Source of the DNA: Trichobilharzia regenti
Lineage: Eukaryota; Platyhelminthes; Trematoda; Strigeidida; Schistosomatidae
Direction of reading: 5' to 3'
Assembly: GCA_944472135.2 (NCBI GenBank)
Contig: OX235265.1
Coordinates: 41,947,459-42,011,458 of the forward strand
DNA: 64,000 nucleotides
Part shown: positions 1-64,000 of the stretch, piece after piece
Layout of the letters: each line of letters opens with the position of its first letter
Numbering within the stretch: position 1 is the stretch's first letter
Position numbers and translations under genes: made by a program
Notes under the pieces: model-generated
What the model was told of the DNA's origin: nothing
What the model saw: the letters and a program-made list of their open reading frames with translations, nothing else
The model's database searches: none

Positions 1-237
1 TAACCTTCAATTCAAACTAATAATTTCAGAAAGTATTCTTTCTCTAAATACCAAAACTGAGTATTTCACAGTAGAAAAAAGGGATTTGAAATGACTTGAG
101 ATAGTTGAAAATCCTGACTGGCGAAATAGAGTAACAACAAGCACTCGATGATTGTTTCAACCATTTGCAAGTGAATTCACCAACTCAATGCAGATTCAGA
201 TTCAGATGATAAGGATAGAAGGCTCTTGTGGCCTGTG

Positions 238-3012
238 TTAATCCTTGCAAAGTATATCTCTGCAGAGATCTAACTTCTCTTTGAAAGCGTTCACCGATGG
301 AGCTGATACTACTGAATCAGGTAAGGAGTTCCAATCGTTGACCACTCTGTGAGAGAATCTAAATTCTGCACGTATTTTAATCGTCCTTGGTTTGAGCACC
401 TTTTTGCGGTGACCCCGTAAATGTATCCTAGAAGGGGAGAAAAGGTTAGAAAGGTCAGTTCCTAAATCACCCTTAAGTATACGGTATGCTAAAATTAAGT
501 CGCCTCTCTTCCTTCGGTATGATAACGGGAAGAGATTTAAATGCTCCATCCTCTTATCATAAGGAAGGTGTGAGATACCACTAACTAATTTTGTTCCTAC
601 TCTCTGTACTCTTTCCAGAATATGTGCCTCCTTTTTGAAGCATGGACTCGTCGCTTGTATGCAGTATTCTAGATGAGGCCTGACATATGTTGCGTAGAGT
701 ATTTGGAACATGCCCTCGTCTAATCGTTTGAAAGCCCTTCGAATTGCCCATAGCATTCGAAAAGCTTTAGCTGCGGCTGCATTGCAATTTGCAGTTGTTT
801 TCAAATCGTTGCTGACAATGATTCCTAGGTCCTTCTGTTCTTTAACATCAGGTAGTTCTGCATCCCCTAGGGAGTACGACGTATAAGACTTCTGACCTAA
901 GTGCATTACCGCGCTTTTCCTAGCATTCATTTCCAAACTCCATAGGCTTGACCACTCAGCTAATTTATCTAAGTCATTTTGTAGGGCCAACCTATCCTCG
1001 TTATTGTTTACAGTTTTCCATACCTTAATGTCATCTGCAAATAATAATGAAGATGAAGAAAGAATCCCTGGTAATTCGTTAACGTATAATAGGAATAGCA
1101 ATGGACCTAATACAGTTCCCTGGGGCACTCCACTGGATACTGCTTTCCATCCTGATAGTACACCATTAACTCTAACCTTCTGCCTTCTATCCATTAAGTA
1201 ATCTCTAAACCACTCACATAGGCATTGGTCTAGTCCGAAACCTTTCAGTTTACTAAGGAGACCTAAGTGGGATACTTTGTCGAACGCCTTGCTAAGATCA
1301 ATAAAAACCACGTCCAACAGATGGTCCCTATCTCTGGCCTCAACCCAGTCTTCCCTAGCCAATAGTAGGTTTGTCAAGCAGGATCGTCCTGGTCGGAATC
1401 CATGCTGTTCCACAGCCAACAAGCCATGTGTTTCAACATAAGCTAATAGTTGATCCCTTATAATAGTTTCCAGTACCTTTGCAATAATGCATGTCAGACT
1501 TACCGGCCTGTAGTTAGATACCAATTGCCTATCCCCGTCCTTGAAGATAGGGCTTATAATGGCATCCTTCCAGTCCCTGGGTAGCTTAGCCTGCGTCAGA
1601 GACATTTGGAAAATCTCCGTAAGCGGAATATATATTATATCCGCCAAGGAAAGTAACAACTTAGGGTGGAGTCCATCCGGCCCAGGTGATTTACCTGGCT
1701 TCAGTTTAGACAGTAGTTTCAGAACCTTTGTGTGCTCTACCACAATTGAGGGCATCTGAGTGGCGATGGCAGTGACCTCGCCATATCCCTGGGTGGTACT
1801 ATCAGACGAGAAGACGTCACAGAAGTATTCAGAGAGGTTTTCAGCCTTCCCTTCGTCTGACTCAGCCGCTTCTCCACTAATGGTTATGAGTGACGGTATA
1901 CCACTGCTAGTTTTAGTCCTACGTTTAATATACGAGTAAAACCTTTTTGGGTAATGAACGCAATCTAGTACTAATCGTCTCTCGTACTCTATACGACTCT
2001 TGTTAATCGCATACTTACAGAGGTTTCGAGTTTTGCGGTAGTCTTTCTGGAAGTTTTCCCTTCCTGTCATAACAAATTGGTCCCATAAGTTCTTTCGCCG
2101 TCTTAATAACCTCCTTATTTCACTAGTGATCCAAGGAGGTTCATGCGACGGCTTTCGAGGAGTGTACCAAGGTATAAAAGGTGAAGTGACACGATCTAGT
2201 GTATTCCTAAATCCTACCCAAGCTTCCTCGACAGTCTGACTTGTATCAACTGACCAGTCAACCACAGTTGCTGCGTTCCGGATTCCTTGTATATCCGCTT
2301 TCCAAATGTTTGGACGAGCAGATTTTGGCCTGTGCATGAGAGAATGAATCCTAAACGTAAAAGCAATGACTATGTGGTCACTGCTGCCAAGCGGCGGAAG
2401 GCACCTAATGTTACCAACGTCCTCCTTCTGGTGTGTCAATACCAAGTCTAGAGTAGATGGATCATGTTCAGGGTGATACCGTGTTGGTGCATGCATATGT
2501 TGCACGAGTGCACATTCAAGCACTGTCAATGTGAGCTCCCTATTGAAACAGGTATACAAACTAGTGGAGTTTAATTCCCCCCAATTAATATGTGGAGCGT
2601 TAAAGTCGCCAACAATCAGACACCTATTTCTACTACCCCACGCCCTCAAGTGATTTAGAACGAAGTCATCAGCTTGGCTAGCAGGACTTCTGTAGATAAC
2701 TCCGATCGTTAAAGTGCCTTTGTTTAAGTTAATGATGCAACTTGCGGCTTCACTGGTGCCGCTGTCATGAGCTTCTGACAACGTTGACCTGATCCCTATG
2801 TCATCCCGGATGTAAAGAGCAACCCCCCCACCTTTCCGACTACTTACTCTGTCTGCTCGTATGCAGATATACCCAGGTATGAGTGGAGTTAAGTCTACAC
2901 CCACTAACAACCACGTCTCAGTGATAGCAATTACATCAGGTTGTAGTCTTTCAGATAACTCTCCTAATTCGGCGAGCTTATTCCTAAGACTACATGCGTT
3001 CGTATAGCACAC
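238..3012 (-). CDS. ORF2: apurinic-type endonuclease + reverse transcriptase of a CR1-like element
   Basis: This 924-residue polyprotein would nick target DNA and copy the element RNA by target-primed reverse transcription. The N-terminal third is an exonuclease-endonuclease-phosphatase fold: Asn5, Glu32 in ITETW, GDFNAPHINW (135-144) and the SDH triad (211-213). The reverse transcriptase follows, with KSPGPDG (441-447), the catalytic Asp of FIDLSKAFD (570-578), SGVPQGTVLGP (627-637) and FADD (658-661). The C-terminal LERVQR...LSYRRKRGDL...WNSLPDSVV pattern is typical of CR1/jockey-type elements. All catalytic residues are present and the frame is open. The start is 8 bases after the ORF1 stop, suggesting reinitiation or coupled translation. 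The exact CR1 subfamily is not determined. Confidence 0.93.
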   Translation of the reverse strand: MCYTNACSLRNKLAELGELSERLQPDVIAITETWLLVGVDLTPLIPGYICIRADRVSSRKGGGVALYIRDDIGIRSTLSEAHDSGTSEAASCIINLNKGTLTIGVIYRSPASQADDFVLNHLRAWGSRNRCLIVGDFNAPHINWGELNSTSLYTCFNRELTLTVLECALVQHMHAPTRYHPEHDPSTLDLVLTHQKEDVGNIRCLPPLGSSDHIVIAFTFRIHSLMHRPKSARPNIWKADIQGIRNAATVVDWSVDTSQTVEEAWVGFRNTLDRVTSPFIPWYTPRKPSHEPPWITSEIRRLLRRRKNLWDQFVMTGRENFQKDYRKTRNLCKYAINKSRIEYERRLVLDCVHYPKRFYSYIKRRTKTSSGIPSLITISGEAAESDEGKAENLSEYFCDVFSSDSTTQGYGEVTAIATQMPSIVVEHTKVLKLLSKLKPGKSPGPDGLHPKLLLSLADIIYIPLTEIFQMSLTQAKLPRDWKDAIISPIFKDGDRQLVSNYRPVSLTCIIAKVLETIIRDQLLAYVETHGLLAVEQHGFRPGRSCLTNLLLAREDWVEARDRDHLLDVVFIDLSKAFDKVSHLGLLSKLKGFGLDQCLCEWFRDYLMDRRQKVRVNGVLSGWKAVSSGVPQGTVLGPLLFLLYVNELPGILSSSSLLFADDIKVWKTVNNNEDRLALQNDLDKLAEWSSLWSLEMNARKSAVMHLGQKSYTSYSLGDAELPDVKEQKDLGIIVSNDLKTTANCNAAAAKAFRMLWAIRRAFKRLDEGMFQILYATYVRPHLEYCIQATSPCFKKEAHILERVQRVGTKLVSGISHLPYDKRMEHLNLFPLSYRRKRGDLILAYRILKGDLGTDLSNLFSPSRIHLRGHRKKVLKPRTIKIRAEFRFSHRVVNDWNSLPDSVVSAPSVNAFKEKLDLCRDILCKD

Positions 3013-3020
3013 CGAAACAC

Positions 3021-4109
3021 CTACGTGTTCACCCGGCTTATGAAGAGAGGTCTCGGCAGCATCGGTTTCCGAGACCTCACCACCCGAAAACCCAATAGTT
3101 TGAGGTCCTTCTCGCCTTTCTCTAGCCTGGCCTTTAGTTCAGCCACGGCTTCTCTTCTTTTGATTCTATCTTCCAAAGGCCAATCAGGCCTTATTTTTAG
3201 ACTTTTGTCGTTGACTTTGAACGCGTTGTCGAGGATGGTCCTCCTCTCTGTTTCGTTCCCTAAAACTACCTTAAGTAGTCGTCGAGGAGTTCCTGTAGCA
3301 TCAGGGTTTCGTTTTCCGATCCTGATAGCCTTTCGTACGTGTACTCCAGTTGTTTTTTCGGGAAGTATTTCCCGGAATATGGAGCTGATCGCCTTCAGAT
3401 CATCTGCATGTCGGGCAGCTGGATCTGTGTTCTTAGATTCCTCCAAGTTCCAGATGATAATACTGTAACTAGAGTCCGTGGGTTTCTGAGTTTTGCTGGA
3501 ACTAACAGTCGTCGAGACCTTGTTGGTAAACTCGGCTACTGTTTCTTTCCTAGTTTTGTTTAGCTTCTTACCTTTCGGCAGCAACCAAGTGGAGTCCGTT
3601 TCTCCCACTCTGTTTTCGCCGCGACTAGAAGCCATTCGTGCACTAGACACGCTGCGCTTTGGCGTTGCTATTTCACAGGCTGGTTTTGCCATGCTGGCAC
3701 TACTTGCCCTTCTGGATTTCCGTTGCCTTTTGCGCTTTGCAGCAACAGATGTCTGGGCATTTTGTGCTTCTTTCGCTTCTGAGACTTCAGGAGGTGATGC
3801 ACCCTGAATCTTACAACTATGTCCTGAACCGCCATCCTTGGCGAAGGTTTCTGGTACAGGCTTTTCAACTATGTCTTTCGACAATTTCTTGGACATCAAG
3901 AGTCCTACTGCCTCTTGGATGAGGACATCTAACGGGTTGCTGCAAAATTTGCACAGCCATGGAGATGATGGCTTGCAACATCTCTTATAGGCTACTGGTG
4001 TTAAACCAGTGCAAACTTTGTGGAACCAAAGGCTGCAGTTGTCACACTGCATCCCATCATCCACCGGAAAGTGGCAGTCCGGTCGACCACAATTGTTAGT
4101 TGGGGCCAT
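3021..4109 (-). CDS. ORF1: PHD-finger RNA-binding/chaperone protein of the CR1-like element
   Basis: This 362-residue protein precedes ORF2 on the same strand. Residues 7-56 form a C4HC3 PHD-type zinc finger: Cys7, Cys12, Cys22, Cys25, His30, Cys33, Cys53, Cys56. A Lys/Arg/Ser-rich middle (about 120-215) is likely disordered and nucleic-acid binding. Residues about 220-330 (IIIWNLEES ... KAIRIGKR ... LKVVLGNETERRTIL) resemble the RRM-like/transposase_22-type fold of non-LTR ORF1 proteins, followed by a charged, coiled-coil-prone stretch (EAVAELKARLEKGEKDL). PHD-containing ORF1s are known in CR1-like elements. Its probable role is RNA binding and ribonucleoprotein assembly. Confidence 0.85.
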   Translation of the reverse strand: MAPTNNCGRPDCHFPVDDGMQCDNCSLWFHKVCTGLTPVAYKRCCKPSSPWLCKFCSNPLDVLIQEAVGLLMSKKLSKDIVEKPVPETFAKDGGSGHSCKIQGASPPEVSEAKEAQNAQTSVAAKRKRQRKSRRASSASMAKPACEIATPKRSVSSARMASSRGENRVGETDSTWLLPKGKKLNKTRKETVAEFTNKVSTTVSSSKTQKPTDSSYSIIIWNLEESKNTDPAARHADDLKAISSIFREILPEKTTGVHVRKAIRIGKRNPDATGTPRRLLKVVLGNETERRTILDNAFKVNDKSLKIRPDWPLEDRIKRREAVAELKARLEKGEKDLKLLGFRVVRSRKPMLPRPLFISRVNT

Positions 4110-4582
4110 AATTTTAATTTGTTACAACTATACAGTTATATATACGTCAAAACAGTGAGGTTAATGCCAAACAAATACACACTTATATATACGTGTGACA
4201 GCTAGGTAAATACCAACCAAAACACAAAATGTGAATAAAACAGACAACACTTGAACTAAATAAATCAGTTAAAGTGAACTAAAAGCTTCTGATGTGGTTT
4301 AAACAACAAAAGCAGAATTTACTTCACAACGTAAAAAATGCCACTCTCCTTTTTCAAAGCGCGCGCGCTGTTCCTAAATCATTTCAGTTTTAAATTTCTA
4401 ATCAGCGAAACAACTCAAATTCAGGTTAGCAAACTGAAAGGACAAGAGACTGAAAGAAACTACATATTAGCATAACGTACACTACCGATGAGTTTGGATA
4501 CAAAGTAGGCATCTGTCTTGCACTGTCTAAGGATGCTCATCATAAAGACAATGGAATCTTAGTGAGGAAACCACGTAACTGC

Positions 4583-5500
4583 TTAGATTTCTCTCCCATT
4601 ACAAATAGGCATCTTAGAACAATGACACTGAACTTCAGAGAACTGTGTCTACACAAACACATACAATTAAGTATGATTATTATCTTTGCATTACAGTAAA
4701 TTAGAATACACATATGCATTCAAATTGAAAAGTCTAACATTTTAAGCATATTTAACTTATTAAATAGTCAGTAGAACAACTGTATCTCGTATTTCCAACT
4801 CATATCATTTATAGGTACAACGTTTTCTTTCTCTCCTTTCGTTTTCTCTCTCTCTTTTCTCTGTTATGTGCTCCTTTGTTATTTTCTTCCTTACAAACTC
4901 TTTTTAAAACATTCTTCTTCTTTCTTTCACACTCTGTATATCTCGACCTTATTGTTACCACTTACGCCAGTAAATATGCTAGCATCTACTTTTCTAACAC
5001 CTTCAAACACTGTTCAATTTTTGGCATTCCTACCGACCAGCCAATATGTTGTTGTCATAACTAACTGAGATTACCTTTAATCTATGTAGGACTTTATTTA
5101 TTGTTAATGTACTAACTAGATGCAATACTGTAGTAAAATGCTGAGAATTCCATTCCGTATCACAAGTACTGTTTTGGAATAAAGTAAATTATTATTATTA
5201 AAAATTTTTGTAGTTCAAAATGTATTTCTCCAAGTTCACTCACGAGCATATCAAACATAAGCGTTCAAATTATGCTCATACACAAATGTTACAACAATAT
5301 AAACAACAAATGTTTCAGATAATCAAAGTGTGATTCATAATATTGATTTTCCGAAACTATATTTCCATCATAATCTCAGCAAAACTGAAATGAATAACTC
5401 CAGTGTTTTGTTCAGTTAACTAGTCCGAAATCCTTTGGGTGGAATAATTAAAACTGAAATAAAAAAATTTGTACACACATATATGTATTAAAGAACACAC
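4583..5500. repeat. Dispersed repeat, copy A (interrupted by a non-LTR tail)
   Basis: Bases 4583-4750 and 5200-5500 together match 13966-14390 colinearly by eye (for example the shared phrases around acaatgacactgaac and tgtagttcaaaatgtatttc). The copy at 14 kb is continuous, so this one was interrupted by the fragment at about 4755-5199. No coding content seen. Confidence 0.7.
4755..5199 (+). mobile_element. 5'-truncated 3' tail of a non-LTR retrotransposon
   Basis: The segment ends in the same 3' terminus as the element at 5790-6738: a stretch ending gtatcacaagtactgtttt, then ggaataaagtaaatta and a (ATT)n tail. It sits inside copy A of the repeat whose uninterrupted form is at 14 kb, which gives an empty site and confirms it as an insertion. 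Only 3' untranslated sequence is present. Confidence 0.7.
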
Positions 5501-5713
5501 CTATCGTGTCTTTAAAATTCTGGCCCAATCAATCATCATGTGAGTTATGAATGGACATCAGAATAAAAGTTGTATGAATTTTGGTCGAAATTTGACCACA
5601 GATTTACTTCTATTATTAGTGTATTTTGTTATTATGCCACCTTAAGTACTCTCTACTTTTGTATTAAACTTTCGTGATCACGTTCGACGAGAGTTTACAT
5701 TCATGGATAACTA

Positions 5714-5721
<8 letters not shown>

Positions 5722-5759
<38 letters not shown>
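5722..5759. repeat. (TA)n microsatellite
   Basis: Uninterrupted alternating TA run of about 36 bases. Confidence 0.95.
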
Positions 5760-5762
<3 letters not shown>

Positions 5763-5789
5763 TTATAATCATGTGTGCCGTTGTGAGGA

Positions 5790-6738
5790 TAATTATACAT
5801 CATTCGTTAGCCTTTCCATATAACTCAACCCCTCCTCTTACAGTTCATAAACTCTTGCATCCTACCTATTCTTCTTTATTGTTCACCCTTGCTTATTCTT
5901 TCCTGGTTTGCTTAAAAAAGACTATGTCACAATTCGTAGAATGCTGAAGACTGTCAGTAGGGTGAGTGGTGTCCCAGTGGACCACATAGTTAACATCATT
6001 GTCGATAGGCACTTGACTTCATGCAATAAATTTGCTAAAGGGATTTTGTCTGACTTGGAGCATCCACTTTACCCTCAACTTTCACCTTGCATCTCCTCAG
6101 GTAGAACAAGAAGTAACTTCAGAAAACTGTATGCTCGCACGTCTAAGTATAGAAATTCTATGATACCATCCTTGGCACGTATTTTATGTGATGAAAATAG
6201 TGTCAGTCAAGAATTAACCAACCTTTTTTCATCTTGTAGTAAAGAAACATTTTCCTCCATCCATCCTTATATACCTTCAAGTTTTACTTTTATTATTCCT
6301 ATTATATTCATGGTTCTGTTGCTTCTTTGTTTTACTTTGATAGTTGCAAACACCAACTTATGTCTATGACTGCTGTAATCTTTGTTTTTCCCCTCACCAC
6401 ATCATGTAAAGAGAACATTATATTCAATATTTTTAAACATGCTAGGATTTCTATACCGCATCGACAATACTGTGTCAAAGAGGCCAACGGCAATTTTCAC
6501 TTGTATTATTATTATTATTACCTTAGCTGTTATCATTATTATTGCTATTTCCATTTTATATGCTGCATGTTTTTGACATTACCCCTATTGTAAATGTGGA
6601 AAATTTTCTGTGTGATTAATTTTATTTATAATTTGAGGAAATTAGATGCAATATTGTGATTAATGCTGAAAATTCCATTCTGTATCACAAGTACTGTTTT
6701 TGGAATAAAGTAAATTATTATTATTATTATTATTATTA
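5790..6738 (+). mobile_element. 3' part of a CR1-like non-LTR element (RT C-terminus + 3'UTR + (ATT)n tail)
   Basis: The 5' side is truncated. An open frame 5908-6369 encodes MLKKDYVTIRRMLKTVSRVS...VDHIVNIIVDRHLTSCNKFAK...PLYPQLSPCISSGRTRSNFRKLYARTSKYRNSMIPSLARIL, a C-terminal tail found after the RT domain of CR1-like elements. A more decayed copy of the same family lies at 35030-35930. After the stop comes a 3'UTR and the terminus shared with 5199, ending in (ATT)n at about 6717-6738. No RT catalytic domain remains here. Confidence 0.75.
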
Positions 6739-6829
6739 GAAGGATAAATCAGATTGGTGAAAATAGTTTTATTATGAGAAATAAGTGATACATATCCGAT
6801 TTATTTATTAATCAAGAGTTGTCATGCAT

Positions 6830-7384
6830 CAGCTGATATCATTTTATCTCGCCCGTTCAAACATTTCGAATTCATCCATATATGTATAGCTTTTGTGGTC
6901 TATAGTTCTTTATATGAGTCAGAATCTTTCTGTAGAACTTTGATCCTATTAAAATCGATTTCTTGTCCCGTTTCAATAGAATGTAGGTCAGTTGCCGATG
7001 GTCAAAGACTGATTCAGGCGTATGCCATGAGAGATAGTTAAATGCAGATCAAAATTCATGCAAATATATGTGTAAGACTTAAGCACTGTGGTAGTAAGTA
7101 ATTCCATATTAGTTTATTTATTAGATGTATCACACAGTGAAAGAGTATTGCTGCTTACTGGATGACGTTTCGAACAAAATTTATTACTGTTTATAATCAT
7201 ATCAATTGTGATCACACGACTTTGAAATTTGAGTTTTATAGTTTTCTTTGTCTTCTCCTATTTGTCGTAATGGTAGTAGAATTTTCCAGATATCTGGCTG
7301 GACAGGTGTTGAATCATTCCTATTACATGTATTTGCAGTTGGTTCGGTAAGTACAAAGCTTCTGTTATCAATCTCTCCCTCCAC
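6830..7384 (-). pseudogene. Penelope-like element fragment (RT/GIY-YIG linker and C-terminus)
   Basis: Minus-strand translation gives a decayed series: PDIWKILLPLRQIGED-like then KTQISKSCDH (about 7300-7200), resembling the LPYVG...K..I...C segment after the RT of Penelope-like elements. Farther on (about 7020-6830), ETGQEIDFNRIKVLQKDSDSYK resembles the end of the GIY-YIG endonuclease domain. Several stops and frame shifts interrupt it. Assignment rests on recalled family patterns, so it is moderately sure. Confidence 0.5.
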
Positions 7385-8062
7385 TCTGCGACATCAGATT
7401 TTAAAACTGTCATCCTATCCCATCCTATTGCATGGTTGTGTGTAATTTCATTTAATCAGTGGCATAGCTGAAATATTCTCTAGATTTCTTATCTTATTTG
7501 GGTCAACCAAATTCATGAATATTTGTTTACATTGTTTATGATGACTATTCACAACTTAAATATGATTAAACAAGAATTTTGAAAGCCACGATATACATCT
7601 TTCTTATATCTCCATGGTTTTATTTCGATTATTTCCCTGGAGACGTTCAGATCAGTTTACTGAACCAAAAGAGTGGTATTATTTATTTCAATTTCTTTGA
7701 GATTTATGCAAACATAATTATCACATATGTCTACTTTTCATTCAGCGTCTCATCTTGGCGGAAGTATTTGGTTAAATCTTGACTGAAGCTCGTATAAATT
7801 ACACAAAAACCTGTTAGTTAATTTTAAAAGAAAAAACGAGTGTCTGGAAAAAAAGCAAAATGTGAATGAAAACAAAAATTAAAACAATTAGTCCCTTTGA
7901 TAAATTTGAGTAAGGCATTTAGAAGACAAATTTCGCGAGGTGATGATATCATTTCGTAGTTTCTTTACAACCGCTTGACAACTAACATAGTTAACAATAA
8001 TAAAATAGAGATCATGACAATTACTCAGTTAAATAAAAACAAAAGTACATACTAATGACCAA

Positions 8063-8305
8063 TCATGTAGTCCATGGTAGGCGAAAAATGAAGTCTATTG
8101 TTGTTTTTTGTACAAACAGTTTAGGCTGCATGGGATTAATCCGAAGTGCTTTCATCACCACGTTCAATAACCTTGAATTAGAGTTATGTGAAATAATTGT
8201 GAAACAGTCATTAGTATTGATTTTGTGGCCGGACATTAATAAGTGTTTTGGAATGGATGATGCTGGATTTCTATTCAGATTATTCACATTGTGATTTTCT
8301 CGCAA
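8063..8305 (-). pseudogene. Penelope-like element C-terminal fragment
   Basis: An 80-codon open stretch reads KHLLMSGHKINTNDCFTIISHN...LLNVVMKALRINPMQPKLFVQKTTIDFIFRLPW, which matches the end of Penelope-like GIY-YIG endonucleases (HL...GH.I...F.I......LL...EAL.I....P.LCVQK......LPW). It lies on the minus strand at higher coordinates than the 6830-7384 fragment and carries a C-terminal segment, so the two are separate copies rather than one element. The region 7390-8060 between them shows nothing else recognisable. Confidence 0.55.
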
Positions 8306-8659
8306 AATTCGTCTTCTAAATGCCTTATTCAGAAAACAAAAATTGACAAATCACTGTAAATGATTTTACATTTATTGAAAAATTCTTATTTTGTTTATAC
8401 AATCAGCCTTTTGTTTGTTACATAACATTTATATTCAATGAATGTATACCTTATTGGATTGTAGCAGTACAAATTGAAAAGAGCATGTGAATGTTATGTC
8501 AGCTTGTAGCACATTCAATGCATCATGAACTGTATAAATGAAAAGCACAAAACACGCTAACAATGATCGATTGAAATTCTCAAAGATATTAGGCTAATTC
8601 TTTGTAACTGAAAGGTTTCTAAGATAGACCTTTGATAATATTAGTTTCAGTGGAGGAAA

Positions 8660-8973
8660 TGTAACAACAGAAAACAAGGACCAGGCAACAGATCGTTTAT
8701 TATGGTAATCAATACATATTTATAGATTTTCATGTACATTATTATAGATTATTGTTAATAAACAAACAAAGTCATCTGATTGGCGGTTTCTCGCTGAACG
8801 TCAACTTTGCATCTCTTTGTGGCTGTTTCTTGAATGTCAGATCAACTATATGTTAACCGTATCCGCCTACGCAAAGCCTTTCTTCTCATTTTTCTCACGA
8901 CCAATATTGGGGGCATAAACATTGACGTAAATTACTGTCCAGCAATTTTGACTAACAGCTAGCTCACCACAGA
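8660..8973. repeat. Solo-LTR-like dispersed repeat, copy 1
   Basis: About 310 bases starting TGTAACAACAG and ending CTCACCACA, matching 11591-11922 along its length (shared phrases: ggcaacagatcgtttat, gtacattattatagattatt, ctcacgaccaatattgg). TG...CA ends suggest a solo LTR, but no clear 5-bp duplication flanks it. No internal coding region is seen. Confidence 0.5.
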
Positions 8974-9339
8974 ATTACTATGATTGCTCAGCAATATGAA
9001 AACGTGAGATGTTTGTTGTATGCTTATGCTAATAACTTTATCAATTATATATTTTTTACGATGAATCTAATCATATGAATTACTCATTTTCAACGGAATA
9101 CGTTTAAGAAGTTGGAACTACACAGAATATTTATGGTGAAGTTGTAATTTTGTTGCTTGTCTTACACTTATAGGTTATCTGTCAGACACTGATTGTTTAA
9201 GTTGATATATGAATAACAATATGTAGGAATTGCCCGCCAAATGAACTAGTTATCTAAACAGTTCACAGGTGCTATCACTCCACAGAACATATTACACAAC
9301 TTTTTTGAAAATGAATTACAATCAAACATTGAACAGGAG

Positions 9340-10480
9340 CACTTTAAAAAAAAACAACCGCATGATGTCACTCAGTGTGGAATCTCTCTCCACAAATGTC
9401 GCGATTATGGAGATGATTTGTTTCTTATGTAAGTACTTGGAAGATAACGACTTGAATGTCGGAATACGCACAACGAAGTTAAAACAACTTCTACTTAAAT
9501 GCAACTTAAACGTCCAATTCACATTCAACGGTACTATTTGTAGACACCAATATGGTGTGGAGATGGTTCACCTTTAGTCCCATTACTTGCCGATGTTTTC
9601 ATGGCAAGTTTGGAAAATGGTCCGTTGAAACCGACAGTCGACACACTCTCTGTACAAAAGGTACTTTGATGAGAATTTCATCATCTGTGATGACAAATGT
9701 AACCTAAATTATGTTCTTCGGGTCTTTAGTAGCTGCCACCCAGCCATCAAATTCACAAGTGAAGCAGAGACTGGAGAGACAATATCATTTCTGGACGTCC
9801 GACTAAGAGAGAAGACTAATCGGACTCTGAAGTGATCAATATATCGAAAGCTTACGTGGAACAGCCAGCTGACAAACGTCTACAGTTTGTTAGCCATCAA
9901 TCTCAAGCGGAACCTGATAATATCCCTTGAGATTAGAGTCCGTAGAAACTGCAGTCCGGAATCAGTAGAAGAAGAGTTCACGCTTTTGAGGAAGAAACTT
10001 CTTGAGAATTTCTACCCACCAGGATTTATAGACAAACACATAGAGGCGAAAATCAACGAGAAACAACCCATCTTTATGCCGAAGATGCGATACATTAATG
10101 TGGCGCCCGAAGGCGACCTACTGGACGACATCCTAAAGAGAAGAATATTTAACGTCCTCTGCTGCTACATCATGATTGATATTCTCAGACCGCTCATTGT
10201 TCTTCAACAACTCCAAAGATAAATTATCGCATTTTACCACTTCTATGTGTATCTACTGATTTACTTGCTCATATGGAGCAAGATATATAGGTTGTTTAAT
10301 GCGTGTTTTATCTAAAAGAGTCAAGGAACATTACCCAGCTGGCTACGAAAAGGTAGCAGTGGATCAATAAGAAGTGTTATAGATGGACATATATTCAACA
10401 CTGGTCGCTCAATAAGTAAGGAGAATTCATTCAAATTCATCTACAAAATCAAAAGAGGCCTCTCGAAACGATAAGCTTCC
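9340..10480 (+). pseudogene. Degenerate Penelope-like element (RT + GIY-YIG endonuclease)
   Basis: Translated pieces in shifting frames follow the Penelope order. Residues coded at 9364-9570 read LSVESLSTNVAI...ICKYL-like then LNVGIRTTKLKQLLLKCNLNVQFTFNGT (RT motifs around Penelope VESLFTNVP). At 9575-9800: PLLADVFMASLENG, then TSEAETGETISFLDVRL. At 9840-10220: SIYRKLTW...YPPGFIDKHI. At 10230-10470, a GIY-YIG-type piece (SYGARYIG-like, VKEHYPAGY-like, GHIFNTG). At least four frame changes or stops make it inactive. Cercyon-type Penelope elements are known in schistosomes; the family here is inferred from pattern only. Confidence 0.7.
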
Positions 10481-10489
10481 GTATACTTT

Positions 10490-11590
10490 GCATTTCCGAG
10501 GCCTTAGTAATCCGGATAGAAAACTCTGATTTATGTATACAGAAGAAACTTCCTCACCCCCTCCTTCTGCCTTGGGTATAATTCCAAGTTCTACTACTTT
10601 GTGAATAAGGCTTTTTGAATTTTGTGTGACTGTTTAGTAATATCTTTTTATCGACCAACCCTTTGTCTGCTCTTTCTGCCTATTAGATAATTCATTTTGA
10701 ACACCTGTTTCCATGCTCTTCCATTAACATCCATTTTCCTGGGTGTCTTCTATATTGCGTAATCCTTGTCAATACTTATCAGTCTTTACCCTCGTAGTTA
10801 CAGTTTGATTATTCATCATAATTTTGAAACACTGATAAAGTCAACATTAACCCTAACTAATATTTATTTTTTGTTTGACAATCCTAATGTAAAAAATAAT
10901 TATAAATAAATGCGATTCAACCACTAAGTGAATGAACCCGCCGTAAAAAGACTCTTCGCTGAGATTTTCGTTCTTCAAATAAAACCTCTTATTTCGTTAC
11001 AGGAATGACAACATGCCGTTTACAGGCAACGTATCTTATTTTGTTCATGCGATAACCTGATAATGTAATTACTTGAGATGAAAACGTTTCTACCAGTCAA
11101 CTTCTTAGGAGATTCAAGCGAATTGAAAATTTAAGCAAAACGCGAATGACCTCAAAATTACCCATAGTATGAAAAATTCGATTTTCATGTATGAGATACA
11201 TATATATTTACAAAAATAATGAATAGAAAGTCATGAAACTTTCACATAGGACTCCTTTGTTTCGCGTGTGACAAAAATAACTGCTAGTTTTGCATCTAGG
11301 TCTCCTAATCGTAAACCTGATCTTCCCTTAATACAACCCTTACGCAAAACTATCCGTAATCGAACTCAAAGTAACCATACTATCTCCCTAGCCTAACCAC
11401 AGACTGAGCCTTAACTTAATATTATCTAGCCCTATACAAAATAGGATAGTTGCGTATAGGGCTAAGGACCAATTAGTAAACTGACTGAATTTGAAAAACG
11501 AAAATCCATAGGACGGGAGCTTTTGGATCTTCGTTTGACTGGGTGACTGTTCCACCAACTCAAATATACTTCAGTAAGTAAAGTTCATAA
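10490..11590. other. Non-coding stretch, no gene seen
   Basis: AT-rich sequence with short reading frames only and no motif recognised. A CCTAA/CTAACC-rich patch at 11310-11420 is low complexity rather than telomeric. Confidence 0.5.
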
Positions 11591-11922
11591 CAAGAGAAGA
11601 TAAGGGCCAGGCAACAGATCGTTTATTTACGAAATCAACACATATTTTTAGGTTTTCATGTACATTATTATAGATTATTGTTAGCAGAAAAACACAGTCT
11701 TTTGATTGATAGTTTCTCACTGAAAGCTAATCTTTTACCTTGCTGTGGCTGTTTCTTGAATGTCAAATTATCTGTATGCTAACTGTATCCGCCTACACAA
11801 AGTCTGCTATGGTTGGTTATTGAATCAGGATTTGTTCATATTTTCTCACGACCAATATTGGAGACGTAAAATTTGGCGTAAATTACTGTCTACCAATTAG
11901 GCTAGCAGCCAGCTCTCACCAC
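11591..11922. repeat. Solo-LTR-like dispersed repeat, copy 2
   Basis: Second, diverged copy of the 8660-8973 repeat in the same orientation, with an extra ~30 bases around 11810-11840 (tggttggttattgaatcagg) absent from copy 1. Ends in ctctcaccaca. Confidence 0.5.
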
Positions 11923-12339
11923 AAGCTTAGACACCTCACTAAAAGGTGGACGTCGTTTAAAAGAACCATTCTGCATTTCCATTTTACATATATCATAAAG
12001 GTTATGTGAACAGAAGTCGGATTTCTTAACAGGATTCAACGTTATTCATATGTTAGCACCTGAGTGCAGAACAAATACTGATTTCTAGTGTGCATGGAAT
12101 AGGATACTACAATAAACTAATATTTGTTTAAAGTTGTGTTTGTTCAGTAATTCGATAGTTTTGTTTTGAAAAAACAAAAGCAGCAATGCATTTGTGATGG
12201 TGTACTTTCAAGACATATCATACCATACATTTACAACGATAATTACAGTCATTAGATAGTCTACACACATAAAACTCATTGACATTAAATTAGCGTAATC
12301 GTGTGTCTCGTCAAATGTTTATTATTCCATCTTACCAAC

Positions 12340-12860
12340 AGTCTCCAGAACATGACATCTGATCAATTCACGACATTTAGCTCCATTTGCACAGTGTTCC
12401 GAAGTCATATACAAGATCTGATCAAACCTACTAGAGGGAGTGAAAACAAGGCATTTGGAGACAGCTGAGCCACTAGCAATCCAGTAGTTCAAGCCCTTGT
12501 TATCTATTCAAAAGAAATACATCCAATCGTTACCCCTACCATGGTCACCGTAAGAAAAAGCCGGTCCTTTCAATAATGATTATCTTATCACCTTTCTTAT
12601 CCAATCTTCCTGTTTATTTCTGTTATTTCGCCATTTAAAAAAAAAAAATCTCTACCTGCATTACTGTGTTTTTTATCCGAATCTCCTGTCTATTTTGTTA
12701 TTTCTACGTTTTTACTCCCTGAATGCACAAAAGGTCAAATCTCCCAGTGATTATGATCTTACTATGTTTTTTATCCGATCTTCCCGTTTATTACACTTTG
12801 TAATTATTATTATTATTATTAATTTTGACCTATGACCTGAAATTCAAGCTGTAATTGATC
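12340..12860. repeat. Degenerate repeat related to the interior of the 17.3-18.1 kb foldback
   Basis: Repeats of a ~60-base theme (ttatccgatcttcc / ctgtttatt..tgttattt) and an (ATT)n run at 12806-12824, followed by gacctatgacctgaaattc, echo the arms of the foldback at 17287-18095. Decayed and without coding potential. Confidence 0.35.
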
Positions 12861-13458
12861 ACAATCCTTCTACTTATACAAGTATACTTTGACGAAAGCA
12901 CGGCAATTTTGATTTACAACGACTTGTATCCACGTCCGTAATGCAGAGTACTTCTTGAAGGAGACGGGTGGGGATGAGAATATTGTACATGTTTGGATAT
13001 TGCCTCAGATCGAGAAACACAACATCGTCACATGATGCATTACTGTGTACTATATTTAACTTGAAGATCCTATCCTCAGAGTAGATAATCTGCAGTTTAT
13101 ATACGCGGCAAATTCTGTACTGTGTATTAGCATATTGTCTAGAATAAAGAGGTTATTAATGTTATATTACTGTTATTATTTAACAAGTTTAAAGACAACA
13201 CAGCTAAAGTCATTTGAAAGGTGTGTTTTTTACTGGTCACAGTTTAAACAATGAAGTTAGTTCAATATTACACATAATCTAACATTTTCATCCAATGTAA
13301 ACGGCTTGATTATTTTTCCTCTCAATGGAATCATACAACTTAAAGAAAAGACAACAATGCCAAACAAACTATTAACGCATTATTAAACCTTTCAAACTTA
13401 AGTGACATAAATAAAATAAAAATACAATGATCTTATCTTTTTTAATTTTTCAAAAGAA

Positions 13459-13946
13459 TGCTTAGTGAACAAAGAATATTCTTTTCGATAACTTCATCAT
13501 CAGGTTCTACAGTTCGACATTAGACCGCCTGGTCCAAACTGGCCACAAAGCCAGTTAGCATTGAAGAATACTTCTCTATCATTGAGGTACCGCATCCTCC
13601 AAACAACAGAGGCTGTCTCGATTCTCCTGAGACAACCGATGCTCCATGTGCAGAAGAAGCAAGTCCAGCTAGCCACTACTACTGTCCTCGCCGTCCTTCA
13701 GTAGAGACTAGAAATCCATGAATTTGTATTATTATTTTTCCTAATTTCTCCTATATTCAGCGTATTTTTATGTTGATGCCGTCGAAGTGTAATCCATTGA
13801 TATAACTATTATTAGTGACTCGATGTTATTTAAACAAAATTAATGCTGTTAATAACACTAATTAATTCATTCACTATTGTGTATATATCACTGTAGAACC
13901 TGATGATGAAGGGGTTATCGAGAAGAATACTCTTTGTTCACTAACC
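13459..13946. repeat. Foldback (inverted-repeat) element, ~490 bp
   Basis: The left arm 13459-13515 (cttagtgaacaaagaatatt..cttttcgataacttcatcat..caggttctac) is the inverse complement of 13890-13945 (gtagaacctgatgatgaag..gttatcgagaagaatac..tttgttcacta). The interior has no open frame of note. The arm end resembles those at 17.3, 24.4 and 29.3 kb. Confidence 0.75.
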
Positions 13947-13965
13947 ATTTTTTCTTAATTGTGTT

Positions 13966-14390
13966 TAGATTTCCCGCCCATTATGAATAAGCAGCTTAAA
14001 ACAATGACACTGAACCTAGGAGAAGTGTGTCCACACAAGCAATAGGGTAAATTAAAAGACACATGTACAATCAAATTGAAAAGTCGAACACTTAAGGCAT
14101 ATTTTTAATTTTTGTAGTTCAAAATGTATTTCTCCAGGTTCACTCACGAAAATATAAGAAAAAACATATGAATTTAAATTATGCTCAAACACAAATGTAA
14201 CAACAATATAAACAAAAAATGCCTCAAATAATCAAAGTGTGATTCTTAATATTGATTTTCTGAAATGATATTTCTATCATAATCTCATCAAAATTGAAAT
14301 GAATAAATCAGGTCTGTAGTTCAGTTAATTAGTCCAAAATTCTTCAGGCGGAATAATTAAATTTGAAATAAAATATGTACATATATATAA
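13966..14390. repeat. Dispersed repeat, copy B (uninterrupted)
   Basis: Colinear partner of 4583-4750 plus 5200-5500. It lies ~300 bases beyond the 3' end of the sugar-transporter coding region. Confidence 0.7.
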
Positions 14391-14684
14391 ATAAAACTTG
14401 GTCGGAATATAAAAGTCAAAATATAATAAAATAACACAAATCAAATGAAATTAATAAACTGAGAAGAGGAAAAGAAAAGAAATTCACAGGAAACCCGGTC
14501 ACTCACAGTACGGTGGTATTATTATTATTGAGCAAAACAATAACGTTCTGAATAACATTAACAACAACGAGAATTCATTATATGTATATTTTTTAAGGTG
14601 AAAATTATACTTTTACGATCTTATCTTTATCTTTACATATATTTGCACTTAAATTAAGCGTACCGATATTGTAATAACGTCTTC

Positions 14685-15044
14685 TTAGACTTTTAACATT
14701 GACTTCTGTGATGACAAATTCCCTTCACTTCGACTGACAGTATTATTACCATTAGTCTCTGGTACATATTTATACACATAACCCATAGCAGTTAAACAAC
14801 AAAACGAGAAAGTGATAAACAAAAATGATGGTTTAACTGAATAACTTAACAATTCAAATAATTCTGTTACAATGAAAGCAAATAACCAGTTAACAGCTAC
14901 AGCAGAACTAACAGCATAACCACGACTATTAACAGGAAATAATTCCATAGTAATAAGTAAAGGTAACGGTCCCCAACCAAATGAATAACCAAACATAAAT
15001 AATGATATCCAGAATTGAGTAAGTTTAAAACTAGGGTGATTATT
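14685..15044 (-). CDS. Sugar transporter exon 4 (TM10-TM12, stop)
   Basis: Starts NNHPSFKLTQFW after a TATTACAG acceptor at 15045-15046, phase 0, and runs to a stop at 14685. Contains GWGPLPLL, ELFPVNSRGYA and PETNGN, then a short hydrophilic tail. The first in-frame Met is internal to the exon, not a start. Confidence 0.85.
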   Translation of the reverse strand, partial: NNHPSFKLTQFWISLFMFGYSFGWGPLPLLITMELFPVNSRGYAVSSAVAVNWLFAFIVTELFELLSYSVKPSFLFITFSFCCLTAMGYVYKYVPETNGNNTVSRSEGNLSSQKSMLKV

Positions 15045-18000
15045 CTGTAATATAATGGGAGGAGAGAAATATTATAAGATATACTATTTTAAGATATATA
15101 TATAAACTTGATTATAGCTTCATTCAGCACACTATTTTGGTACAAGTATGGAATTTTCAGCATGTGATATCAGTAGCCGAAATTGAAAAGGCCGACCACT
15201 GATATCAGGTATGCGTCGGCCGGGGATCGATTCCCGGACCATATGCATGGTCGGCGAGCGTCCTAACCGCTGTGCCACCGACGTATACATATATATACAT
15301 ATGAAGAATATTGGTAGTGCTTTCTGAATAATGCTCCGAAAAGAAAAACAACAACGTTCCATTAGTGCTATTCACTGTGACAATAGTATATATTGACGCG
15401 TGTAGATAAAAAAACTATGGCGACGGTTTTACGTGCATGGCATAGTAAATGCTACAAACTGCGTAAATAAATTGTATTGAATTACAAATAACATTGACTG
15501 TAATTCTTTGGATCACAAATTACCACAGAATTCATGTGACTTTATTTATTTGTTTATTGATTTATTAATTTAAAATTGACCAACTGATTCGTCTAAACGT
15601 AAACCGATAAAAACCATTAACACGTTGTGCTCAGCCGTGCAAAACAACCACTTCAAAAGAGTAAGTGATTTATGAGAAATACAACACAATGAAAATGCAA
15701 TCCATAGATATGTATCGCAGACACAGAGACACACCAATTTTGTGGACTACGAAAGAGATTTAGTGTTTTCAAGACCAAACAAAACGTATAACGAGGTCAG
15801 TAGATATAATGGTAGAGTGAAGAGCAGAATAGTCCCAAACTAGGACAAAACAGCTGTCGTGTACTCCCAAGTTTTCCAAAGGGCTCTCTAAATGATGTTA
15901 GCTCATGATGAAATCCTCCAACATATCGAACAAAATCCCTACAAAACCAATACTTCAACATTGATCTGAGGCTCACTAGTGACTGGCCATATTCATGTAG
16001 GTAGTAGTTACCTGCGGTTTCATTGAGAAGCCATGACCAGTAGAGTACAGCAAGTTAAAGGTGAGGTAACCCATCGAAGAAGACATTGAGAAGTGGTCAC
16101 GCCATGTCGCGATTTGGAAGAAGCTAGAATTCATGGGCTGTTCATTGGATCGAGTCTCGGTGGCGTAATGGTATACGAGCTCGCCTTGTAACCAGAAGGC
16201 CCTGGATTTGAACCTCCGGGGATGAATACTGATGAAGAGTGTCAAACTAGGACGAAACAACTGGCTGTTTAGTTTTCCAATGGTTCTCTAACCGATCTTA
16301 GTTCATATTGAAATCCTGAATAAAAATACTGGGTTGACTATGAATCGAGTAACTAGACTAAGGTTCCACAGCAGGTAAAATAGTTGCATGTAGACAAAAA
16401 CGGCGTAAAAACGTAGATTTCTAAAGTAAAGAACAAACAGTACAGCGAAGAGTCTTTTTTTCGGTGAATTCATTCACTTAACTATACAAGTGTAATTATA
16501 CATATAATTATTTTCGCATGTGTATTTACATTAGGTATGCTAAACAAGAATAGAAATTATTTAGGGTTATTGTTCACGTCATCGATTGGTAAGCCTAGAC
16601 TAGGGTTACGTAATATGAAAACATTTTACAGCTAAGTGAATGAATTCACCGGAAAAAAAGAGATACTCTTCGTATATCCTCGTCTGTTTGGGCATTTTTC
16701 GTGGGTTTCTAAAATATCTAAATGTATTATTAATAGAGTAAAAATTCGACACTTGTAGAAAAATTCAATTTCCAACTTACCGAAATTGTGATACCATAAG
16801 CTAATTGTGCAATAGCCATAAATAATGCACTTAGAATGAGTAAATGTTTCCGAGGTGCATAATTGACAGCAAATACTGCCAACATAGTGAATATCATTTG
16901 AACTGTTCCAATGAAAAGTGCACAAGCTGGAGGTGTTGTAGCACTTCCAATAAGGCAAATTGACTCAGCGAAAAATAGAATAGCATTAATCCCGGTAAAC
17001 TGTTGAAGTATCATTAATCCTAAAGCTATTCGTAAACGATGATTTTGACTTGATGGAATAAATAAACAAGGACATATACATGACATTAAAGAATATTTCT
17101 TCGATGTACTTTCCATCGTGTTATCTTCCAGATCGACTGCATCCATAACATGTGGATTAAGCTTACAATAAAAGGAACAAAAAAACAAAGACAATAATGA
17201 ATAACAACAGTGAGAATTGAAATTGGAACAAAGTCAGAATCACGGAATACACACATTGGGTCATACGAGTTATTAAGAAAACAAATGCAGCGGAGAAAAT
17301 TTTCTTTTCGACGAAGTCATCATCTAGGCTGTACATTCGTGTATTGATATCAAATAGGTGGGAAAGTTCCAGAATAATTTCCGGTTAAGGGTTAAATTAA
17401 TAAAAATTACAATTAGGAATTAGAATGCCATAATAAACAGGGTGGTGGGACGGGTAAAACAAACAAAGTAGCATTATAATAACTAAGATGACTGACATTG
17501 TGCAATTAGGGGTTAGAAATGTAGAAATAACAAAAAAGACAGGATGTTTGGATAAAAAATACTAATGTGATGAATAATTGTTTATGCAATCAAGGATTAA
17601 ATATGTAGAAATAGTAAAACAACAAAATAAACACGAAGTTCGGATATGAAAATATGGTAGTGTAAATAGGGATTACGAAAACCTTAAAATAGCATGAATA
17701 AACAGGAAGTTTGTATAAGAAAGGCGATGGTATGGTCATTACTAATAAATTACCTGTTTATGATGGCCATGGTAGGGACAGGGGTTGGACGTACTTTTTT
17801 TGGATACAAAGCGTGGGTTTTAGCTTTTGGATAGCTAGCGCCTCGGCTATGCCCAGATGTCTTGACTTCACTCCCTTAATTGCACAATGTCAATCTTCTA
17901 AGTTATTATGATGCTACTTTGTTTGTTTTACCCGTCCCACCACCCTGTTTATTATGGCATTCTAATTCCTAATTGTAATTTTTATTAATTTGACCCTTAA

Positions 18001-21000
18001 CCGGAAATTATTCTGGAACTTTCCCACCTATTTGATATCAATACACGAATGTACAGTCTAGATGATGACTTCATCGAAAAGAAATTCTCCTTCGTTACAA
18101 TTGTCCTCTTAAAGTCAGAATCATAGTATTTTCTTTATACCAGTGGCTTTATTGCATATCCCTGTTAATTGTAGCGTTGTAATCCGTTGCTACGGTGGTT
18201 TAATGATGAGTTGTATTTTTTAAATATGATTTTAAATGAAATTTTGCATTAAATTTTTTTGGGGGGAGGGGGAGGCGTATATATTGCCAATGGTACTGAA
18301 TTTTCGAACTATGTTACATTTGCTGAACTTTTTGCCAGAACACGTTGCTTGATACTGATATCTGCTCAATTTAATGGATTTTTTAAGGTAGGCAGTAAGT
18401 TCAAAAGTTAGATGTATGTTATTGGACTTCTACAAAATTATGCTAGTTTATTATTGAAACACCCCAATATCCACCGGATAAAGCAAGTGGCATTACTTCA
18501 AAAAAAGGGATATGCCATATAATCGCTCCTTTAAACGTGATGATATATTAAAAGATAATTTCATATGAGAATTGAAGCAACAAATATTTTCAAGTATTGG
18601 GTTTTTGGAGGGATTTTGTTTGATTGTTTGGAGGATTTCATCACTAAGAGAACCATTGGAAAACCCGCGGGGAGTACTGGACAGCCGGCTGTTTCGTCAT
18701 GGTTTGACACTCTTCAGCAGTATGCAACCACATTCAGGGTTCGAACCAAGGACCTCCTGGTTACAAGGCGAGCTCGTAAACTATTAGGCCACAGGGACCC
18801 GATCCAATGAATTCTAATTTCTGCTAATCCTCCGACTAATCAAACAAAATCCCTACAAAACCAATACTTCGAAATTCATCTGGTGCTCACTAGCAACTGG
18901 CCATATTCAAGTAGGTAGTAGTTACCTGGGGTTCTAGTCAGAAGACATAACCAGTAGGGTTCAGCAGGTTGAATGTGAGGCAGTAACCCGTCGAAGAAGA
19001 CATTGAGTAGTGGTCACGTTATGTCGTGAATTGGAAGAGGTTAGAATTCATGGGCTGTTCATTGGATAGGGTCTCAATGGCCTAATGGTCTACGAGCTCG
19101 CCTTGTGACCAGAAAGTCCTGAGTTTTGAACCCGTGTGGTGGATGTGCACTGCTGAAGAGTCCCAATCTAGGGCAAAACAGCTGGCTGTCCAGTACTCCC
19201 TGCGGATTTTCCAATAGTTCTCTAACTGGTGTTGCCTCATGATGAAATCCTTCAACCAACAATTATTTGTTTTGAAAATACCAGCGAAAATTGAAACGGT
19301 TTGTGTCACACACCTCTCAGTGTTATAAATGTTTGCACTAAGAAATTAATATTGAAAGTTTCAATAGTTAGTGACGATAAAATAATAATACCACTGAAGC
19401 ACATTTCGAAACATACCAGGCACTTTTAAACCGCGTAAAATCTAGAAACATTTTTCATAGATAATAATTTTCTGTGTTAAGTTTATGTATAAATTTTTAA
19501 ATAACTAACTGTCTGTATTCTCGGAAGACAGAAAAGTGCTACTGACATTACTTCAGTAATTATCAAAGTTTTTGACAACTACAAGCTACAATATTTAGGC
19601 TCAATGGATTATTTTATTTAAAATTTGTGTGCTTTGGTGGTTTAAAGGTAAAATGTTCGCCAACCACGTAGGTGGTTCATGCTCCACTATCTGTCAACGC
19701 ACTCCTAAGTCGACTCCTAATAAGGTGAGCAATATTGAAGTTAGGCGTCGAGTGCTACGTAAGGAGGGGAAATCAATCGACGAGTCTGTGAAATTACATC
19801 GACTGAGATGGTTAGGATATGTGTTACGTATGCCTAGTCATCGCTTTCCACGATGGGCAATATTAGCTGATATAGGGTCAGACTGGAAAAGAGCTAGCGG
19901 TGGTCAAACCAAAACATGGCACCAGTCAATGAAATCCACAACAATTAGTTTAGGCCAGCCACGTAGGAAGGTGCAAACTTCCTGGTTGGGGTCCTCGGGA
20001 CGGTAAAAACCAATGGTTGGAAACAATTGGTGATATGGCCGGCTCAAAGTGATCGTTCTCAATGACTGGCGCAGATGCATCCACTCCTTGTGACTTATGA
20101 TTTCCAATGAAACTGTATTGTTCTTTGTTATTACTATTCCTTTGTCTCACACCTCTGTTTACCGTCTCTGTTATGCAGTTCTTCTACTTTCTTTTCTTGC
20201 TTTGTGCGCTACAAGGAGAAAGTGTGGCGACTTGAACTGCCGCACATATGTGCAAAGTTCTGTGTCGAAAACAGAGAGACGGACTCCTAAGTCGAGCTTG
20301 ATCGGTAATATGCCCATTAAATAGGGAAGGTTGGGTGTGAGACTAACAACTTCACCCCCTAAAAATAACGTCATTGCTAAAGAGACTTCAAAGATAAGCA
20401 CTCTATATCCTCCTCAGGAATGAAAAATTGATTGTTATTATCATTATTATGAATCTCGGCCCCCAGGTGATGTTCGGTCAGAACACTCAGTAATGAGGTA
20501 CTAATGATACTAGTTGGTTTTCCAGAAGGGTATATAGAGAGGAGTTGGAAGTTATTAATTGACAGCAAATGTACAGACCAGTGATTCACAGCTCCACACA
20601 TATAACAAAATCAATACTGGTATTCCTACAGAAACGAAGCATACTAAAAAGTCAAATTTCATTAATTATCCTATTGATGATGAAAGAAAGAAGACATCAT
20701 CCACGCTTAAAAACTTCCACGGAATGATATAGAGAACAATCTCTGAGAATGTTTAAAAACAGTTTTGAACCTATCGAAATTGAGATTTACAGTCATATCC
20801 CTTAGGTGACTCAGAATTAGAATCATAGTACATGACTACTCTTTGGGTGAACATGAGTTGTGAGGAATGTTTCAGCTTACTGATTCATGAAGATATTGAA
20901 TTTACCTACTTGTAGGCCTATTAACCTTTCATATTATATCTAGCCAACTTTATGTTATTAGCCATAACGATATCCGATTATATAATTTGACCTCCAGCTT

Positions 21001-21833
21001 TTGAAAGTAAGTCTTATTGGGCTAAATTAATACAGTATGAGGATAATTTTGAGATTATCATTGATACTTTGCCACCAATCAGACTAAGTGGATTGATTTG
21101 TTATCAGTTGGAGGTCGTCCTTGCATGGTTTGAGTTCCCCGATTACTCAGCTCAGTACTATATAATAAAATTCTGCGACTCGGAAATCACACTGATAATA
21201 TGTTCCCACATTGACACCTTGTTGATAGTGCAAACAGTATATTTCAGAAACAGTGAACGTATTCATGAATCTAACAGCCTGTTATATCACACACAATTGG
21301 TAGCTTAGTTTGACTACTTGTGTGTTTAAACATTTTTATACGCATCAAGATTCGAAATCTCATTGTTCTGATTAAATACCATGAGTTACAGTTCTAAAAA
21401 TTAACTGTCACCCTCACAAAACTAAGAAACTTGAATCACTTAAAAACCTCAATGACATTTAGAAGTTTCCTTTTTTTCCTTCACGTTCCCACTGGAACAT
21501 AGGGCTTCAAGCTAGTGGCTTGAAGTTTCCATAGCAGTGTTTACTTTTACAGGATGGGGTTGCTAGACTCATGCCCAACCTTTCCTCTTCACCAACTTTA
21601 CTTCTGGCTAAGTGAGGTAAAGGAGTAGGCCGGCCGGGGAACGAACTCCGGACCATGTGCATGGTCGGCGAACGTCCTAACCGCTATGCCACCGACGCTG
21701 GAAGTGTCTTGCCGGTATTTATTTCCCTTGACTTTTGAGAATACTGTGTGCATGCAACTCCATTATAGATAAAATTTTATTTTTGATAAAATCACAGTGT
21801 TATGCAGTAATATTTACTGATGGTGTTTCAAGC

Positions 21834-21896
<63 letters not shown>

Positions 21897-24735
21897 TTAT
21901 GAGCAATAAATTGTACTCGAAACATCAGTAAATATTTCTGTATAGCACTGTGATTTTATCGAGATAAAATTTTATCCATAATGAAGTTATACTCTACCAG
22001 TGCTCAAGGTTTATCCTTATATCAATAATACTGTATGCGTGTCTCAGCCATACATTGTAATCATGAAAATTTAGACAAATAAACACGGAAAATTTCTGAC
22101 TAGTATCCTACCTACCATTTATATAGATTGTCACAATTTTGCAACTATATTTTATAAACCTTTTGTGAAATATGCAGCTAAGTAACCTAGTTTCTTGATA
22201 ATATATCATCGCACCACACAAAATAACTCACTAAAGAAAATCCAAACTCAGAATCATAATTTTCCGATGTGTACAGAAACCCTCTCAACGAATAGATGTG
22301 TAGTGAGTTGAAATTTCTGCCTAATGACTGCAAGAGAGATTAGTAATGATGTAGTCGTAACAAAACAAAACCGTGGCTCTATGGCCTCCTGAGTAATGTC
22401 AGTGTAAGCATATCATATGTATTCGTCAACTATTGCGAAAAATACATATATGGAGAATTTAGTCAAAATGTGTAAGAAAATAGAATTGAAGACTCACTTT
22501 ACCGAACAGCCGCATATTTGCATTATCTGCTTCCTTAGTATAACCGGCTTTCTGAAGCCATTTCGGTGATTCTGGGAGGAACCAAACAAGAAGGAGAACA
22601 ATAGAAGAGAAAATGACGTGTATGAAAGCAATGCGTTCCCACACCATATATACAGCCAAAAGGAAAGAGAAGAAAACCCCAGAAACTATTCCGACTTGTG
22701 GTAATGCACAAAGTGCACCTCGATATTTTGGGCGAGATATTTCTAAAATGTAAGTTGCGGAAGACGGAAGACATAGACCAGCTCCGACTCCAGTTAGCAG
22801 ACGTCCAAAAATAAACAATGACATTGGAAAGGAAGATCTATATACTGCGTCGGCACACATGTACATCCAAAACCAACCCAAAATAGTTGGAATACATGAC
22901 ATTAACAATGTAAAACGTCTTCCAAAAGACGATAACATATGTGCTGATATCAATCCGCCAATCAATCCTCCTATATTCACTGAGCTAGCAAAAAGTGCTG
23001 AATGTGAAACAGTGAAATAAATTTGAAGCGTAGATGCTGAAGAGAAGCCGAAGGCTAAACCTAAAATAGAAGAATATTTCAATTAAGCATATATAGAGAA
23101 GTTTTAGAAATACATTATCCAAAACATAGTATGCAAAAATAAAACACTTTTACTCTTCTTGCAAGAAATACTTTCTAACATAATTACAAATTATAATTAA
23201 TGAGGCGCTGCTTATGCAAATTATAAATCACATGACTGCTTTGCAATATCTAATGAGTTACACTTATTGTATTAAGACCAACTTCCAATTTTCCAAGAGG
23301 TTCACTATCATTAATTTATTGGACACTAGACTTACATTCATATACAGTTTTATTTTCCAAACTATACTATAATTTCTTTTCCTAATGAAATACATGTCAA
23401 ATGACCTGAAACTTTCAAAAAATATCTGAAATAGACTCAAAATCAATGTGAGAACTTACAGAACTCCTGAATACTAGTATAACCTACTGAAAATATAGTA
23501 ATAAAATATGCAGTATGTCTAAACCCCATCAAATGATAGAAATTCTGCCAAATCAACTGAGATGCCTCGATTGCGCTACACTTCAAATTCAAATCTCGAT
23601 ACTGCTTATGTCGTACTTTTCATTTCATGTAAGCAATAAAATGAAACACACAGTCAAAGACCTGCCATTTTACCTGTCACCGTCTTTTAGAGATACTACA
23701 GCATTAAGTATAACCAGTAGGTGCACCTTTAGAAAGATAATTATATATTTCACAAGCTTCAAAAATGATGTCAATTTTAGCATAGTAACTCAATTACAAT
23801 AACATACTTTGTGGTTACTTCCTTCACAGCCAGACAATGACGGAGTACTTTTCCATTGACAAAATCGACTGTCATCTCGAGGTAAAGACTAGAGTTTCGA
23901 AAGACTGCGACAACAAATGCGTTGAACGAAGACCGTGACAGTTATCTGAAACGGTAATTTCACTGCTACTATGCTAATATGAGACCAATGCCGCTAAAAA
24001 AGGAAATCTTTACGGCATATAGAATAAATATAGGGCTGAAACCTTCTCCCAAACTATGGAGGAAATGCCAGATAATCAGATGTAAATAATAACGAATAAG
24101 GGTAAAAAACCTTCGACTGCAGCCTGGGAGACTCTATTGAATTATCGTAATCTGCTGAAAAATATCATACTACACATCATTGCTAACTGTGAACTACATA
24201 GCCCCATTCATTTGGAGACAGCGAGGATTTTAAAAAGCCAACTTCCCTATAAAATGTCTGGATAACTGTTATGAGAAGTTATTCCAGCGTTTATGGATTA
24301 CATATTGCATATTTTTTGCTTTACCCTTTGAATTATACCGGAGATATAATAAAAAAATTAATTAAACACTTATTTCAATGATTAATACAATGTAGCGAAA
24401 ATATTCATTACGACATCTATAAAACACAAAGTAATTGAGCGAAGGATATCCTTTTCAATAATTTCCTCTTCTGGCTCTATGTATGTAAACATACATATAA
24501 TTATAGAGCCAGAAGAGGGAATTATCGAAAACACCATGTGTCAAACTAAAGTGAAAAACGAAGGATGAGGAAACTATTAGAGTTGCAAATTACAGTTCCT
24601 CTGTTCTTACTCTTTCATTCTTTTAAGAGCAATATAATGCGTTTAAAAATAAGGCTACTCGCTATTTTTTAAATGTAATTTCTTACCGGGGGTTATGGTG
24701 CTCAATGCTGCTATGGTGATGGCTAAACAATCCAT
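14685..24735 (-). CDS. Sugar transporter, GLUT class III / Tret1-like, four exons (whole gene)
   Basis: A facilitative sugar transporter of the major facilitator superfamily, expected in plasma or tegument membranes. Four exons, 24735-24687, 23060-22498, 17161-16781 and 15044-14685, join in phase through GT...AG junctions to 450 residues, close to the usual 450-500. Diagnostic motifs in order: PGLAFGFSSA (TM1), FGRR after TM2, RPKYRG before TM5, PESPKW after TM6, QQFTGINAI in TM7, GWGPLP in TM10, ELFPVNSRG, and PETN after TM12. Twelve hydrophobic segments fit the fold. The canonical C-terminal PETKG is PETNG. Class III is favoured over class I SGTP-type glucose transporters by pattern; the substrate is not shown by the sequence. 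Introns of 1.6, 5.3 and 1.7 kb are loaded with repeats. Confidence 0.85.
15131..15288 (-). repeat. tRNA-headed SINE (family B), in transporter intron 3
   Basis: On the minus strand, GTCGGTGGCACAGCGGTTAG (A-box-like) and GGGAATCGATCCC (B-box-like) make a tRNA-shaped head. A body follows, with ctgatatcagtggtcggcc and a tail containing gctgaaaattccatacttg. The 27137-27311 copy shares body and tail. It is not a functional tRNA gene: there is no credible anticodon arm or acceptor pairing. Confidence 0.7.
15829..16331 (+). repeat. Hammerhead-type SINE / retrozyme-like unit with partial upstream unit
   Basis: A full ~400-bp unit (from about 15899) is preceded by the last ~70 bases of another unit in the same orientation, so it is a tandem 1.2-mer. 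tRNA-like head: CTCGGTGGCGTAATGGTATA and GGATTTGAACCTCC. The ribozyme-like core CTGATGA...CTAGGACGAAAC is at about 16229-16257, with the canonical CUGANGA and GAAA boxes. Lies in transporter intron 3. Confidence 0.7.
16781..17161 (-). CDS. Sugar transporter exon 3 (central loop, TM7-TM9)
   Basis: Starts LNPHVMDAV after a TTGTAAG acceptor at 17162-17163 and ends ITIS before a GTAAGT donor at 16780, phase 0 on both sides. Carries the cytoplasmic loop (about 40 residues, including a CICPC cysteine cluster) and QQFTGINAILFFAES of TM7. Confidence 0.85.
17287..18095. repeat. Foldback element with ~210-bp inverted arms, in transporter intron 2
   Basis: Bases 17287-17513 are the inverse complement of 17885-18095 over their whole length. 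The outer end cttttcgacgaagtcatcat..tacattcg pairs with the right end, and aaacagggtggtgggacggg pairs with cccgtcccaccaccctgttt. The interior consists of short degenerate tandem units (aataaacagg-type themes, 17530-17720). No transposase frame is seen. Confidence 0.85.
18588..18825 (-). repeat. Partial hammerhead SINE, minus orientation (left arm of a head-to-head pair)
   Basis: Inverse complement of the second half of the unit: tRNA-like head (GGTTCGAACC at about 18737) and start of the tail. Abuts a plus-oriented full unit at 18826. Confidence 0.75.
18826..19258 (+). repeat. Hammerhead SINE unit, plus orientation (right arm)
   Basis: Full unit from the caaacaaaatccctacaaaa start to tctctaactggtg..catgatgaaatcc. 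tRNA-like head at about 19070-19140. The core is decayed (CTGAAGAGTCCCA...CTAGGGCAAAAC), with the CGAAA box changed to CAAAA, so self-cleavage is unlikely here. Confidence 0.75.
19635..20110 (+). pseudogene. RTE/SR2-like reverse transcriptase C-terminal fragment
   Basis: Open to 20006: EVRRRVL..GKSIDESVKLHRLRWLGYVLRMPSHRFPRWAILADIG..WKRASGGQTKTWHQSMKS. This is the hallmark C-terminal block (LRWLGHVLRMP...GGQxxTWHxxMK) of RTE-clade elements, SR2 in schistosomes. A frame change follows and the tail WRRCIHSL is coded at about 20068-20095. 5'-truncated; lies within transporter intron 2, same strand as the window and antisense to the gene. Confidence 0.8.
21628..21700 (-). repeat. tRNA-headed SINE (family B), head only
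   Basis: A-box-like TGGCATAGCGGTTAGGACG and B-box-like GGAGTTCGTTCCCC on the minus strand. The head matches 15131-15288 but the body is missing. Confidence 0.65.
21755..21990. repeat. Foldback repeat with a long (AT)n loop
   Basis: The left arm (about 21755-21835: ccattatagataaaatttta..gataaaatcacagtgttatg..aatatttactgatg) is the inverse complement of about 21895-21985. The (AT)n tract of about 60 bases at 21836-21893 lies between. A one-armed relative is at about 36185-36330. Confidence 0.75.
22498..23060 (-). CDS. Sugar transporter exon 2 (TM1-TM6)
   Basis: Begins after a TTTTAG acceptor at 23061-23062 and ends at MRLFGK before a GTGAGT donor at 22497. Contains the FGRR, PKYRG and PESPKW motifs and six hydrophobic segments. 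The apparent extra N-terminal codons in the open frame (MKYSSI) are intron sequence. Confidence 0.85.
23061..24686. other. Transporter intron 1
   Basis: AT-rich and without coding potential. Its only recognisable content is the short palindromic repeat at 24440-24530. Confidence 0.7.
24440..24530. repeat. Short palindromic foldback repeat
   Basis: cttttcaataatttcctctt..ctggctctatgtatg is followed almost at once by its inverse catacatataattatagagccagaag..attatcgaaaa. The outer ends match the 29.3 kb foldback, so this is an internally deleted relative. Confidence 0.75.
24687..24735 (-). CDS. Sugar transporter exon 1 (start codon, TM1 beginning)
   Basis: Codes MDCLAITIAALSTITP plus the first base of a Gly codon, followed by a GTAAGA donor at 24686. 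Joined to exon 2 it restores PGLAFGF across the split codon. This Met is the first in frame after an upstream stop. However, a pyrimidine-rich TTCAG acceptor lies just 5' of it, so a further upstream exon (untranslated or coding) is possible. Confidence 0.75.
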
Positions 24736-24779
24736 TTCTGAACAGATACAGTTGCAAAGATAAGCAGCAGGCTATTTAA

Positions 24780-26040
24780 CAACTAGCAAGCAGGAATTTC
24801 GACCACAGTAGACATGAATCTAAAAAATAACATCATTGAAATTATGAGTGTGACATTACAAAGTAAACATTCAATGGAAATTATAAGACACAGAATAGGG
24901 AACAACGATCCAGACAACCATTCCCGTAATATTTCTTTATAGTAATCTTATGAATAACTGGGTGTTACAGTGGTGGAAGTATTTTTCGAAGTATTTTTTG
25001 CCAGTCTCTCCTGCCGTCACGGATACAAAACCATCTTCATAAGTGACTTCGACAGCTTGCGTTGAGTTTACAAATGGCGAATAATCTTATAAACTAATGA
25101 GACCTAGGTCCTAGGAAATATGTATTGCTTGGCAAATAGAATATTTTTTGTCAACCATAAGGGAAGAATGGCGGTGCTAGTCAGAAAAAATATTACTCCT
25201 ATGGTTTGTAAATGTTATCAAAAATATTAAAATAATTGAATGACATATGTTAGTCGATTAGGAGTTCACGAAATTTTGCTGCAAATCTAGTTACTCAGGA
25301 ACACAACATAACTGTCTATCTGGGTCAATCACAGGCGTTTTGTTGGAGATTGTCAAAGTAATGCATTTTTGCGTTGTCCAGGAACAAGTGGTCATTCAAA
25401 ATAGACTAAGAGGTGTCAGCTTAGTTACACAGAAGTGATAGCTTATGAAGACATCCATTTATCCATCTGCAGTTGGAAAGTTTTGCACGAATATCCCCGA
25501 GACTAAGTGCACTTGTCCAGTATCCAATATCGTTTTTACGAGCTAGTATAAACCAATTTGATTTCTTTGTGCTCGCTTCTTGATTGTGAGATATAAGTTC
25601 CTGATCTTCGGTAAACTTCTGCGTAGCTTGTCCCGCCAATCGACTGTCGTAGCTTTGGTTGACTCCAAAGGGAGTAGTGCTGGGATTAATTATATGTGGT
25701 TTGTAGTATGAGGTATGTTAAGACTGTTACTACTGTGATTGGAGTTGATCCTTTCGCCAGTTAGTCCCTCGGTATCGTCGACAAGAGAAAAGAGATAGTA
25801 ATAATAATAATAATAATAATAGTAATAATAATAATAGATATAATTAGTGAAGCTATTCAGACTAAGAGATAGAAACAAAAATAGGAAACGTAACAACAGT
25901 CAGCTCATTAAGTTTGAAGAATAATATATATATCGGTAATAGTAATAATAATAATAATAGTAATTATAATATTAATAAGTTGTCAGGATAGTAAGACGGG
26001 AGAGAATGTAAAGAAGTAAAACGACGAGTTTAATTATCTA
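24780..26040. other. 5' flank of the transporter gene, no gene seen
   Basis: No confident promoter element or coding sequence. (TAA)n microsatellites at 25796-25837 and 25937-25960. Confidence 0.4.
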
Positions 26041-26049
26041 CCCCTGAAT

Positions 26050-26609
26050 GGTGTATGCGATTTTAAGGAGATAGGCCATTTGGATGCAGTCCTTGTATCG
26101 CTGCATGGTTGTCAAGCCTTCGCTTAAAGGCATCCAAAGACGGTGCCATAGCTACATCTGCCGGCAAGGAATTCCAGGGACGGCAAACCCGCAGTGAAAA
26201 GAAGTGGGAGCGCACCCGGGTCCTTGCCCTCTGGTGAGCTATCCTTCTGGGATTTCCACGTGGGAGCCTATACCTACTCAATGGCAGAACACCTTTATTT
26301 GGGTGATTCTGGTCATGTTATTTTGTAGGCGGTAATCGAATCCACACTAAGCCGACGATAGCTAAGTGTGAACAGGCCTAATTTCCTCAGCCTTTCATTA
26401 TATGGTTTGTTTCGGAGACCAACCACTCCTTTTGTTGCCCATCGTTGGACTCTTTCCAAGAGGTTGTCACTACATGCAATATTAAAATGTTGAGTCCGAC
26501 AATAGAACAAGGAAAACATGCGACTCAGCGTCTCCAAATATATCTCAATATTGTTAGTATTAAATTGCGAGAAAGGTATACGTAGATTGTGGTCATGCAC
26601 GAAAATCAA
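26050..26609 (-). pseudogene. CR1-like RT C-terminal fragment
   Basis: Minus strand codes LLERVQRWATKGVVGLRNKPYNERLRKLGLFTLSYRRLSVDSITAYKI, then a break near 26300, then RARTRVRSHFFSLRVCRPWNSLPADVAMAPSLDAFKRRLD. This is the same C-terminal block as in ORF2 at 238-3012 (LERVQR...LSYRRKRGDL...RVVNDWNSLP..V..AFKEKLD), but it is diverged enough to be another subfamily. No RT core. Confidence 0.8.
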
Positions 26610-27136
26610 GCTTCCGCGGAAACCTATTACGACAAATAATTACACAAAACGTGAGACTATTGTACACCAGTTTACTGCAATATTATGCATTTGTATTGAC
26701 ATTAAATATGACGCATGACAGCACATGAACTTTAAAAAATTCAGACGAACTTAATTTATTAAATAGGAATCATAAGAAATGCTGACTGTTAACGTATAGC
26801 GCGCCGAGCTTAGGTTATGTAGCTTTAGAGCGAAACAGCTGATATTGAATAATTATAACACCAAAAAACTAAAGTCATAACAACAGGATGGATTGATTAT
26901 CTCATTCATTGCTGTTCCCTTTGATCTTCAATAGACTACATCTTTTTAGGGTGCTTCTGATTTTCAACGGGTTTAAGGGTGGTCAACCCACCATTCGGAT
27001 TTTTCATAGGTCGCCACGACGTGGTCCACGATGATCTATTTCTATGCCCATCACCTCTTTGATGAACTTTTGTAAATCTTATGATTCCTTGAAGCTTGTT
27101 TCGGAGCCTTTTTAGATCTTCTGTTGATTACAGAAC

Positions 27137-27311
27137 AGACCATGCACATGGTCCGGGGTTCGAGCCCACGCCGGCGCATACCTGATATCTATGGTCGGCC
27201 TGCAAAATTTGGGTTACCGATATCCATGCTGAAAATTCCATACTTGTACCAAAAATACCGTGTGGAATCAAGCTGTAAATCAAAAATAAAAATAATAAAT
27301 AAAAAAATAAA
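27137..27311 (+). repeat. tRNA-headed SINE (family B), 5'-truncated, with A-rich tail
   Basis: Starts inside the head (ACCATGCACATGGTCC, GGGGTTCGAGCCC), continues with the body ctgatatctatggtcggcc and gctgaaaattccatacttg, and ends in an A-rich tail (aaaaataaaaataataaat). Confidence 0.7.
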
Positions 27312-27399
27312 GATAGTTGTTACTTCTTTGAACACAGTGAGAGGAGATGCATTAGTATATTTTGGAGGGAATGTGTGACAATTTCCGGAACAATAGCCC

Positions 27400-29280
27400 T
27401 CTAAAACATTCTAATTTATTTCCTGCAGAGAATCCTTTGGTTATTTCACGGGCACTTTTGGTATCCTGACTGGACAGTTGAAAGTATTGCTGGTGGGATT
27501 TTTGTTTGAGTCAAAGATTTATAAGTGCCTCTGAGTTTGTTTATTATCAGTCAGCCACCAAAGTCTGCAAAATCTTTACCACATTTGGGACGGGCATCTT
27601 CTGCCCTTACATTTTATAAGTCAGTGGTCTCTTTGAGGGACTGAGTTTTCCCTCAGCAGTCCAGCTAGCACAATAGAACAAATATTCAGTAGACGTACCA
27701 GGACCACGGACATGTATCAGGCCTAGTAAATCAGTAATATTTACGTGGAACGACTATGTCTCGGCTGCAATACACTTTCGGCCTACAAACGTTACATTAG
27801 AAACTTAGGTCACTTCGGGAGATAATGCGCTATTAGGGTTTGGACTAGTCACCTGGTGGCATTTCCCATGACATACTCTTGCCTCGCAAACTGCACCTGC
27901 TACCTGGCACTGACGTCCCGGAATGATCATCATTACTTCGTTCAAGTGTAGCGTTGATCTGCTTTTACTGAAACACTTTCGAGAAGAAACATGGTGTTGG
28001 GATCTGGTGACATTATTGAACCTTGTATTTCAGACGGCGCATTTCCCCAGCCTATTTAGTGAATCTTTGCTAGTGTTCCGTACAAGTAGCCGTGCCATTG
28101 TAGCTTCATTCGGTGATGGGATTTCAGATCTTAGCGCTATATGAGAATTGTTTTCACTACTCGTATCTGAAGCTGAATGTCTAAAATAGAGATATTGAAA
28201 TACAATAGGCGTTTGTGTAGGCGTTTTACGACTTCACCTTTGGTTATTCGGTTATGTGTCTTCGTGGAGCTACCAAGACTGGGTGATAAGGCGTGTCTAG
28301 GAGAACAGCAGTCATTCAGGGATGTGAACATATATCAGAATTCTGAAGGAACAACCAGATGGTGAGGTTTATTTGCGTAGTTAAAACTATCCTATTTTAG
28401 CCCATTTTGGTGACAGTTAAGTAAAACAAGCCTTAGTTTCCCCAGCCCATATGATATAATTTATTACCTAAGTTCCCAAGTTCTTTCGTCACTCTCTGAC
28501 ACCTATTTCATATGGTTTTGTTAAATATTAAAAGACAGTGAAGCTGTGATGCTGAAAAACAGCACACTCCTTGCCCATTTGATGAAATAATGAAAGGATC
28601 ACAAATAAGTTGTATCAGTGGACCGAAAGCCTAATTACTGAGTGGAAAACTGCGCGAGCTTAGTCATTATTTTATATGTGGTAAGATACTAAGTGATTTT
28701 TTTCCAAACACATGTTGCCTCACTTCAAAATGCTCCTAACATTTTCCTAAAGCCTTTGATTTTCTGACTTTGTGAAGCCCCTTTATTCCCTATGTGAAAT
28801 AAATGAATGTCAAGACGCAACTCACGCAACTATTTTTCTATCCAAAATAAAGAGATGACTGAATGCTAAATTTGCAGATATTCCAGTCAATCAGTAGTCT
28901 GCCAGTAGAGATCTTTAAAAATCTATCGAAATCCAAGTCTAAACGTGTTCTCAGTTTCCATTCAGCAAATGGCTGTGCGAAGTGGTCTGAAGAAAAGTGA
29001 TCTGCTATCTTGCTTCCGTGTAAATAAAATGCTTGGTGTGTTTTCGCCTACTCTGTAATTGATATGCTGAGACCCCATTCCTTCCATTTGATGTATGTGC
29101 AACCATAAGCAACAAGACGCGGGGAAGATAAAGTAGCGTAGCTACTAAGCTGAGGTGGACCAAACCAAACAGTCATCCGGTCAACGCACTTACCCAATAG
29201 TGTGGTGGCATGATAAAGAAAATGTGTGCCAACGGAATGTTATTCTCACAATTTCCCGCAGTTCAATTCGGTATTAATAA
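27400..29280. other. Non-coding stretch, no gene recognised
   Basis: Only short frames (about 60-75 codons) on both strands with no recognisable domain. Slightly richer in GC between 27400 and 28350, which may be an old, unrecognised repeat. Confidence 0.4.
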
Positions 29281-29294
29281 CAGAATACGATATA

Positions 29295-30000
29295 GCATTC
29301 AGCCATCTGTAAAACACAAAATAATTGAGCAGAAAATGTCCTTTTCGATAATTTCCTCTTCTGGCTCTACAACTATATATATGTTAATATACACAGAATA
29401 TTCTTGACTGGTAGTCAATGACAATATTAGTGTTTTTTAAGTAATATCGATTTGTAAGATTTGTAAAGTTACATAGGCCGTACAATTAGGCGCGTTTATT
29501 GTCGAATTTTCGAATATCACTCTGCGAGGTTAAGCAAAGGACAAACGAAATCTGTTTGCAGCTTTATTCTATCTCATCTTGAGGATACAGAACACAGGAT
29601 TGACGTTAACCATGCTTTCTGGGTCATTTACAGTAGAATCTCAATTTCAGCTTCAGTTTGACTACTAAATATTGCTGAAGCTGTTAGGGTCCATATTAAC
29701 AAGCCTAACTTGTGCATCCAATAGAAGTTAGTACAGACGTTATCCTTACCTAGGTCATCTAGACTTGAATGATCCTAAATTTTGCGAAATTTTCCTAATT
29801 TTAGTTGATATTCTATTTGCTACAATATTTTTGTTATTATTATAATTTAAGTATCTTTATTGAGCTGTGATTGCATTGATCTTACTTTAAAAATCGATAG
29901 TATTAAAGAACACTAATATTGTTATTGACTACTAATCTAGAATATTCTATGTATATTAACACATATATAATTATAGGGCCAGAAGAAGAATGTATCGAAG
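29295..30000. repeat. Foldback element, ~118-bp arms, flanked by a 12-bp direct repeat
   Basis: Bases 29337-29455 are the imperfect inverse complement of 29889-30008 (cttttcgataatttcctctt..ctggctctac versus agggccagaagaa..tatcgaag; aacactaatattg inverted from caatattagtgtt). The copy of agaatacgatat at 29282-29293 recurs at 30001-30012, consistent with a target-site duplication. The ~430-bp interior has no transposase frame. Confidence 0.7.
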
Positions 30001-30019
30001 AGAATACGATATATCTATT

Positions 30020-31065
30020 TGAACATTCTATTTGATGTCGTTTGATATAAGCCGAAATCATACGCTCACCTACTGGTTAAACGGTTAATGAAAAATATAC
30101 GTTGGCTTCCATGTATTGGCTTATGTTGTTACAGTAACACTGGGGACATATAACATTCACTAAGGCTACCTCTAGTCCGGAATGATAAGAAAAGACATTT
30201 CTCCCCAGTTCTCGTTTGCAGACTGCATAAATGTGCTGTATTTTCGGCAAGATTTTCAGTCTGCAGCAGCAATTCTTGATTTTAGGTTAAGATTCTGCAG
30301 CGAGCAACCAGAACTCTCAATAACATCTGCAACTGACCTGGCCTGAAATACCTTGAATTTCGTTCGCATGTCGTGATGAGTAATATTGGCTTTGGTATCA
30401 AAGTAACTTCATAGCCCAGTGCTAACGCCTGACTTAATCGACAGTTTAAAATACACATCTTATCCTATGTTTTATTACCATCTTTCATGGTATTGCTTTT
30501 ACTCCCTTTACTGATTCTCTTTGCTTTTTCTTTCCATTTTATATCTCGCCGTTTTATTTTCACTGATGCTGTTATAGTTTTGAATTCTGCGTTGGGAATA
30601 TTTTTTAACCTGAATGATGTTTCGAACGTATTGTGAATTTCAGGGTGACGAGAGATCAATCATACAGCATTTTGATCAATGTTTATGTAGTCCGTCTCCA
30701 TTCTGATTTGTGTAGTATAATTTTTCTATGTCCGAGACTAATGTGCTGTGGGTCTTGTCGCTCTATTAATTGTTCATTCATGCGAAAAATCAGGTAGTTG
30801 ACTTCGGACTTCTACCGATTACATCATTTTAAGGATTGTCACCCTGTTTCAATCTAATGCTTGATCATAGACTGTCACATACGGTAAGATGTTCGACGTT
30901 TCACTTTTGCCTACGCAAAACCTGTGGGTTTCTTAGAATAATTTTGTCAGGCATCTTGCAGCAGCCCCATATTCCGAATAATGGCATCCTCGAATATCAA
31001 GTCATCATTTTTTTCAAAGTAAACCTATCTGCATTAAATGATAGGGACGCAGATGTCTACCAATA
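30020..31065. other. Non-coding stretch, no gene recognised
   Basis: Short frames only. No repeat recognised apart from AT-rich low complexity. Confidence 0.4.
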
Positions 31066-31069
31066 CGTC

Positions 31070-31426
31070 TGTCAATGGAGTTGAAGATTGAACGATCAAT
31101 TCATGGTTGTTTGCTTAAAATCAACTTCCCCAATTTTCGCGGAGGCATCAATATGACAGTCATCGTCTCATCGGTCGCTGTTCAGAAAGAAGAGTGAAAC
31201 ATCGTCAGAAGTAATACAATGATTTATTGTTGTAATATTTGTTTTCAGACCTTAGTTCAGTTATTATTTTATATGTTGGTGTAACAATAAAGAAATCTCA
31301 AGCGGCAGATCGGTGTTTTGGTTTTTTCGTCCGTTATAACTAAGCGTTTCTTAAATCTTCGAAGAACAGCGTGGGCCCGAGCGTAGCGAGAGCTGGGCAT
31401 TAACGGTTTATGAGACGTGATTGACA
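31070..31426 (+). repeat. BEL/Pao-like 5' LTR (copy L)
   Basis: Begins TGTCAATGGAG and ends GTGATTGACA, matching the inverse of the LTRs at 47922 and 51546. The 5-base left flank is ACGTC; no matching right flank is found in the window because the element's 3' end is not recognisable. Confidence 0.85.
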
Positions 31427-31570
31427 GTTTCTGACGATAGAAACAGATCTGGCGGATTCAAACAGTTGGTGAAAGTTTGGATAGTCGCCGTTCATTTTTC
31501 CTGGTGCCGGTCAAGTCCTCTTTGAACAAGCAATATCTGGAACATTTTTGGATTTGGGTCAAGTTCAAAA

Positions 31571-33346
31571 ATGCCTGGGTCAAAGAAGGGACAGAGTGTC
31601 TTGGATGCAAACAAGAAAGTAAGTCATGGTGACTTGTCTGTTACTTGTAACGATGTGTCTGATGTTAAGCATGACATGGTTGATGTTATTGTTTCGCCGT
31701 TCAGGGATAATAGGAACATCAAACTCCCTAAATTAGAACCACAGTGTTTTCATGGAAACCCGGCTGTTTGTTTACAGTTTGTAAAGGAGTTTGAGATCAT
31801 GTTGAGTGGTTTTTTATTAAATGATGAATTGAAGTTAATGTATTTGATGAGATATTGCACTAAAGATGCTGCAAGAGCTATACAGTGCTGTACGTTTATG
31901 AAGCCATAAGAGGGCTACTACGAGGCTATGAGCATATGACGTCAAAGGTTTGGAAGACCTTCGATGATTGCAGGGAAATTATTTGAGGCTGTTAAGGGTA
32001 ATGATGATCAATTAGGGGATGACTCCCAGGCACTCACTGAGTTTTTAGATAATTTGCTAATTTACAAGAATGGAATGATTTCGATGAATCGCGTGAGTGA
32101 CCTCAACTCGAGTTTTATACTAGAAGTAATAGCAAGACGTCTACCTACTCGACTGCAAAGGAAGTGGGTGAAGATAAGCTCCCGTATGGAGGATGAGGGT
32201 ATCGAGCCAAAGTTTGATGATATCCTGAAACTGGTAAAGAATAGTGTCAATCAATCGATGAGCAAGTTTGCCAGTATATTGAATCTCACCCCTAGAATAG
32301 AGCAGTCTGAGATCAAAATGCAATCATTGATGACGAGTAGGCCTCAGAGAGGTGGATATCGAGGAGGCTCCATGATGTATAGTAATGCGTATAGACCTAG
32401 TGAGTGTAACAGGTTTCGTAGTACATCCTCAACAGATGAGTTACAAGATGCAAGACAAACACGGCTTTGTTTTACACGTGTGCAAGAGGTGCATACAGAA
32501 GTGAACTGTGAACCAGTGAGCAAGTTCGGTGATAAGCTAAATGTGAAATCAAGGTCTGACTCCGAATTGTGTGACGATAACGGTGCGGTGGAGAAGTCTG
32601 TAGTTGCAACTGGTAGGCCACTGTTGAATAGAGTGTCACAGAATAGAGTTACTGCTTCAGGGTGCAGTTCTGACTCCAAAAGTTTACAAAGTATAACTAG
32701 TCAGAGTGAAGATATAAAACCTTTAATGATTTGTGAGGAGGAGCCAAAATTGTCTACTTCTGTTATTAAAGAGTTTGAAAATGATGAAGTTGACGGTAAA
32801 TTGAATATTTGTGGTAATGATCATGATAGTGCAGTTTTGTCTTTGGTTGATCATGATGAAATGGGGGGAATGCCTACTACCGCTAAGTTAAATAAAGGTT
32901 CTGTACAACCTGAACGTGAAGTAGAATTAAATGCAGTTGCAGAAGGCATGCATACTTGTCAAACCGTCAGTGTAATTGATCAGAGTGAAGCCCACCTATC
33001 ATCAGATGCTAGTGCTAAAGCGGAGCTGATAGTAAAAGACAGCAGTGGTGGTGGTCTTGTAGGTAGACCAATTACTGAAAGTCGAGCAACAACAGCTTTT
33101 GATCCACTGCTAAGTTCATCAACTGATATCAATCAGTCGTCGTTGGTGTTGTCATCCACAATGAGAAGGACGCCCATCAACTCAAGTATCTTGTGCAATG
33201 ACTATGATAGTATTGGTGCATTTGCAAAGACGAAAGATATTGCTCAGTTTAGTGGAGCGACTTTATTGCATATCCCCTCAATGACGCTTGTTGCTATGTT
33301 GCTATTGGTTTCAAGTGGCCTTGGTTTTCGGGGAAGATTTAACTGA
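31571..33346 (+). pseudogene. BEL/Pao-like gag pseudogene (copy L)
   Basis: Homologous to the intact gag at 49446-51401 (shared MPGSKKGQSVLDAN start, NIKLPKLEPQCF, ARAIQCC, FGRPSMIAGKLFEAV). Two in-frame nonsense changes, at about 31907 (Lys codon to TAA) and 31956 (Leu codon to TGA), split it into 112- and 460-codon parts in the same frame. Homology to the complete element stops at about 33270, after the codons for QFSG; the last ~28 residues (ATLLHIPSMTL...) come from unrelated sequence. No protease or RT follows. Confidence 0.85.
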
Positions 33347-33419
33347 TGTAATATTGCGTAGACATAACCTCAGGCTCATAGGTGAAAAATTATAATCCTG
33401 GAATAAAGACAAGTTGTTT

Positions 33420-34190
33420 AGAAGGTGAGGAGGGCATTATTTTTCAGTTTATTTGTATATATACTATTGTGTATCGAGTTGCACTGAGTTCTTAGTGCAT
33501 TCCTTTTCATTAAGTTCATTTTCATTAAGTGTAGTAATGAAGAATGGAATTTCTTCCACATCAGTGTTATTTAATTGAAGTTTTAATCTTAGTAGGCCCT
33601 TGAAGGAATAAATTCGGTACGGAGAACTCCTGTGGAAACCGAAAGCACTTTTAGTTTACTAAATCTTACTGACTCCCTGTATAAATTTGATCTGTCAAGT
33701 GTTTATGTAAAGTCTGCTGGTGTATTCAGTAAAGTAAAAGTTGTAGTGCTTAACTCCTAGACTTGTTGTAGTCATTGGTATTGCCAGAATACTACTTACT
33801 CGTTTTATGCAGCCGAAGTATTCAATTCTCATTTTATTGTGGAAATAGTATATTGCCTGCAAAAGTAGTGCGTCAGTTTACGAGTTTCATCAAGCCAACA
33901 GAATGTTTTCTGTTCACTGAATACTGTTTGCGAATTATCCGAGAAAACACATTTCCGAGCGGGATGTAATACAAAGCTGAATTCTTAAACTGTCATCCTT
34001 ATAACAGTTCAATTCAATCACACATATAATAATATGATAGTCTGTAATTGACTTCAAAGACTTATCAGGGAATATTCTTATCACCTTACGGTTTGCTGAT
34101 GATATTGTCCACCTAGACTATGAGAAGTAACCCCTGATGCTGTAAAATATAAAAATAATACCGGTGTTTGATTATAGGTGTCCGCGTTCT
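33420..34190. other. Non-coding stretch, no gene recognised
   Basis: Directly follows the breakpoint of the gag pseudogene. No pol-like (protease, RT, integrase) motif is visible in any frame. Confidence 0.45.
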
Positions 34191-34194
34191 ATCT

Positions 34195-34480
34195 CATCAG
34201 CAAAGCAGTATAATATGGCGAGTGCTGTTGAGGTTACGCATAAATGTTTAGGTGGGGAGGGTTAGTTGGCCTTCAAGGTAGGGAAGCTGAATAGGTTGAG
34301 ATGGCTAGAACACGTGCTGGCATACTAAGCCATCGCCTTCCTCCAGGGACAATGCTGACCAGCACATGTTAAGGTTTAAAATGCGTTTGGGTCGGTCAAG
34401 TGAAAAAGTGATATCGGTTCATAAAATTGTTGACAGTCGGCTGGAAGAAATACCGAAGATGTGACTGCAAATCTTTGGTA
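34195..34480 (+). pseudogene. RTE/SR2-like RT C-terminal fragment, highly decayed
   Basis: KLNRLRWLEHVLAY, then AIAFLQGQC in pieces, followed by a W..KK-like stretch, is a mutated form of the LHRLRWLGHVLRMP block seen intact at 19.8 kb. Several stops. Confidence 0.6.
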
Positions 34481-35029
34481 CTGGTACTGGTGCATTCACT
34501 CTGTGTAATCTCACATATCTATTCAACTCATGTTTTTCCTTGTCATTATTTATTTTCCCTCACATTTTCTCTCGTTAAACTTCCATTTAGTTTTATGTCT
34601 CTACCTTCGTGTGCTACATGGAATATGGTAAATTAAACAGGTGGACTTCTCTGCAAACTCATACTGGAAGCTACTCAGAATGACAGTCTGTGCGTAACTA
34701 AATGCGAAACATTGATAAACGATCTCCAAAATTTCAACAAATGATAAGTGTAGTTCATAATCTTGCTCTTTGTCAAATGAAAAATTGATACCTTTCGGTA
34801 ATCTCTTCTTCCACCCGGGACTCGTCTCCTACTTTGCAACTGGATTTGTGCTTTGTCACATTTGTACTTAGTTTTCGGTCATTCAGCATTCGCCGTTGCT
34901 GTTGACTCAGCGCCTAGATGACTTTAGTTGAATAAGGTTTCGATCGTGCAAACACGGGTCCTGGGCAGTTGATTGGTTGCATTATCATTTCTCAAATGGA
35001 ATGCAGCATACTGTATATTAGGGTAAATC

Positions 35030-35930
35030 TTCTACCTCGCCTGCTGGAGCTGGTGTTCCTCAGGGTATTGTTATCTCTCTTTTTCTTTTTTCTCTCTCGT
35101 CTGACATGACCTTTCTCTTTCTAATGAGAGCAACTTCGTCAAATATGCTGGTGATCTGACCGTCTCACTTCCTGTCATGTTACAATGTGACTGCAGCAAA
35201 CTTAACTGCTTCCTGTCTGTAGTCTAAGGTACGTGGTCTTACGTTAAATCCCTCTAAATGTCAGGCAGCTAACTTTCCCCTCACTCATAAGCGTGAACTG
35301 CGAAAACTGTGTCGTTCACAAGATGCTTGTATCAAAGAGGACACTGAAACAGAAACTAAGTCTAACATAAAATACCTTGGAGTAAATCTATCCTCTGGTC
35401 TTTCTTGGTCATTCTATATCTTGTCGATTTCTAAGAAAACCTTCAGTCTAGGTTACCATGTTATGTAGTCAAGACAGTCAAGAATCATTCAACCTCTCTT
35501 TTTACAACTTGTTAACTCTTGCATTGGTCTTTACTGCTCCCCCTTATTCTTTCCTGAATTACTCAAAAACGACTATGTCGTATTGTGTAGGGTATTAAGG
35601 TTGTCATTAGGGCAAGTGGTGTACCATTTCGTCAACTCGTTAATGCATTAGTTAAAAGACATCTAAACTCATGCGAGAAATGGTCTAAATCTATACTGTC
35701 TAACCCTCAACACCCCTTCTATTCTCAGCTCTTCCCTTTAATTTCATCTGATGGAACCAGAAGTCGGAATAAAAGATTATGTGATCGTTTTTGGAATTAA
35801 GTAATACCAAAAATTGTTGTCGTTTTCATTGCCAGCAGTGTGGAACGTCACAAATCGAACTGCTACACTTCTGTGCTGAGTTCCATGTTAAAACTCAGTC
35901 AGTCAGCTTTGTCACTACAAATGCGTAGTG
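35030..35930 (+). pseudogene. CR1-like RT fragment (core + C-terminus), decayed
   Basis: Shifted frames give AGVPQGIVIS (RT box), NFVKYAGDLTVSLP (catalytic YADD changed to YAGD), then NSCIGLYCSPLFFPE, VVIRASGVPFRQLVNALVKRHLNSCEKWSKSILSNPQHPFYSQLFPLISSDGTRS. The last part is a diverged copy of the tail encoded at 5908-6369. Many stops and frame changes. Confidence 0.75.
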
Positions 35931-36184
35931 TCACAACTACCTAGTGTTAATTAGCTTAAACAATTATTCATGCCGTTTCCTAAGTACTCTATGCATTTCC
36001 CGATTCCTTAAACTGTCCAGATAAAGTGCACCGAAGAGGAAAACATAAACCAAAAGTCAGTAACACGGACGTAAGAAATGGTGTGAATAGAAGTGAATGA
36101 GACGAGTGACCTTTTATCCCTGTAGTACGCTTAAGTAAAATACTCATGTATATGAATGAGGCAAAAAGTTGTGTGACTGACTTG

Positions 36185-36330
36185 ATATGATGATGAGCAA
36201 TAGTTTGTGCTCAAAACGCCACCAAGTAATATTGCTCTCCAACACTATGTGATTTACCAAAATAAAATCGTATCCATAATGGAGTTATACTCTACCACAG
36301 TGCCCAAGTTTTATGCTTATATCAAAAATA
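36185..36330. repeat. One-armed relative of the 21.76-21.99 kb foldback
   Basis: tgatgagcaatagtttgtgctc and aaaataaaatcgtatccataatggagttatactctacca match the right arm at 21895-22010. The inverted partner and (AT)n loop are absent. Confidence 0.55.
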
Positions 36331-36799
36331 CTTGTCTTGTGCGTTATGTGTCTCCTAATTGTTTCATTTTTGTCTTCCTCATTGCAGGTTGTCAGTCTCC
36401 GTAGACATTCTACTAGATGTCGTCATGCATAGTGTCTGCAAGAAGTCTTTCAATACATCTACCTCCCGCAAAGTTATTGTTACGATGCCTTTAAATCATT
36501 TACATTTGGCCGTAATACAATTAGTGTGCTAATATTACTGATGCAATGACATGCAAGACTTGTACATGTTACTGTGAAGCTAGTTTGTAATAACATTCCC
36601 TCCATAGTAAATAGAATGCTTGTGATAACAATCCGTCATTATCTTTTCATTGTGTTGATAGTTGCGTATATATTAGAAAAAAGCTAACCTTGTCGTATCA
36701 GTTCTCTAAATTACAATCACTAAGTGCCCATACCTCTGCTGAATACCAAGTGCTACTCGTGGCCCATGAATTACTTATTACTGCATTCGTAAATAGCTA

Positions 36800-37201
36800 T
36801 CAAACTGTTATTACATGGAGTATTGAGACAGAAGGCGTATGAAATTTAGATATTAGTGTGTATCTGAAGTTAACGACACAATATATATGTGCATGTTTCA
36901 TTTCCAAACTAGAGAATTTTATAGGGTAATGTAGGGGTGAGCGCAGTAAGTTAATATTGTATTCTTTACTGCATCCATCTTGTATGAGTGGAATGCTTCT
37001 ATTCAATTTTCGGCGAAGCTTCAATATCACCCTACAGGGTTTCTTCAATGCACTCTCATAAGGAATAATACTTGGCACTGAGGAATCCAGCCAAAAGCAT
37101 TTGTGACACAGTCGAATGACTTTTTCAACTAAAAGCGGTAATACTGATATTAGGTGTGATTTATCTGTAAACTGAGGGACTCTGGTGTAACACAGCACCA
37201 T
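36800..37201 (-). CDS. Unrecognised 133-codon open frame
   Basis: The longest repeat-free open frame between 33.4 and 40 kb. The predicted product contains KVIRLCHKCFWLDSSVPSIIPYESALKKPCRVILKLRRKLN and has no signal peptide, obvious domain or long hydrophobic segment. There are no clear splice sites or paralogue in the window. It could be chance, an old element fragment, or an exon. Confidence 0.15.
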   Translation of the reverse strand: MVLCYTRVPQFTDKSHLISVLPLLVEKVIRLCHKCFWLDSSVPSIIPYESALKKPCRVILKLRRKLNRSIPLIQDGCSKEYNINLLRSPLHYPIKFSSLEMKHAHIYCVVNFRYTLISKFHTPSVSILHVITV

Positions 37202-38034
37202 ATCCCAGCAGGGTATTGTGTGTTTTACAGGTACAAGTAGAATTCATGGACTGAGCATTTGTTAAATATGGAGGCGACCCATTGAGTCACTTACACGAAA
37301 GGCTGATGAAATGCGATACCTTACACACGCACTTTCAGATGTAGGCATGTGTCACTCCACATGAACTCTGGGCCATATCGAGTAGGCATTCCTTTAAATC
37401 TACTCTACCCTGTGCGCTTAATTATTGTTCGTTTATGTGATGACTTGGTGCGTTTCCTAGTTTGCCTATAATTACGGAATGTACATTATATTAACGAACA
37501 CAAATTTTGTGAAAACCAGTGGTGTTCCTTCTCTAGTCTTAATTGATGTCACATTGATTGACACGATTAAAGGAATAGATTGTAACGTGGTGTTTTCTGT
37601 AGCTGCGAAACGTAGATACCTAGTTTCGAATTGACATCATCCGTCTGATCCTATTAACCTATGGGTATGGTTCATCCTTCATGATAAAACTAGAACTCAG
37701 AAGTAGACTGTCTTTGACAGATCTAGTTTTACTTTGTGACCAACTGGTGAGTCACCTGGTGTTGTGGTAGTAAAAAAACAACTCCAAACCTTAGTATTTT
37801 CTAGATATGAACATATTTACTTACTGTGGCGACAATTTAATCTTAGGGATATTAACCTTTACTTAGTAATTTGGATCCGAAAGTAAACGCCATGTTACTA
37901 AGTTATTCAAAAGACAGAATGATAAGTGAAACAGTACTCGGATACTTATTCTAACGAAAACGAATAATGATAATCGTTTAGCCTACCAATATGCCGCTTA
38001 CTTTCAGTCTTAATTCAAAGACAAATTTAATTGC

Positions 38035-38588
38035 ATGGAGGATTTAATCATGAGCTGACATCAGTTAGAGAACCACTGGAAAACCTGGGAGTACTGGACA
38101 GCCGTTTCGTCCTAGTTTGGGACTCCTCAGCAGTACGCACCCACCGGGATTCGAACCCAGGACCTTCTGGTTACAAGGCGAGCTCGTAGACCATTGAGCC
38201 ACTGGGACCCGATCCAGTGGTCCTTGAATTCTAACTTGTGCCAGTTCACGACATAGCGCGACCACTTCGCAATGTCTTCTTCGATGAGTTACTGCCTCAT
38301 CTTCGACCTGCTGTACCCTACTGGTCACGGCTTCCCACTAGAACCCCAGGTTAACTGCCCGAATAGGGCCAGTCACTAGTGAGCATCAGATGAATTTTCA
38401 AGTATTGGTTTTTGTAGGGATTTTGTTTGATTGCATGGAGGATTTGATCATGAGCTGACATCAGTTAGAGAACCACTGGAAAACCTGGGAGTACTGGACA
38501 GCCGTTTCGTCCTAGTTTGGGACTCCTCAGCAGTACGCACCCACCGGGATTCGAACCCAGGACCTTCTGATTACAAGGTGAGCTCGTG
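38035..38588 (-). repeat. Hammerhead SINE, tandem 1.4-mer (minus orientation)
   Basis: The junction phrase ttgcatggaggattt recurs exactly 400 bases apart (38031 and 38431), giving the unit length. tRNA-like head with GGGTTCGAATCCC on the minus strand near 38145-38157. Ribozyme-like core, inverse complement of CTGAGGAGTCCCA...GGACGAAAC, at about 38104-38130. Confidence 0.85.
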
Positions 38589-39049
38589 AGCTCATGATTA
38601 AATCCTCCATGCAATCAAACAAAATCCCTACAAAAACCAATACTTGAAAATTCATCTGATGCTCACTAGTGACTGGCCCTATTCGGGCAGTTAACCTGGG
38701 GTTCTAGTGGGAAGCCGTGACCAGTAGGGTACAGCAGGTCGAAGATGAGGCAGTAACTCATCGAAGAAGACATTGCGAAGTGGTCGCGCTATGTCGTGAA
38801 CTGGCACAAGTTAGAATTCAAGGACCACTGGATCGGGTCCCAGTGGCTCAATGGTCTACGAGCTCGCCTTGTAATCAGAAGGTCCTGGGTTCGAATCCCG
38901 GTGGGTGCGTACTGCTGAGGAGTCCCAAACTAGGACGAAACGGCTGTCCAGTACTCCCAGGTTTTCCAGTGGTTCTCTAACTGATGTCAGCTCATGATTA
39001 AATCCTCCACGCAATCAAACTAAATCCCTACAAAAACCAATACTTGAAA
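38589..39049 (+). repeat. Hammerhead SINE unit, plus orientation
   Basis: Nearly exact inverse complement of the neighbouring minus unit. tRNA-like A box near 38842-38860, B box GGGTTCGAATCCC at 38888-38900, ribozyme-like core 38915-38941 (CTGAGGAG, stem GTCC/GGAC, GAAAC). The core pattern CUGANGAGUCCCAAA.UAGGACGAAA is that of schistosome Sm-alpha hammerheads. The stem III partner and cleavage site could not be placed with confidence by eye. Confidence 0.85.
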
Positions 39050-40213
39050 ACAAATTTAATTGCCCAATAAATTAATAGTTTCAGAAGACTGCTCTACTCC
39101 TGTCCTTGAAATACTTTACCCGATCGTGTTTTACTTCAGAATATATGTATACTGGCCAGCTGATGTTGCTTATCTAGTTACACTGTTTTTCAGTTACAAT
39201 GTCCCATCTATTTCCTACCAGACAGAACATCCCTTAAACCATCAACGAGTTACCATCATTTCTAAATAAATAACCTTAACTATTCGCATGTAAACGATGC
39301 TATAAACTTTATCACTTACGTGATGTTTCAAATTCCGATTAATCAGTTCTCCCTTACATGAGCACCTGTTTCAATTTTAACGGATAGTTCTAACCTTTGA
39401 CTACTGAATTAGTACGTTTCATTATATACCATCCATACGAAATATAGGTACCGATAATAATTACTGCTAACAGATTTATTACGAGAATGTACTCCATATT
39501 GACGACAATATTCCTCAGGGGCGGACGTATTTTCTAAACGCGCTACTCAATACAACACATGACCCTAACCACATAACTCTGTAGCTCACAACATTCTATG
39601 AAGTTAGTAGTGACTATTAACAAGTAGAATGTCTCTTTGAGGTATAGAGAATACATTTATTAGTGATTCAATACAAAATCAACGATACTGGAAACCACTT
39701 CCTTCAGCGAAGAATCCCACGAGGTCACTGAAACTACAGATTGGCTAAAAAGAAAACATGGATGCACAGGATGTATACATGAATATAACTACCAATATAG
39801 TATCAACGAGATAGTACAGTAAGAATTGATGAAACTTTATATCAATGTGCGATTACATCAGTCACTATTTTTGACACAAGTGGATATTTAGACAAAGTAA
39901 TAAGAAGACGTAATTTGTCCGAGTCGTGTAGTGTTGTTTTTGTGCAACACATTTTGGACAATCTGGTCATGCATGGACTTGTTATAGGAATACATATGAA
40001 ATTAATACAGTTAAAAGTTTGGAAAATAAATTTAGGTGGAATTAAAACCACATACTGAAGGTCAAAAAAACAATGAAAATTACTAAACCAAATATCTGCG
40101 GTACTAGTAAATCCACCCTGACTAGTTACAAAACGAAGTTTAACAAAGGTTTCGTGTGATGACGAATAGTCTTGGAATTCACAAAAGTGGTTTAAACTTC
40201 CTAATCACACTTC

Positions 40214-40218
40214 GGTTC
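40214..40218. other. Target-site duplication, left (GGTTC)
   Basis: Identical to 62108-62112, immediately outside the last LTR; 5 bp is the usual duplication for Ty3/gypsy integrases. Confidence 0.9.
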
Positions 40219-40747
40219 TGATATGTATCCACATATATATATTTATGTGTGTGTGTGCATGTTGGTCTCTCTTTCTGTTTGCTCGGTTAGTCTGTGACCA
40301 CTTCACTTGTATGAACTTGTCTCCTTTATCAATGTATATTCTCCTTATATTATATTATATATAATATGAGTGTTTGTTGACAGTCCGTTGCTTAGTGACA
40401 TATATCCATATATGTTTGTTGACATGTCTGCTATATTCGCTATGTATAATTGGATCGACACTCCATTATAATTAGCCATTCATGTTAAGACTGTCTAATG
40501 ATTTTTCCCACGCTTGTCTGAATTATTTATATATATTCGCATTCACAATTTGTGTGAACTACTTTACTTTACAACTACTTTACTTACTTACCACTTTGGT
40601 GTGAGACCATTTATTTTCGTCTCCTTGTGTTTGGACAATAGAAGTATCATCGCAAACCTAGTGGTCTTCTGATTTCCGCCTTCTCGCGTCAGGACTATTA
40701 GTTTCTCGACCAGTCCATAACAATAACCTAGCGACGAGTACATAACA
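40219..40747 (+). repeat. LTR 1 (left terminal)
   Basis: TG...CA bounded, preceded by the left TSD. A TATA-rich stretch at 40346-40367 is the best promoter candidate for transcription of the array. No AATAAA was seen, so the polyadenylation signal is unclear. Confidence 0.93.
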
Positions 40748-40866
40748 ATTTGTCGACGGGGAAACTAGTACATAACAATTTGGCGACGGGGAAACTAGAA
40801 CATAACAATTTGGCGACGGGGAAAACTACTATTAACCACACAGCAGCAACAACATAACAATTTACT
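40748..40866 (+). promoter_or_regulatory. Leader with reiterated primer-binding-site junction
   Basis: Three ~30-base units, each TACATAACA (the LTR terminus) + ATTTGGCGACGGGGAAA. The first unit, directly after the LTR, has TTGTCGACGGGG; the second and third have TTGGCGACGGGG. TGGCGACGGGGAAAC, placed 3 bases after the LTR, fits a tRNA primer-binding site; the donor tRNA is not identified. Confidence 0.7.
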
Positions 40867-42399
40867 ATGGATCCTATTAAATTGGAATTATTGTTTGAAC
40901 GACAAATGAAATTAATGGAAATGTTCGTCAACCAACAGACTGGTCCAGCTCCACCTTCAAGCAATCCCAATCATACCATGCTACCATCTGTCGACGGAAT
41001 TGTGAACAGTATTTCACAGTTCAATTATGACCCAGAGGCTAATGTCACTTTTGACACATGGTATCAACGTTATGAGGATTTATTCACTGTTGATCTCGCC
41101 TCACAAGACGATGCCTGGAAGGTGCGAGTTTTGCTACGTAAATTGGGTCCGGCAGAATATGAACGGTACTGCAACCTAATTTTACCACAGAAACCACGTG
41201 ACAATTGTTTCGATGATACAATAAAGTTGCTGCGTGAACATTTCGGAGACCACTCCTCATTATTCAGTATACGTTATCGTTGCCTCAAGCTGGCAATGAA
41301 TGAAAATGATGATTTTCTTACTCACGTTGGCACAGTCAACCGAGAATGTGAGAGATTTCGACTCAGGTCCTTAACAGATGATCAGTTCAAAGCCTTGATT
41401 CTCATATGCAGTCTCCAATCTCCTCGTTTCACAGATATCCGAACTCGACTGCTCAATCAGCTAGAACAAAATCCCAAGTTAACATTACATGACATAGCTG
41501 ATGAATATCAACGGCTGATTAATCTGCAGAAAGACACACACCTGGTCGAATCAACACCTCCGAGAAGCTCTGATATTCGTGCATTACGAAAGAGCAAAAA
41601 TCTCTCATCATCTACTCCTGACCCACCTTCTTCTAATGTTCCGCGGAAATCTACAGATACTCGTCCAACTTCACAAAATACGACAAAGAAGACCCCTCCA
41701 TCACCATGCTGGCACTGTGGCGCGTGGCACTTTGTAAAGTCTTGTCCATACAAAAATCATCGTTGCAGCAAGTGCAAGATCATCGGTCACAAAAATGGTT
41801 TTTGTCAGCCACGCAAACCCAGATGTCGAAATCCAGCGAAAGCTCGACAAACTGTTGGTCCTGAATCCCCCAAAAAGTCATTGAGTCTACGCGCAACCCG
41901 TCAAGTCACAACACCAGCTATGCGAAAATATCTTGATCTTCAGATGAATGGTCATGATGCACGTCTGCAGTTAGATACCGCCTCTGATACTACTGTTATA
42001 TCAGAGAAACTTTGGAATTATATAGGCAGACCACCTATCACCAATACTTCCCAGTCTCTTGTCAGCGCCTGTGGTGGGCAGCTCAAACTAATTGGTGAAC
42101 TCAAATGTTCTGTTTCCTTCCGCAATACCAAATTCACAGGAATTTGTAACGTCACAAAGAATGATTTAAATGTTTTGGGACTTGATTGGTTCGATCGTTT
42201 GCATCTGGCTGATGTCCCACTAAATTCGCTATGCAATGCAGCCAAGAAGCATAAAATGTTAGACAATTCCGGACGGAGCCGAAGCCGCAAACCCAACAAT
42301 CAGACGAAACGACAGGCGTCAACAACAAGCCCAAAGGTCCCAGATAAACCCCCAGGTAAACATCCTACTAATCATCCATTTTCTCAAAAGGGGAGGTGA
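40867..42399 (+). CDS. Gag-protease, array unit 1
   Basis: 510 residues. Residues 50-225 form a Ty3/gypsy-type Gag region of the K02A2.6-like/DUF7083 kind (FNYDPEANVTFDTWYQRYEDLF, then an all-helical capsid-like segment). Two zinc knuckles: Cys281, Cys284, His288, Cys293 and Cys300, Cys303, His308, Cys313. Retropepsin: catalytic DTAS at 370-373 in LQLDTASDTTVIS and the NVLGLDW flap-side motif at 435-441. A basic, proline-rich tail (460-510) ends SQKGR, coded by the polypurine tract. Expected to assemble capsids, bind RNA and self-cleave. In an autonomous relative, RT would follow the protease; here the frame ends in the next LTR. Protein identical to unit 6. Confidence 0.95.
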   Translation: MDPIKLELLFERQMKLMEMFVNQQTGPAPPSSNPNHTMLPSVDGIVNSISQFNYDPEANVTFDTWYQRYEDLFTVDLASQDDAWKVRVLLRKLGPAEYERYCNLILPQKPRDNCFDDTIKLLREHFGDHSSLFSIRYRCLKLAMNENDDFLTHVGTVNRECERFRLRSLTDDQFKALILICSLQSPRFTDIRTRLLNQLEQNPKLTLHDIADEYQRLINLQKDTHLVESTPPRSSDIRALRKSKNLSSSTPDPPSSNVPRKSTDTRPTSQNTTKKTPPSPCWHCGAWHFVKSCPYKNHRCSKCKIIGHKNGFCQPRKPRCRNPAKARQTVGPESPKKSLSLRATRQVTTPAMRKYLDLQMNGHDARLQLDTASDTTVISEKLWNYIGRPPITNTSQSLVSACGGQLKLIGELKCSVSFRNTKFTGICNVTKNDLNVLGLDWFDRLHLADVPLNSLCNAAKKHKMLDNSGRSRSRKPNNQTKRQASTTSPKVPDKPPGKHPTNHPFSQKGR

Positions 42400-42925
42400 T
42401 ATGTATCCACATATATATATTTATGTGTGTGTGTGCATGTTGGTCTCTCTTTCTGTTTGCTCGGTTAGTCTGTGACCACTTCACTTGTATGAACTTGTCT
42501 CCTTTATCAATGTATATTCTCCTTATATTATATTATATATAATATGAGTGTTTGTTGACAGTCCGTTGCTTAGTGACATATATCCATATATGTTTGTTGA
42601 CATGTCTGCTATATTCGCTATGTATAATTGGATCGACACTCCATTATAATTAGCCATTCATGTTAAGACTGTCTAATGATTTTTCCCACGCTTGTCTGAA
42701 TTATTTATATATATTCGCATTCACAATTTGTGTGAACTACTTTACTTTACAACTACTTTACTTACTTACCACTTTGGTGTGAGACCATTTATTTTCGTCT
42801 CCTTGTGTTTGGACAATAGAAGTATCATCGCAAACCTAGTGGTCTTCTGATTTCCGCCTTCTCGCGTCAGGACTATTAGTTTCTCGACCAGTCCATAACA
42901 ATAACCTAGCGACGAGTACATAACA
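42397..42925 (+). repeat. LTR 2
   Basis: Overlaps the unit 1 stop codon by three bases. No difference from LTR 1 noticed. Confidence 0.93.
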
Positions 42926-43044
42926 ATTTGTCGACGGGGAAACTAGTACATAACAATTTGGCGACGGGGAAACTAGAACATAACAATTTGGCGACGGGGA
43001 AAACTACTATTAACCACACAGCAGCAACAACATAACAATTTACT

Positions 43045-44577
43045 ATGGATCCTATTAAATTGGAATTATTGTTTGAACGACAAATGAAATTAATGGAAAT
43101 GTTCGTCAACCAACAGACTGGTCCAGCTCCACCTTCAAGCAATCCCAATCATACCATGCTACCATCTGTCGACGGAATTGTGAACAGTATTTCACAGTTC
43201 AATTATGACCCAGAGGCTAATGTCACTTTTGACACATGGTATCAACGTTATGAGGATTTATTCACTGTTGATCTCGCCTCACAAGACGATGCCTGGAAGG
43301 TGCGAGTTTTGCTACGTAAATTGGGTCCGGCAGAATATGAACGGTACTGCAACCTAATTTTACCACAGAAACCACGTGACAATTGTTTCGATGATACAAT
43401 AAAGTTGCTGCGTGAACATTTCGGAGACCACTCCTCATTATTCAGTATACGTTATCGTTGCCTCAAGCTGGCAATGAATGAAAATGATGATTTTCTTACT
43501 CACGTTGGCACAGTCAACCGAGAATGTGAGAGATTTCGACTCAGGTCCTTAACAGATGATCAGTTCAAAGCCTTGATTCTCATATGCAGTCTCCAATCTC
43601 CTCGTTTCACAGATATCCGAACTCGACTGCTCAATCAGCTAGAACAAAATCCCAAGTTAACATTACATGACATAGCTGATGAATATCAACGGCTGATTAA
43701 TCTGCAGAAAGACACACACCTGGTCGAATCAACACCTCCGAGAAGCTCTGATATTCGTGCATTACGAAAGAGCAAAAATCTCTCATCATCTACTCCTGAC
43801 CCACCTTCTTCTAATGTTCCGCGGAAATCTACAGATACTCGTCCAACTTCACAAAATACGACAAAGAAGACCCCTCCATCACCATGCTGGCACTGTGGCG
43901 CGTGGCACTTTGTAAAGTCTTGTCCATACAAAAATCATCGTTGCAGCAAGTGCAAGATCATCGGTCACAAAAATGGTTTTTGTCAGCCACGCAAACCCAG
44001 ATGTCAAAATCCAGCGAAAGCTCGACAAACTGTTGGTCCTGAATCCCCCAAAAAGTCATTGAGTCTACGCGCAACCCGTCAAGTCACAACACCAGCTATG
44101 CGAAAATATCTTGATCTTCAGATGAATGGTCATGATGCACGTCTGCAGTTAGATACCGCCTCTGATACTACTGTTATATCAGAGAAACTTTGGAATTATA
44201 TAGGCAGACCACCTATCACCAATACTTCCCAGTCTCTTGTCAGCGCCTGTGGTGGGCAGCTCAAACTAATTGGTGAACTCAAATGTTCTGTTTCCTTCCG
44301 CAATACCAAATTCACAGGAATTTGTAACGTCACAAAGAATGATTTAAATGTTTTGGGACTTGATTGGTTCGATCGTTTGCATCTGGCTGATGTCCCACTA
44401 AATTCGCTATGCAATGCAGCCAAGAAGCATAAAATGTTAGACAATTCCGGACGGAGCCGAAGCCGCAAACCCAACAATCAGACGAAACGACAGGCGTCAA
44501 CAACAAGCCCAAAGGTCCCAGATAAACCCCCAGGTAAACATCCTACTAATCATCCATTTTCTCAAAAGGGGAGGTGA
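43045..44577 (+). CDS. Gag-protease, array unit 2
   Basis: Same 510-residue protein with a single change, Arg321 to Gln (RCQNPAKA), just after the second zinc knuckle. The 119-base leader (42926-43044) matches unit 1. The Gln321 allele is shared only with unit 3, so units 2 and 3 are each other's closest copies, as expected if one duplicated the other. Confidence 0.95.
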   Translation: MDPIKLELLFERQMKLMEMFVNQQTGPAPPSSNPNHTMLPSVDGIVNSISQFNYDPEANVTFDTWYQRYEDLFTVDLASQDDAWKVRVLLRKLGPAEYERYCNLILPQKPRDNCFDDTIKLLREHFGDHSSLFSIRYRCLKLAMNENDDFLTHVGTVNRECERFRLRSLTDDQFKALILICSLQSPRFTDIRTRLLNQLEQNPKLTLHDIADEYQRLINLQKDTHLVESTPPRSSDIRALRKSKNLSSSTPDPPSSNVPRKSTDTRPTSQNTTKKTPPSPCWHCGAWHFVKSCPYKNHRCSKCKIIGHKNGFCQPRKPRCQNPAKARQTVGPESPKKSLSLRATRQVTTPAMRKYLDLQMNGHDARLQLDTASDTTVISEKLWNYIGRPPITNTSQSLVSACGGQLKLIGELKCSVSFRNTKFTGICNVTKNDLNVLGLDWFDRLHLADVPLNSLCNAAKKHKMLDNSGRSRSRKPNNQTKRQASTTSPKVPDKPPGKHPTNHPFSQKGR

Positions 44578-45103
44578 TATGTATCCACATATATATATTT
44601 ATGTGTGTGTGTGCATGTTGGTCTCTCTTTCTGTTTGCTCGGTTAGTCTGTGACCACTTCACTTGTATGAACTTGTCTCCTTTATCAATGTATATTCTCC
44701 TTATATTATATTATATATAATATGAGTGTTTGTTGACAGTCCGTTGCTTAGTGACATATATCCATATATGTTTGTTGACATGTCTGCTATATTCGCTATG
44801 TATAATTGGATCGACACTCCATTATAATTAGCCATTCATGTTAAGACTGTCTAATGATTTTTCCCACGCTTGTCTGAATTATTTATATATATTCGCATTC
44901 ACAATTTGTGTGAACTACTTTACTTTACAACTACTTTACTTACTTACCACTTTGGTGTGAGACCATTTATTTTCGTCTCCTTGTGTTTGGACAATAGAAG
45001 TATCATCGCAAACCTAGTGGTCTTCTGATTTCCGCCTTCTCGCGTCAGGACTATTAGTTTCTCGACCAGTCCATAACAATAACCTAGCGACGAGTACATA
45101 ACA
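44575..45103 (+). repeat. LTR 3
   Basis: 529 bp, followed by a leader (45104-45204) of only 101 bases: an 18-base deletion removes most of the second junction unit (ggggaaa joined straight to gcgacgggg). Confidence 0.93.
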
Positions 45104-45204
45104 ATTTGTCGACGGGGAAAGCGACGGGGAAACTAGAACATAACAATTTGGCGACGGGGAAAACTACTATTAACCACACAGCAGCAACAACATAACAATT
45201 TACT

Positions 45205-46737
45205 ATGGATCCTATTAAATTGGAATTATTGTTTGAACGACAAATGAAATTAATGGAAATGTTCGTCAACCAACAGACTGGTCCAGCTCCACCTTCAAGC
45301 AATCCCAATCATACCATGCTACCATCTGTCGACGGAATTGTGAACAGTATTTCACAGTTCAATTATGACCCAGAGGCTAATGTCACTTTTGACACATGGT
45401 ATCAACGTTATGAGGATTTATTCACTGTTGATCTCGCCTCACAAGACGATGCCTGGAAGGTGCGAGTTTTGCTACGTAAATTGGGTCCGGCAGAATATGA
45501 ACGGTACTGCAACCTAATTTTACCACAGAAACCACGTGACAATTGTTTCGATGATACAATAAAGTTGCTGCGTGAACATTTCGGAGACCACTCCTCATTA
45601 TTCAGTATACGTTATCGTTGCCTCAAGCTGGCAATGAATGAAAATGATGATTTTCTTACTCACGTTGGCACAGTCAACCGAGAATGTGAGAGATTTCGAC
45701 TCAGGTCCTTAACAGATGATCAGTTCAAAGCCTTGATTCTCATATGCAGTCTCCAATCTCCTCGTTTCACAGATATCCGAACTCGACTGCTCAATCAGCT
45801 AGAACAAAATCCCAAGTTAACATTACATGACATAGCTGATGAATATCAACGGCTGATTAATCTGCAGAAAGACACACACCTGGTCGAATCAACACCTCCG
45901 AGAAGCTCTGATATTCGTGCATTACGAAAGAGCAAAAATCTCTCATCATCTACTCCTGACCCACCTTCTTCTAATGTTCCGCGGAAATCTACAGATACTC
46001 GTCCAACTTCACAAAATACGACAAAGAAGACCCCTCCATCACCATGCTGGCACTGTGGCGCGTGGCACTTTGTAAAGTCTTGTCCATACAAAAATCATCG
46101 TTGCAGCAAGTGCAAGATCATCGGTCACAAAAATGGTTTTTGTCAGCCACGCAAACCCAGATGTCAAAATCCAGCGAAAGCTCGACAAACTGTTGGTCCT
46201 GAATCCCCCAAAAAGTCATTGAGTCTACGCGCAACCCGTCAAGTCACAACACCAGCTATGCGAAAATATCTTGATCTTCAGATGAATGGTCATGATGCAC
46301 GTCTGCAGTTAGATACCGCCTCTGATACTACTGTTATATCAGAGAAACTTTGGAATTATATAGGCAGACCACCTATCACCAATACTTCCCAGTCTCTTGT
46401 CAGCGCCTGTGGTGGGCAGCTCAAACTAATTGGTGAACTCAAATGTTCTGTTTCCTTCCGCAATACCAAATTCACAGGAATTTGTAACGTCACAAAGAAT
46501 GATTTAAATGTTTTGGGACTTGATTGGTTCGATCGTTTGCATCTGGCTGATGTCCCACTAAATTCGCTATGCAATGCAGCCAAGAAGCATAAAATGTTAG
46601 ACAATTCCGGACGGAGCCGAAGCCGCAAACCCAACAATCAGACGAAACGACAGGCGTCAACAACAAGCCCAAAGGTCCCAGATAAACCCCCAGGTAAACA
46701 TCCTACTAATCATCCATTTTCTCAAAAGGGGAGGTGA
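45205..46737 (+). CDS. Gag-protease, array unit 3
   Basis: Protein identical to unit 2, including Gln321, although its leader carries a different deletion. This shows that leader lesions arise faster than coding substitutions. Confidence 0.95.
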   Translation: MDPIKLELLFERQMKLMEMFVNQQTGPAPPSSNPNHTMLPSVDGIVNSISQFNYDPEANVTFDTWYQRYEDLFTVDLASQDDAWKVRVLLRKLGPAEYERYCNLILPQKPRDNCFDDTIKLLREHFGDHSSLFSIRYRCLKLAMNENDDFLTHVGTVNRECERFRLRSLTDDQFKALILICSLQSPRFTDIRTRLLNQLEQNPKLTLHDIADEYQRLINLQKDTHLVESTPPRSSDIRALRKSKNLSSSTPDPPSSNVPRKSTDTRPTSQNTTKKTPPSPCWHCGAWHFVKSCPYKNHRCSKCKIIGHKNGFCQPRKPRCQNPAKARQTVGPESPKKSLSLRATRQVTTPAMRKYLDLQMNGHDARLQLDTASDTTVISEKLWNYIGRPPITNTSQSLVSACGGQLKLIGELKCSVSFRNTKFTGICNVTKNDLNVLGLDWFDRLHLADVPLNSLCNAAKKHKMLDNSGRSRSRKPNNQTKRQASTTSPKVPDKPPGKHPTNHPFSQKGR

Positions 46738-47263
46738 TATGTATCCACATATATATATTTATGTGTGTGTGTGCATGTTGGTCTCTCTTTCTGTTTGCTC
46801 GGTTAGTCTGTGACCACTTCACTTGTATGAACTTGTCTCCTTTATCAATGTATATTCTCCTTATATTATATTATATATAATATGAGTGTTTGTTGACAGT
46901 CCGTTGCTTAGTGACATATATCCATATATGTTTGTTGACATGTCTGCTATATTCGCTATGTATAATTGGATCGACACTCCATTATAATTAGCCATTCATG
47001 TTAAGACTGTCTAATGATTTTTCCCACGCTTGTCTGAATTATTTATATATATTCGCATTCACAATTTGTGTGAACTACTTTACTTTACAACTACTTTACT
47101 TACTTACCACTTTGGTGTGAGACCATTTATTTTCGTCTCCTTGTGTTTGGACAATAGAAGTATCATCGCAAACCTAGTGGTCTTCTGATTTCCGCCTTCT
47201 CGCGTCAGGACTATTAGTTTCTCGACCAGTCCATAACAATAACCTAGCGACGAGTACATAACA
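46735..47263 (+). repeat. LTR 4
   Basis: 529 bp, followed by a 115-base leader (47264-47378) in which the second junction unit reads acataacatgcgacgggg, a 4-base net loss with an altered base at the joint. Confidence 0.93.
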
Positions 47264-47378
47264 ATTTGTCGACGGGGAAACTAGTACATAACATGCGACG
47301 GGGAAACTAGAACATAACAATTTGGCGACGGGGAAAACTACTATTAACCACACAGCAGCAACAACATAACAATTTACT

Positions 47379-47921
47379 ATGGATCCTATTAAATTGGAAT
47401 TATTGTTTGAACGACAAATGAAATTAATGGAAATGTTCGTCAACCAACAGACTGGTCCAGCTCCACCTTCAAGCAATCCCAATCATACCATGCTACCATC
47501 TGTCGACGGAATTGTGAACAGTATTTCACAGTTCAATTATGACCCAGAGGCTAATGTCACTTTTGACACATGGTATCAACGTTATGAGGATTTATTCACT
47601 GTTGATCTCGCCTCACAAGACGATGCCTGGAAGGTGCGAGTTTTGCTACGTAAATTGGGTCCGGCAGAATATGAACGGTACTGCAACCTAATTTTACCAC
47701 AGAAACCACGTGACAATTGTTTCGATGATACAATAAAGTTGCTGCGTGAACATTTCGGAGACCACTCCTCATTATTCAGTATACGTTATCGTTGCCTCAA
47801 GCTGGCAATGAATGAAAATGATGATTTTCTTACTCACGTTGGCACAGTCAACCGAGAATGTGAGAGATTTCGACTCAGGTCCTTAACAGATGATCAGTTC
47901 AAAGCCTTGATTCTCATGTGC
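47379..47921 (+). pseudogene. Gag-protease unit 4, 5' part (interrupted by the BEL-like element)
   Basis: Codes residues 1-180 identically to unit 1. The frame then runs into the inserted LTR and stops at 47948, adding an unrelated tail (MCCHQSLINR). The remainder of the unit resumes at 51911. The product would keep the Gag N-terminus but lose knuckles and protease. Confidence 0.93.
47917..47921. other. Target-site duplication of the BEL-like insertion, left (TGTGC)
   Basis: Matches TATGC at 51911-51915 except for one base. The uninterrupted units have TATGC here, so the left copy mutated after insertion. Confidence 0.85.
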
Positions 47922-48294
47922 TGTCATCAAAGTCTCATAAACCGGTAATGCCCAGCTCTCGCTACGCTCGGGCCCACGCTGTTCCTTGGAGTTTTCAGAA
48001 ACGCTTAGTTATAACGGACGAAAAAACCAAAACACCAATTGTTGACTTGAGTATTATGTATTGTTACACCAGCATATAAATCAAGTATCACTAAGCAAAC
48101 TAAGAAAACTAAGGTCTGTAAACAAATATTACAATAATAAATCGTTATGTTACTTCTAACGATGTTTAACTCTTCTTTCTGAACAGCGACCGATGAGACG
48201 ATGACTGTCGTATTGATGCCTCCGCGAAAATCGAGGAAGTTGATTTTGAGCAAACAACCAAGAATTGATCGTTCAATCTTCAACTCCATTGACA
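47922..48294 (-). repeat. BEL-like 3' LTR (minus orientation)
   Basis: On the minus strand it begins TGTCAATGG and ends TTGATGACA. The adjacent CGGGGAG at about 48295-48302 (minus strand) is a possible polypurine tract. Confidence 0.9.
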
Positions 48295-48859
48295 CTCCCC
48301 GGCAAAAAAGGGATCCAACCCTTTTTTCCTTCACGACCAATGCACGTTGACTTGGATGCCATTGCGAGAACCTGGGTCACACGGACAGAGCTGAAATGGA
48401 AAACAAACAGAAAAGCCAACACACCACAAGCATACCCACAGCACAATCTCACACATCAATGACGACCTGCGCCTCCAGACAGAGACCTCCTCTTGACATC
48501 TTGCAACACAGTCTCCACTTGCTAGAATGACTCTTGCAGAATGCAAAGTGACCATGGCAGCACCTCACGATACTCTACGCGCATCCTCTTATTTATTCAC
48601 TACCAATTACCACTGAAATCGCTTGTCACTCATTCTGCCTCAGTTCTAATAGCGGTGACGCATGCGAGCCTCAGTCGTTTACACTCTTTCTCCCCGGCGT
48701 GTCGGACCGCAGCTAACAATTATCTCCGTGTGCATTTCATTCTCAGCAATAGCCTAGCCTCCCCGGCGTATACGACCCATCTGCTGTCCTTAACATCAAT
48801 CAATTCATTCATGGATGTAGAAGACTCGAAACAACTTCAGAAATAATCACGACGAAAAT

Positions 48860-49443
48860 TTTAACAAAATTACGCAATAACAACAAGACACGAAAACAAC
48901 AAGTAAACACAATGAATCCAAAAAACACCAATTGCTATGACACACCACACGTATATACAAATAGTACAAACAACCTCGCCGATCATGTCTTGGTGGAATT
49001 CCTTTGAAGAATTGCAGGACTTACACCAGTACGCCTACAACCCTTCACAGGTTGACGATTGTAAGTTGTGGAATGTCCAGACACAAACAAGATTAACCAA
49101 CAATTACATCAATTGGAACTCACACAACTATTTAACACAAACATATGTACAATCAACACATCAAATGTTGTGGATTCTGACACGACAAACTACCCTTGAA
49201 GAACCGTAGGACTTACAGCAGTACGCCTACATTCCTTCTCAGGTTGATGATCCAAGTGGAAGTCATCCGGACACAAACAGAATTACCAACAGCTAGATGA
49301 TAAATGATATCAATTCAGTATATACAATATGAACATATGTACAAAATCACACACCAAGCACATTGGACTGCTCATTGATGCGCTACCCTTTGAAGAATTG
49401 TAGGACTTACAGCAGTACGCCTACAACCCTTCTCAGGTTGACG
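48860..49443 (-). repeat. Three ~190-bp tandem repeats in the BEL-like 3' region
   Basis: The block caacctgagaagg..tgtaggcgtactg..taagtcctacaattcttcaa recurs (inverse complement) ending near 49443, 49249 and 49058. It begins directly after the gag stop codon. The same three blocks occur in the right-edge copy. Confidence 0.85.
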
Positions 49444-49445
49444 CC

Positions 49446-51401
49446 CTAGGTTGGAAAATCGTCGCAGAGTTCATTTGCTAACTTCCTTCTATCAGCTATA
49501 TCCTCAAATCTGAACGGCAACACGCCCATGTCATTGTATCGTAGAATATAGATGACCAACAAACACACGACATATCTCATCAACCAAGTATAGAAACAGA
49601 GTAATTTACACCAAAGATAATAACATTCAAATAATAACTTGAAACTAGAAATGCCTTTATTCATGCAAGTCAATTTAACAATAACTCTCTCCTTTACACT
49701 TGGCTTATCCACACTAAACTGACCATTGATATTCGTCCTTTCAAACGAACTGATACTACCATAGTCATTGCAGAAGATACTAGAGTTGATGGGCATCTGT
49801 TTCATTGTGGATGAAAACACCAACGATGACTGAGTGACACAAGGTGATGAACTTAGTGGTGGATCAGAAGCTGTTCTTGTTCGGCTCTCAGATAGTTGTC
49901 CAACTGCAAGATTACCACCACTGCTGTCTTTCACTACTAGTTCAGGTTTAGCACTATCATCTGATGATAGGTGGGCTACATGCTGATCAATTACACTGAC
50001 TGTCTCACAAGTATGCACACCTTCTGGAACTGCATCTGCGTTCAATTCTACTTCACGTTGTAGTTGTACAGAACCTTTATTTAACTTAGCAGTAGTAGGC
50101 ATATCCCGCATCTCATAATGATCAACCAAAGACAAATCTGCACTATCATGATCATCACCACAAATATTCAATTTACCGTCAAGTTCATCATTTTCAAACT
50201 CTTTAATAACAGAAGTAGACGATTTTGGTTCCTCCTCAAAATTCATTAAAGGTTTTATAACTTCACTCTGACTAGATATACTTTGTAAACTTGTGGAGTC
50301 AGAACTCCACTCTGAAGCAGTAACTCTATTCTGTGACACTCTATTCAACAACGGCTTACCAGTTGCAACTACAGACTTCTTCACAACACCGTTATCGTCA
50401 CACAATTCGGAGTCAGACCTGGAGTTTACATTTAGCTTATCACTGAACTTGCTCACTGGTTCACAGTTCACTTTTGTATGCACCTCTTGCAAACGAGTAC
50501 AACACAACCGTGTTTGTCTTGCATCTTGCAACTTATCTGTTGAGGATGTACTACGAAAATTGTTACACTCACTAGATCTATATGCATTACTAGACATCAT
50601 GGAGCCTTCTCGATATCCACCTCTCTGAGGCTTATTCGTCATCAATGAGTACGTTTTCCCCTCAGACTGCTCTATTCTATGGGTGAGATCTAACAGACTG
50701 GCGAACTTGCTCATAGATTGATTGACACTAGTATTTACCAGTTTCAGGATATCATCAAACTTTGGCTCGATACCCTCATCCTCCATACGGGAGCTTATCT
50801 TCACCCACTTCCTTTGCAGTCGGGTAGGTAGACGTCTTGCTATTACTTCTAGTATAAAACTCGAGTTGAGGTCACTCATTCGATTCATCGAAATCATTCC
50901 ATTCTTGTAAATTAGCAAATTATCTAAAAACTCAGTGAGTGCCTGGGAGTCATCCTTTAACTGACCACCATTACCCTCAACAGCCTCGAATAATTTCCCT
51001 GCAATCATCGAGGGTCTTCCAAACCTTTGGCGTAATATGCTCATAGCCTCATCGTAGCCCTCCTTTGGCTTCATAAACTTACAACACTGTATAGCTCTTG
51101 CAGCATCTCCAGTGCAATATCTCATCAAATACATCAATTTCAATTCATCATTTAATAGAAAACTATTCAGCATGATCTCAAACTCCTTTACAAATTGTAA
51201 ATAATCAGCCGGGTTTCCATCAAAACACTGTGGTTCTAATTTAGGGAGTTTGATGTTCCTATTATCCCTGAACGGCGAAACAGTAACATCAACCATATCA
51301 TGTTTAACATCAGACACATCGTTACAATTAACAGACAAGTCACCATGACTTACTTTCCTGTTTGCATCCAAGACACTCTGTCCCTTCTTTGACCCAGGCA
51401 T
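49446..51401 (-). CDS. Gag protein of the BEL/Pao-like element (DUF1759-type)
   Basis: 651 residues. Residues 48-141 match the DUF1759 Gag region of BEL/Pao elements: IKLPKLEPQCFDGNPADYLQFVKEFE, KLMYLMRYCTGDAARAI, YDEAMSILRQRFGRP. A broken knuckle-like cysteine cluster (RLCCTRLQEVHTKVNC) lies in the middle; the first cysteine pair spacing is not canonical. A long Ser/Asp/Glu-rich, probably disordered stretch follows. Near the C-terminus a strongly hydrophobic segment (about 590-625: YYLWCKLLCFYTWLMRYVVCLLVIYIL) looks membrane-inserting, which is unusual for a Gag. The frame is fully open. The start is supported by the identical MPGSKKGQS start in the pseudogene copy at 31571. Confidence 0.85.
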   Translation of the reverse strand: MPGSKKGQSVLDANRKVSHGDLSVNCNDVSDVKHDMVDVTVSPFRDNRNIKLPKLEPQCFDGNPADYLQFVKEFEIMLNSFLLNDELKLMYLMRYCTGDAARAIQCCKFMKPKEGYDEAMSILRQRFGRPSMIAGKLFEAVEGNGGQLKDDSQALTEFLDNLLIYKNGMISMNRMSDLNSSFILEVIARRLPTRLQRKWVKISSRMEDEGIEPKFDDILKLVNTSVNQSMSKFASLLDLTHRIEQSEGKTYSLMTNKPQRGGYREGSMMSSNAYRSSECNNFRSTSSTDKLQDARQTRLCCTRLQEVHTKVNCEPVSKFSDKLNVNSRSDSELCDDNGVVKKSVVATGKPLLNRVSQNRVTASEWSSDSTSLQSISSQSEVIKPLMNFEEEPKSSTSVIKEFENDELDGKLNICGDDHDSADLSLVDHYEMRDMPTTAKLNKGSVQLQREVELNADAVPEGVHTCETVSVIDQHVAHLSSDDSAKPELVVKDSSGGNLAVGQLSESRTRTASDPPLSSSPCVTQSSLVFSSTMKQMPINSSIFCNDYGSISSFERTNINGQFSVDKPSVKERVIVKLTCMNKGISSFKLLFECYYLWCKLLCFYTWLMRYVVCLLVIYILRYNDMGVLPFRFEDIADRRKLANELCDDFPT

Positions 51402-51545
51402 TGTTGAACTTGACCAAATTCCAAAAAAGTTCCAGATATTGCTTGTTCAAAGAGGACTTGACCGGCACCAGGAAAGATGAACGGCGACTATCCAAACTTT
51501 CACCAACTGTTTCAATCCGCCAGATCTGTTTCCATCGTTAGAAAC

Positions 51546-51910
51546 TGTCATCAAAGTCTCATAAACCGTTAATGCCCAGCTCTCGCTACGCTCGGGCCCA
51601 CGCTGTTCCTTGAAGATTTCTTAGTTATAACGGACGAAAAACCCAAAACACCAATTGTTGACTTGAGTATTATGTATTGTTACACCAGCATATAAATCAA
51701 GTATCACTAAGCAAACTAAGAAAACTAAGGTCTGTAAACAAATATTACAATAATAAATCGTTATGTTACTTCTAACGATGTTTAACTCTTCTTTCTGAAC
51801 AGCGACCGATGAGACGATGACTGTCGTATTGATGCCTCCGCGAAAATCGAGGAAGTTGATTTTGAGCAAACAACCAAGAATTGATCGTTCAATCTTCAAC
51901 TCCATTGACA
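51546..51910 (-). repeat. BEL-like 5' LTR (minus orientation)
   Basis: Lacks 8 bases present in the other LTR near tcagaaacgcttag and differs at a handful of sites. Followed on the right by TSD copy TATGC (51911-51915) and then the rest of array unit 4. Confidence 0.9.
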
Positions 51911-52902
51911 TATGCAGTCTCCAATCTCCTCGTTTCACAGATATCCGAACTCGACTGCTCAATCAGCTAGAACAAAATCCCAAGTTAACATTACATGACA
52001 TAGCTGATGAATATCAACGGCTGATTAATCTGCAGAAAGACACACACCTGGTCGAATCAACACCTCCGAGAAGCTCTGATATTCGTGCATTACGAAAGAG
52101 CAAAAATCTCTCATCATCTACTGACCCACCTTCTTCTAATGTTCCGCGGAAATCTACAGATACTCGTCCAACTTCACAAAATACGACAAAGAAGACCCCT
52201 CCATCACCATGCTGGCACTGTGGCGCGTGGCACTTTGTAAAGTCTTGTCCATACAAAAATCATCGTTGCAGCAAGTGCAAGATCATCGGTCACAAAAATG
52301 GTTTTTGTCAGCCACGCAAACCCAGATGTCGAAATCCAGCGAAAGCTCGACAAACTGTTGGTCCTGAATCCCCCAAAAAGTCATTGAGTCTACGCGCAAC
52401 CCGTCAAGTCACAACACCAGCTATGCGAAAATATCTTGATCTTCAGATGAATGGTCATGATGCACGTCTGCAGTTAGATACCGCCTCTGATACTACCGTT
52501 ATATCAGAGAAACTTTGGAATTATATAGCCAGACCACCTATCACCAATACTTCCCAGTCTCTTGTCAGCGCCTGTGGTGGGCAGCTCAAACTAATTGGTG
52601 AACTCAAATGTTCTGTTTCCTTCCGCAATACCAAATTCACAGGAATTTGTAACGTCACAAAGAATGATTTAAATGTTTTGGGACTTGATTGGTTCGATCG
52701 TTTGCATCTGGCTGATGTCCCACTAAATTCGCTATGCAATGCAGCCAAGAAGCATAAAATGTTAGACAATTCCGGACGGAGCCGAAGCCGCAAACCCAAC
52801 AATCAGACGAAACGACAGGCGTCAACAACAAGCCCAAAGGTCCCAGATAAACCCCCAGGTAAACATCCTACTAATCATCCATTTTCTCAAAAGGGGAGGT
52901 GA
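51911..52902 (+). pseudogene. Gag-protease unit 4, 3' part
   Basis: Continues from residue 181 (CSLQSPRFTD) to the normal end with zinc knuckles and DTAS protease intact. It lacks one Pro codon (SSSTDPP instead of SSSTPDPP) and has Gly387 changed to Ala (NYIARPP). An open frame from 51817 would start inside the BEL-like LTR and fuse a short LTR-coded stretch to this half, making a 361-residue knuckle-protease protein. Confidence 0.9.
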
Positions 52903-53428
52903 TATGTATCCACATATATATATTTATGTGTGTGTGTGCATGTTGGTCTCTCTTTCTGTTTGCTCGGTTAGTCTGTGACCACTTCACTTGTATGAACTTG
53001 TCTCCTTTATCAATGTATATTCTCCTTATATTATATTATATATAATATGAGTGTTTGTTGACAGTCCGTTGCTTAGTGACATATATCCATATATGTTTGT
53101 TGACATGTCTGCTATATTCGCTATGTATAATTGGATCGACACTCCATTATAATTAGCCATTCATGTTAAGACTGTCTAATGATTTTTCCCACGCTTGTCT
53201 GAATTATTTATATATATTCGCATTCACAATTTGTGTGAACTACTTTACTTTACAACTACTTTACTTACTTACCACTTTGGTGTGAGACCATTTATTTTCG
53301 TCTCCTTGTGTTTGGACAATAGAAGTATCATCGCAAACCTAGTGGTCTTCTGATTTCCGCCTTCTCGCGTCAGGACTATTAGTTTCTCGACCAGTCCATA
53401 ACAATAACCTAGCGACGAGTACATAACA
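52900..53428 (+). repeat. LTR 5
   Basis: 529 bp. The following leader (53429-53543, 115 bases) has the second junction unit altered to aaataacataacaattggcg. Confidence 0.93.
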
Positions 53429-53543
53429 ATTTGTCGACGGGGAAATAACATAACAATTGGCGACGGGGAAACTAGAACATAACAATTTGGCGACGGGGAA
53501 AACTACTATTAACCACACAGCAGCAACAACATAACAATTTACT

Positions 53544-55076
53544 ATGGATCCTATTAAATTGGAATTATTGTTTGAACGACAAATGAAATTAATGGAAATG
53601 TTCGTCAACCAACAGACTGGTCCAGCTCCACCTTCAAGCAATCCCAATCATACCATGCTACCATCTGTCGACGGAATTGTGAACAGTATTTCACAGTTCA
53701 ATTATGACCCAGAGGCTAATGTCACTTTTGACACATGGTATCAACGTTATGAGGATTTATTCACTGTTGATCTCGCCTCACAAGACGATGCCTGGAAGGT
53801 GCGAGTTTTGCTACGTAAATTGGGTCCGGCAGAATATGAACGGTACTGCAACCTAATTTTACCACAGAAACCACGTGACAATTGTTTCGATGATACAATA
53901 AAGTTGCTGCGTGAACATTTCGGAGACCACTCCTCATTATTCAGTATACGTTATCGTTGCCTCAAGCTGGCAATGAATGAAAATGATGATTTTCTTACTC
54001 ACGTTGGCACAGTCAACCGAGAATGTGAGAGATTTCGACTCAGGTCCTTAACAGATGATCAGTTCAAAGCCTTGATTCTCATATGCAGTCTCCAATCTCC
54101 TCGTTTCACAGATATCCGAACTCGACTGCTCAATCAGCTAGAACAAAATCCCAAGTTAACATTACATGACATAGCTGATGAATATCAACGGCTGATTAAT
54201 CTGCAGAAAGACACACACCTGGTCGAATCAACACCTCCGAGAAGCTCTGATATTCGTGCATTACGAAAGAGCAAAAATCTCTCATCATCTACTCCTGACC
54301 CACCTTCTTCTAATGTTCCGCGGAAATCTACAGATACTCGTCCAACTTCACAAAATACGACAAAGAAGACCCCTCCATCACCATGCTGGCACTGTGGCGC
54401 GTGGCACTTTGTAAAGTCTTGTCCATACAAAAATCATCGTTGCAGCAAGTGCAAGATCATCGGTCACAAAAATGGTTTTTGTCAGCCACGCAAACCCAGA
54501 TGTCGAAATCCAGCGAAAGCTCGACAAACTGTTGGTCCTAAATTCCCCAAAAAATCATTGAGTCTACGCGCAACCTGTCAAGTCACAACACCAAATATGC
54601 GGAAATATATTGACCTTCAAATGAATGGTCATGATGCACGTCTGCAGTTAGATACCGCCTCTGATACTACTGTTATATCAGAGAAACTTTGGAATAATAT
54701 TGGCAAACCACCTATCACCAATACTTCCCAGTCTCTTGTCAGCGCCTGTGGTGGGCGGCTCAAACTAATTGGTGAACTCAAATGTTCCGTTTCCTTCCGC
54801 AATACCAAATTCACAGGAATTCGTTACGTCACGAAGAATGATTTAAATGTTTTGGGATTTGATTGGTTCGATCGTTTGCATCTGGCTGATGTCCCACTAA
54901 ATTCTCTACGCAATACAGTCAGGAAGCATAAAATGCTAGACAATTCCGGACGGAGCCGAAGCTGCAAACCCAACAGGAAGACGAAACGACAGGCGTCAAC
55001 AACAAGCCCAAAGGTCCCAGATAAACCCCCAGGTAAACATCCTACTAATCATCGATCTTCTCAAAAGGGGAGGTGA
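53544..55076 (+). CDS. Gag-protease, array unit 5 (mosaic)
   Basis: Identical to unit 1 up to about residue 332, then about 20 substitutions to the end (for example GPKFPKK, ATCQVTTPNMRKYID, NNIGKPP, GIRYVTKND, VLGFDWF, RNTVRKHK). DTAS and both knuckles are kept and the frame is open, so the diverged half looks like a once-functional variant. The change begins sharply at about 54540 and continues through LTR 6. Confidence 0.95.
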   Translation: MDPIKLELLFERQMKLMEMFVNQQTGPAPPSSNPNHTMLPSVDGIVNSISQFNYDPEANVTFDTWYQRYEDLFTVDLASQDDAWKVRVLLRKLGPAEYERYCNLILPQKPRDNCFDDTIKLLREHFGDHSSLFSIRYRCLKLAMNENDDFLTHVGTVNRECERFRLRSLTDDQFKALILICSLQSPRFTDIRTRLLNQLEQNPKLTLHDIADEYQRLINLQKDTHLVESTPPRSSDIRALRKSKNLSSSTPDPPSSNVPRKSTDTRPTSQNTTKKTPPSPCWHCGAWHFVKSCPYKNHRCSKCKIIGHKNGFCQPRKPRCRNPAKARQTVGPKFPKKSLSLRATCQVTTPNMRKYIDLQMNGHDARLQLDTASDTTVISEKLWNNIGKPPITNTSQSLVSACGGRLKLIGELKCSVSFRNTKFTGIRYVTKNDLNVLGFDWFDRLHLADVPLNSLRNTVRKHKMLDNSGRSRSCKPNRKTKRQASTTSPKVPDKPPGKHPTNHRSSQKGR

Positions 55077-55602
55077 TATGTATCCACATATATATATTTA
55101 TGTGTGTGTGTGCATGTTGGTCTCTCTTTCTGTTTGCTCGGTTAGTCTGTGACCACTTCACTTGTATGAACTTGTCTCCTTTATCAATGTATATTCTCCT
55201 TATATTATATTATATATAATATGAGTGTTTGTTGACAGTCCGTTGCTTGGTGACATATATCCATATATGTTTGTTGGCATGTCTGCTATATTCGCTATGT
55301 ATAATTGGATCGACACTCCATTATAATTAGCCATTCATGTTAAGACTGTCTAATGATTTTTCCCACGCTTGTCTGGAACATTCATATATATTCGCATTCA
55401 CAATTTGTGTGAACTACTTTACTTTACAACTACTTTACTTACTTATCACTTTGGTGTGAGACCATTTATTTTCGTCTCCTTGTGTTTGGACAATAGAAGT
55501 ATCATCGCAAACCTAGTGGTCTTCTGATTTCCGCCTTCTCGCGTCAGGACTATTAGTTTCTCGACCAGTCCATAACAATAATTCAGCGACGAGTACATAA
55601 CA
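55074..55602 (+). repeat. LTR 6 (diverged)
   Basis: Same 529-bp length but with linked differences (gcttggtgacat, gttggcatgt, gtctggaacattcatata, cttatcact, aattcagcg). The following leader (55603-55721, 119 bases) is the only one whose first junction unit has the unmutated TTGGCGACGGGG. Confidence 0.93.
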
Positions 55603-55721
55603 ATTTGGCGACGGGGAAACTAGTACATAACAATTTGGCGACGGGGAAACTAGAACATAACAATTTGGCGACGGGGAAAACTACTATTAACCACACAGCA
55701 GCAACAACATAACAATTTACT

Positions 55722-57254
55722 ATGGATCCTATTAAATTGGAATTATTGTTTGAACGACAAATGAAATTAATGGAAATGTTCGTCAACCAACAGACTGGTC
55801 CAGCTCCACCTTCAAGCAATCCCAATCATACCATGCTACCATCTGTCGACGGAATTGTGAACAGTATTTCACAGTTCAATTATGACCCAGAGGCTAATGT
55901 CACTTTTGACACATGGTATCAACGTTATGAGGATTTATTCACTGTTGATCTCGCCTCACAAGACGATGCCTGGAAGGTGCGAGTTTTGCTACGTAAATTG
56001 GGTCCGGCAGAATATGAACGGTACTGCAACCTAATTTTACCACAGAAACCACGTGACAATTGTTTCGATGATACAATAAAGTTGCTGCGTGAACATTTCG
56101 GAGACCACTCCTCATTATTCAGTATACGTTATCGTTGCCTCAAGCTGGCAATGAATGAAAATGATGATTTTCTTACTCACGTTGGCACAGTCAACCGAGA
56201 ATGTGAGAGATTTCGACTCAGGTCCTTAACAGATGATCAGTTCAAAGCCTTGATTCTCATATGCAGTCTCCAATCTCCTCGTTTCACAGATATCCGAACT
56301 CGACTGCTCAATCAGCTAGAACAAAATCCCAAGTTAACATTACATGACATAGCTGATGAATATCAACGGCTGATTAATCTGCAGAAAGACACACACCTGG
56401 TCGAATCAACACCTCCGAGAAGCTCTGATATTCGTGCATTACGAAAGAGCAAAAATCTCTCATCATCTACTCCTGACCCACCTTCTTCTAATGTTCCGCG
56501 GAAATCTACAGATACTCGTCCAACTTCACAAAATACGACAAAGAAGACCCCTCCATCACCATGCTGGCACTGTGGCGCGTGGCACTTTGTAAAGTCTTGT
56601 CCATACAAAAATCATCGTTGCAGCAAGTGCAAGATCATCGGTCACAAAAATGGTTTTTGTCAGCCACGCAAACCCAGATGTCGAAATCCAGCGAAAGCTC
56701 GACAAACTGTTGGTCCTGAATCCCCCAAAAAGTCATTGAGTCTACGCGCAACCCGTCAAGTCACAACACCAGCTATGCGAAAATATCTTGATCTTCAGAT
56801 GAATGGTCATGATGCACGTCTGCAGTTAGATACCGCCTCTGATACTACTGTTATATCAGAGAAACTTTGGAATTATATAGGCAGACCACCTATCACCAAT
56901 ACTTCCCAGTCTCTTGTCAGCGCCTGTGGTGGGCAGCTCAAACTAATTGGTGAACTCAAATGTTCTGTTTCCTTCCGCAATACCAAATTCACAGGAATTT
57001 GTAACGTCACAAAGAATGATTTAAATGTTTTGGGACTTGATTGGTTCGATCGTTTGCATCTGGCTGATGTCCCACTAAATTCGCTATGCAATGCAGCCAA
57101 GAAGCATAAAATGTTAGACAATTCCGGACGGAGCCGAAGCCGCAAACCCAACAATCAGACGAAACGACAGGCGTCAACAACAAGCCCAAAGGTCCCAGAT
57201 AAACCCCCAGGTAAACATCCTACTAATCATCCATTTTCTCAAAAGGGGAGGTGA
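55722..57254 (+). CDS. Gag-protease, array unit 6
   Basis: Protein identical to unit 1 over 510 residues, with Arg321. Preceded by the only leader with three intact junction units, which makes this the best candidate for the ancestral arrangement. Confidence 0.95.
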   Translation: MDPIKLELLFERQMKLMEMFVNQQTGPAPPSSNPNHTMLPSVDGIVNSISQFNYDPEANVTFDTWYQRYEDLFTVDLASQDDAWKVRVLLRKLGPAEYERYCNLILPQKPRDNCFDDTIKLLREHFGDHSSLFSIRYRCLKLAMNENDDFLTHVGTVNRECERFRLRSLTDDQFKALILICSLQSPRFTDIRTRLLNQLEQNPKLTLHDIADEYQRLINLQKDTHLVESTPPRSSDIRALRKSKNLSSSTPDPPSSNVPRKSTDTRPTSQNTTKKTPPSPCWHCGAWHFVKSCPYKNHRCSKCKIIGHKNGFCQPRKPRCRNPAKARQTVGPESPKKSLSLRATRQVTTPAMRKYLDLQMNGHDARLQLDTASDTTVISEKLWNYIGRPPITNTSQSLVSACGGQLKLIGELKCSVSFRNTKFTGICNVTKNDLNVLGLDWFDRLHLADVPLNSLCNAAKKHKMLDNSGRSRSRKPNNQTKRQASTTSPKVPDKPPGKHPTNHPFSQKGR

Positions 57255-57780
57255 TATGTATCCACATATATATATTTATGTGTGTGTGTGCATGTTGGTT
57301 TCTCTTTCTGTTTGCTCGGTTAGTCTGTGACCACTTCACTTGTATGAACTTGTCTCCTTTATCAATGTATATTCTCCTTATATTATATTATATATAATAT
57401 GAGTGTTTGTTGACAGTCCGTTGCTTAGTGACATATATCCATATATGTTTGTTGACATGTCTGCTATATTCGCTATGTATAATTGGATCGACACTCCATT
57501 ATAATTAGCCATTCATGTTAAGACTGTCTAATGATTTTTCCCACGCTTGTCTGAATTATTTATATATATTCGCATTCACAATTTGTGTGAACTACTTTAC
57601 TTTACAACTACTTTACTTACTTACCACTTTGGTGTGAGACCATTTATTTTCGTCTCCTTGTGTTTGGACAATAGAAGTATCATCGCAAACCTAGTGGTCT
57701 TCTGATTTCCGCCTTCTCGCGTCAGGACTATTAGTTTCTCGACCAGTCCATAACAATAACCTAGCGACGAGTACATAACA
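57252..57780 (+). repeat. LTR 7
   Basis: One noticed substitution (ggtttctctttc). Followed by a 105-base leader (57781-57885), 14 bases shorter, with the joint ggggaaataatgcgacgggg. Confidence 0.93.
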
Positions 57781-57885
57781 ATTTGTCGACGGGGAAATAA
57801 TGCGACGGGGAAACTAGAACATAACAATTTGGCGACGGGGAAAACTACTATTAACCACACAGCAGCAACAACATAACAATTTACT

Positions 57886-59418
57886 ATGGATCCTATTAAA
57901 TTGGAATTATTGTTTGAACGACAAATGAAATTAATGGAAATGTTCGTCAACCAACAGACTGGTCCAGCTCCACCTTCAAGCAATACCAATCATACCATGC
58001 TACCATCTGTCGACGGAATTGTGAACAGTATTTCACAGTTCAATTATGACCCAGAGGCTAATGTCACTTTTGACACATGGTATCAACGTTATGAGGATTT
58101 ATTCACTGTTGATCTCGCCTCACAAGACGATGCCTGGAAGGTGCGAGTTTTGCTACGTAAATTGGGTCCGGCAGAATATGAACGGTACTACAACCTAATT
58201 TTACCACAGAAACCACGTGACAATTGTTTCGATGATACAATAAAGTTGCTGCGTGAACATTTCGGAGACCACTCCTCATTATTCAGTATACGTTATTGTT
58301 GCCTCAAGCTGGCAATGAATGAAAATGATGATTTTCTTACTCACGTTGGCACAGTCAACCGAGAATGTGAGAGATTTCGACTCAGGTCCTTAACAGATGA
58401 TCAGTTCAAAGCCTTGATTCTCATATGCAGTCTCCAATCTCCTCGTTTCACAGATATCCGAACTCGACTGCTCAATCAGCTAGAACAAAATCCCAAGTTA
58501 ACATTACATGACATAGCTGATGAATATCAACGGCTGATTAATCTGCAGAAAGACACACACCTGGTCGAATCAACACCTCCGAGAAGCTCTGATATTCGTG
58601 CATTACGAAAGAGCAAAAATCTCTCATCATCTACTCCTGACCCACCTTCTTCTAATGTTCCGCGGAAATCTACAGATACTCGTCCAACTTCACAAAATAC
58701 GACAAAGAAGACCCCTCCATCACCATGCTGGCACTGTGGCGCGTGGCACTTTGTAAAGTCTTGTCCATACAAAAATCATCGTTGCAGCAAGTGCAAGATC
58801 ATCGGTCACAAAAATGGTTTTTGTCAGCCACGCAAACCCAGATGTCGAAATCCAGCGAAAGCTCGACAAACTGTTGGTCCTGAATCCCCCAAAAAGTCAT
58901 TGAGTCTACGCGCAACCCGTCAAGTCACAACACCAGCTATGCGAAAATATCTTGATCTTCAGATGAATGGTCATGATGCACGTCTGCAGTTAGATACCGC
59001 CTCTGATACTACTGTTATATCAGAGAAACTTTGGAATTATATAGGCAGACCACCTATCACCAATACTTCCCAGTCTCTTGTCAGCGCCTGTGGTGGGCAG
59101 CTCAAACTAATTGGTGAACTCAAATGTTCTGTTTCCTTCCGCAATACCAAATTCACAGGAATTTGTTACGTCACAAAGAATGATTTAAATGTTTTGGGAC
59201 TTGATTGGTTCGATCGTTTGCATCTGGCTGATGTCCCACTAAATTCGCTATGCAATGCAGCCAAGAAGCATAAAATGTTAGACAATTCCGGACGGAGCCG
59301 AAGCCGCAAACCCAACAATCAGACGAAACGACAGGCGTCAACAACAAGCCCAAAGGTCCCAGATAAACCCCCAGGTAAACATCCTACTAATCATCCATCT
59401 TCTCAAAAGGGGAGGTGA
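57886..59418 (+). CDS. Gag-protease, array unit 7
   Basis: Full frame with five changes versus unit 1: Pro34 to Thr, Cys102 to Tyr, Arg138 to Cys, Asn428 to Tyr and Phe505 to Ser. The last two are also found in the diverged half of unit 5, which suggests a short shared conversion tract at the 3' end. Zinc-knuckle and protease residues unaffected. Confidence 0.95.
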   Translation: MDPIKLELLFERQMKLMEMFVNQQTGPAPPSSNTNHTMLPSVDGIVNSISQFNYDPEANVTFDTWYQRYEDLFTVDLASQDDAWKVRVLLRKLGPAEYERYYNLILPQKPRDNCFDDTIKLLREHFGDHSSLFSIRYCCLKLAMNENDDFLTHVGTVNRECERFRLRSLTDDQFKALILICSLQSPRFTDIRTRLLNQLEQNPKLTLHDIADEYQRLINLQKDTHLVESTPPRSSDIRALRKSKNLSSSTPDPPSSNVPRKSTDTRPTSQNTTKKTPPSPCWHCGAWHFVKSCPYKNHRCSKCKIIGHKNGFCQPRKPRCRNPAKARQTVGPESPKKSLSLRATRQVTTPAMRKYLDLQMNGHDARLQLDTASDTTVISEKLWNYIGRPPITNTSQSLVSACGGQLKLIGELKCSVSFRNTKFTGICYVTKNDLNVLGLDWFDRLHLADVPLNSLCNAAKKHKMLDNSGRSRSRKPNNQTKRQASTTSPKVPDKPPGKHPTNHPSSQKGR

Positions 59419-59944
59419 TATGTATCCACATATATATATTTATGTGTGTGTGTGCATGTTGGTCTCTCTTTCTGTTTGCTCGGTTAGTCTGTGACCACTT
59501 CACTTGTATGAACTTGTCTCCTTTAATAATGTATATTCTCCTTATATTATATTATATATAATATGAGTGTTTGTTGACAGTCCGTTGCTTGGTGACATAT
59601 ATCCATATATGTTTGTTGGCATGTCTGCTATATTCGCTATGTATAATTGGATCGACACTCCATTATAATTAGCCATTCATGTTAAGACTGTCTAATGATT
59701 TTTCCCACGCTTGTCTGAATTATTTATATATATTCGCATTCACAATTTGTGTGAACTACTTTACTTTACAACTACTTTACTTACTTACCACTTTGGTGTG
59801 AGACCATTTATTTTCGTCTCCTTGTGTTTGGACAATAGAAGTATCATCGCAAACCTAGTGGTCTTCTGATTTCCGCCTTCTCGCGTCAGGACTATTAGTT
59901 TCTCGACCAGTCCATAACAATAACCTAGCGACGAGTACATAACA
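59416..59944 (+). repeat. LTR 8 (partly diverged)
   Basis: Shares gcttggtgacat and gttggcatgt with LTR 6 but has the common form elsewhere, plus a private change (ctttaataatg). The next leader (59945-60048, 104 bases) has a 15-base deletion joining ggggaaactag to cgacgggg. Confidence 0.93.
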
Positions 59945-60048
59945 ATTTGTCGACGGGGAAACTAGCGACGGGGAAACTAGAACATAACAATTTGGCGACG
60001 GGGAAAACTACTATTAACCACACAGCAGCAACAACATAACAATTTACT

Positions 60049-61581
60049 ATGGATCCTATTAAATTGGAATTATTGTTTGAACGACAAATGAAATTAATGG
60101 AAATGTTCGTCAACCAACAGACTGGTCCAGCTCCACCTTCAAGCAATCCCAATCATACCATGCTACCATCTGTCGACGGAATTGTGAACAGTATTTCACA
60201 GTTCAATTATGACCCAGAGGCTAATGTCACTTTTGACACATGGTATCAACGTTATGAGGATTTATTCACTGTTGATCTCGCCTCACAAGACGATGCCTGG
60301 AAGGTGCGAGTTTTGCTACGTAAATTGGGTCCGGCAGAATATGAACGGTACTGCAACCTAATTTTACCACAGAAACCACGTGACAATTGTTTCGATGATA
60401 CAATAAAGTTGCTGCGTGAACATTTCGGAGACCACTCCTCATTATTCAGTATACGTTATCGTTGCCTCAAGCTGGCAATGAATGAAAATGATGATATTCT
60501 TACTCACGTTGGCACAGTCAACCGAGAATGTGAGAGATTTCGACTCAGGTCCTTAACAGATGATCAGTTCAAAGCCTTGATTCTCATATGCAGTCTCCAA
60601 TCTCCTCGTTTCACAGATATCCGAACTCGACTGCTCAATCAGCTAGAACAAAATCCCAAGTTAACATTACATGACATAGCTGATGAATATCAACGGCTGA
60701 TTAATCTGCAGAAAGACACACACCTGGTCGAATCAACACCTCCGAGAAGCTCTGATATTCGTGCATTACGAAAGAGCAAAAATCTCTCATCATCTACTCC
60801 TGACCCACCTTCTTCTGATGTTCCGCGGAAATCTACAGATACTCGTCCAACTTCACAAAATACGACAAAGAAGACCCCTCCATCACCATGCTGGCACTGT
60901 GGCGCGTGGCACTTTGTAAAGTCTTGTCCATACAAAAATCATCGTTGCAGCAAGTGCAAGATCATCGGTCACAAAAATGGTTTTTGTCAGCCACGCAAAC
61001 CCAGATGTCGAAATCCAGCGAAAGCTCGACAAACTGTTGGTCCTGAATCCCCCAAAAAGTCATTGAGTCTACGCGCAACCCGTCAAGTCACAACACCAGC
61101 TATGCGAAAATATCTTGATCTTCAGATGAATGGTCATGATGCACGTCTGCAGTTAGATACCGCCTCTGATACTACCGTTATATCAGAGAAACTTTGGAAT
61201 TATATAGGCAGACCACCTATCACCAATACTTCCCAGTCTCTTGTCAGCGCCTGTGGTGGGCAGCTCAAACTAATTGGTGAACTCAAATGTTCTGTTTCCT
61301 TCCGCAATACCAAATTCACAGGAATTTGTAACGTCACAAAGAATGATTTAAATGTTTTGGGACTTGATTGGTTCGATCGTTTGCATCTGGCTGATGTCCC
61401 ACTAAATTCGCTATGCAATGCAGCCAAGAAGCATAAAATGTTAGACAATTCCGGACGGAGCCGAAGCCGCAAACCCAACAATCAGACGAAACGACAGGCG
61501 TCAACAACAAGCCCAAAGGTCCCAGATAAACCCCCAGGTAAACATCCTACTAATCATCCATTTTCTCAAAAGGGGAGGTGA
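60049..61581 (+). CDS. Gag-protease, array unit 8
   Basis: Full frame with two changes versus unit 1: Phe150 to Ile (NDDILTH) and Asn257 to Asp (SSDVPRK). Last complete unit; its stop overlaps the terminal LTR. Confidence 0.95.
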   Translation: MDPIKLELLFERQMKLMEMFVNQQTGPAPPSSNPNHTMLPSVDGIVNSISQFNYDPEANVTFDTWYQRYEDLFTVDLASQDDAWKVRVLLRKLGPAEYERYCNLILPQKPRDNCFDDTIKLLREHFGDHSSLFSIRYRCLKLAMNENDDILTHVGTVNRECERFRLRSLTDDQFKALILICSLQSPRFTDIRTRLLNQLEQNPKLTLHDIADEYQRLINLQKDTHLVESTPPRSSDIRALRKSKNLSSSTPDPPSSDVPRKSTDTRPTSQNTTKKTPPSPCWHCGAWHFVKSCPYKNHRCSKCKIIGHKNGFCQPRKPRCRNPAKARQTVGPESPKKSLSLRATRQVTTPAMRKYLDLQMNGHDARLQLDTASDTTVISEKLWNYIGRPPITNTSQSLVSACGGQLKLIGELKCSVSFRNTKFTGICNVTKNDLNVLGLDWFDRLHLADVPLNSLCNAAKKHKMLDNSGRSRSRKPNNQTKRQASTTSPKVPDKPPGKHPTNHPFSQKGR

Positions 61582-62107
61582 TATGTATCCACATATATAT
61601 ATTTATGTGTGTGTGTGCATGTTGGTCTCTCTTTCTGTTTGCTCGGTTAGTCTGTGACCACTTCACTTGTATGAACTTGTCTCCTTTATCAATGTATATT
61701 CTCCTTATATTATATTATATATAATATGAGTGTTTGTTGACAGTCCGTTGCTTAGTGACATATATCCATATATGTTTGTTGACATGTCTGCTATATTCGC
61801 TATGTATAATTGGATCGACACTCCATTATAATTAGCCATTCATGTTAAGACTGTCTAATGATTTTTCCCACGCTTGTCTGAATTATTTATATATATTCGC
61901 ATTCACAATTTGTGTGAACTACTTTACTTTACAACTACTTTACTTACTTACCACTTTGGTGTGAGACCATTTATTTTCGTCTCCTTGTGTTTGGACAATA
62001 GAAGTATCATCGCAAACCTAGTGGTCTTCTGATTTCCGCCTTCTCGCGTCAGGACTATTAGTTTCTCGACCAGTCCATAACAATAACCTAGCGACGAGTA
62101 CATAACA
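61579..62107 (+). repeat. LTR 9 (right terminal)
   Basis: Ends ...TACATAACA at 62107 and is followed at once by the right TSD, without any leader sequence, confirming the LTR boundary used for the other eight copies. Confidence 0.93.
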
Positions 62108-62112
62108 GGTTC
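62108..62112. other. Target-site duplication, right (GGTTC)
   Basis: Partner of 40214-40218. Confidence 0.9.
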
Positions 62113-63151
62113 CCACATACTTTTTGATGCCATCCAAACACGTTTTACAGATAGGTTTAAAAAATTTGCAAACGCCAGTTTTATGTCCTGTCCCTATAAT
62201 ACGTTTCGAAAAAGAGGAGCTGGGACCCCATTAATAGCTTCTGAAGATTCTGTTGCTTCTGGAGGCATTTAGGAATTTGATGCGTAGACCTTACTTGCAG
62301 AAATCGATGAGCCTTCCCTAAATGGATATAGCAACCACTTCTAAACCTTACGTCCATAGCTTTAAGAGATGTCGGACACTACTACGTGGTTTTAAAATAA
62401 TTTGGTGAATCAACTTCGAACAAGCGCGAATGTGGCGTCAGGACAATGACAAAAATCGGAAGTCTATGAAACCGAACTCACTAATAGGACAAAATGACGC
62501 ACACGTCAGATGTCTTTACGTACCTGATCTCGAGGATGGTATTCAAATCCACCAAATTACTAAAATGTTGCAGTGTGCATTTAACTCACTTAAAAACTTC
62601 GGCAGAAAACAGTGAATGTTATAAGTGATCGTCAAACATATTGCAATTTCTGCCCATTTGTGAACACTAATTCTCGCTTGTATCTATGCATTCCATTGAC
62701 TTTCATCTATCAAAACAACACACAGAAGTGCGGGAGGATGCAGGAATTCGATATCAACCATATTCTTTGGTTCCTGCAGCAGTAATAGGTACTGCACAAT
62801 AGCTGATAGGGAAATTTGAGATCGAGTACAAGTTTCCGCCAATCTGCAAAGAAATTTATCGAATGACAGTCGTTGAAATGTACGCGAAGCTTACTCGGTA
62901 TGCCAAAAATCATTGCATAGCCCATGTATTTAAGCGTCCTGTCATACAAGCAATCAGTAAATGCTCAAGAACAATATCGAACAATAATTTTCATATAAAT
63001 TCATCCAACAAGAGCAAAATAAGCAGCGAAATAGCGACTACTGCGTTTGTTGGACGACTAGCCACGACTCGAATCAACGAAACCGCGCAAATGCCGTCAA
63101 GGCTAAGCCAAAGGCGCCACTTCAAACAAAGGATGTGCTTTATCAACGCCC
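62113..63151. other. Unrecognised sequence between the array and the right-edge BEL-like copy
   Basis: Contains short plus-strand frames (62430-62615 and 62863-63216) with no recognisable domain. No pol motif is visible. It continues whatever sequence lies left of 40214, because the array is an insertion. Confidence 0.4.
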
Positions 63152-63350
63152 TTTCAAGTTACTATTTGAATGTTATTATCTTTGGTGTAAATTACTCTGT
63201 TTCTACACTTGGTTGATGAGATATGTCGTGTGTTTGTTGGTCATCTATATTCTACGATACAATTACATGAGCGTGTTACCGTTCAGATTTGAGGATATAG
63301 CTGATAGAAGGAAGTTTGCAAATGAACTCTGCGACGATTTTCTAACCTAG
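63152..63350 (+). pseudogene. BEL-like gag C-terminal remnant
   Basis: Codes FKLLFECYYLWCKLLCFYTW...YILRYNYMSVLPFRFEDIADRRKFANELCDDF, the hydrophobic C-terminus of the 651-residue Gag, with only a few changes (NDMG to NYMS, RKL to RKF, FPT to FLT). The rest of gag is missing on its 5' side. Conservation of this segment in a second copy suggests the membrane-like tail is a real family trait. Confidence 0.8.
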
Positions 63351-64000
63351 AGCGTCAACCTGAGAAGGGTTGTAGGCGTACTGCTGTGAGTCCTACAATT
63401 CTTCAAAGGGTAGCGCATCAATGAGCAGTCCAATGTGCTCGGTGTGTGATTTTGTACATATGTTCATATTGCATATACTGAATTGATATCATATGTCATC
63501 TAGCTGTTGGTAATTCTGTTTGTGTCCGGACGACTTCCACTTGGATCATCAACCTGAGAAGGAATGTAGGCGTACTGCTGTAAGTCCTACAGTTCTTCAA
63601 GGGTAGTTTGCCGTGCCAGAATACACAACATTTGATGTGTTGATTGTACATATGTTTGTGTTAAATAGTTGTGTGAGTTCCAATTGATGTAATTGTTGGT
63701 TAATCTTGTTTGTGTCCGGACATTCCACAGCTTACAATCGTCAACCTGTGAAGGGTTGTAGGCGTACTGGTGTAAGTCCTGCAATTCTTCAAAGGAATTC
63801 CACCAAGACATGATCGGCGAGGTTGTTTGCACTATTTGTATATACGTGTGGTGTGTAATATCAATTGGTGTATTTTGGATTCATTGTGTTTACTCGTTGT
63901 TTTCGTATCTTGTTGTTATTGCGTAATTTTGTTAAAATTTTCGTCGTGATTACTTCTGAAGTTGTTTCGAGTCTTCTACATCCATGAATGAATTGATTGA
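63152..64000 (+). mobile_element. BEL/Pao-like element, 3' part, running off the window
   Basis: From TTTCAAGTTA onward it matches the end of the nested element in the opposite orientation: the last ~66 gag codons, the stop at 63348-63350 and three ~190-bp repeats starting near 63353, 63547 and 63739. The 3' LTR is beyond the window. Upstream of 63152 there is no gag homology. Confidence 0.85.

Follow-up and report, generated by a model that had tools for sequence, protein, structure and literature searches.

The 64,000-nt window of Trichobilharzia regenti DNA analysed here contains, at positions 40214-62112, a 21.9-kb array of nine 529-bp LTRs and eight gag-protease units devoid of reverse transcriptase (RT) and integrase, arranged head-to-tail and sharing their LTRs. 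The array probably stems from a single insertion, which most likely grew in place from one or few units by unequal exchange between LTRs, accompanied to some extent by gene conversion from other copies of the element.

The LTRs were located at 40219-40747 (LTR1; 529 bp, TG...CA), 42397-42925 (LTR2), 44575-45103 (LTR3), 46735-47263 (LTR4), 52900-53428 (LTR5), 55074-55602 (LTR6), 57252-57780 (LTR7), 59416-59944 (LTR8) and 61579-62107 (LTR9, identical to LTR1 and forming the right end of the array). All of them, like the leaders and ORFs in between, lie on the + strand. The target-site duplication (TSD) GGTTC occurs as one pair, at the outer ends only (40214-40218 and 62108-62112). A search for inner TSDs at the unit junctions found none, and polypurine tract, LTR and leader follow one another there without a break. 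This is the organization of a shared-LTR array, in which single LTRs separate the internal regions and the TSD is confined to the outer ends. The repeats are kilobases long and 98-100% identical, far beyond chance. An earlier sequence-only reading had described nine 529-bp LTRs, eight gag-protease units and GGTTC duplications at the outermost ends only; these points were borne out, with exact coordinates, and its proposal of one integration is likewise supported.

In unit 1, the gag-protease ORF (510 aa) extends from 40867 to 42399; its final residues are encoded by the polypurine tract AAAAGGGGAGG (42386-42396), and its TGA stop is formed by the first three bases of LTR2. The other uninterrupted 510-aa ORFs are those of unit 2 (43045-44577), unit 3 (45205-46737, identical to unit 2), unit 5 (53544-55076, a mosaic from about codon 333), unit 6 (55722-57254, identical to unit 1), unit 7 (57886-59418) and unit 8 (60049-61581). 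As had been claimed, the frame is open in seven of the eight units. The exception, unit 4, is cut solely by an insertion at 47922-51910, and both parts of its ORF (47379-47921, up to the insertion, and 51911-52902) are open. The insertion is a nested LTR element on the - strand with a DUF1759 ORF of 651 aa (49446-51401), which we take to be a BEL/Pao element. Its LTRs measure about 372 and 365 bp, and it is flanked by TGTGC and TATGC. The two LTRs differ by four substitutions and an 8-bp indel, all within about the first 105 bp, and an age estimate based on them was discarded because the differences are clustered.

Six of the nine LTRs are identical; relative to LTR1, ten base differences were counted in LTR6, one in LTR7 and four in LTR8. 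The units had been said to differ by 0-5 residues except for one mosaic, which is correct for comparisons with unit 1, but pairwise differences among the six non-mosaic open units range from 0 to 7. Mosaic unit 5 differs from these six by 20-22 residues. Its 3' part and LTR6 form a divergent tract (54540-55608), with 31 coding differences relative to unit 1 and 10 LTR differences relative to LTR1. This block comes from another branch; no donor was found among the 40 of 3,710 candidates scored, the best of which, outside the array, is 97% identical. LTR8, which at positions 111, 112, 176 and 204 has the bases usual in the family, and the end of unit 7 retain family states. All four combinations of sites 1610 and 1930 are present once other loci are included, and recombination is therefore needed. 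Judged from these sequences, the array is not a purely clonal expansion; the degree of identity would fit a recent expansion.

The suggestion that coding capacity may be maintained holds for the family, in which pooled pN/pS between 13 loci was 0.31, so that the frame has been under constraint at this level. It does not extend to the array itself, where eight of nine coding changes are nonsynonymous (units 4 and 5 excluded; neutral P of 8 or more = 0.28). This is compatible with neutral change, and the open frames in the array reflect youth rather than selection on the array. The coding comparison covered 42 of 45 units, leaving out units 2 and 3 of the locus C5:34274093 and unit 4 of the array. 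Among the 42, 33 are open at 510 aa, and two more, open at 511 aa, were excluded from pN/pS. Alignment columns 1192-1206 and 1397-1399, which result from the cut of unit 4 at the nested element, were not counted.

The unit protein comprises a DUF7083 capsid region (PF23309, 6.8e-23), zinc knuckles and a retropepsin domain, in which both the fold and the active-site motif are present. A domain search detected no pol domain (RT or integrase) in the unit, and tblastn gave no match to a family pol in the rest of the window. Autonomous schistosome DUF7083 elements, such as P0126 (S. japonicum Gag-Pol, 1,367 aa), presumably a gypsy element, have a gag and protease homologous to those of the unit, but also carry the RT and integrase domains that it lacks. 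On its domain content, the unit is a pol-less derivative of a gypsy-like DUF7083 lineage and not an autonomous member. A PR-RT relative, P0111, exists in T. regenti. Of the 7,983 proteins scored in the P0111 search for a polymerase partner, 1,308 reached E <= 1e-60, and the best 120 of these 1,308 included no other T. regenti protein by name. No support was obtained for reading the last ~45 residues of the unit ORF as the end of pol; P0001 was their sole full-length match among 233 proteins. The structure search concerned, in effect, the protease domain only; a sequence search of solved structures yielded weak matches only, DDI1 proteases among them, and phages, plasmids and viral contigs gave no match.

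The junction between unit end and LTR was detected in 638 exact copies in the T. regenti genome (954 Mb). Of these 638, the 100 that were listed lie on a single contig and group into 57 loci; 18 of the loci contain 2-7 junctions less than 5 kb apart (61 of the 100 junctions). Tandem here denotes the same strand and a spacing below 5 kb, exact matching overlooks units with an altered junction, and two groups (C1:107224251, with a 3.9-kb gap, and C1:14218715, with a 4.4-kb gap) were counted as tandem by spacing alone. From C8:120557238 onward, an array extends over seven unit lengths and the start of one more. Given these loci and the published arrays discussed below, the claim that an eightfold gag array is exceptional was not upheld. 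At all 22 complete loci read, nine of them tandem, there is one outer pair of 5-bp TSDs; this set omits C2:93978932 (truncated, one LTR) and C1:15868693 (LTR pieces <400 bp). An Rfam search gave no match in sequence L056.

Growth in place, by DNA exchange between end repeats, is the most likely origin of these smaller or similar stacks across the genome. It is favoured because the units cluster by locus: 28 of 29 units have their nearest relative within their own locus (a tie being scored as own-locus, and two palindrome arms as one locus), and the mean unit difference is 7.3 within loci and 40.2 between them (lowest value in 2,000 label shuffles, 27.6). There are exceptions to this locus specificity, in that unit 1 of C5:34274093 is nearer to two other loci than to its own, the single copy C8:25039865 and a unit of the C8:108963467 array are only two bases apart, and the third LTR of C1:95922121 is 20-22 bases from the other two. 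Moreover, C1:105328005 (four units) and C1:105339939 (two units), which share flanks and the TSD CAATC within one genome, form the two arms of a palindrome with 99.75% identity over 1,601 bp, so the unit number changed after insertion. Growth in place is further favoured by the multiplication of units bearing a foreign insert at C1:148656381-148670099, where three units spaced by 4,572-4,574 bp contain the same insert, which matches at 801 of 801 bases in each of the two comparisons and was absent at the tested place ahead of the first unit. Likewise, the adjacent units 2 and 3 of C5:34274093 have in common a shortened ORF and the loss of LTR bases 1-46. The 4.57-kb array was rejected as an autonomous version of the element, for it consists of the same gag-protease unit, to which a foreign insert containing a piece of reverse transcriptase (RVT_1) has been added; its gag-protease frame is broken in the unit read.

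The palindrome, foreign-insert and deletion evidence comes from these other family loci and not from the 21.9-kb array. The sequence-only reading had left a choice between a multimer at entry and expansion in place, and it is the second that the other loci back, through locus clustering, palindrome arms and multiplied insert. For the array in the window, a pol-bearing relative would have supplied in trans the enzymes for the first integration, and unequal exchange between near-identical LTRs would then most likely have brought the count at this site from one or few units up to eight, with some contribution of gene conversion from other copies. Such exchange would lower as well as raise the unit number, the reverse leading to a single unit or a solo LTR.

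The leader of unit 1 (40748-40866) consists of three copies of a 30-bp module, composed of ACATAACA, ATT and the 18-base PBS-like stretch TGGCGACGGGGAAACTAG; module copy 1 has TGT in place of the TGG that is the usual family state and is seen in PBS-like copy 1 of the unit 6 leader (55603-55721). Five of the eight units show small leader changes, each different and confined to one 18-bp stretch, which simple LTR exchange does not predict. The altered leaders are those of unit 3 (45104-45204; 101 bp, 18 bp shorter), unit 4 (47264-47378; 115 bp), unit 5 (53429-53543; 115 bp, with a change unlike that of unit 4), unit 7 (57781-57885; 105 bp) and unit 8 (59945-60048; 104 bp). At C8:115222133, the leader has one module. 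An unexpected observation was the stepwise shift of the right end of the LTR, by 0, 1, 2 and 3 copies of the module at 11, 5, 5 and 1 of the 22 loci, respectively; the LTR occurs in forms of 529, about 559 and about 589 bp. The PBS-like stretch would imply a tRNA 3' end CTAGTTTCCCCGTCGCCA; no tRNA was found in the 64,000-nt window. If a tRNA primed minus-strand synthesis at any of several tandem copies of this putative PBS, the LTR end would move in 30-bp steps, which bears on the evolution of LTR length. Tentatively, the family may be pictured as a retrotransposon that encodes only gag and protease and whose LTR boundary can move (priming at PBS copy 1, 2, 3 or 4), the units of which multiply in place at about one third of loci into a dispersed protein-coding satellite, providing many capsid and protease copies and drawing its polymerase from a partner.

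The leaders also bear on whether the array was built by serial cDNA recombination, in which array RNA gives rise to cDNA that is inserted into a resident copy by annealing at the LTR or PBS, independently of integrase and unit by unit, each with a freshly made leader. In line with this scheme, all length differences among the eight units fall between PBS-like copies 1 and 2, four of the five altered leaders pick up again at the third base of PBS copy 2, three of the five stop after base 14 of copy 1, and units 2 and 3 are the same in ORF and LTR, with leaders 18 bp apart. According to one review, integrase-independent insertion tends to result in tandem insertions, and the end-joining machinery of the host operates at the PBS (PMC12786077). 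The scheme is nevertheless unlikely: one and the same insertion has different leaders in its two palindrome arms, 8 of the 11 loci at which the LTR is extended have a 5' leader unlike the 3' extension (our own reading), and the multiplied foreign insert and common deletion are more simply copied as DNA. As leaders vary within single insertions, the module repeat may mutate by itself, which weakens leader differences as proof of cDNA-end joining at the PBS.

Entry as a multimer, whereby read-through RNA or a cDNA concatemer of several units was integrated in one event, would agree with the single TSD; read-through RNA is conceivable since neither AATAAA nor ATTAAA is present in the LTR, and short units would leave room in the particle. 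Yet two copies of a single insertion have unequal unit numbers, eight units, at about 17 kb, far exceed the 1,367-codon gag-pol frame of P0126, and the variants within the array would require later recombination or mixed sources, so we consider this origin quite improbable. An assembly artefact concealing a smaller true unit number would be very surprising. Near-identical tandem units are a classical error source and the count here was taken from the assembly alone, but the longest exact repeat within the array is 2,160 bp, so that reads of a few kb should resolve the place of each unit. In addition, several units bear private marks, including a 4-kb insertion in one, both ends are anchored with matching TSDs, and similar arrays occur at other loci. 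Growth in place by unequal LTR exchange is thus the preferred reading.

The T. regenti array is a variant of a kind of shared-LTR array already published in plants (PMC11899658, PMC7215508), bivalves (PMC6934838) and tapeworms (PMC4558846). The tandem LTR-retrotransposons of rice and other plants, mostly gypsy and polymorphic in unit number, similarly show alternating LTRs and internal regions, shared LTRs and an outer TSD only; the two loci detailed there have two units each, versus up to eight in T. regenti, whose array is animal, gag-protease-only and accompanied by evidence of post-insertion growth (PMC11899658). Cassandra and other TRIMs are also short non-autonomous LTR elements in tandem with shared LTRs, and PCR in plants showed arrays of at least 12 units (PMC7215508). 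Further cases are the biv-TRIM array TDR58_I57 in a clam (PMC6934838) and the few tandems of taeniid ta-TRIM, ascribed to unequal crossing over (PMC4558846). Cassandra is said to be without coding capacity (PMC7215508), whereas the T. regenti units encode capsid and protease, with frames mostly open among those read, and in this respect fall outside the TRIM definition. The papers cited here on shared-LTR arrays leave open whether such arrays enter as multimers or grow in place, and the present family provides natural test cases within one genome: a single insertion that exists with two different unit numbers, and units that multiplied after foreign DNA had inserted. Protein-coding arrays appear here as the recurrent habit of one family.

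TR-GAG elements are a plant class with LTRs and a gag ORF but no pol. The T. regenti unit, for which the name would serve as a structural label only, resembles them in having LTRs and a gag ORF and no pol; it also has a polypurine tract and, in the PBS-like stretch, a putative PBS. It differs in being a flatworm gypsy-like element, in a gag that runs into a protease domain, and in its tandem habit.

The array is real, and is a striking instance of the tandem habit of its family, the gag-protease-only LTR retrotransposons with a DUF7083 capsid region, zinc knuckles and a retropepsin. It lies where the sequence-only reading had placed it, with the target-site duplication (TSD) GGTTC read in the sequence at both 40214-40218 and 62108-62112, and between these two copies were found the nine 529-bp LTRs, eight internal regions and seven open 510-codon frames that had been described. 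The eighth frame, that of unit 4, is open on either side of a nested LTR element (47922-51910; DUF1759 ORF; flanks TGTGC/TATGC), which we take to be BEL/Pao. Six of the nine LTRs are identical, and the longest exact repeat within the array is 2,160 bp. The claimed difference of 0-5 residues was too narrow, the six non-mosaic open units differing by 0-7, while the single mosaic was upheld: unit 5 differs from these six by 20-22 residues and departs from unit 1 only downstream of the start of codon 333.

The divergent block starts at 54540, runs through the whole of LTR6 and comprises 31 coding and 10 LTR differing sites. Of the candidates scored elsewhere, the best matches it at 97%, and some of its LTR states recur in the 5' LTR of C8:96042378. 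LTR positions 111, 112, 176 and 204 are A, T, G and G in nearly all other loci (exceptions occur within C1:95922121, C4:82577723 and C8:96042378), and LTR8 has these common family states. Similarly, unit position 1610 is A in every other locus having a base there; units 2 and 3 carry this common base, and unit 7 combines the common base at 1930 with the other base at 1610. Once other loci are included, all four combinations of sites 1610 and 1930 are present, which means that recombination has occurred.

A search of the T. regenti genome with unit 1 as query gave 68 matches from 24 scored of 3,851 candidates. Across 22 complete loci of the family, a set skewed toward close relatives of unit 1, 45 units were examined; nine loci were tandem, or 8 of 21 independent insertions, since two of the nine are arms of one palindrome. 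As a less biased measure, the exact 35-base junction of polypurine tract and LTR start was counted genome-wide, with 638 occurrences, versus none for the reversed control sequence. The first 100 of these places (all on C1, 6.8-177 Mb) formed 57 loci by spacing: 39 were single, and the other 18 held between two and seven junctions each. Two of these 18 groups, classed as tandem by their spacing, contain a wide gap, of 3.9 kb in one and 4.4 kb in the other. Tandem loci contained 61 of these 100 junctions, against a chance expectation of 0.17 neighbours. A further array starts at C8:120557238, with an LTR seven unit lengths on, at 120572294, followed by another leader; five junctions were scored between the two positions. 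The window array is therefore among the largest seen in the family, with company elsewhere in the genome, and its earlier description as exceptional is not supported.

All 22 complete loci have a single perfect 5-bp TSD at their outer ends. The nearest relative of 28 of 29 units lay within the same locus (ties scored as own locus, palindrome arms treated as one locus), with mean differences between units of 7.3 within loci versus 40.2 between loci. Two cases depart from this likeness: unit 1 of C5:34274093 is closer to a pair of other loci than to its own, and C8:25039865, a single copy, differs from one unit of the C8:108963467 array by only two bases. Three loci fit multiplication of units in place at the DNA level. 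The palindrome on C1 (about 105327056-105345830; stretches L022, L023, L031 and L041) represents one insertion, with the TSD CAATC and the same flanks, and one of its arms holds four units, the other two. On either side of a 74-bp centre, the arms match at 99.75% over 1,601 bp, of which 337 are LTR sequence. Two haplotypes wrongly joined might give such an arrangement, but homology past the arrays stops within ~1 kb on the far side, which argues against that explanation. At C1:148656381-148670099 (stretches L056-L058), three units have in common a foreign insert, with 801 bases identical, before the gag start codon; it includes a reverse-transcriptase piece, and the tested place before the first lacks it. 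At C5:34274093, a short ORF and the loss of LTR bases 1-46 are common to two neighbouring units. Unequal exchange between LTRs would yield such in-place multiplication. The first few units may have entered as a multimer.

The leader, between LTR and gag start codon, was built at the 22 loci from a 30-bp module present between one and about five times, each copy made up of the last eight LTR bases, ATT, an 18-base stretch resembling a primer-binding site (PBS) and one base. In the array, all changes in leader length fall between module copies 1 and 2, affecting five of eight units with five different alleles. The right LTR end lies at base 529 in 11 of the 22 loci and one, two or three modules further in 5, 5 and 1 (11, 4, 5 and 1 of 21 with the palindrome counted once), and the TSD directly adjoins it in every one. 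We infer that any PBS-like copy can serve for priming. A degenerate module within the LTR end, in a stretch picked by eye, had a score reached by 4 of 5,000 base shuffles.

In comparisons between 13 loci, the pooled pN/pS was 0.31 (0.34 for the capsid, 0.27 for linker and knuckles, 0.29 for the protease and 0.72 for the tail), so the gag-protease protein has mattered for the spread of the family. Inside eight arrays the ratio was 0.46 (32 nonsynonymous and 21 synonymous sites), and in the window array, unit 5 excluded, nonsynonymous to synonymous changes stood at 8:1; its open frames thus need no selection. The suggestion that coding capacity may be maintained hence agrees with constraint on the family, but is not required for this array.

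Shared-LTR arrays are a known kind. In the portions of the sources drawn on here, plant tandems with shared LTRs and one TSD are described with the mechanism left open (PMC11899658), TRIM arrays are reported (PMC7215508, PMC6934838, PMC4558846), with as many as 58 LTR copies in a clam (PMC6934838) and a few tandems in tapeworms (PMC4558846), and a review covers the joining of ends at the PBS as well as tandems formed without integrase (PMC12786077). Among the literature matches listed, no paper was evidently on schistosome gag-protease arrays or on an LTR end shifting with PBS copies. What is new, as variation on that kind, is that the unit codes for protein, that arrays reach this scale in a flatworm, and that the LTR end slides.

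A second Trichobilharzia gag-protease family is represented by the database proteins P0033 (560 aa, in a cluster of 15 members) and P0034 (571 aa, in a cluster of 27), and apparently lacks most of pol but for a different remnant. The T. regenti protein model P0016 fuses an RRM-domain protein with a gag-protease of the array family, and may reflect either exonisation of a copy or a mistake in annotation. Within the window, one DUF1759 (BEL/Pao-like) element occurs as three copies or parts, that in unit 4 and those at 31070-33254 and 63152-64000, the latter two about 90% and 97% alike over common parts. Just left of the array, a repeat cluster contains three type I hammerhead ribozymes of 52.5 bits each (38091-38136 and 38491-38536, both minus strand; 38909-38954, plus strand), and related repeats lie at about 15.8-16.3 and 18.6-19.3 kb. 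At 238-4109 on the minus strand, a 924-aa endonuclease-reverse transcriptase ORF of non-LTR retrotransposon type stands beside a 362-aa ORF with a weak PHD-finger match.
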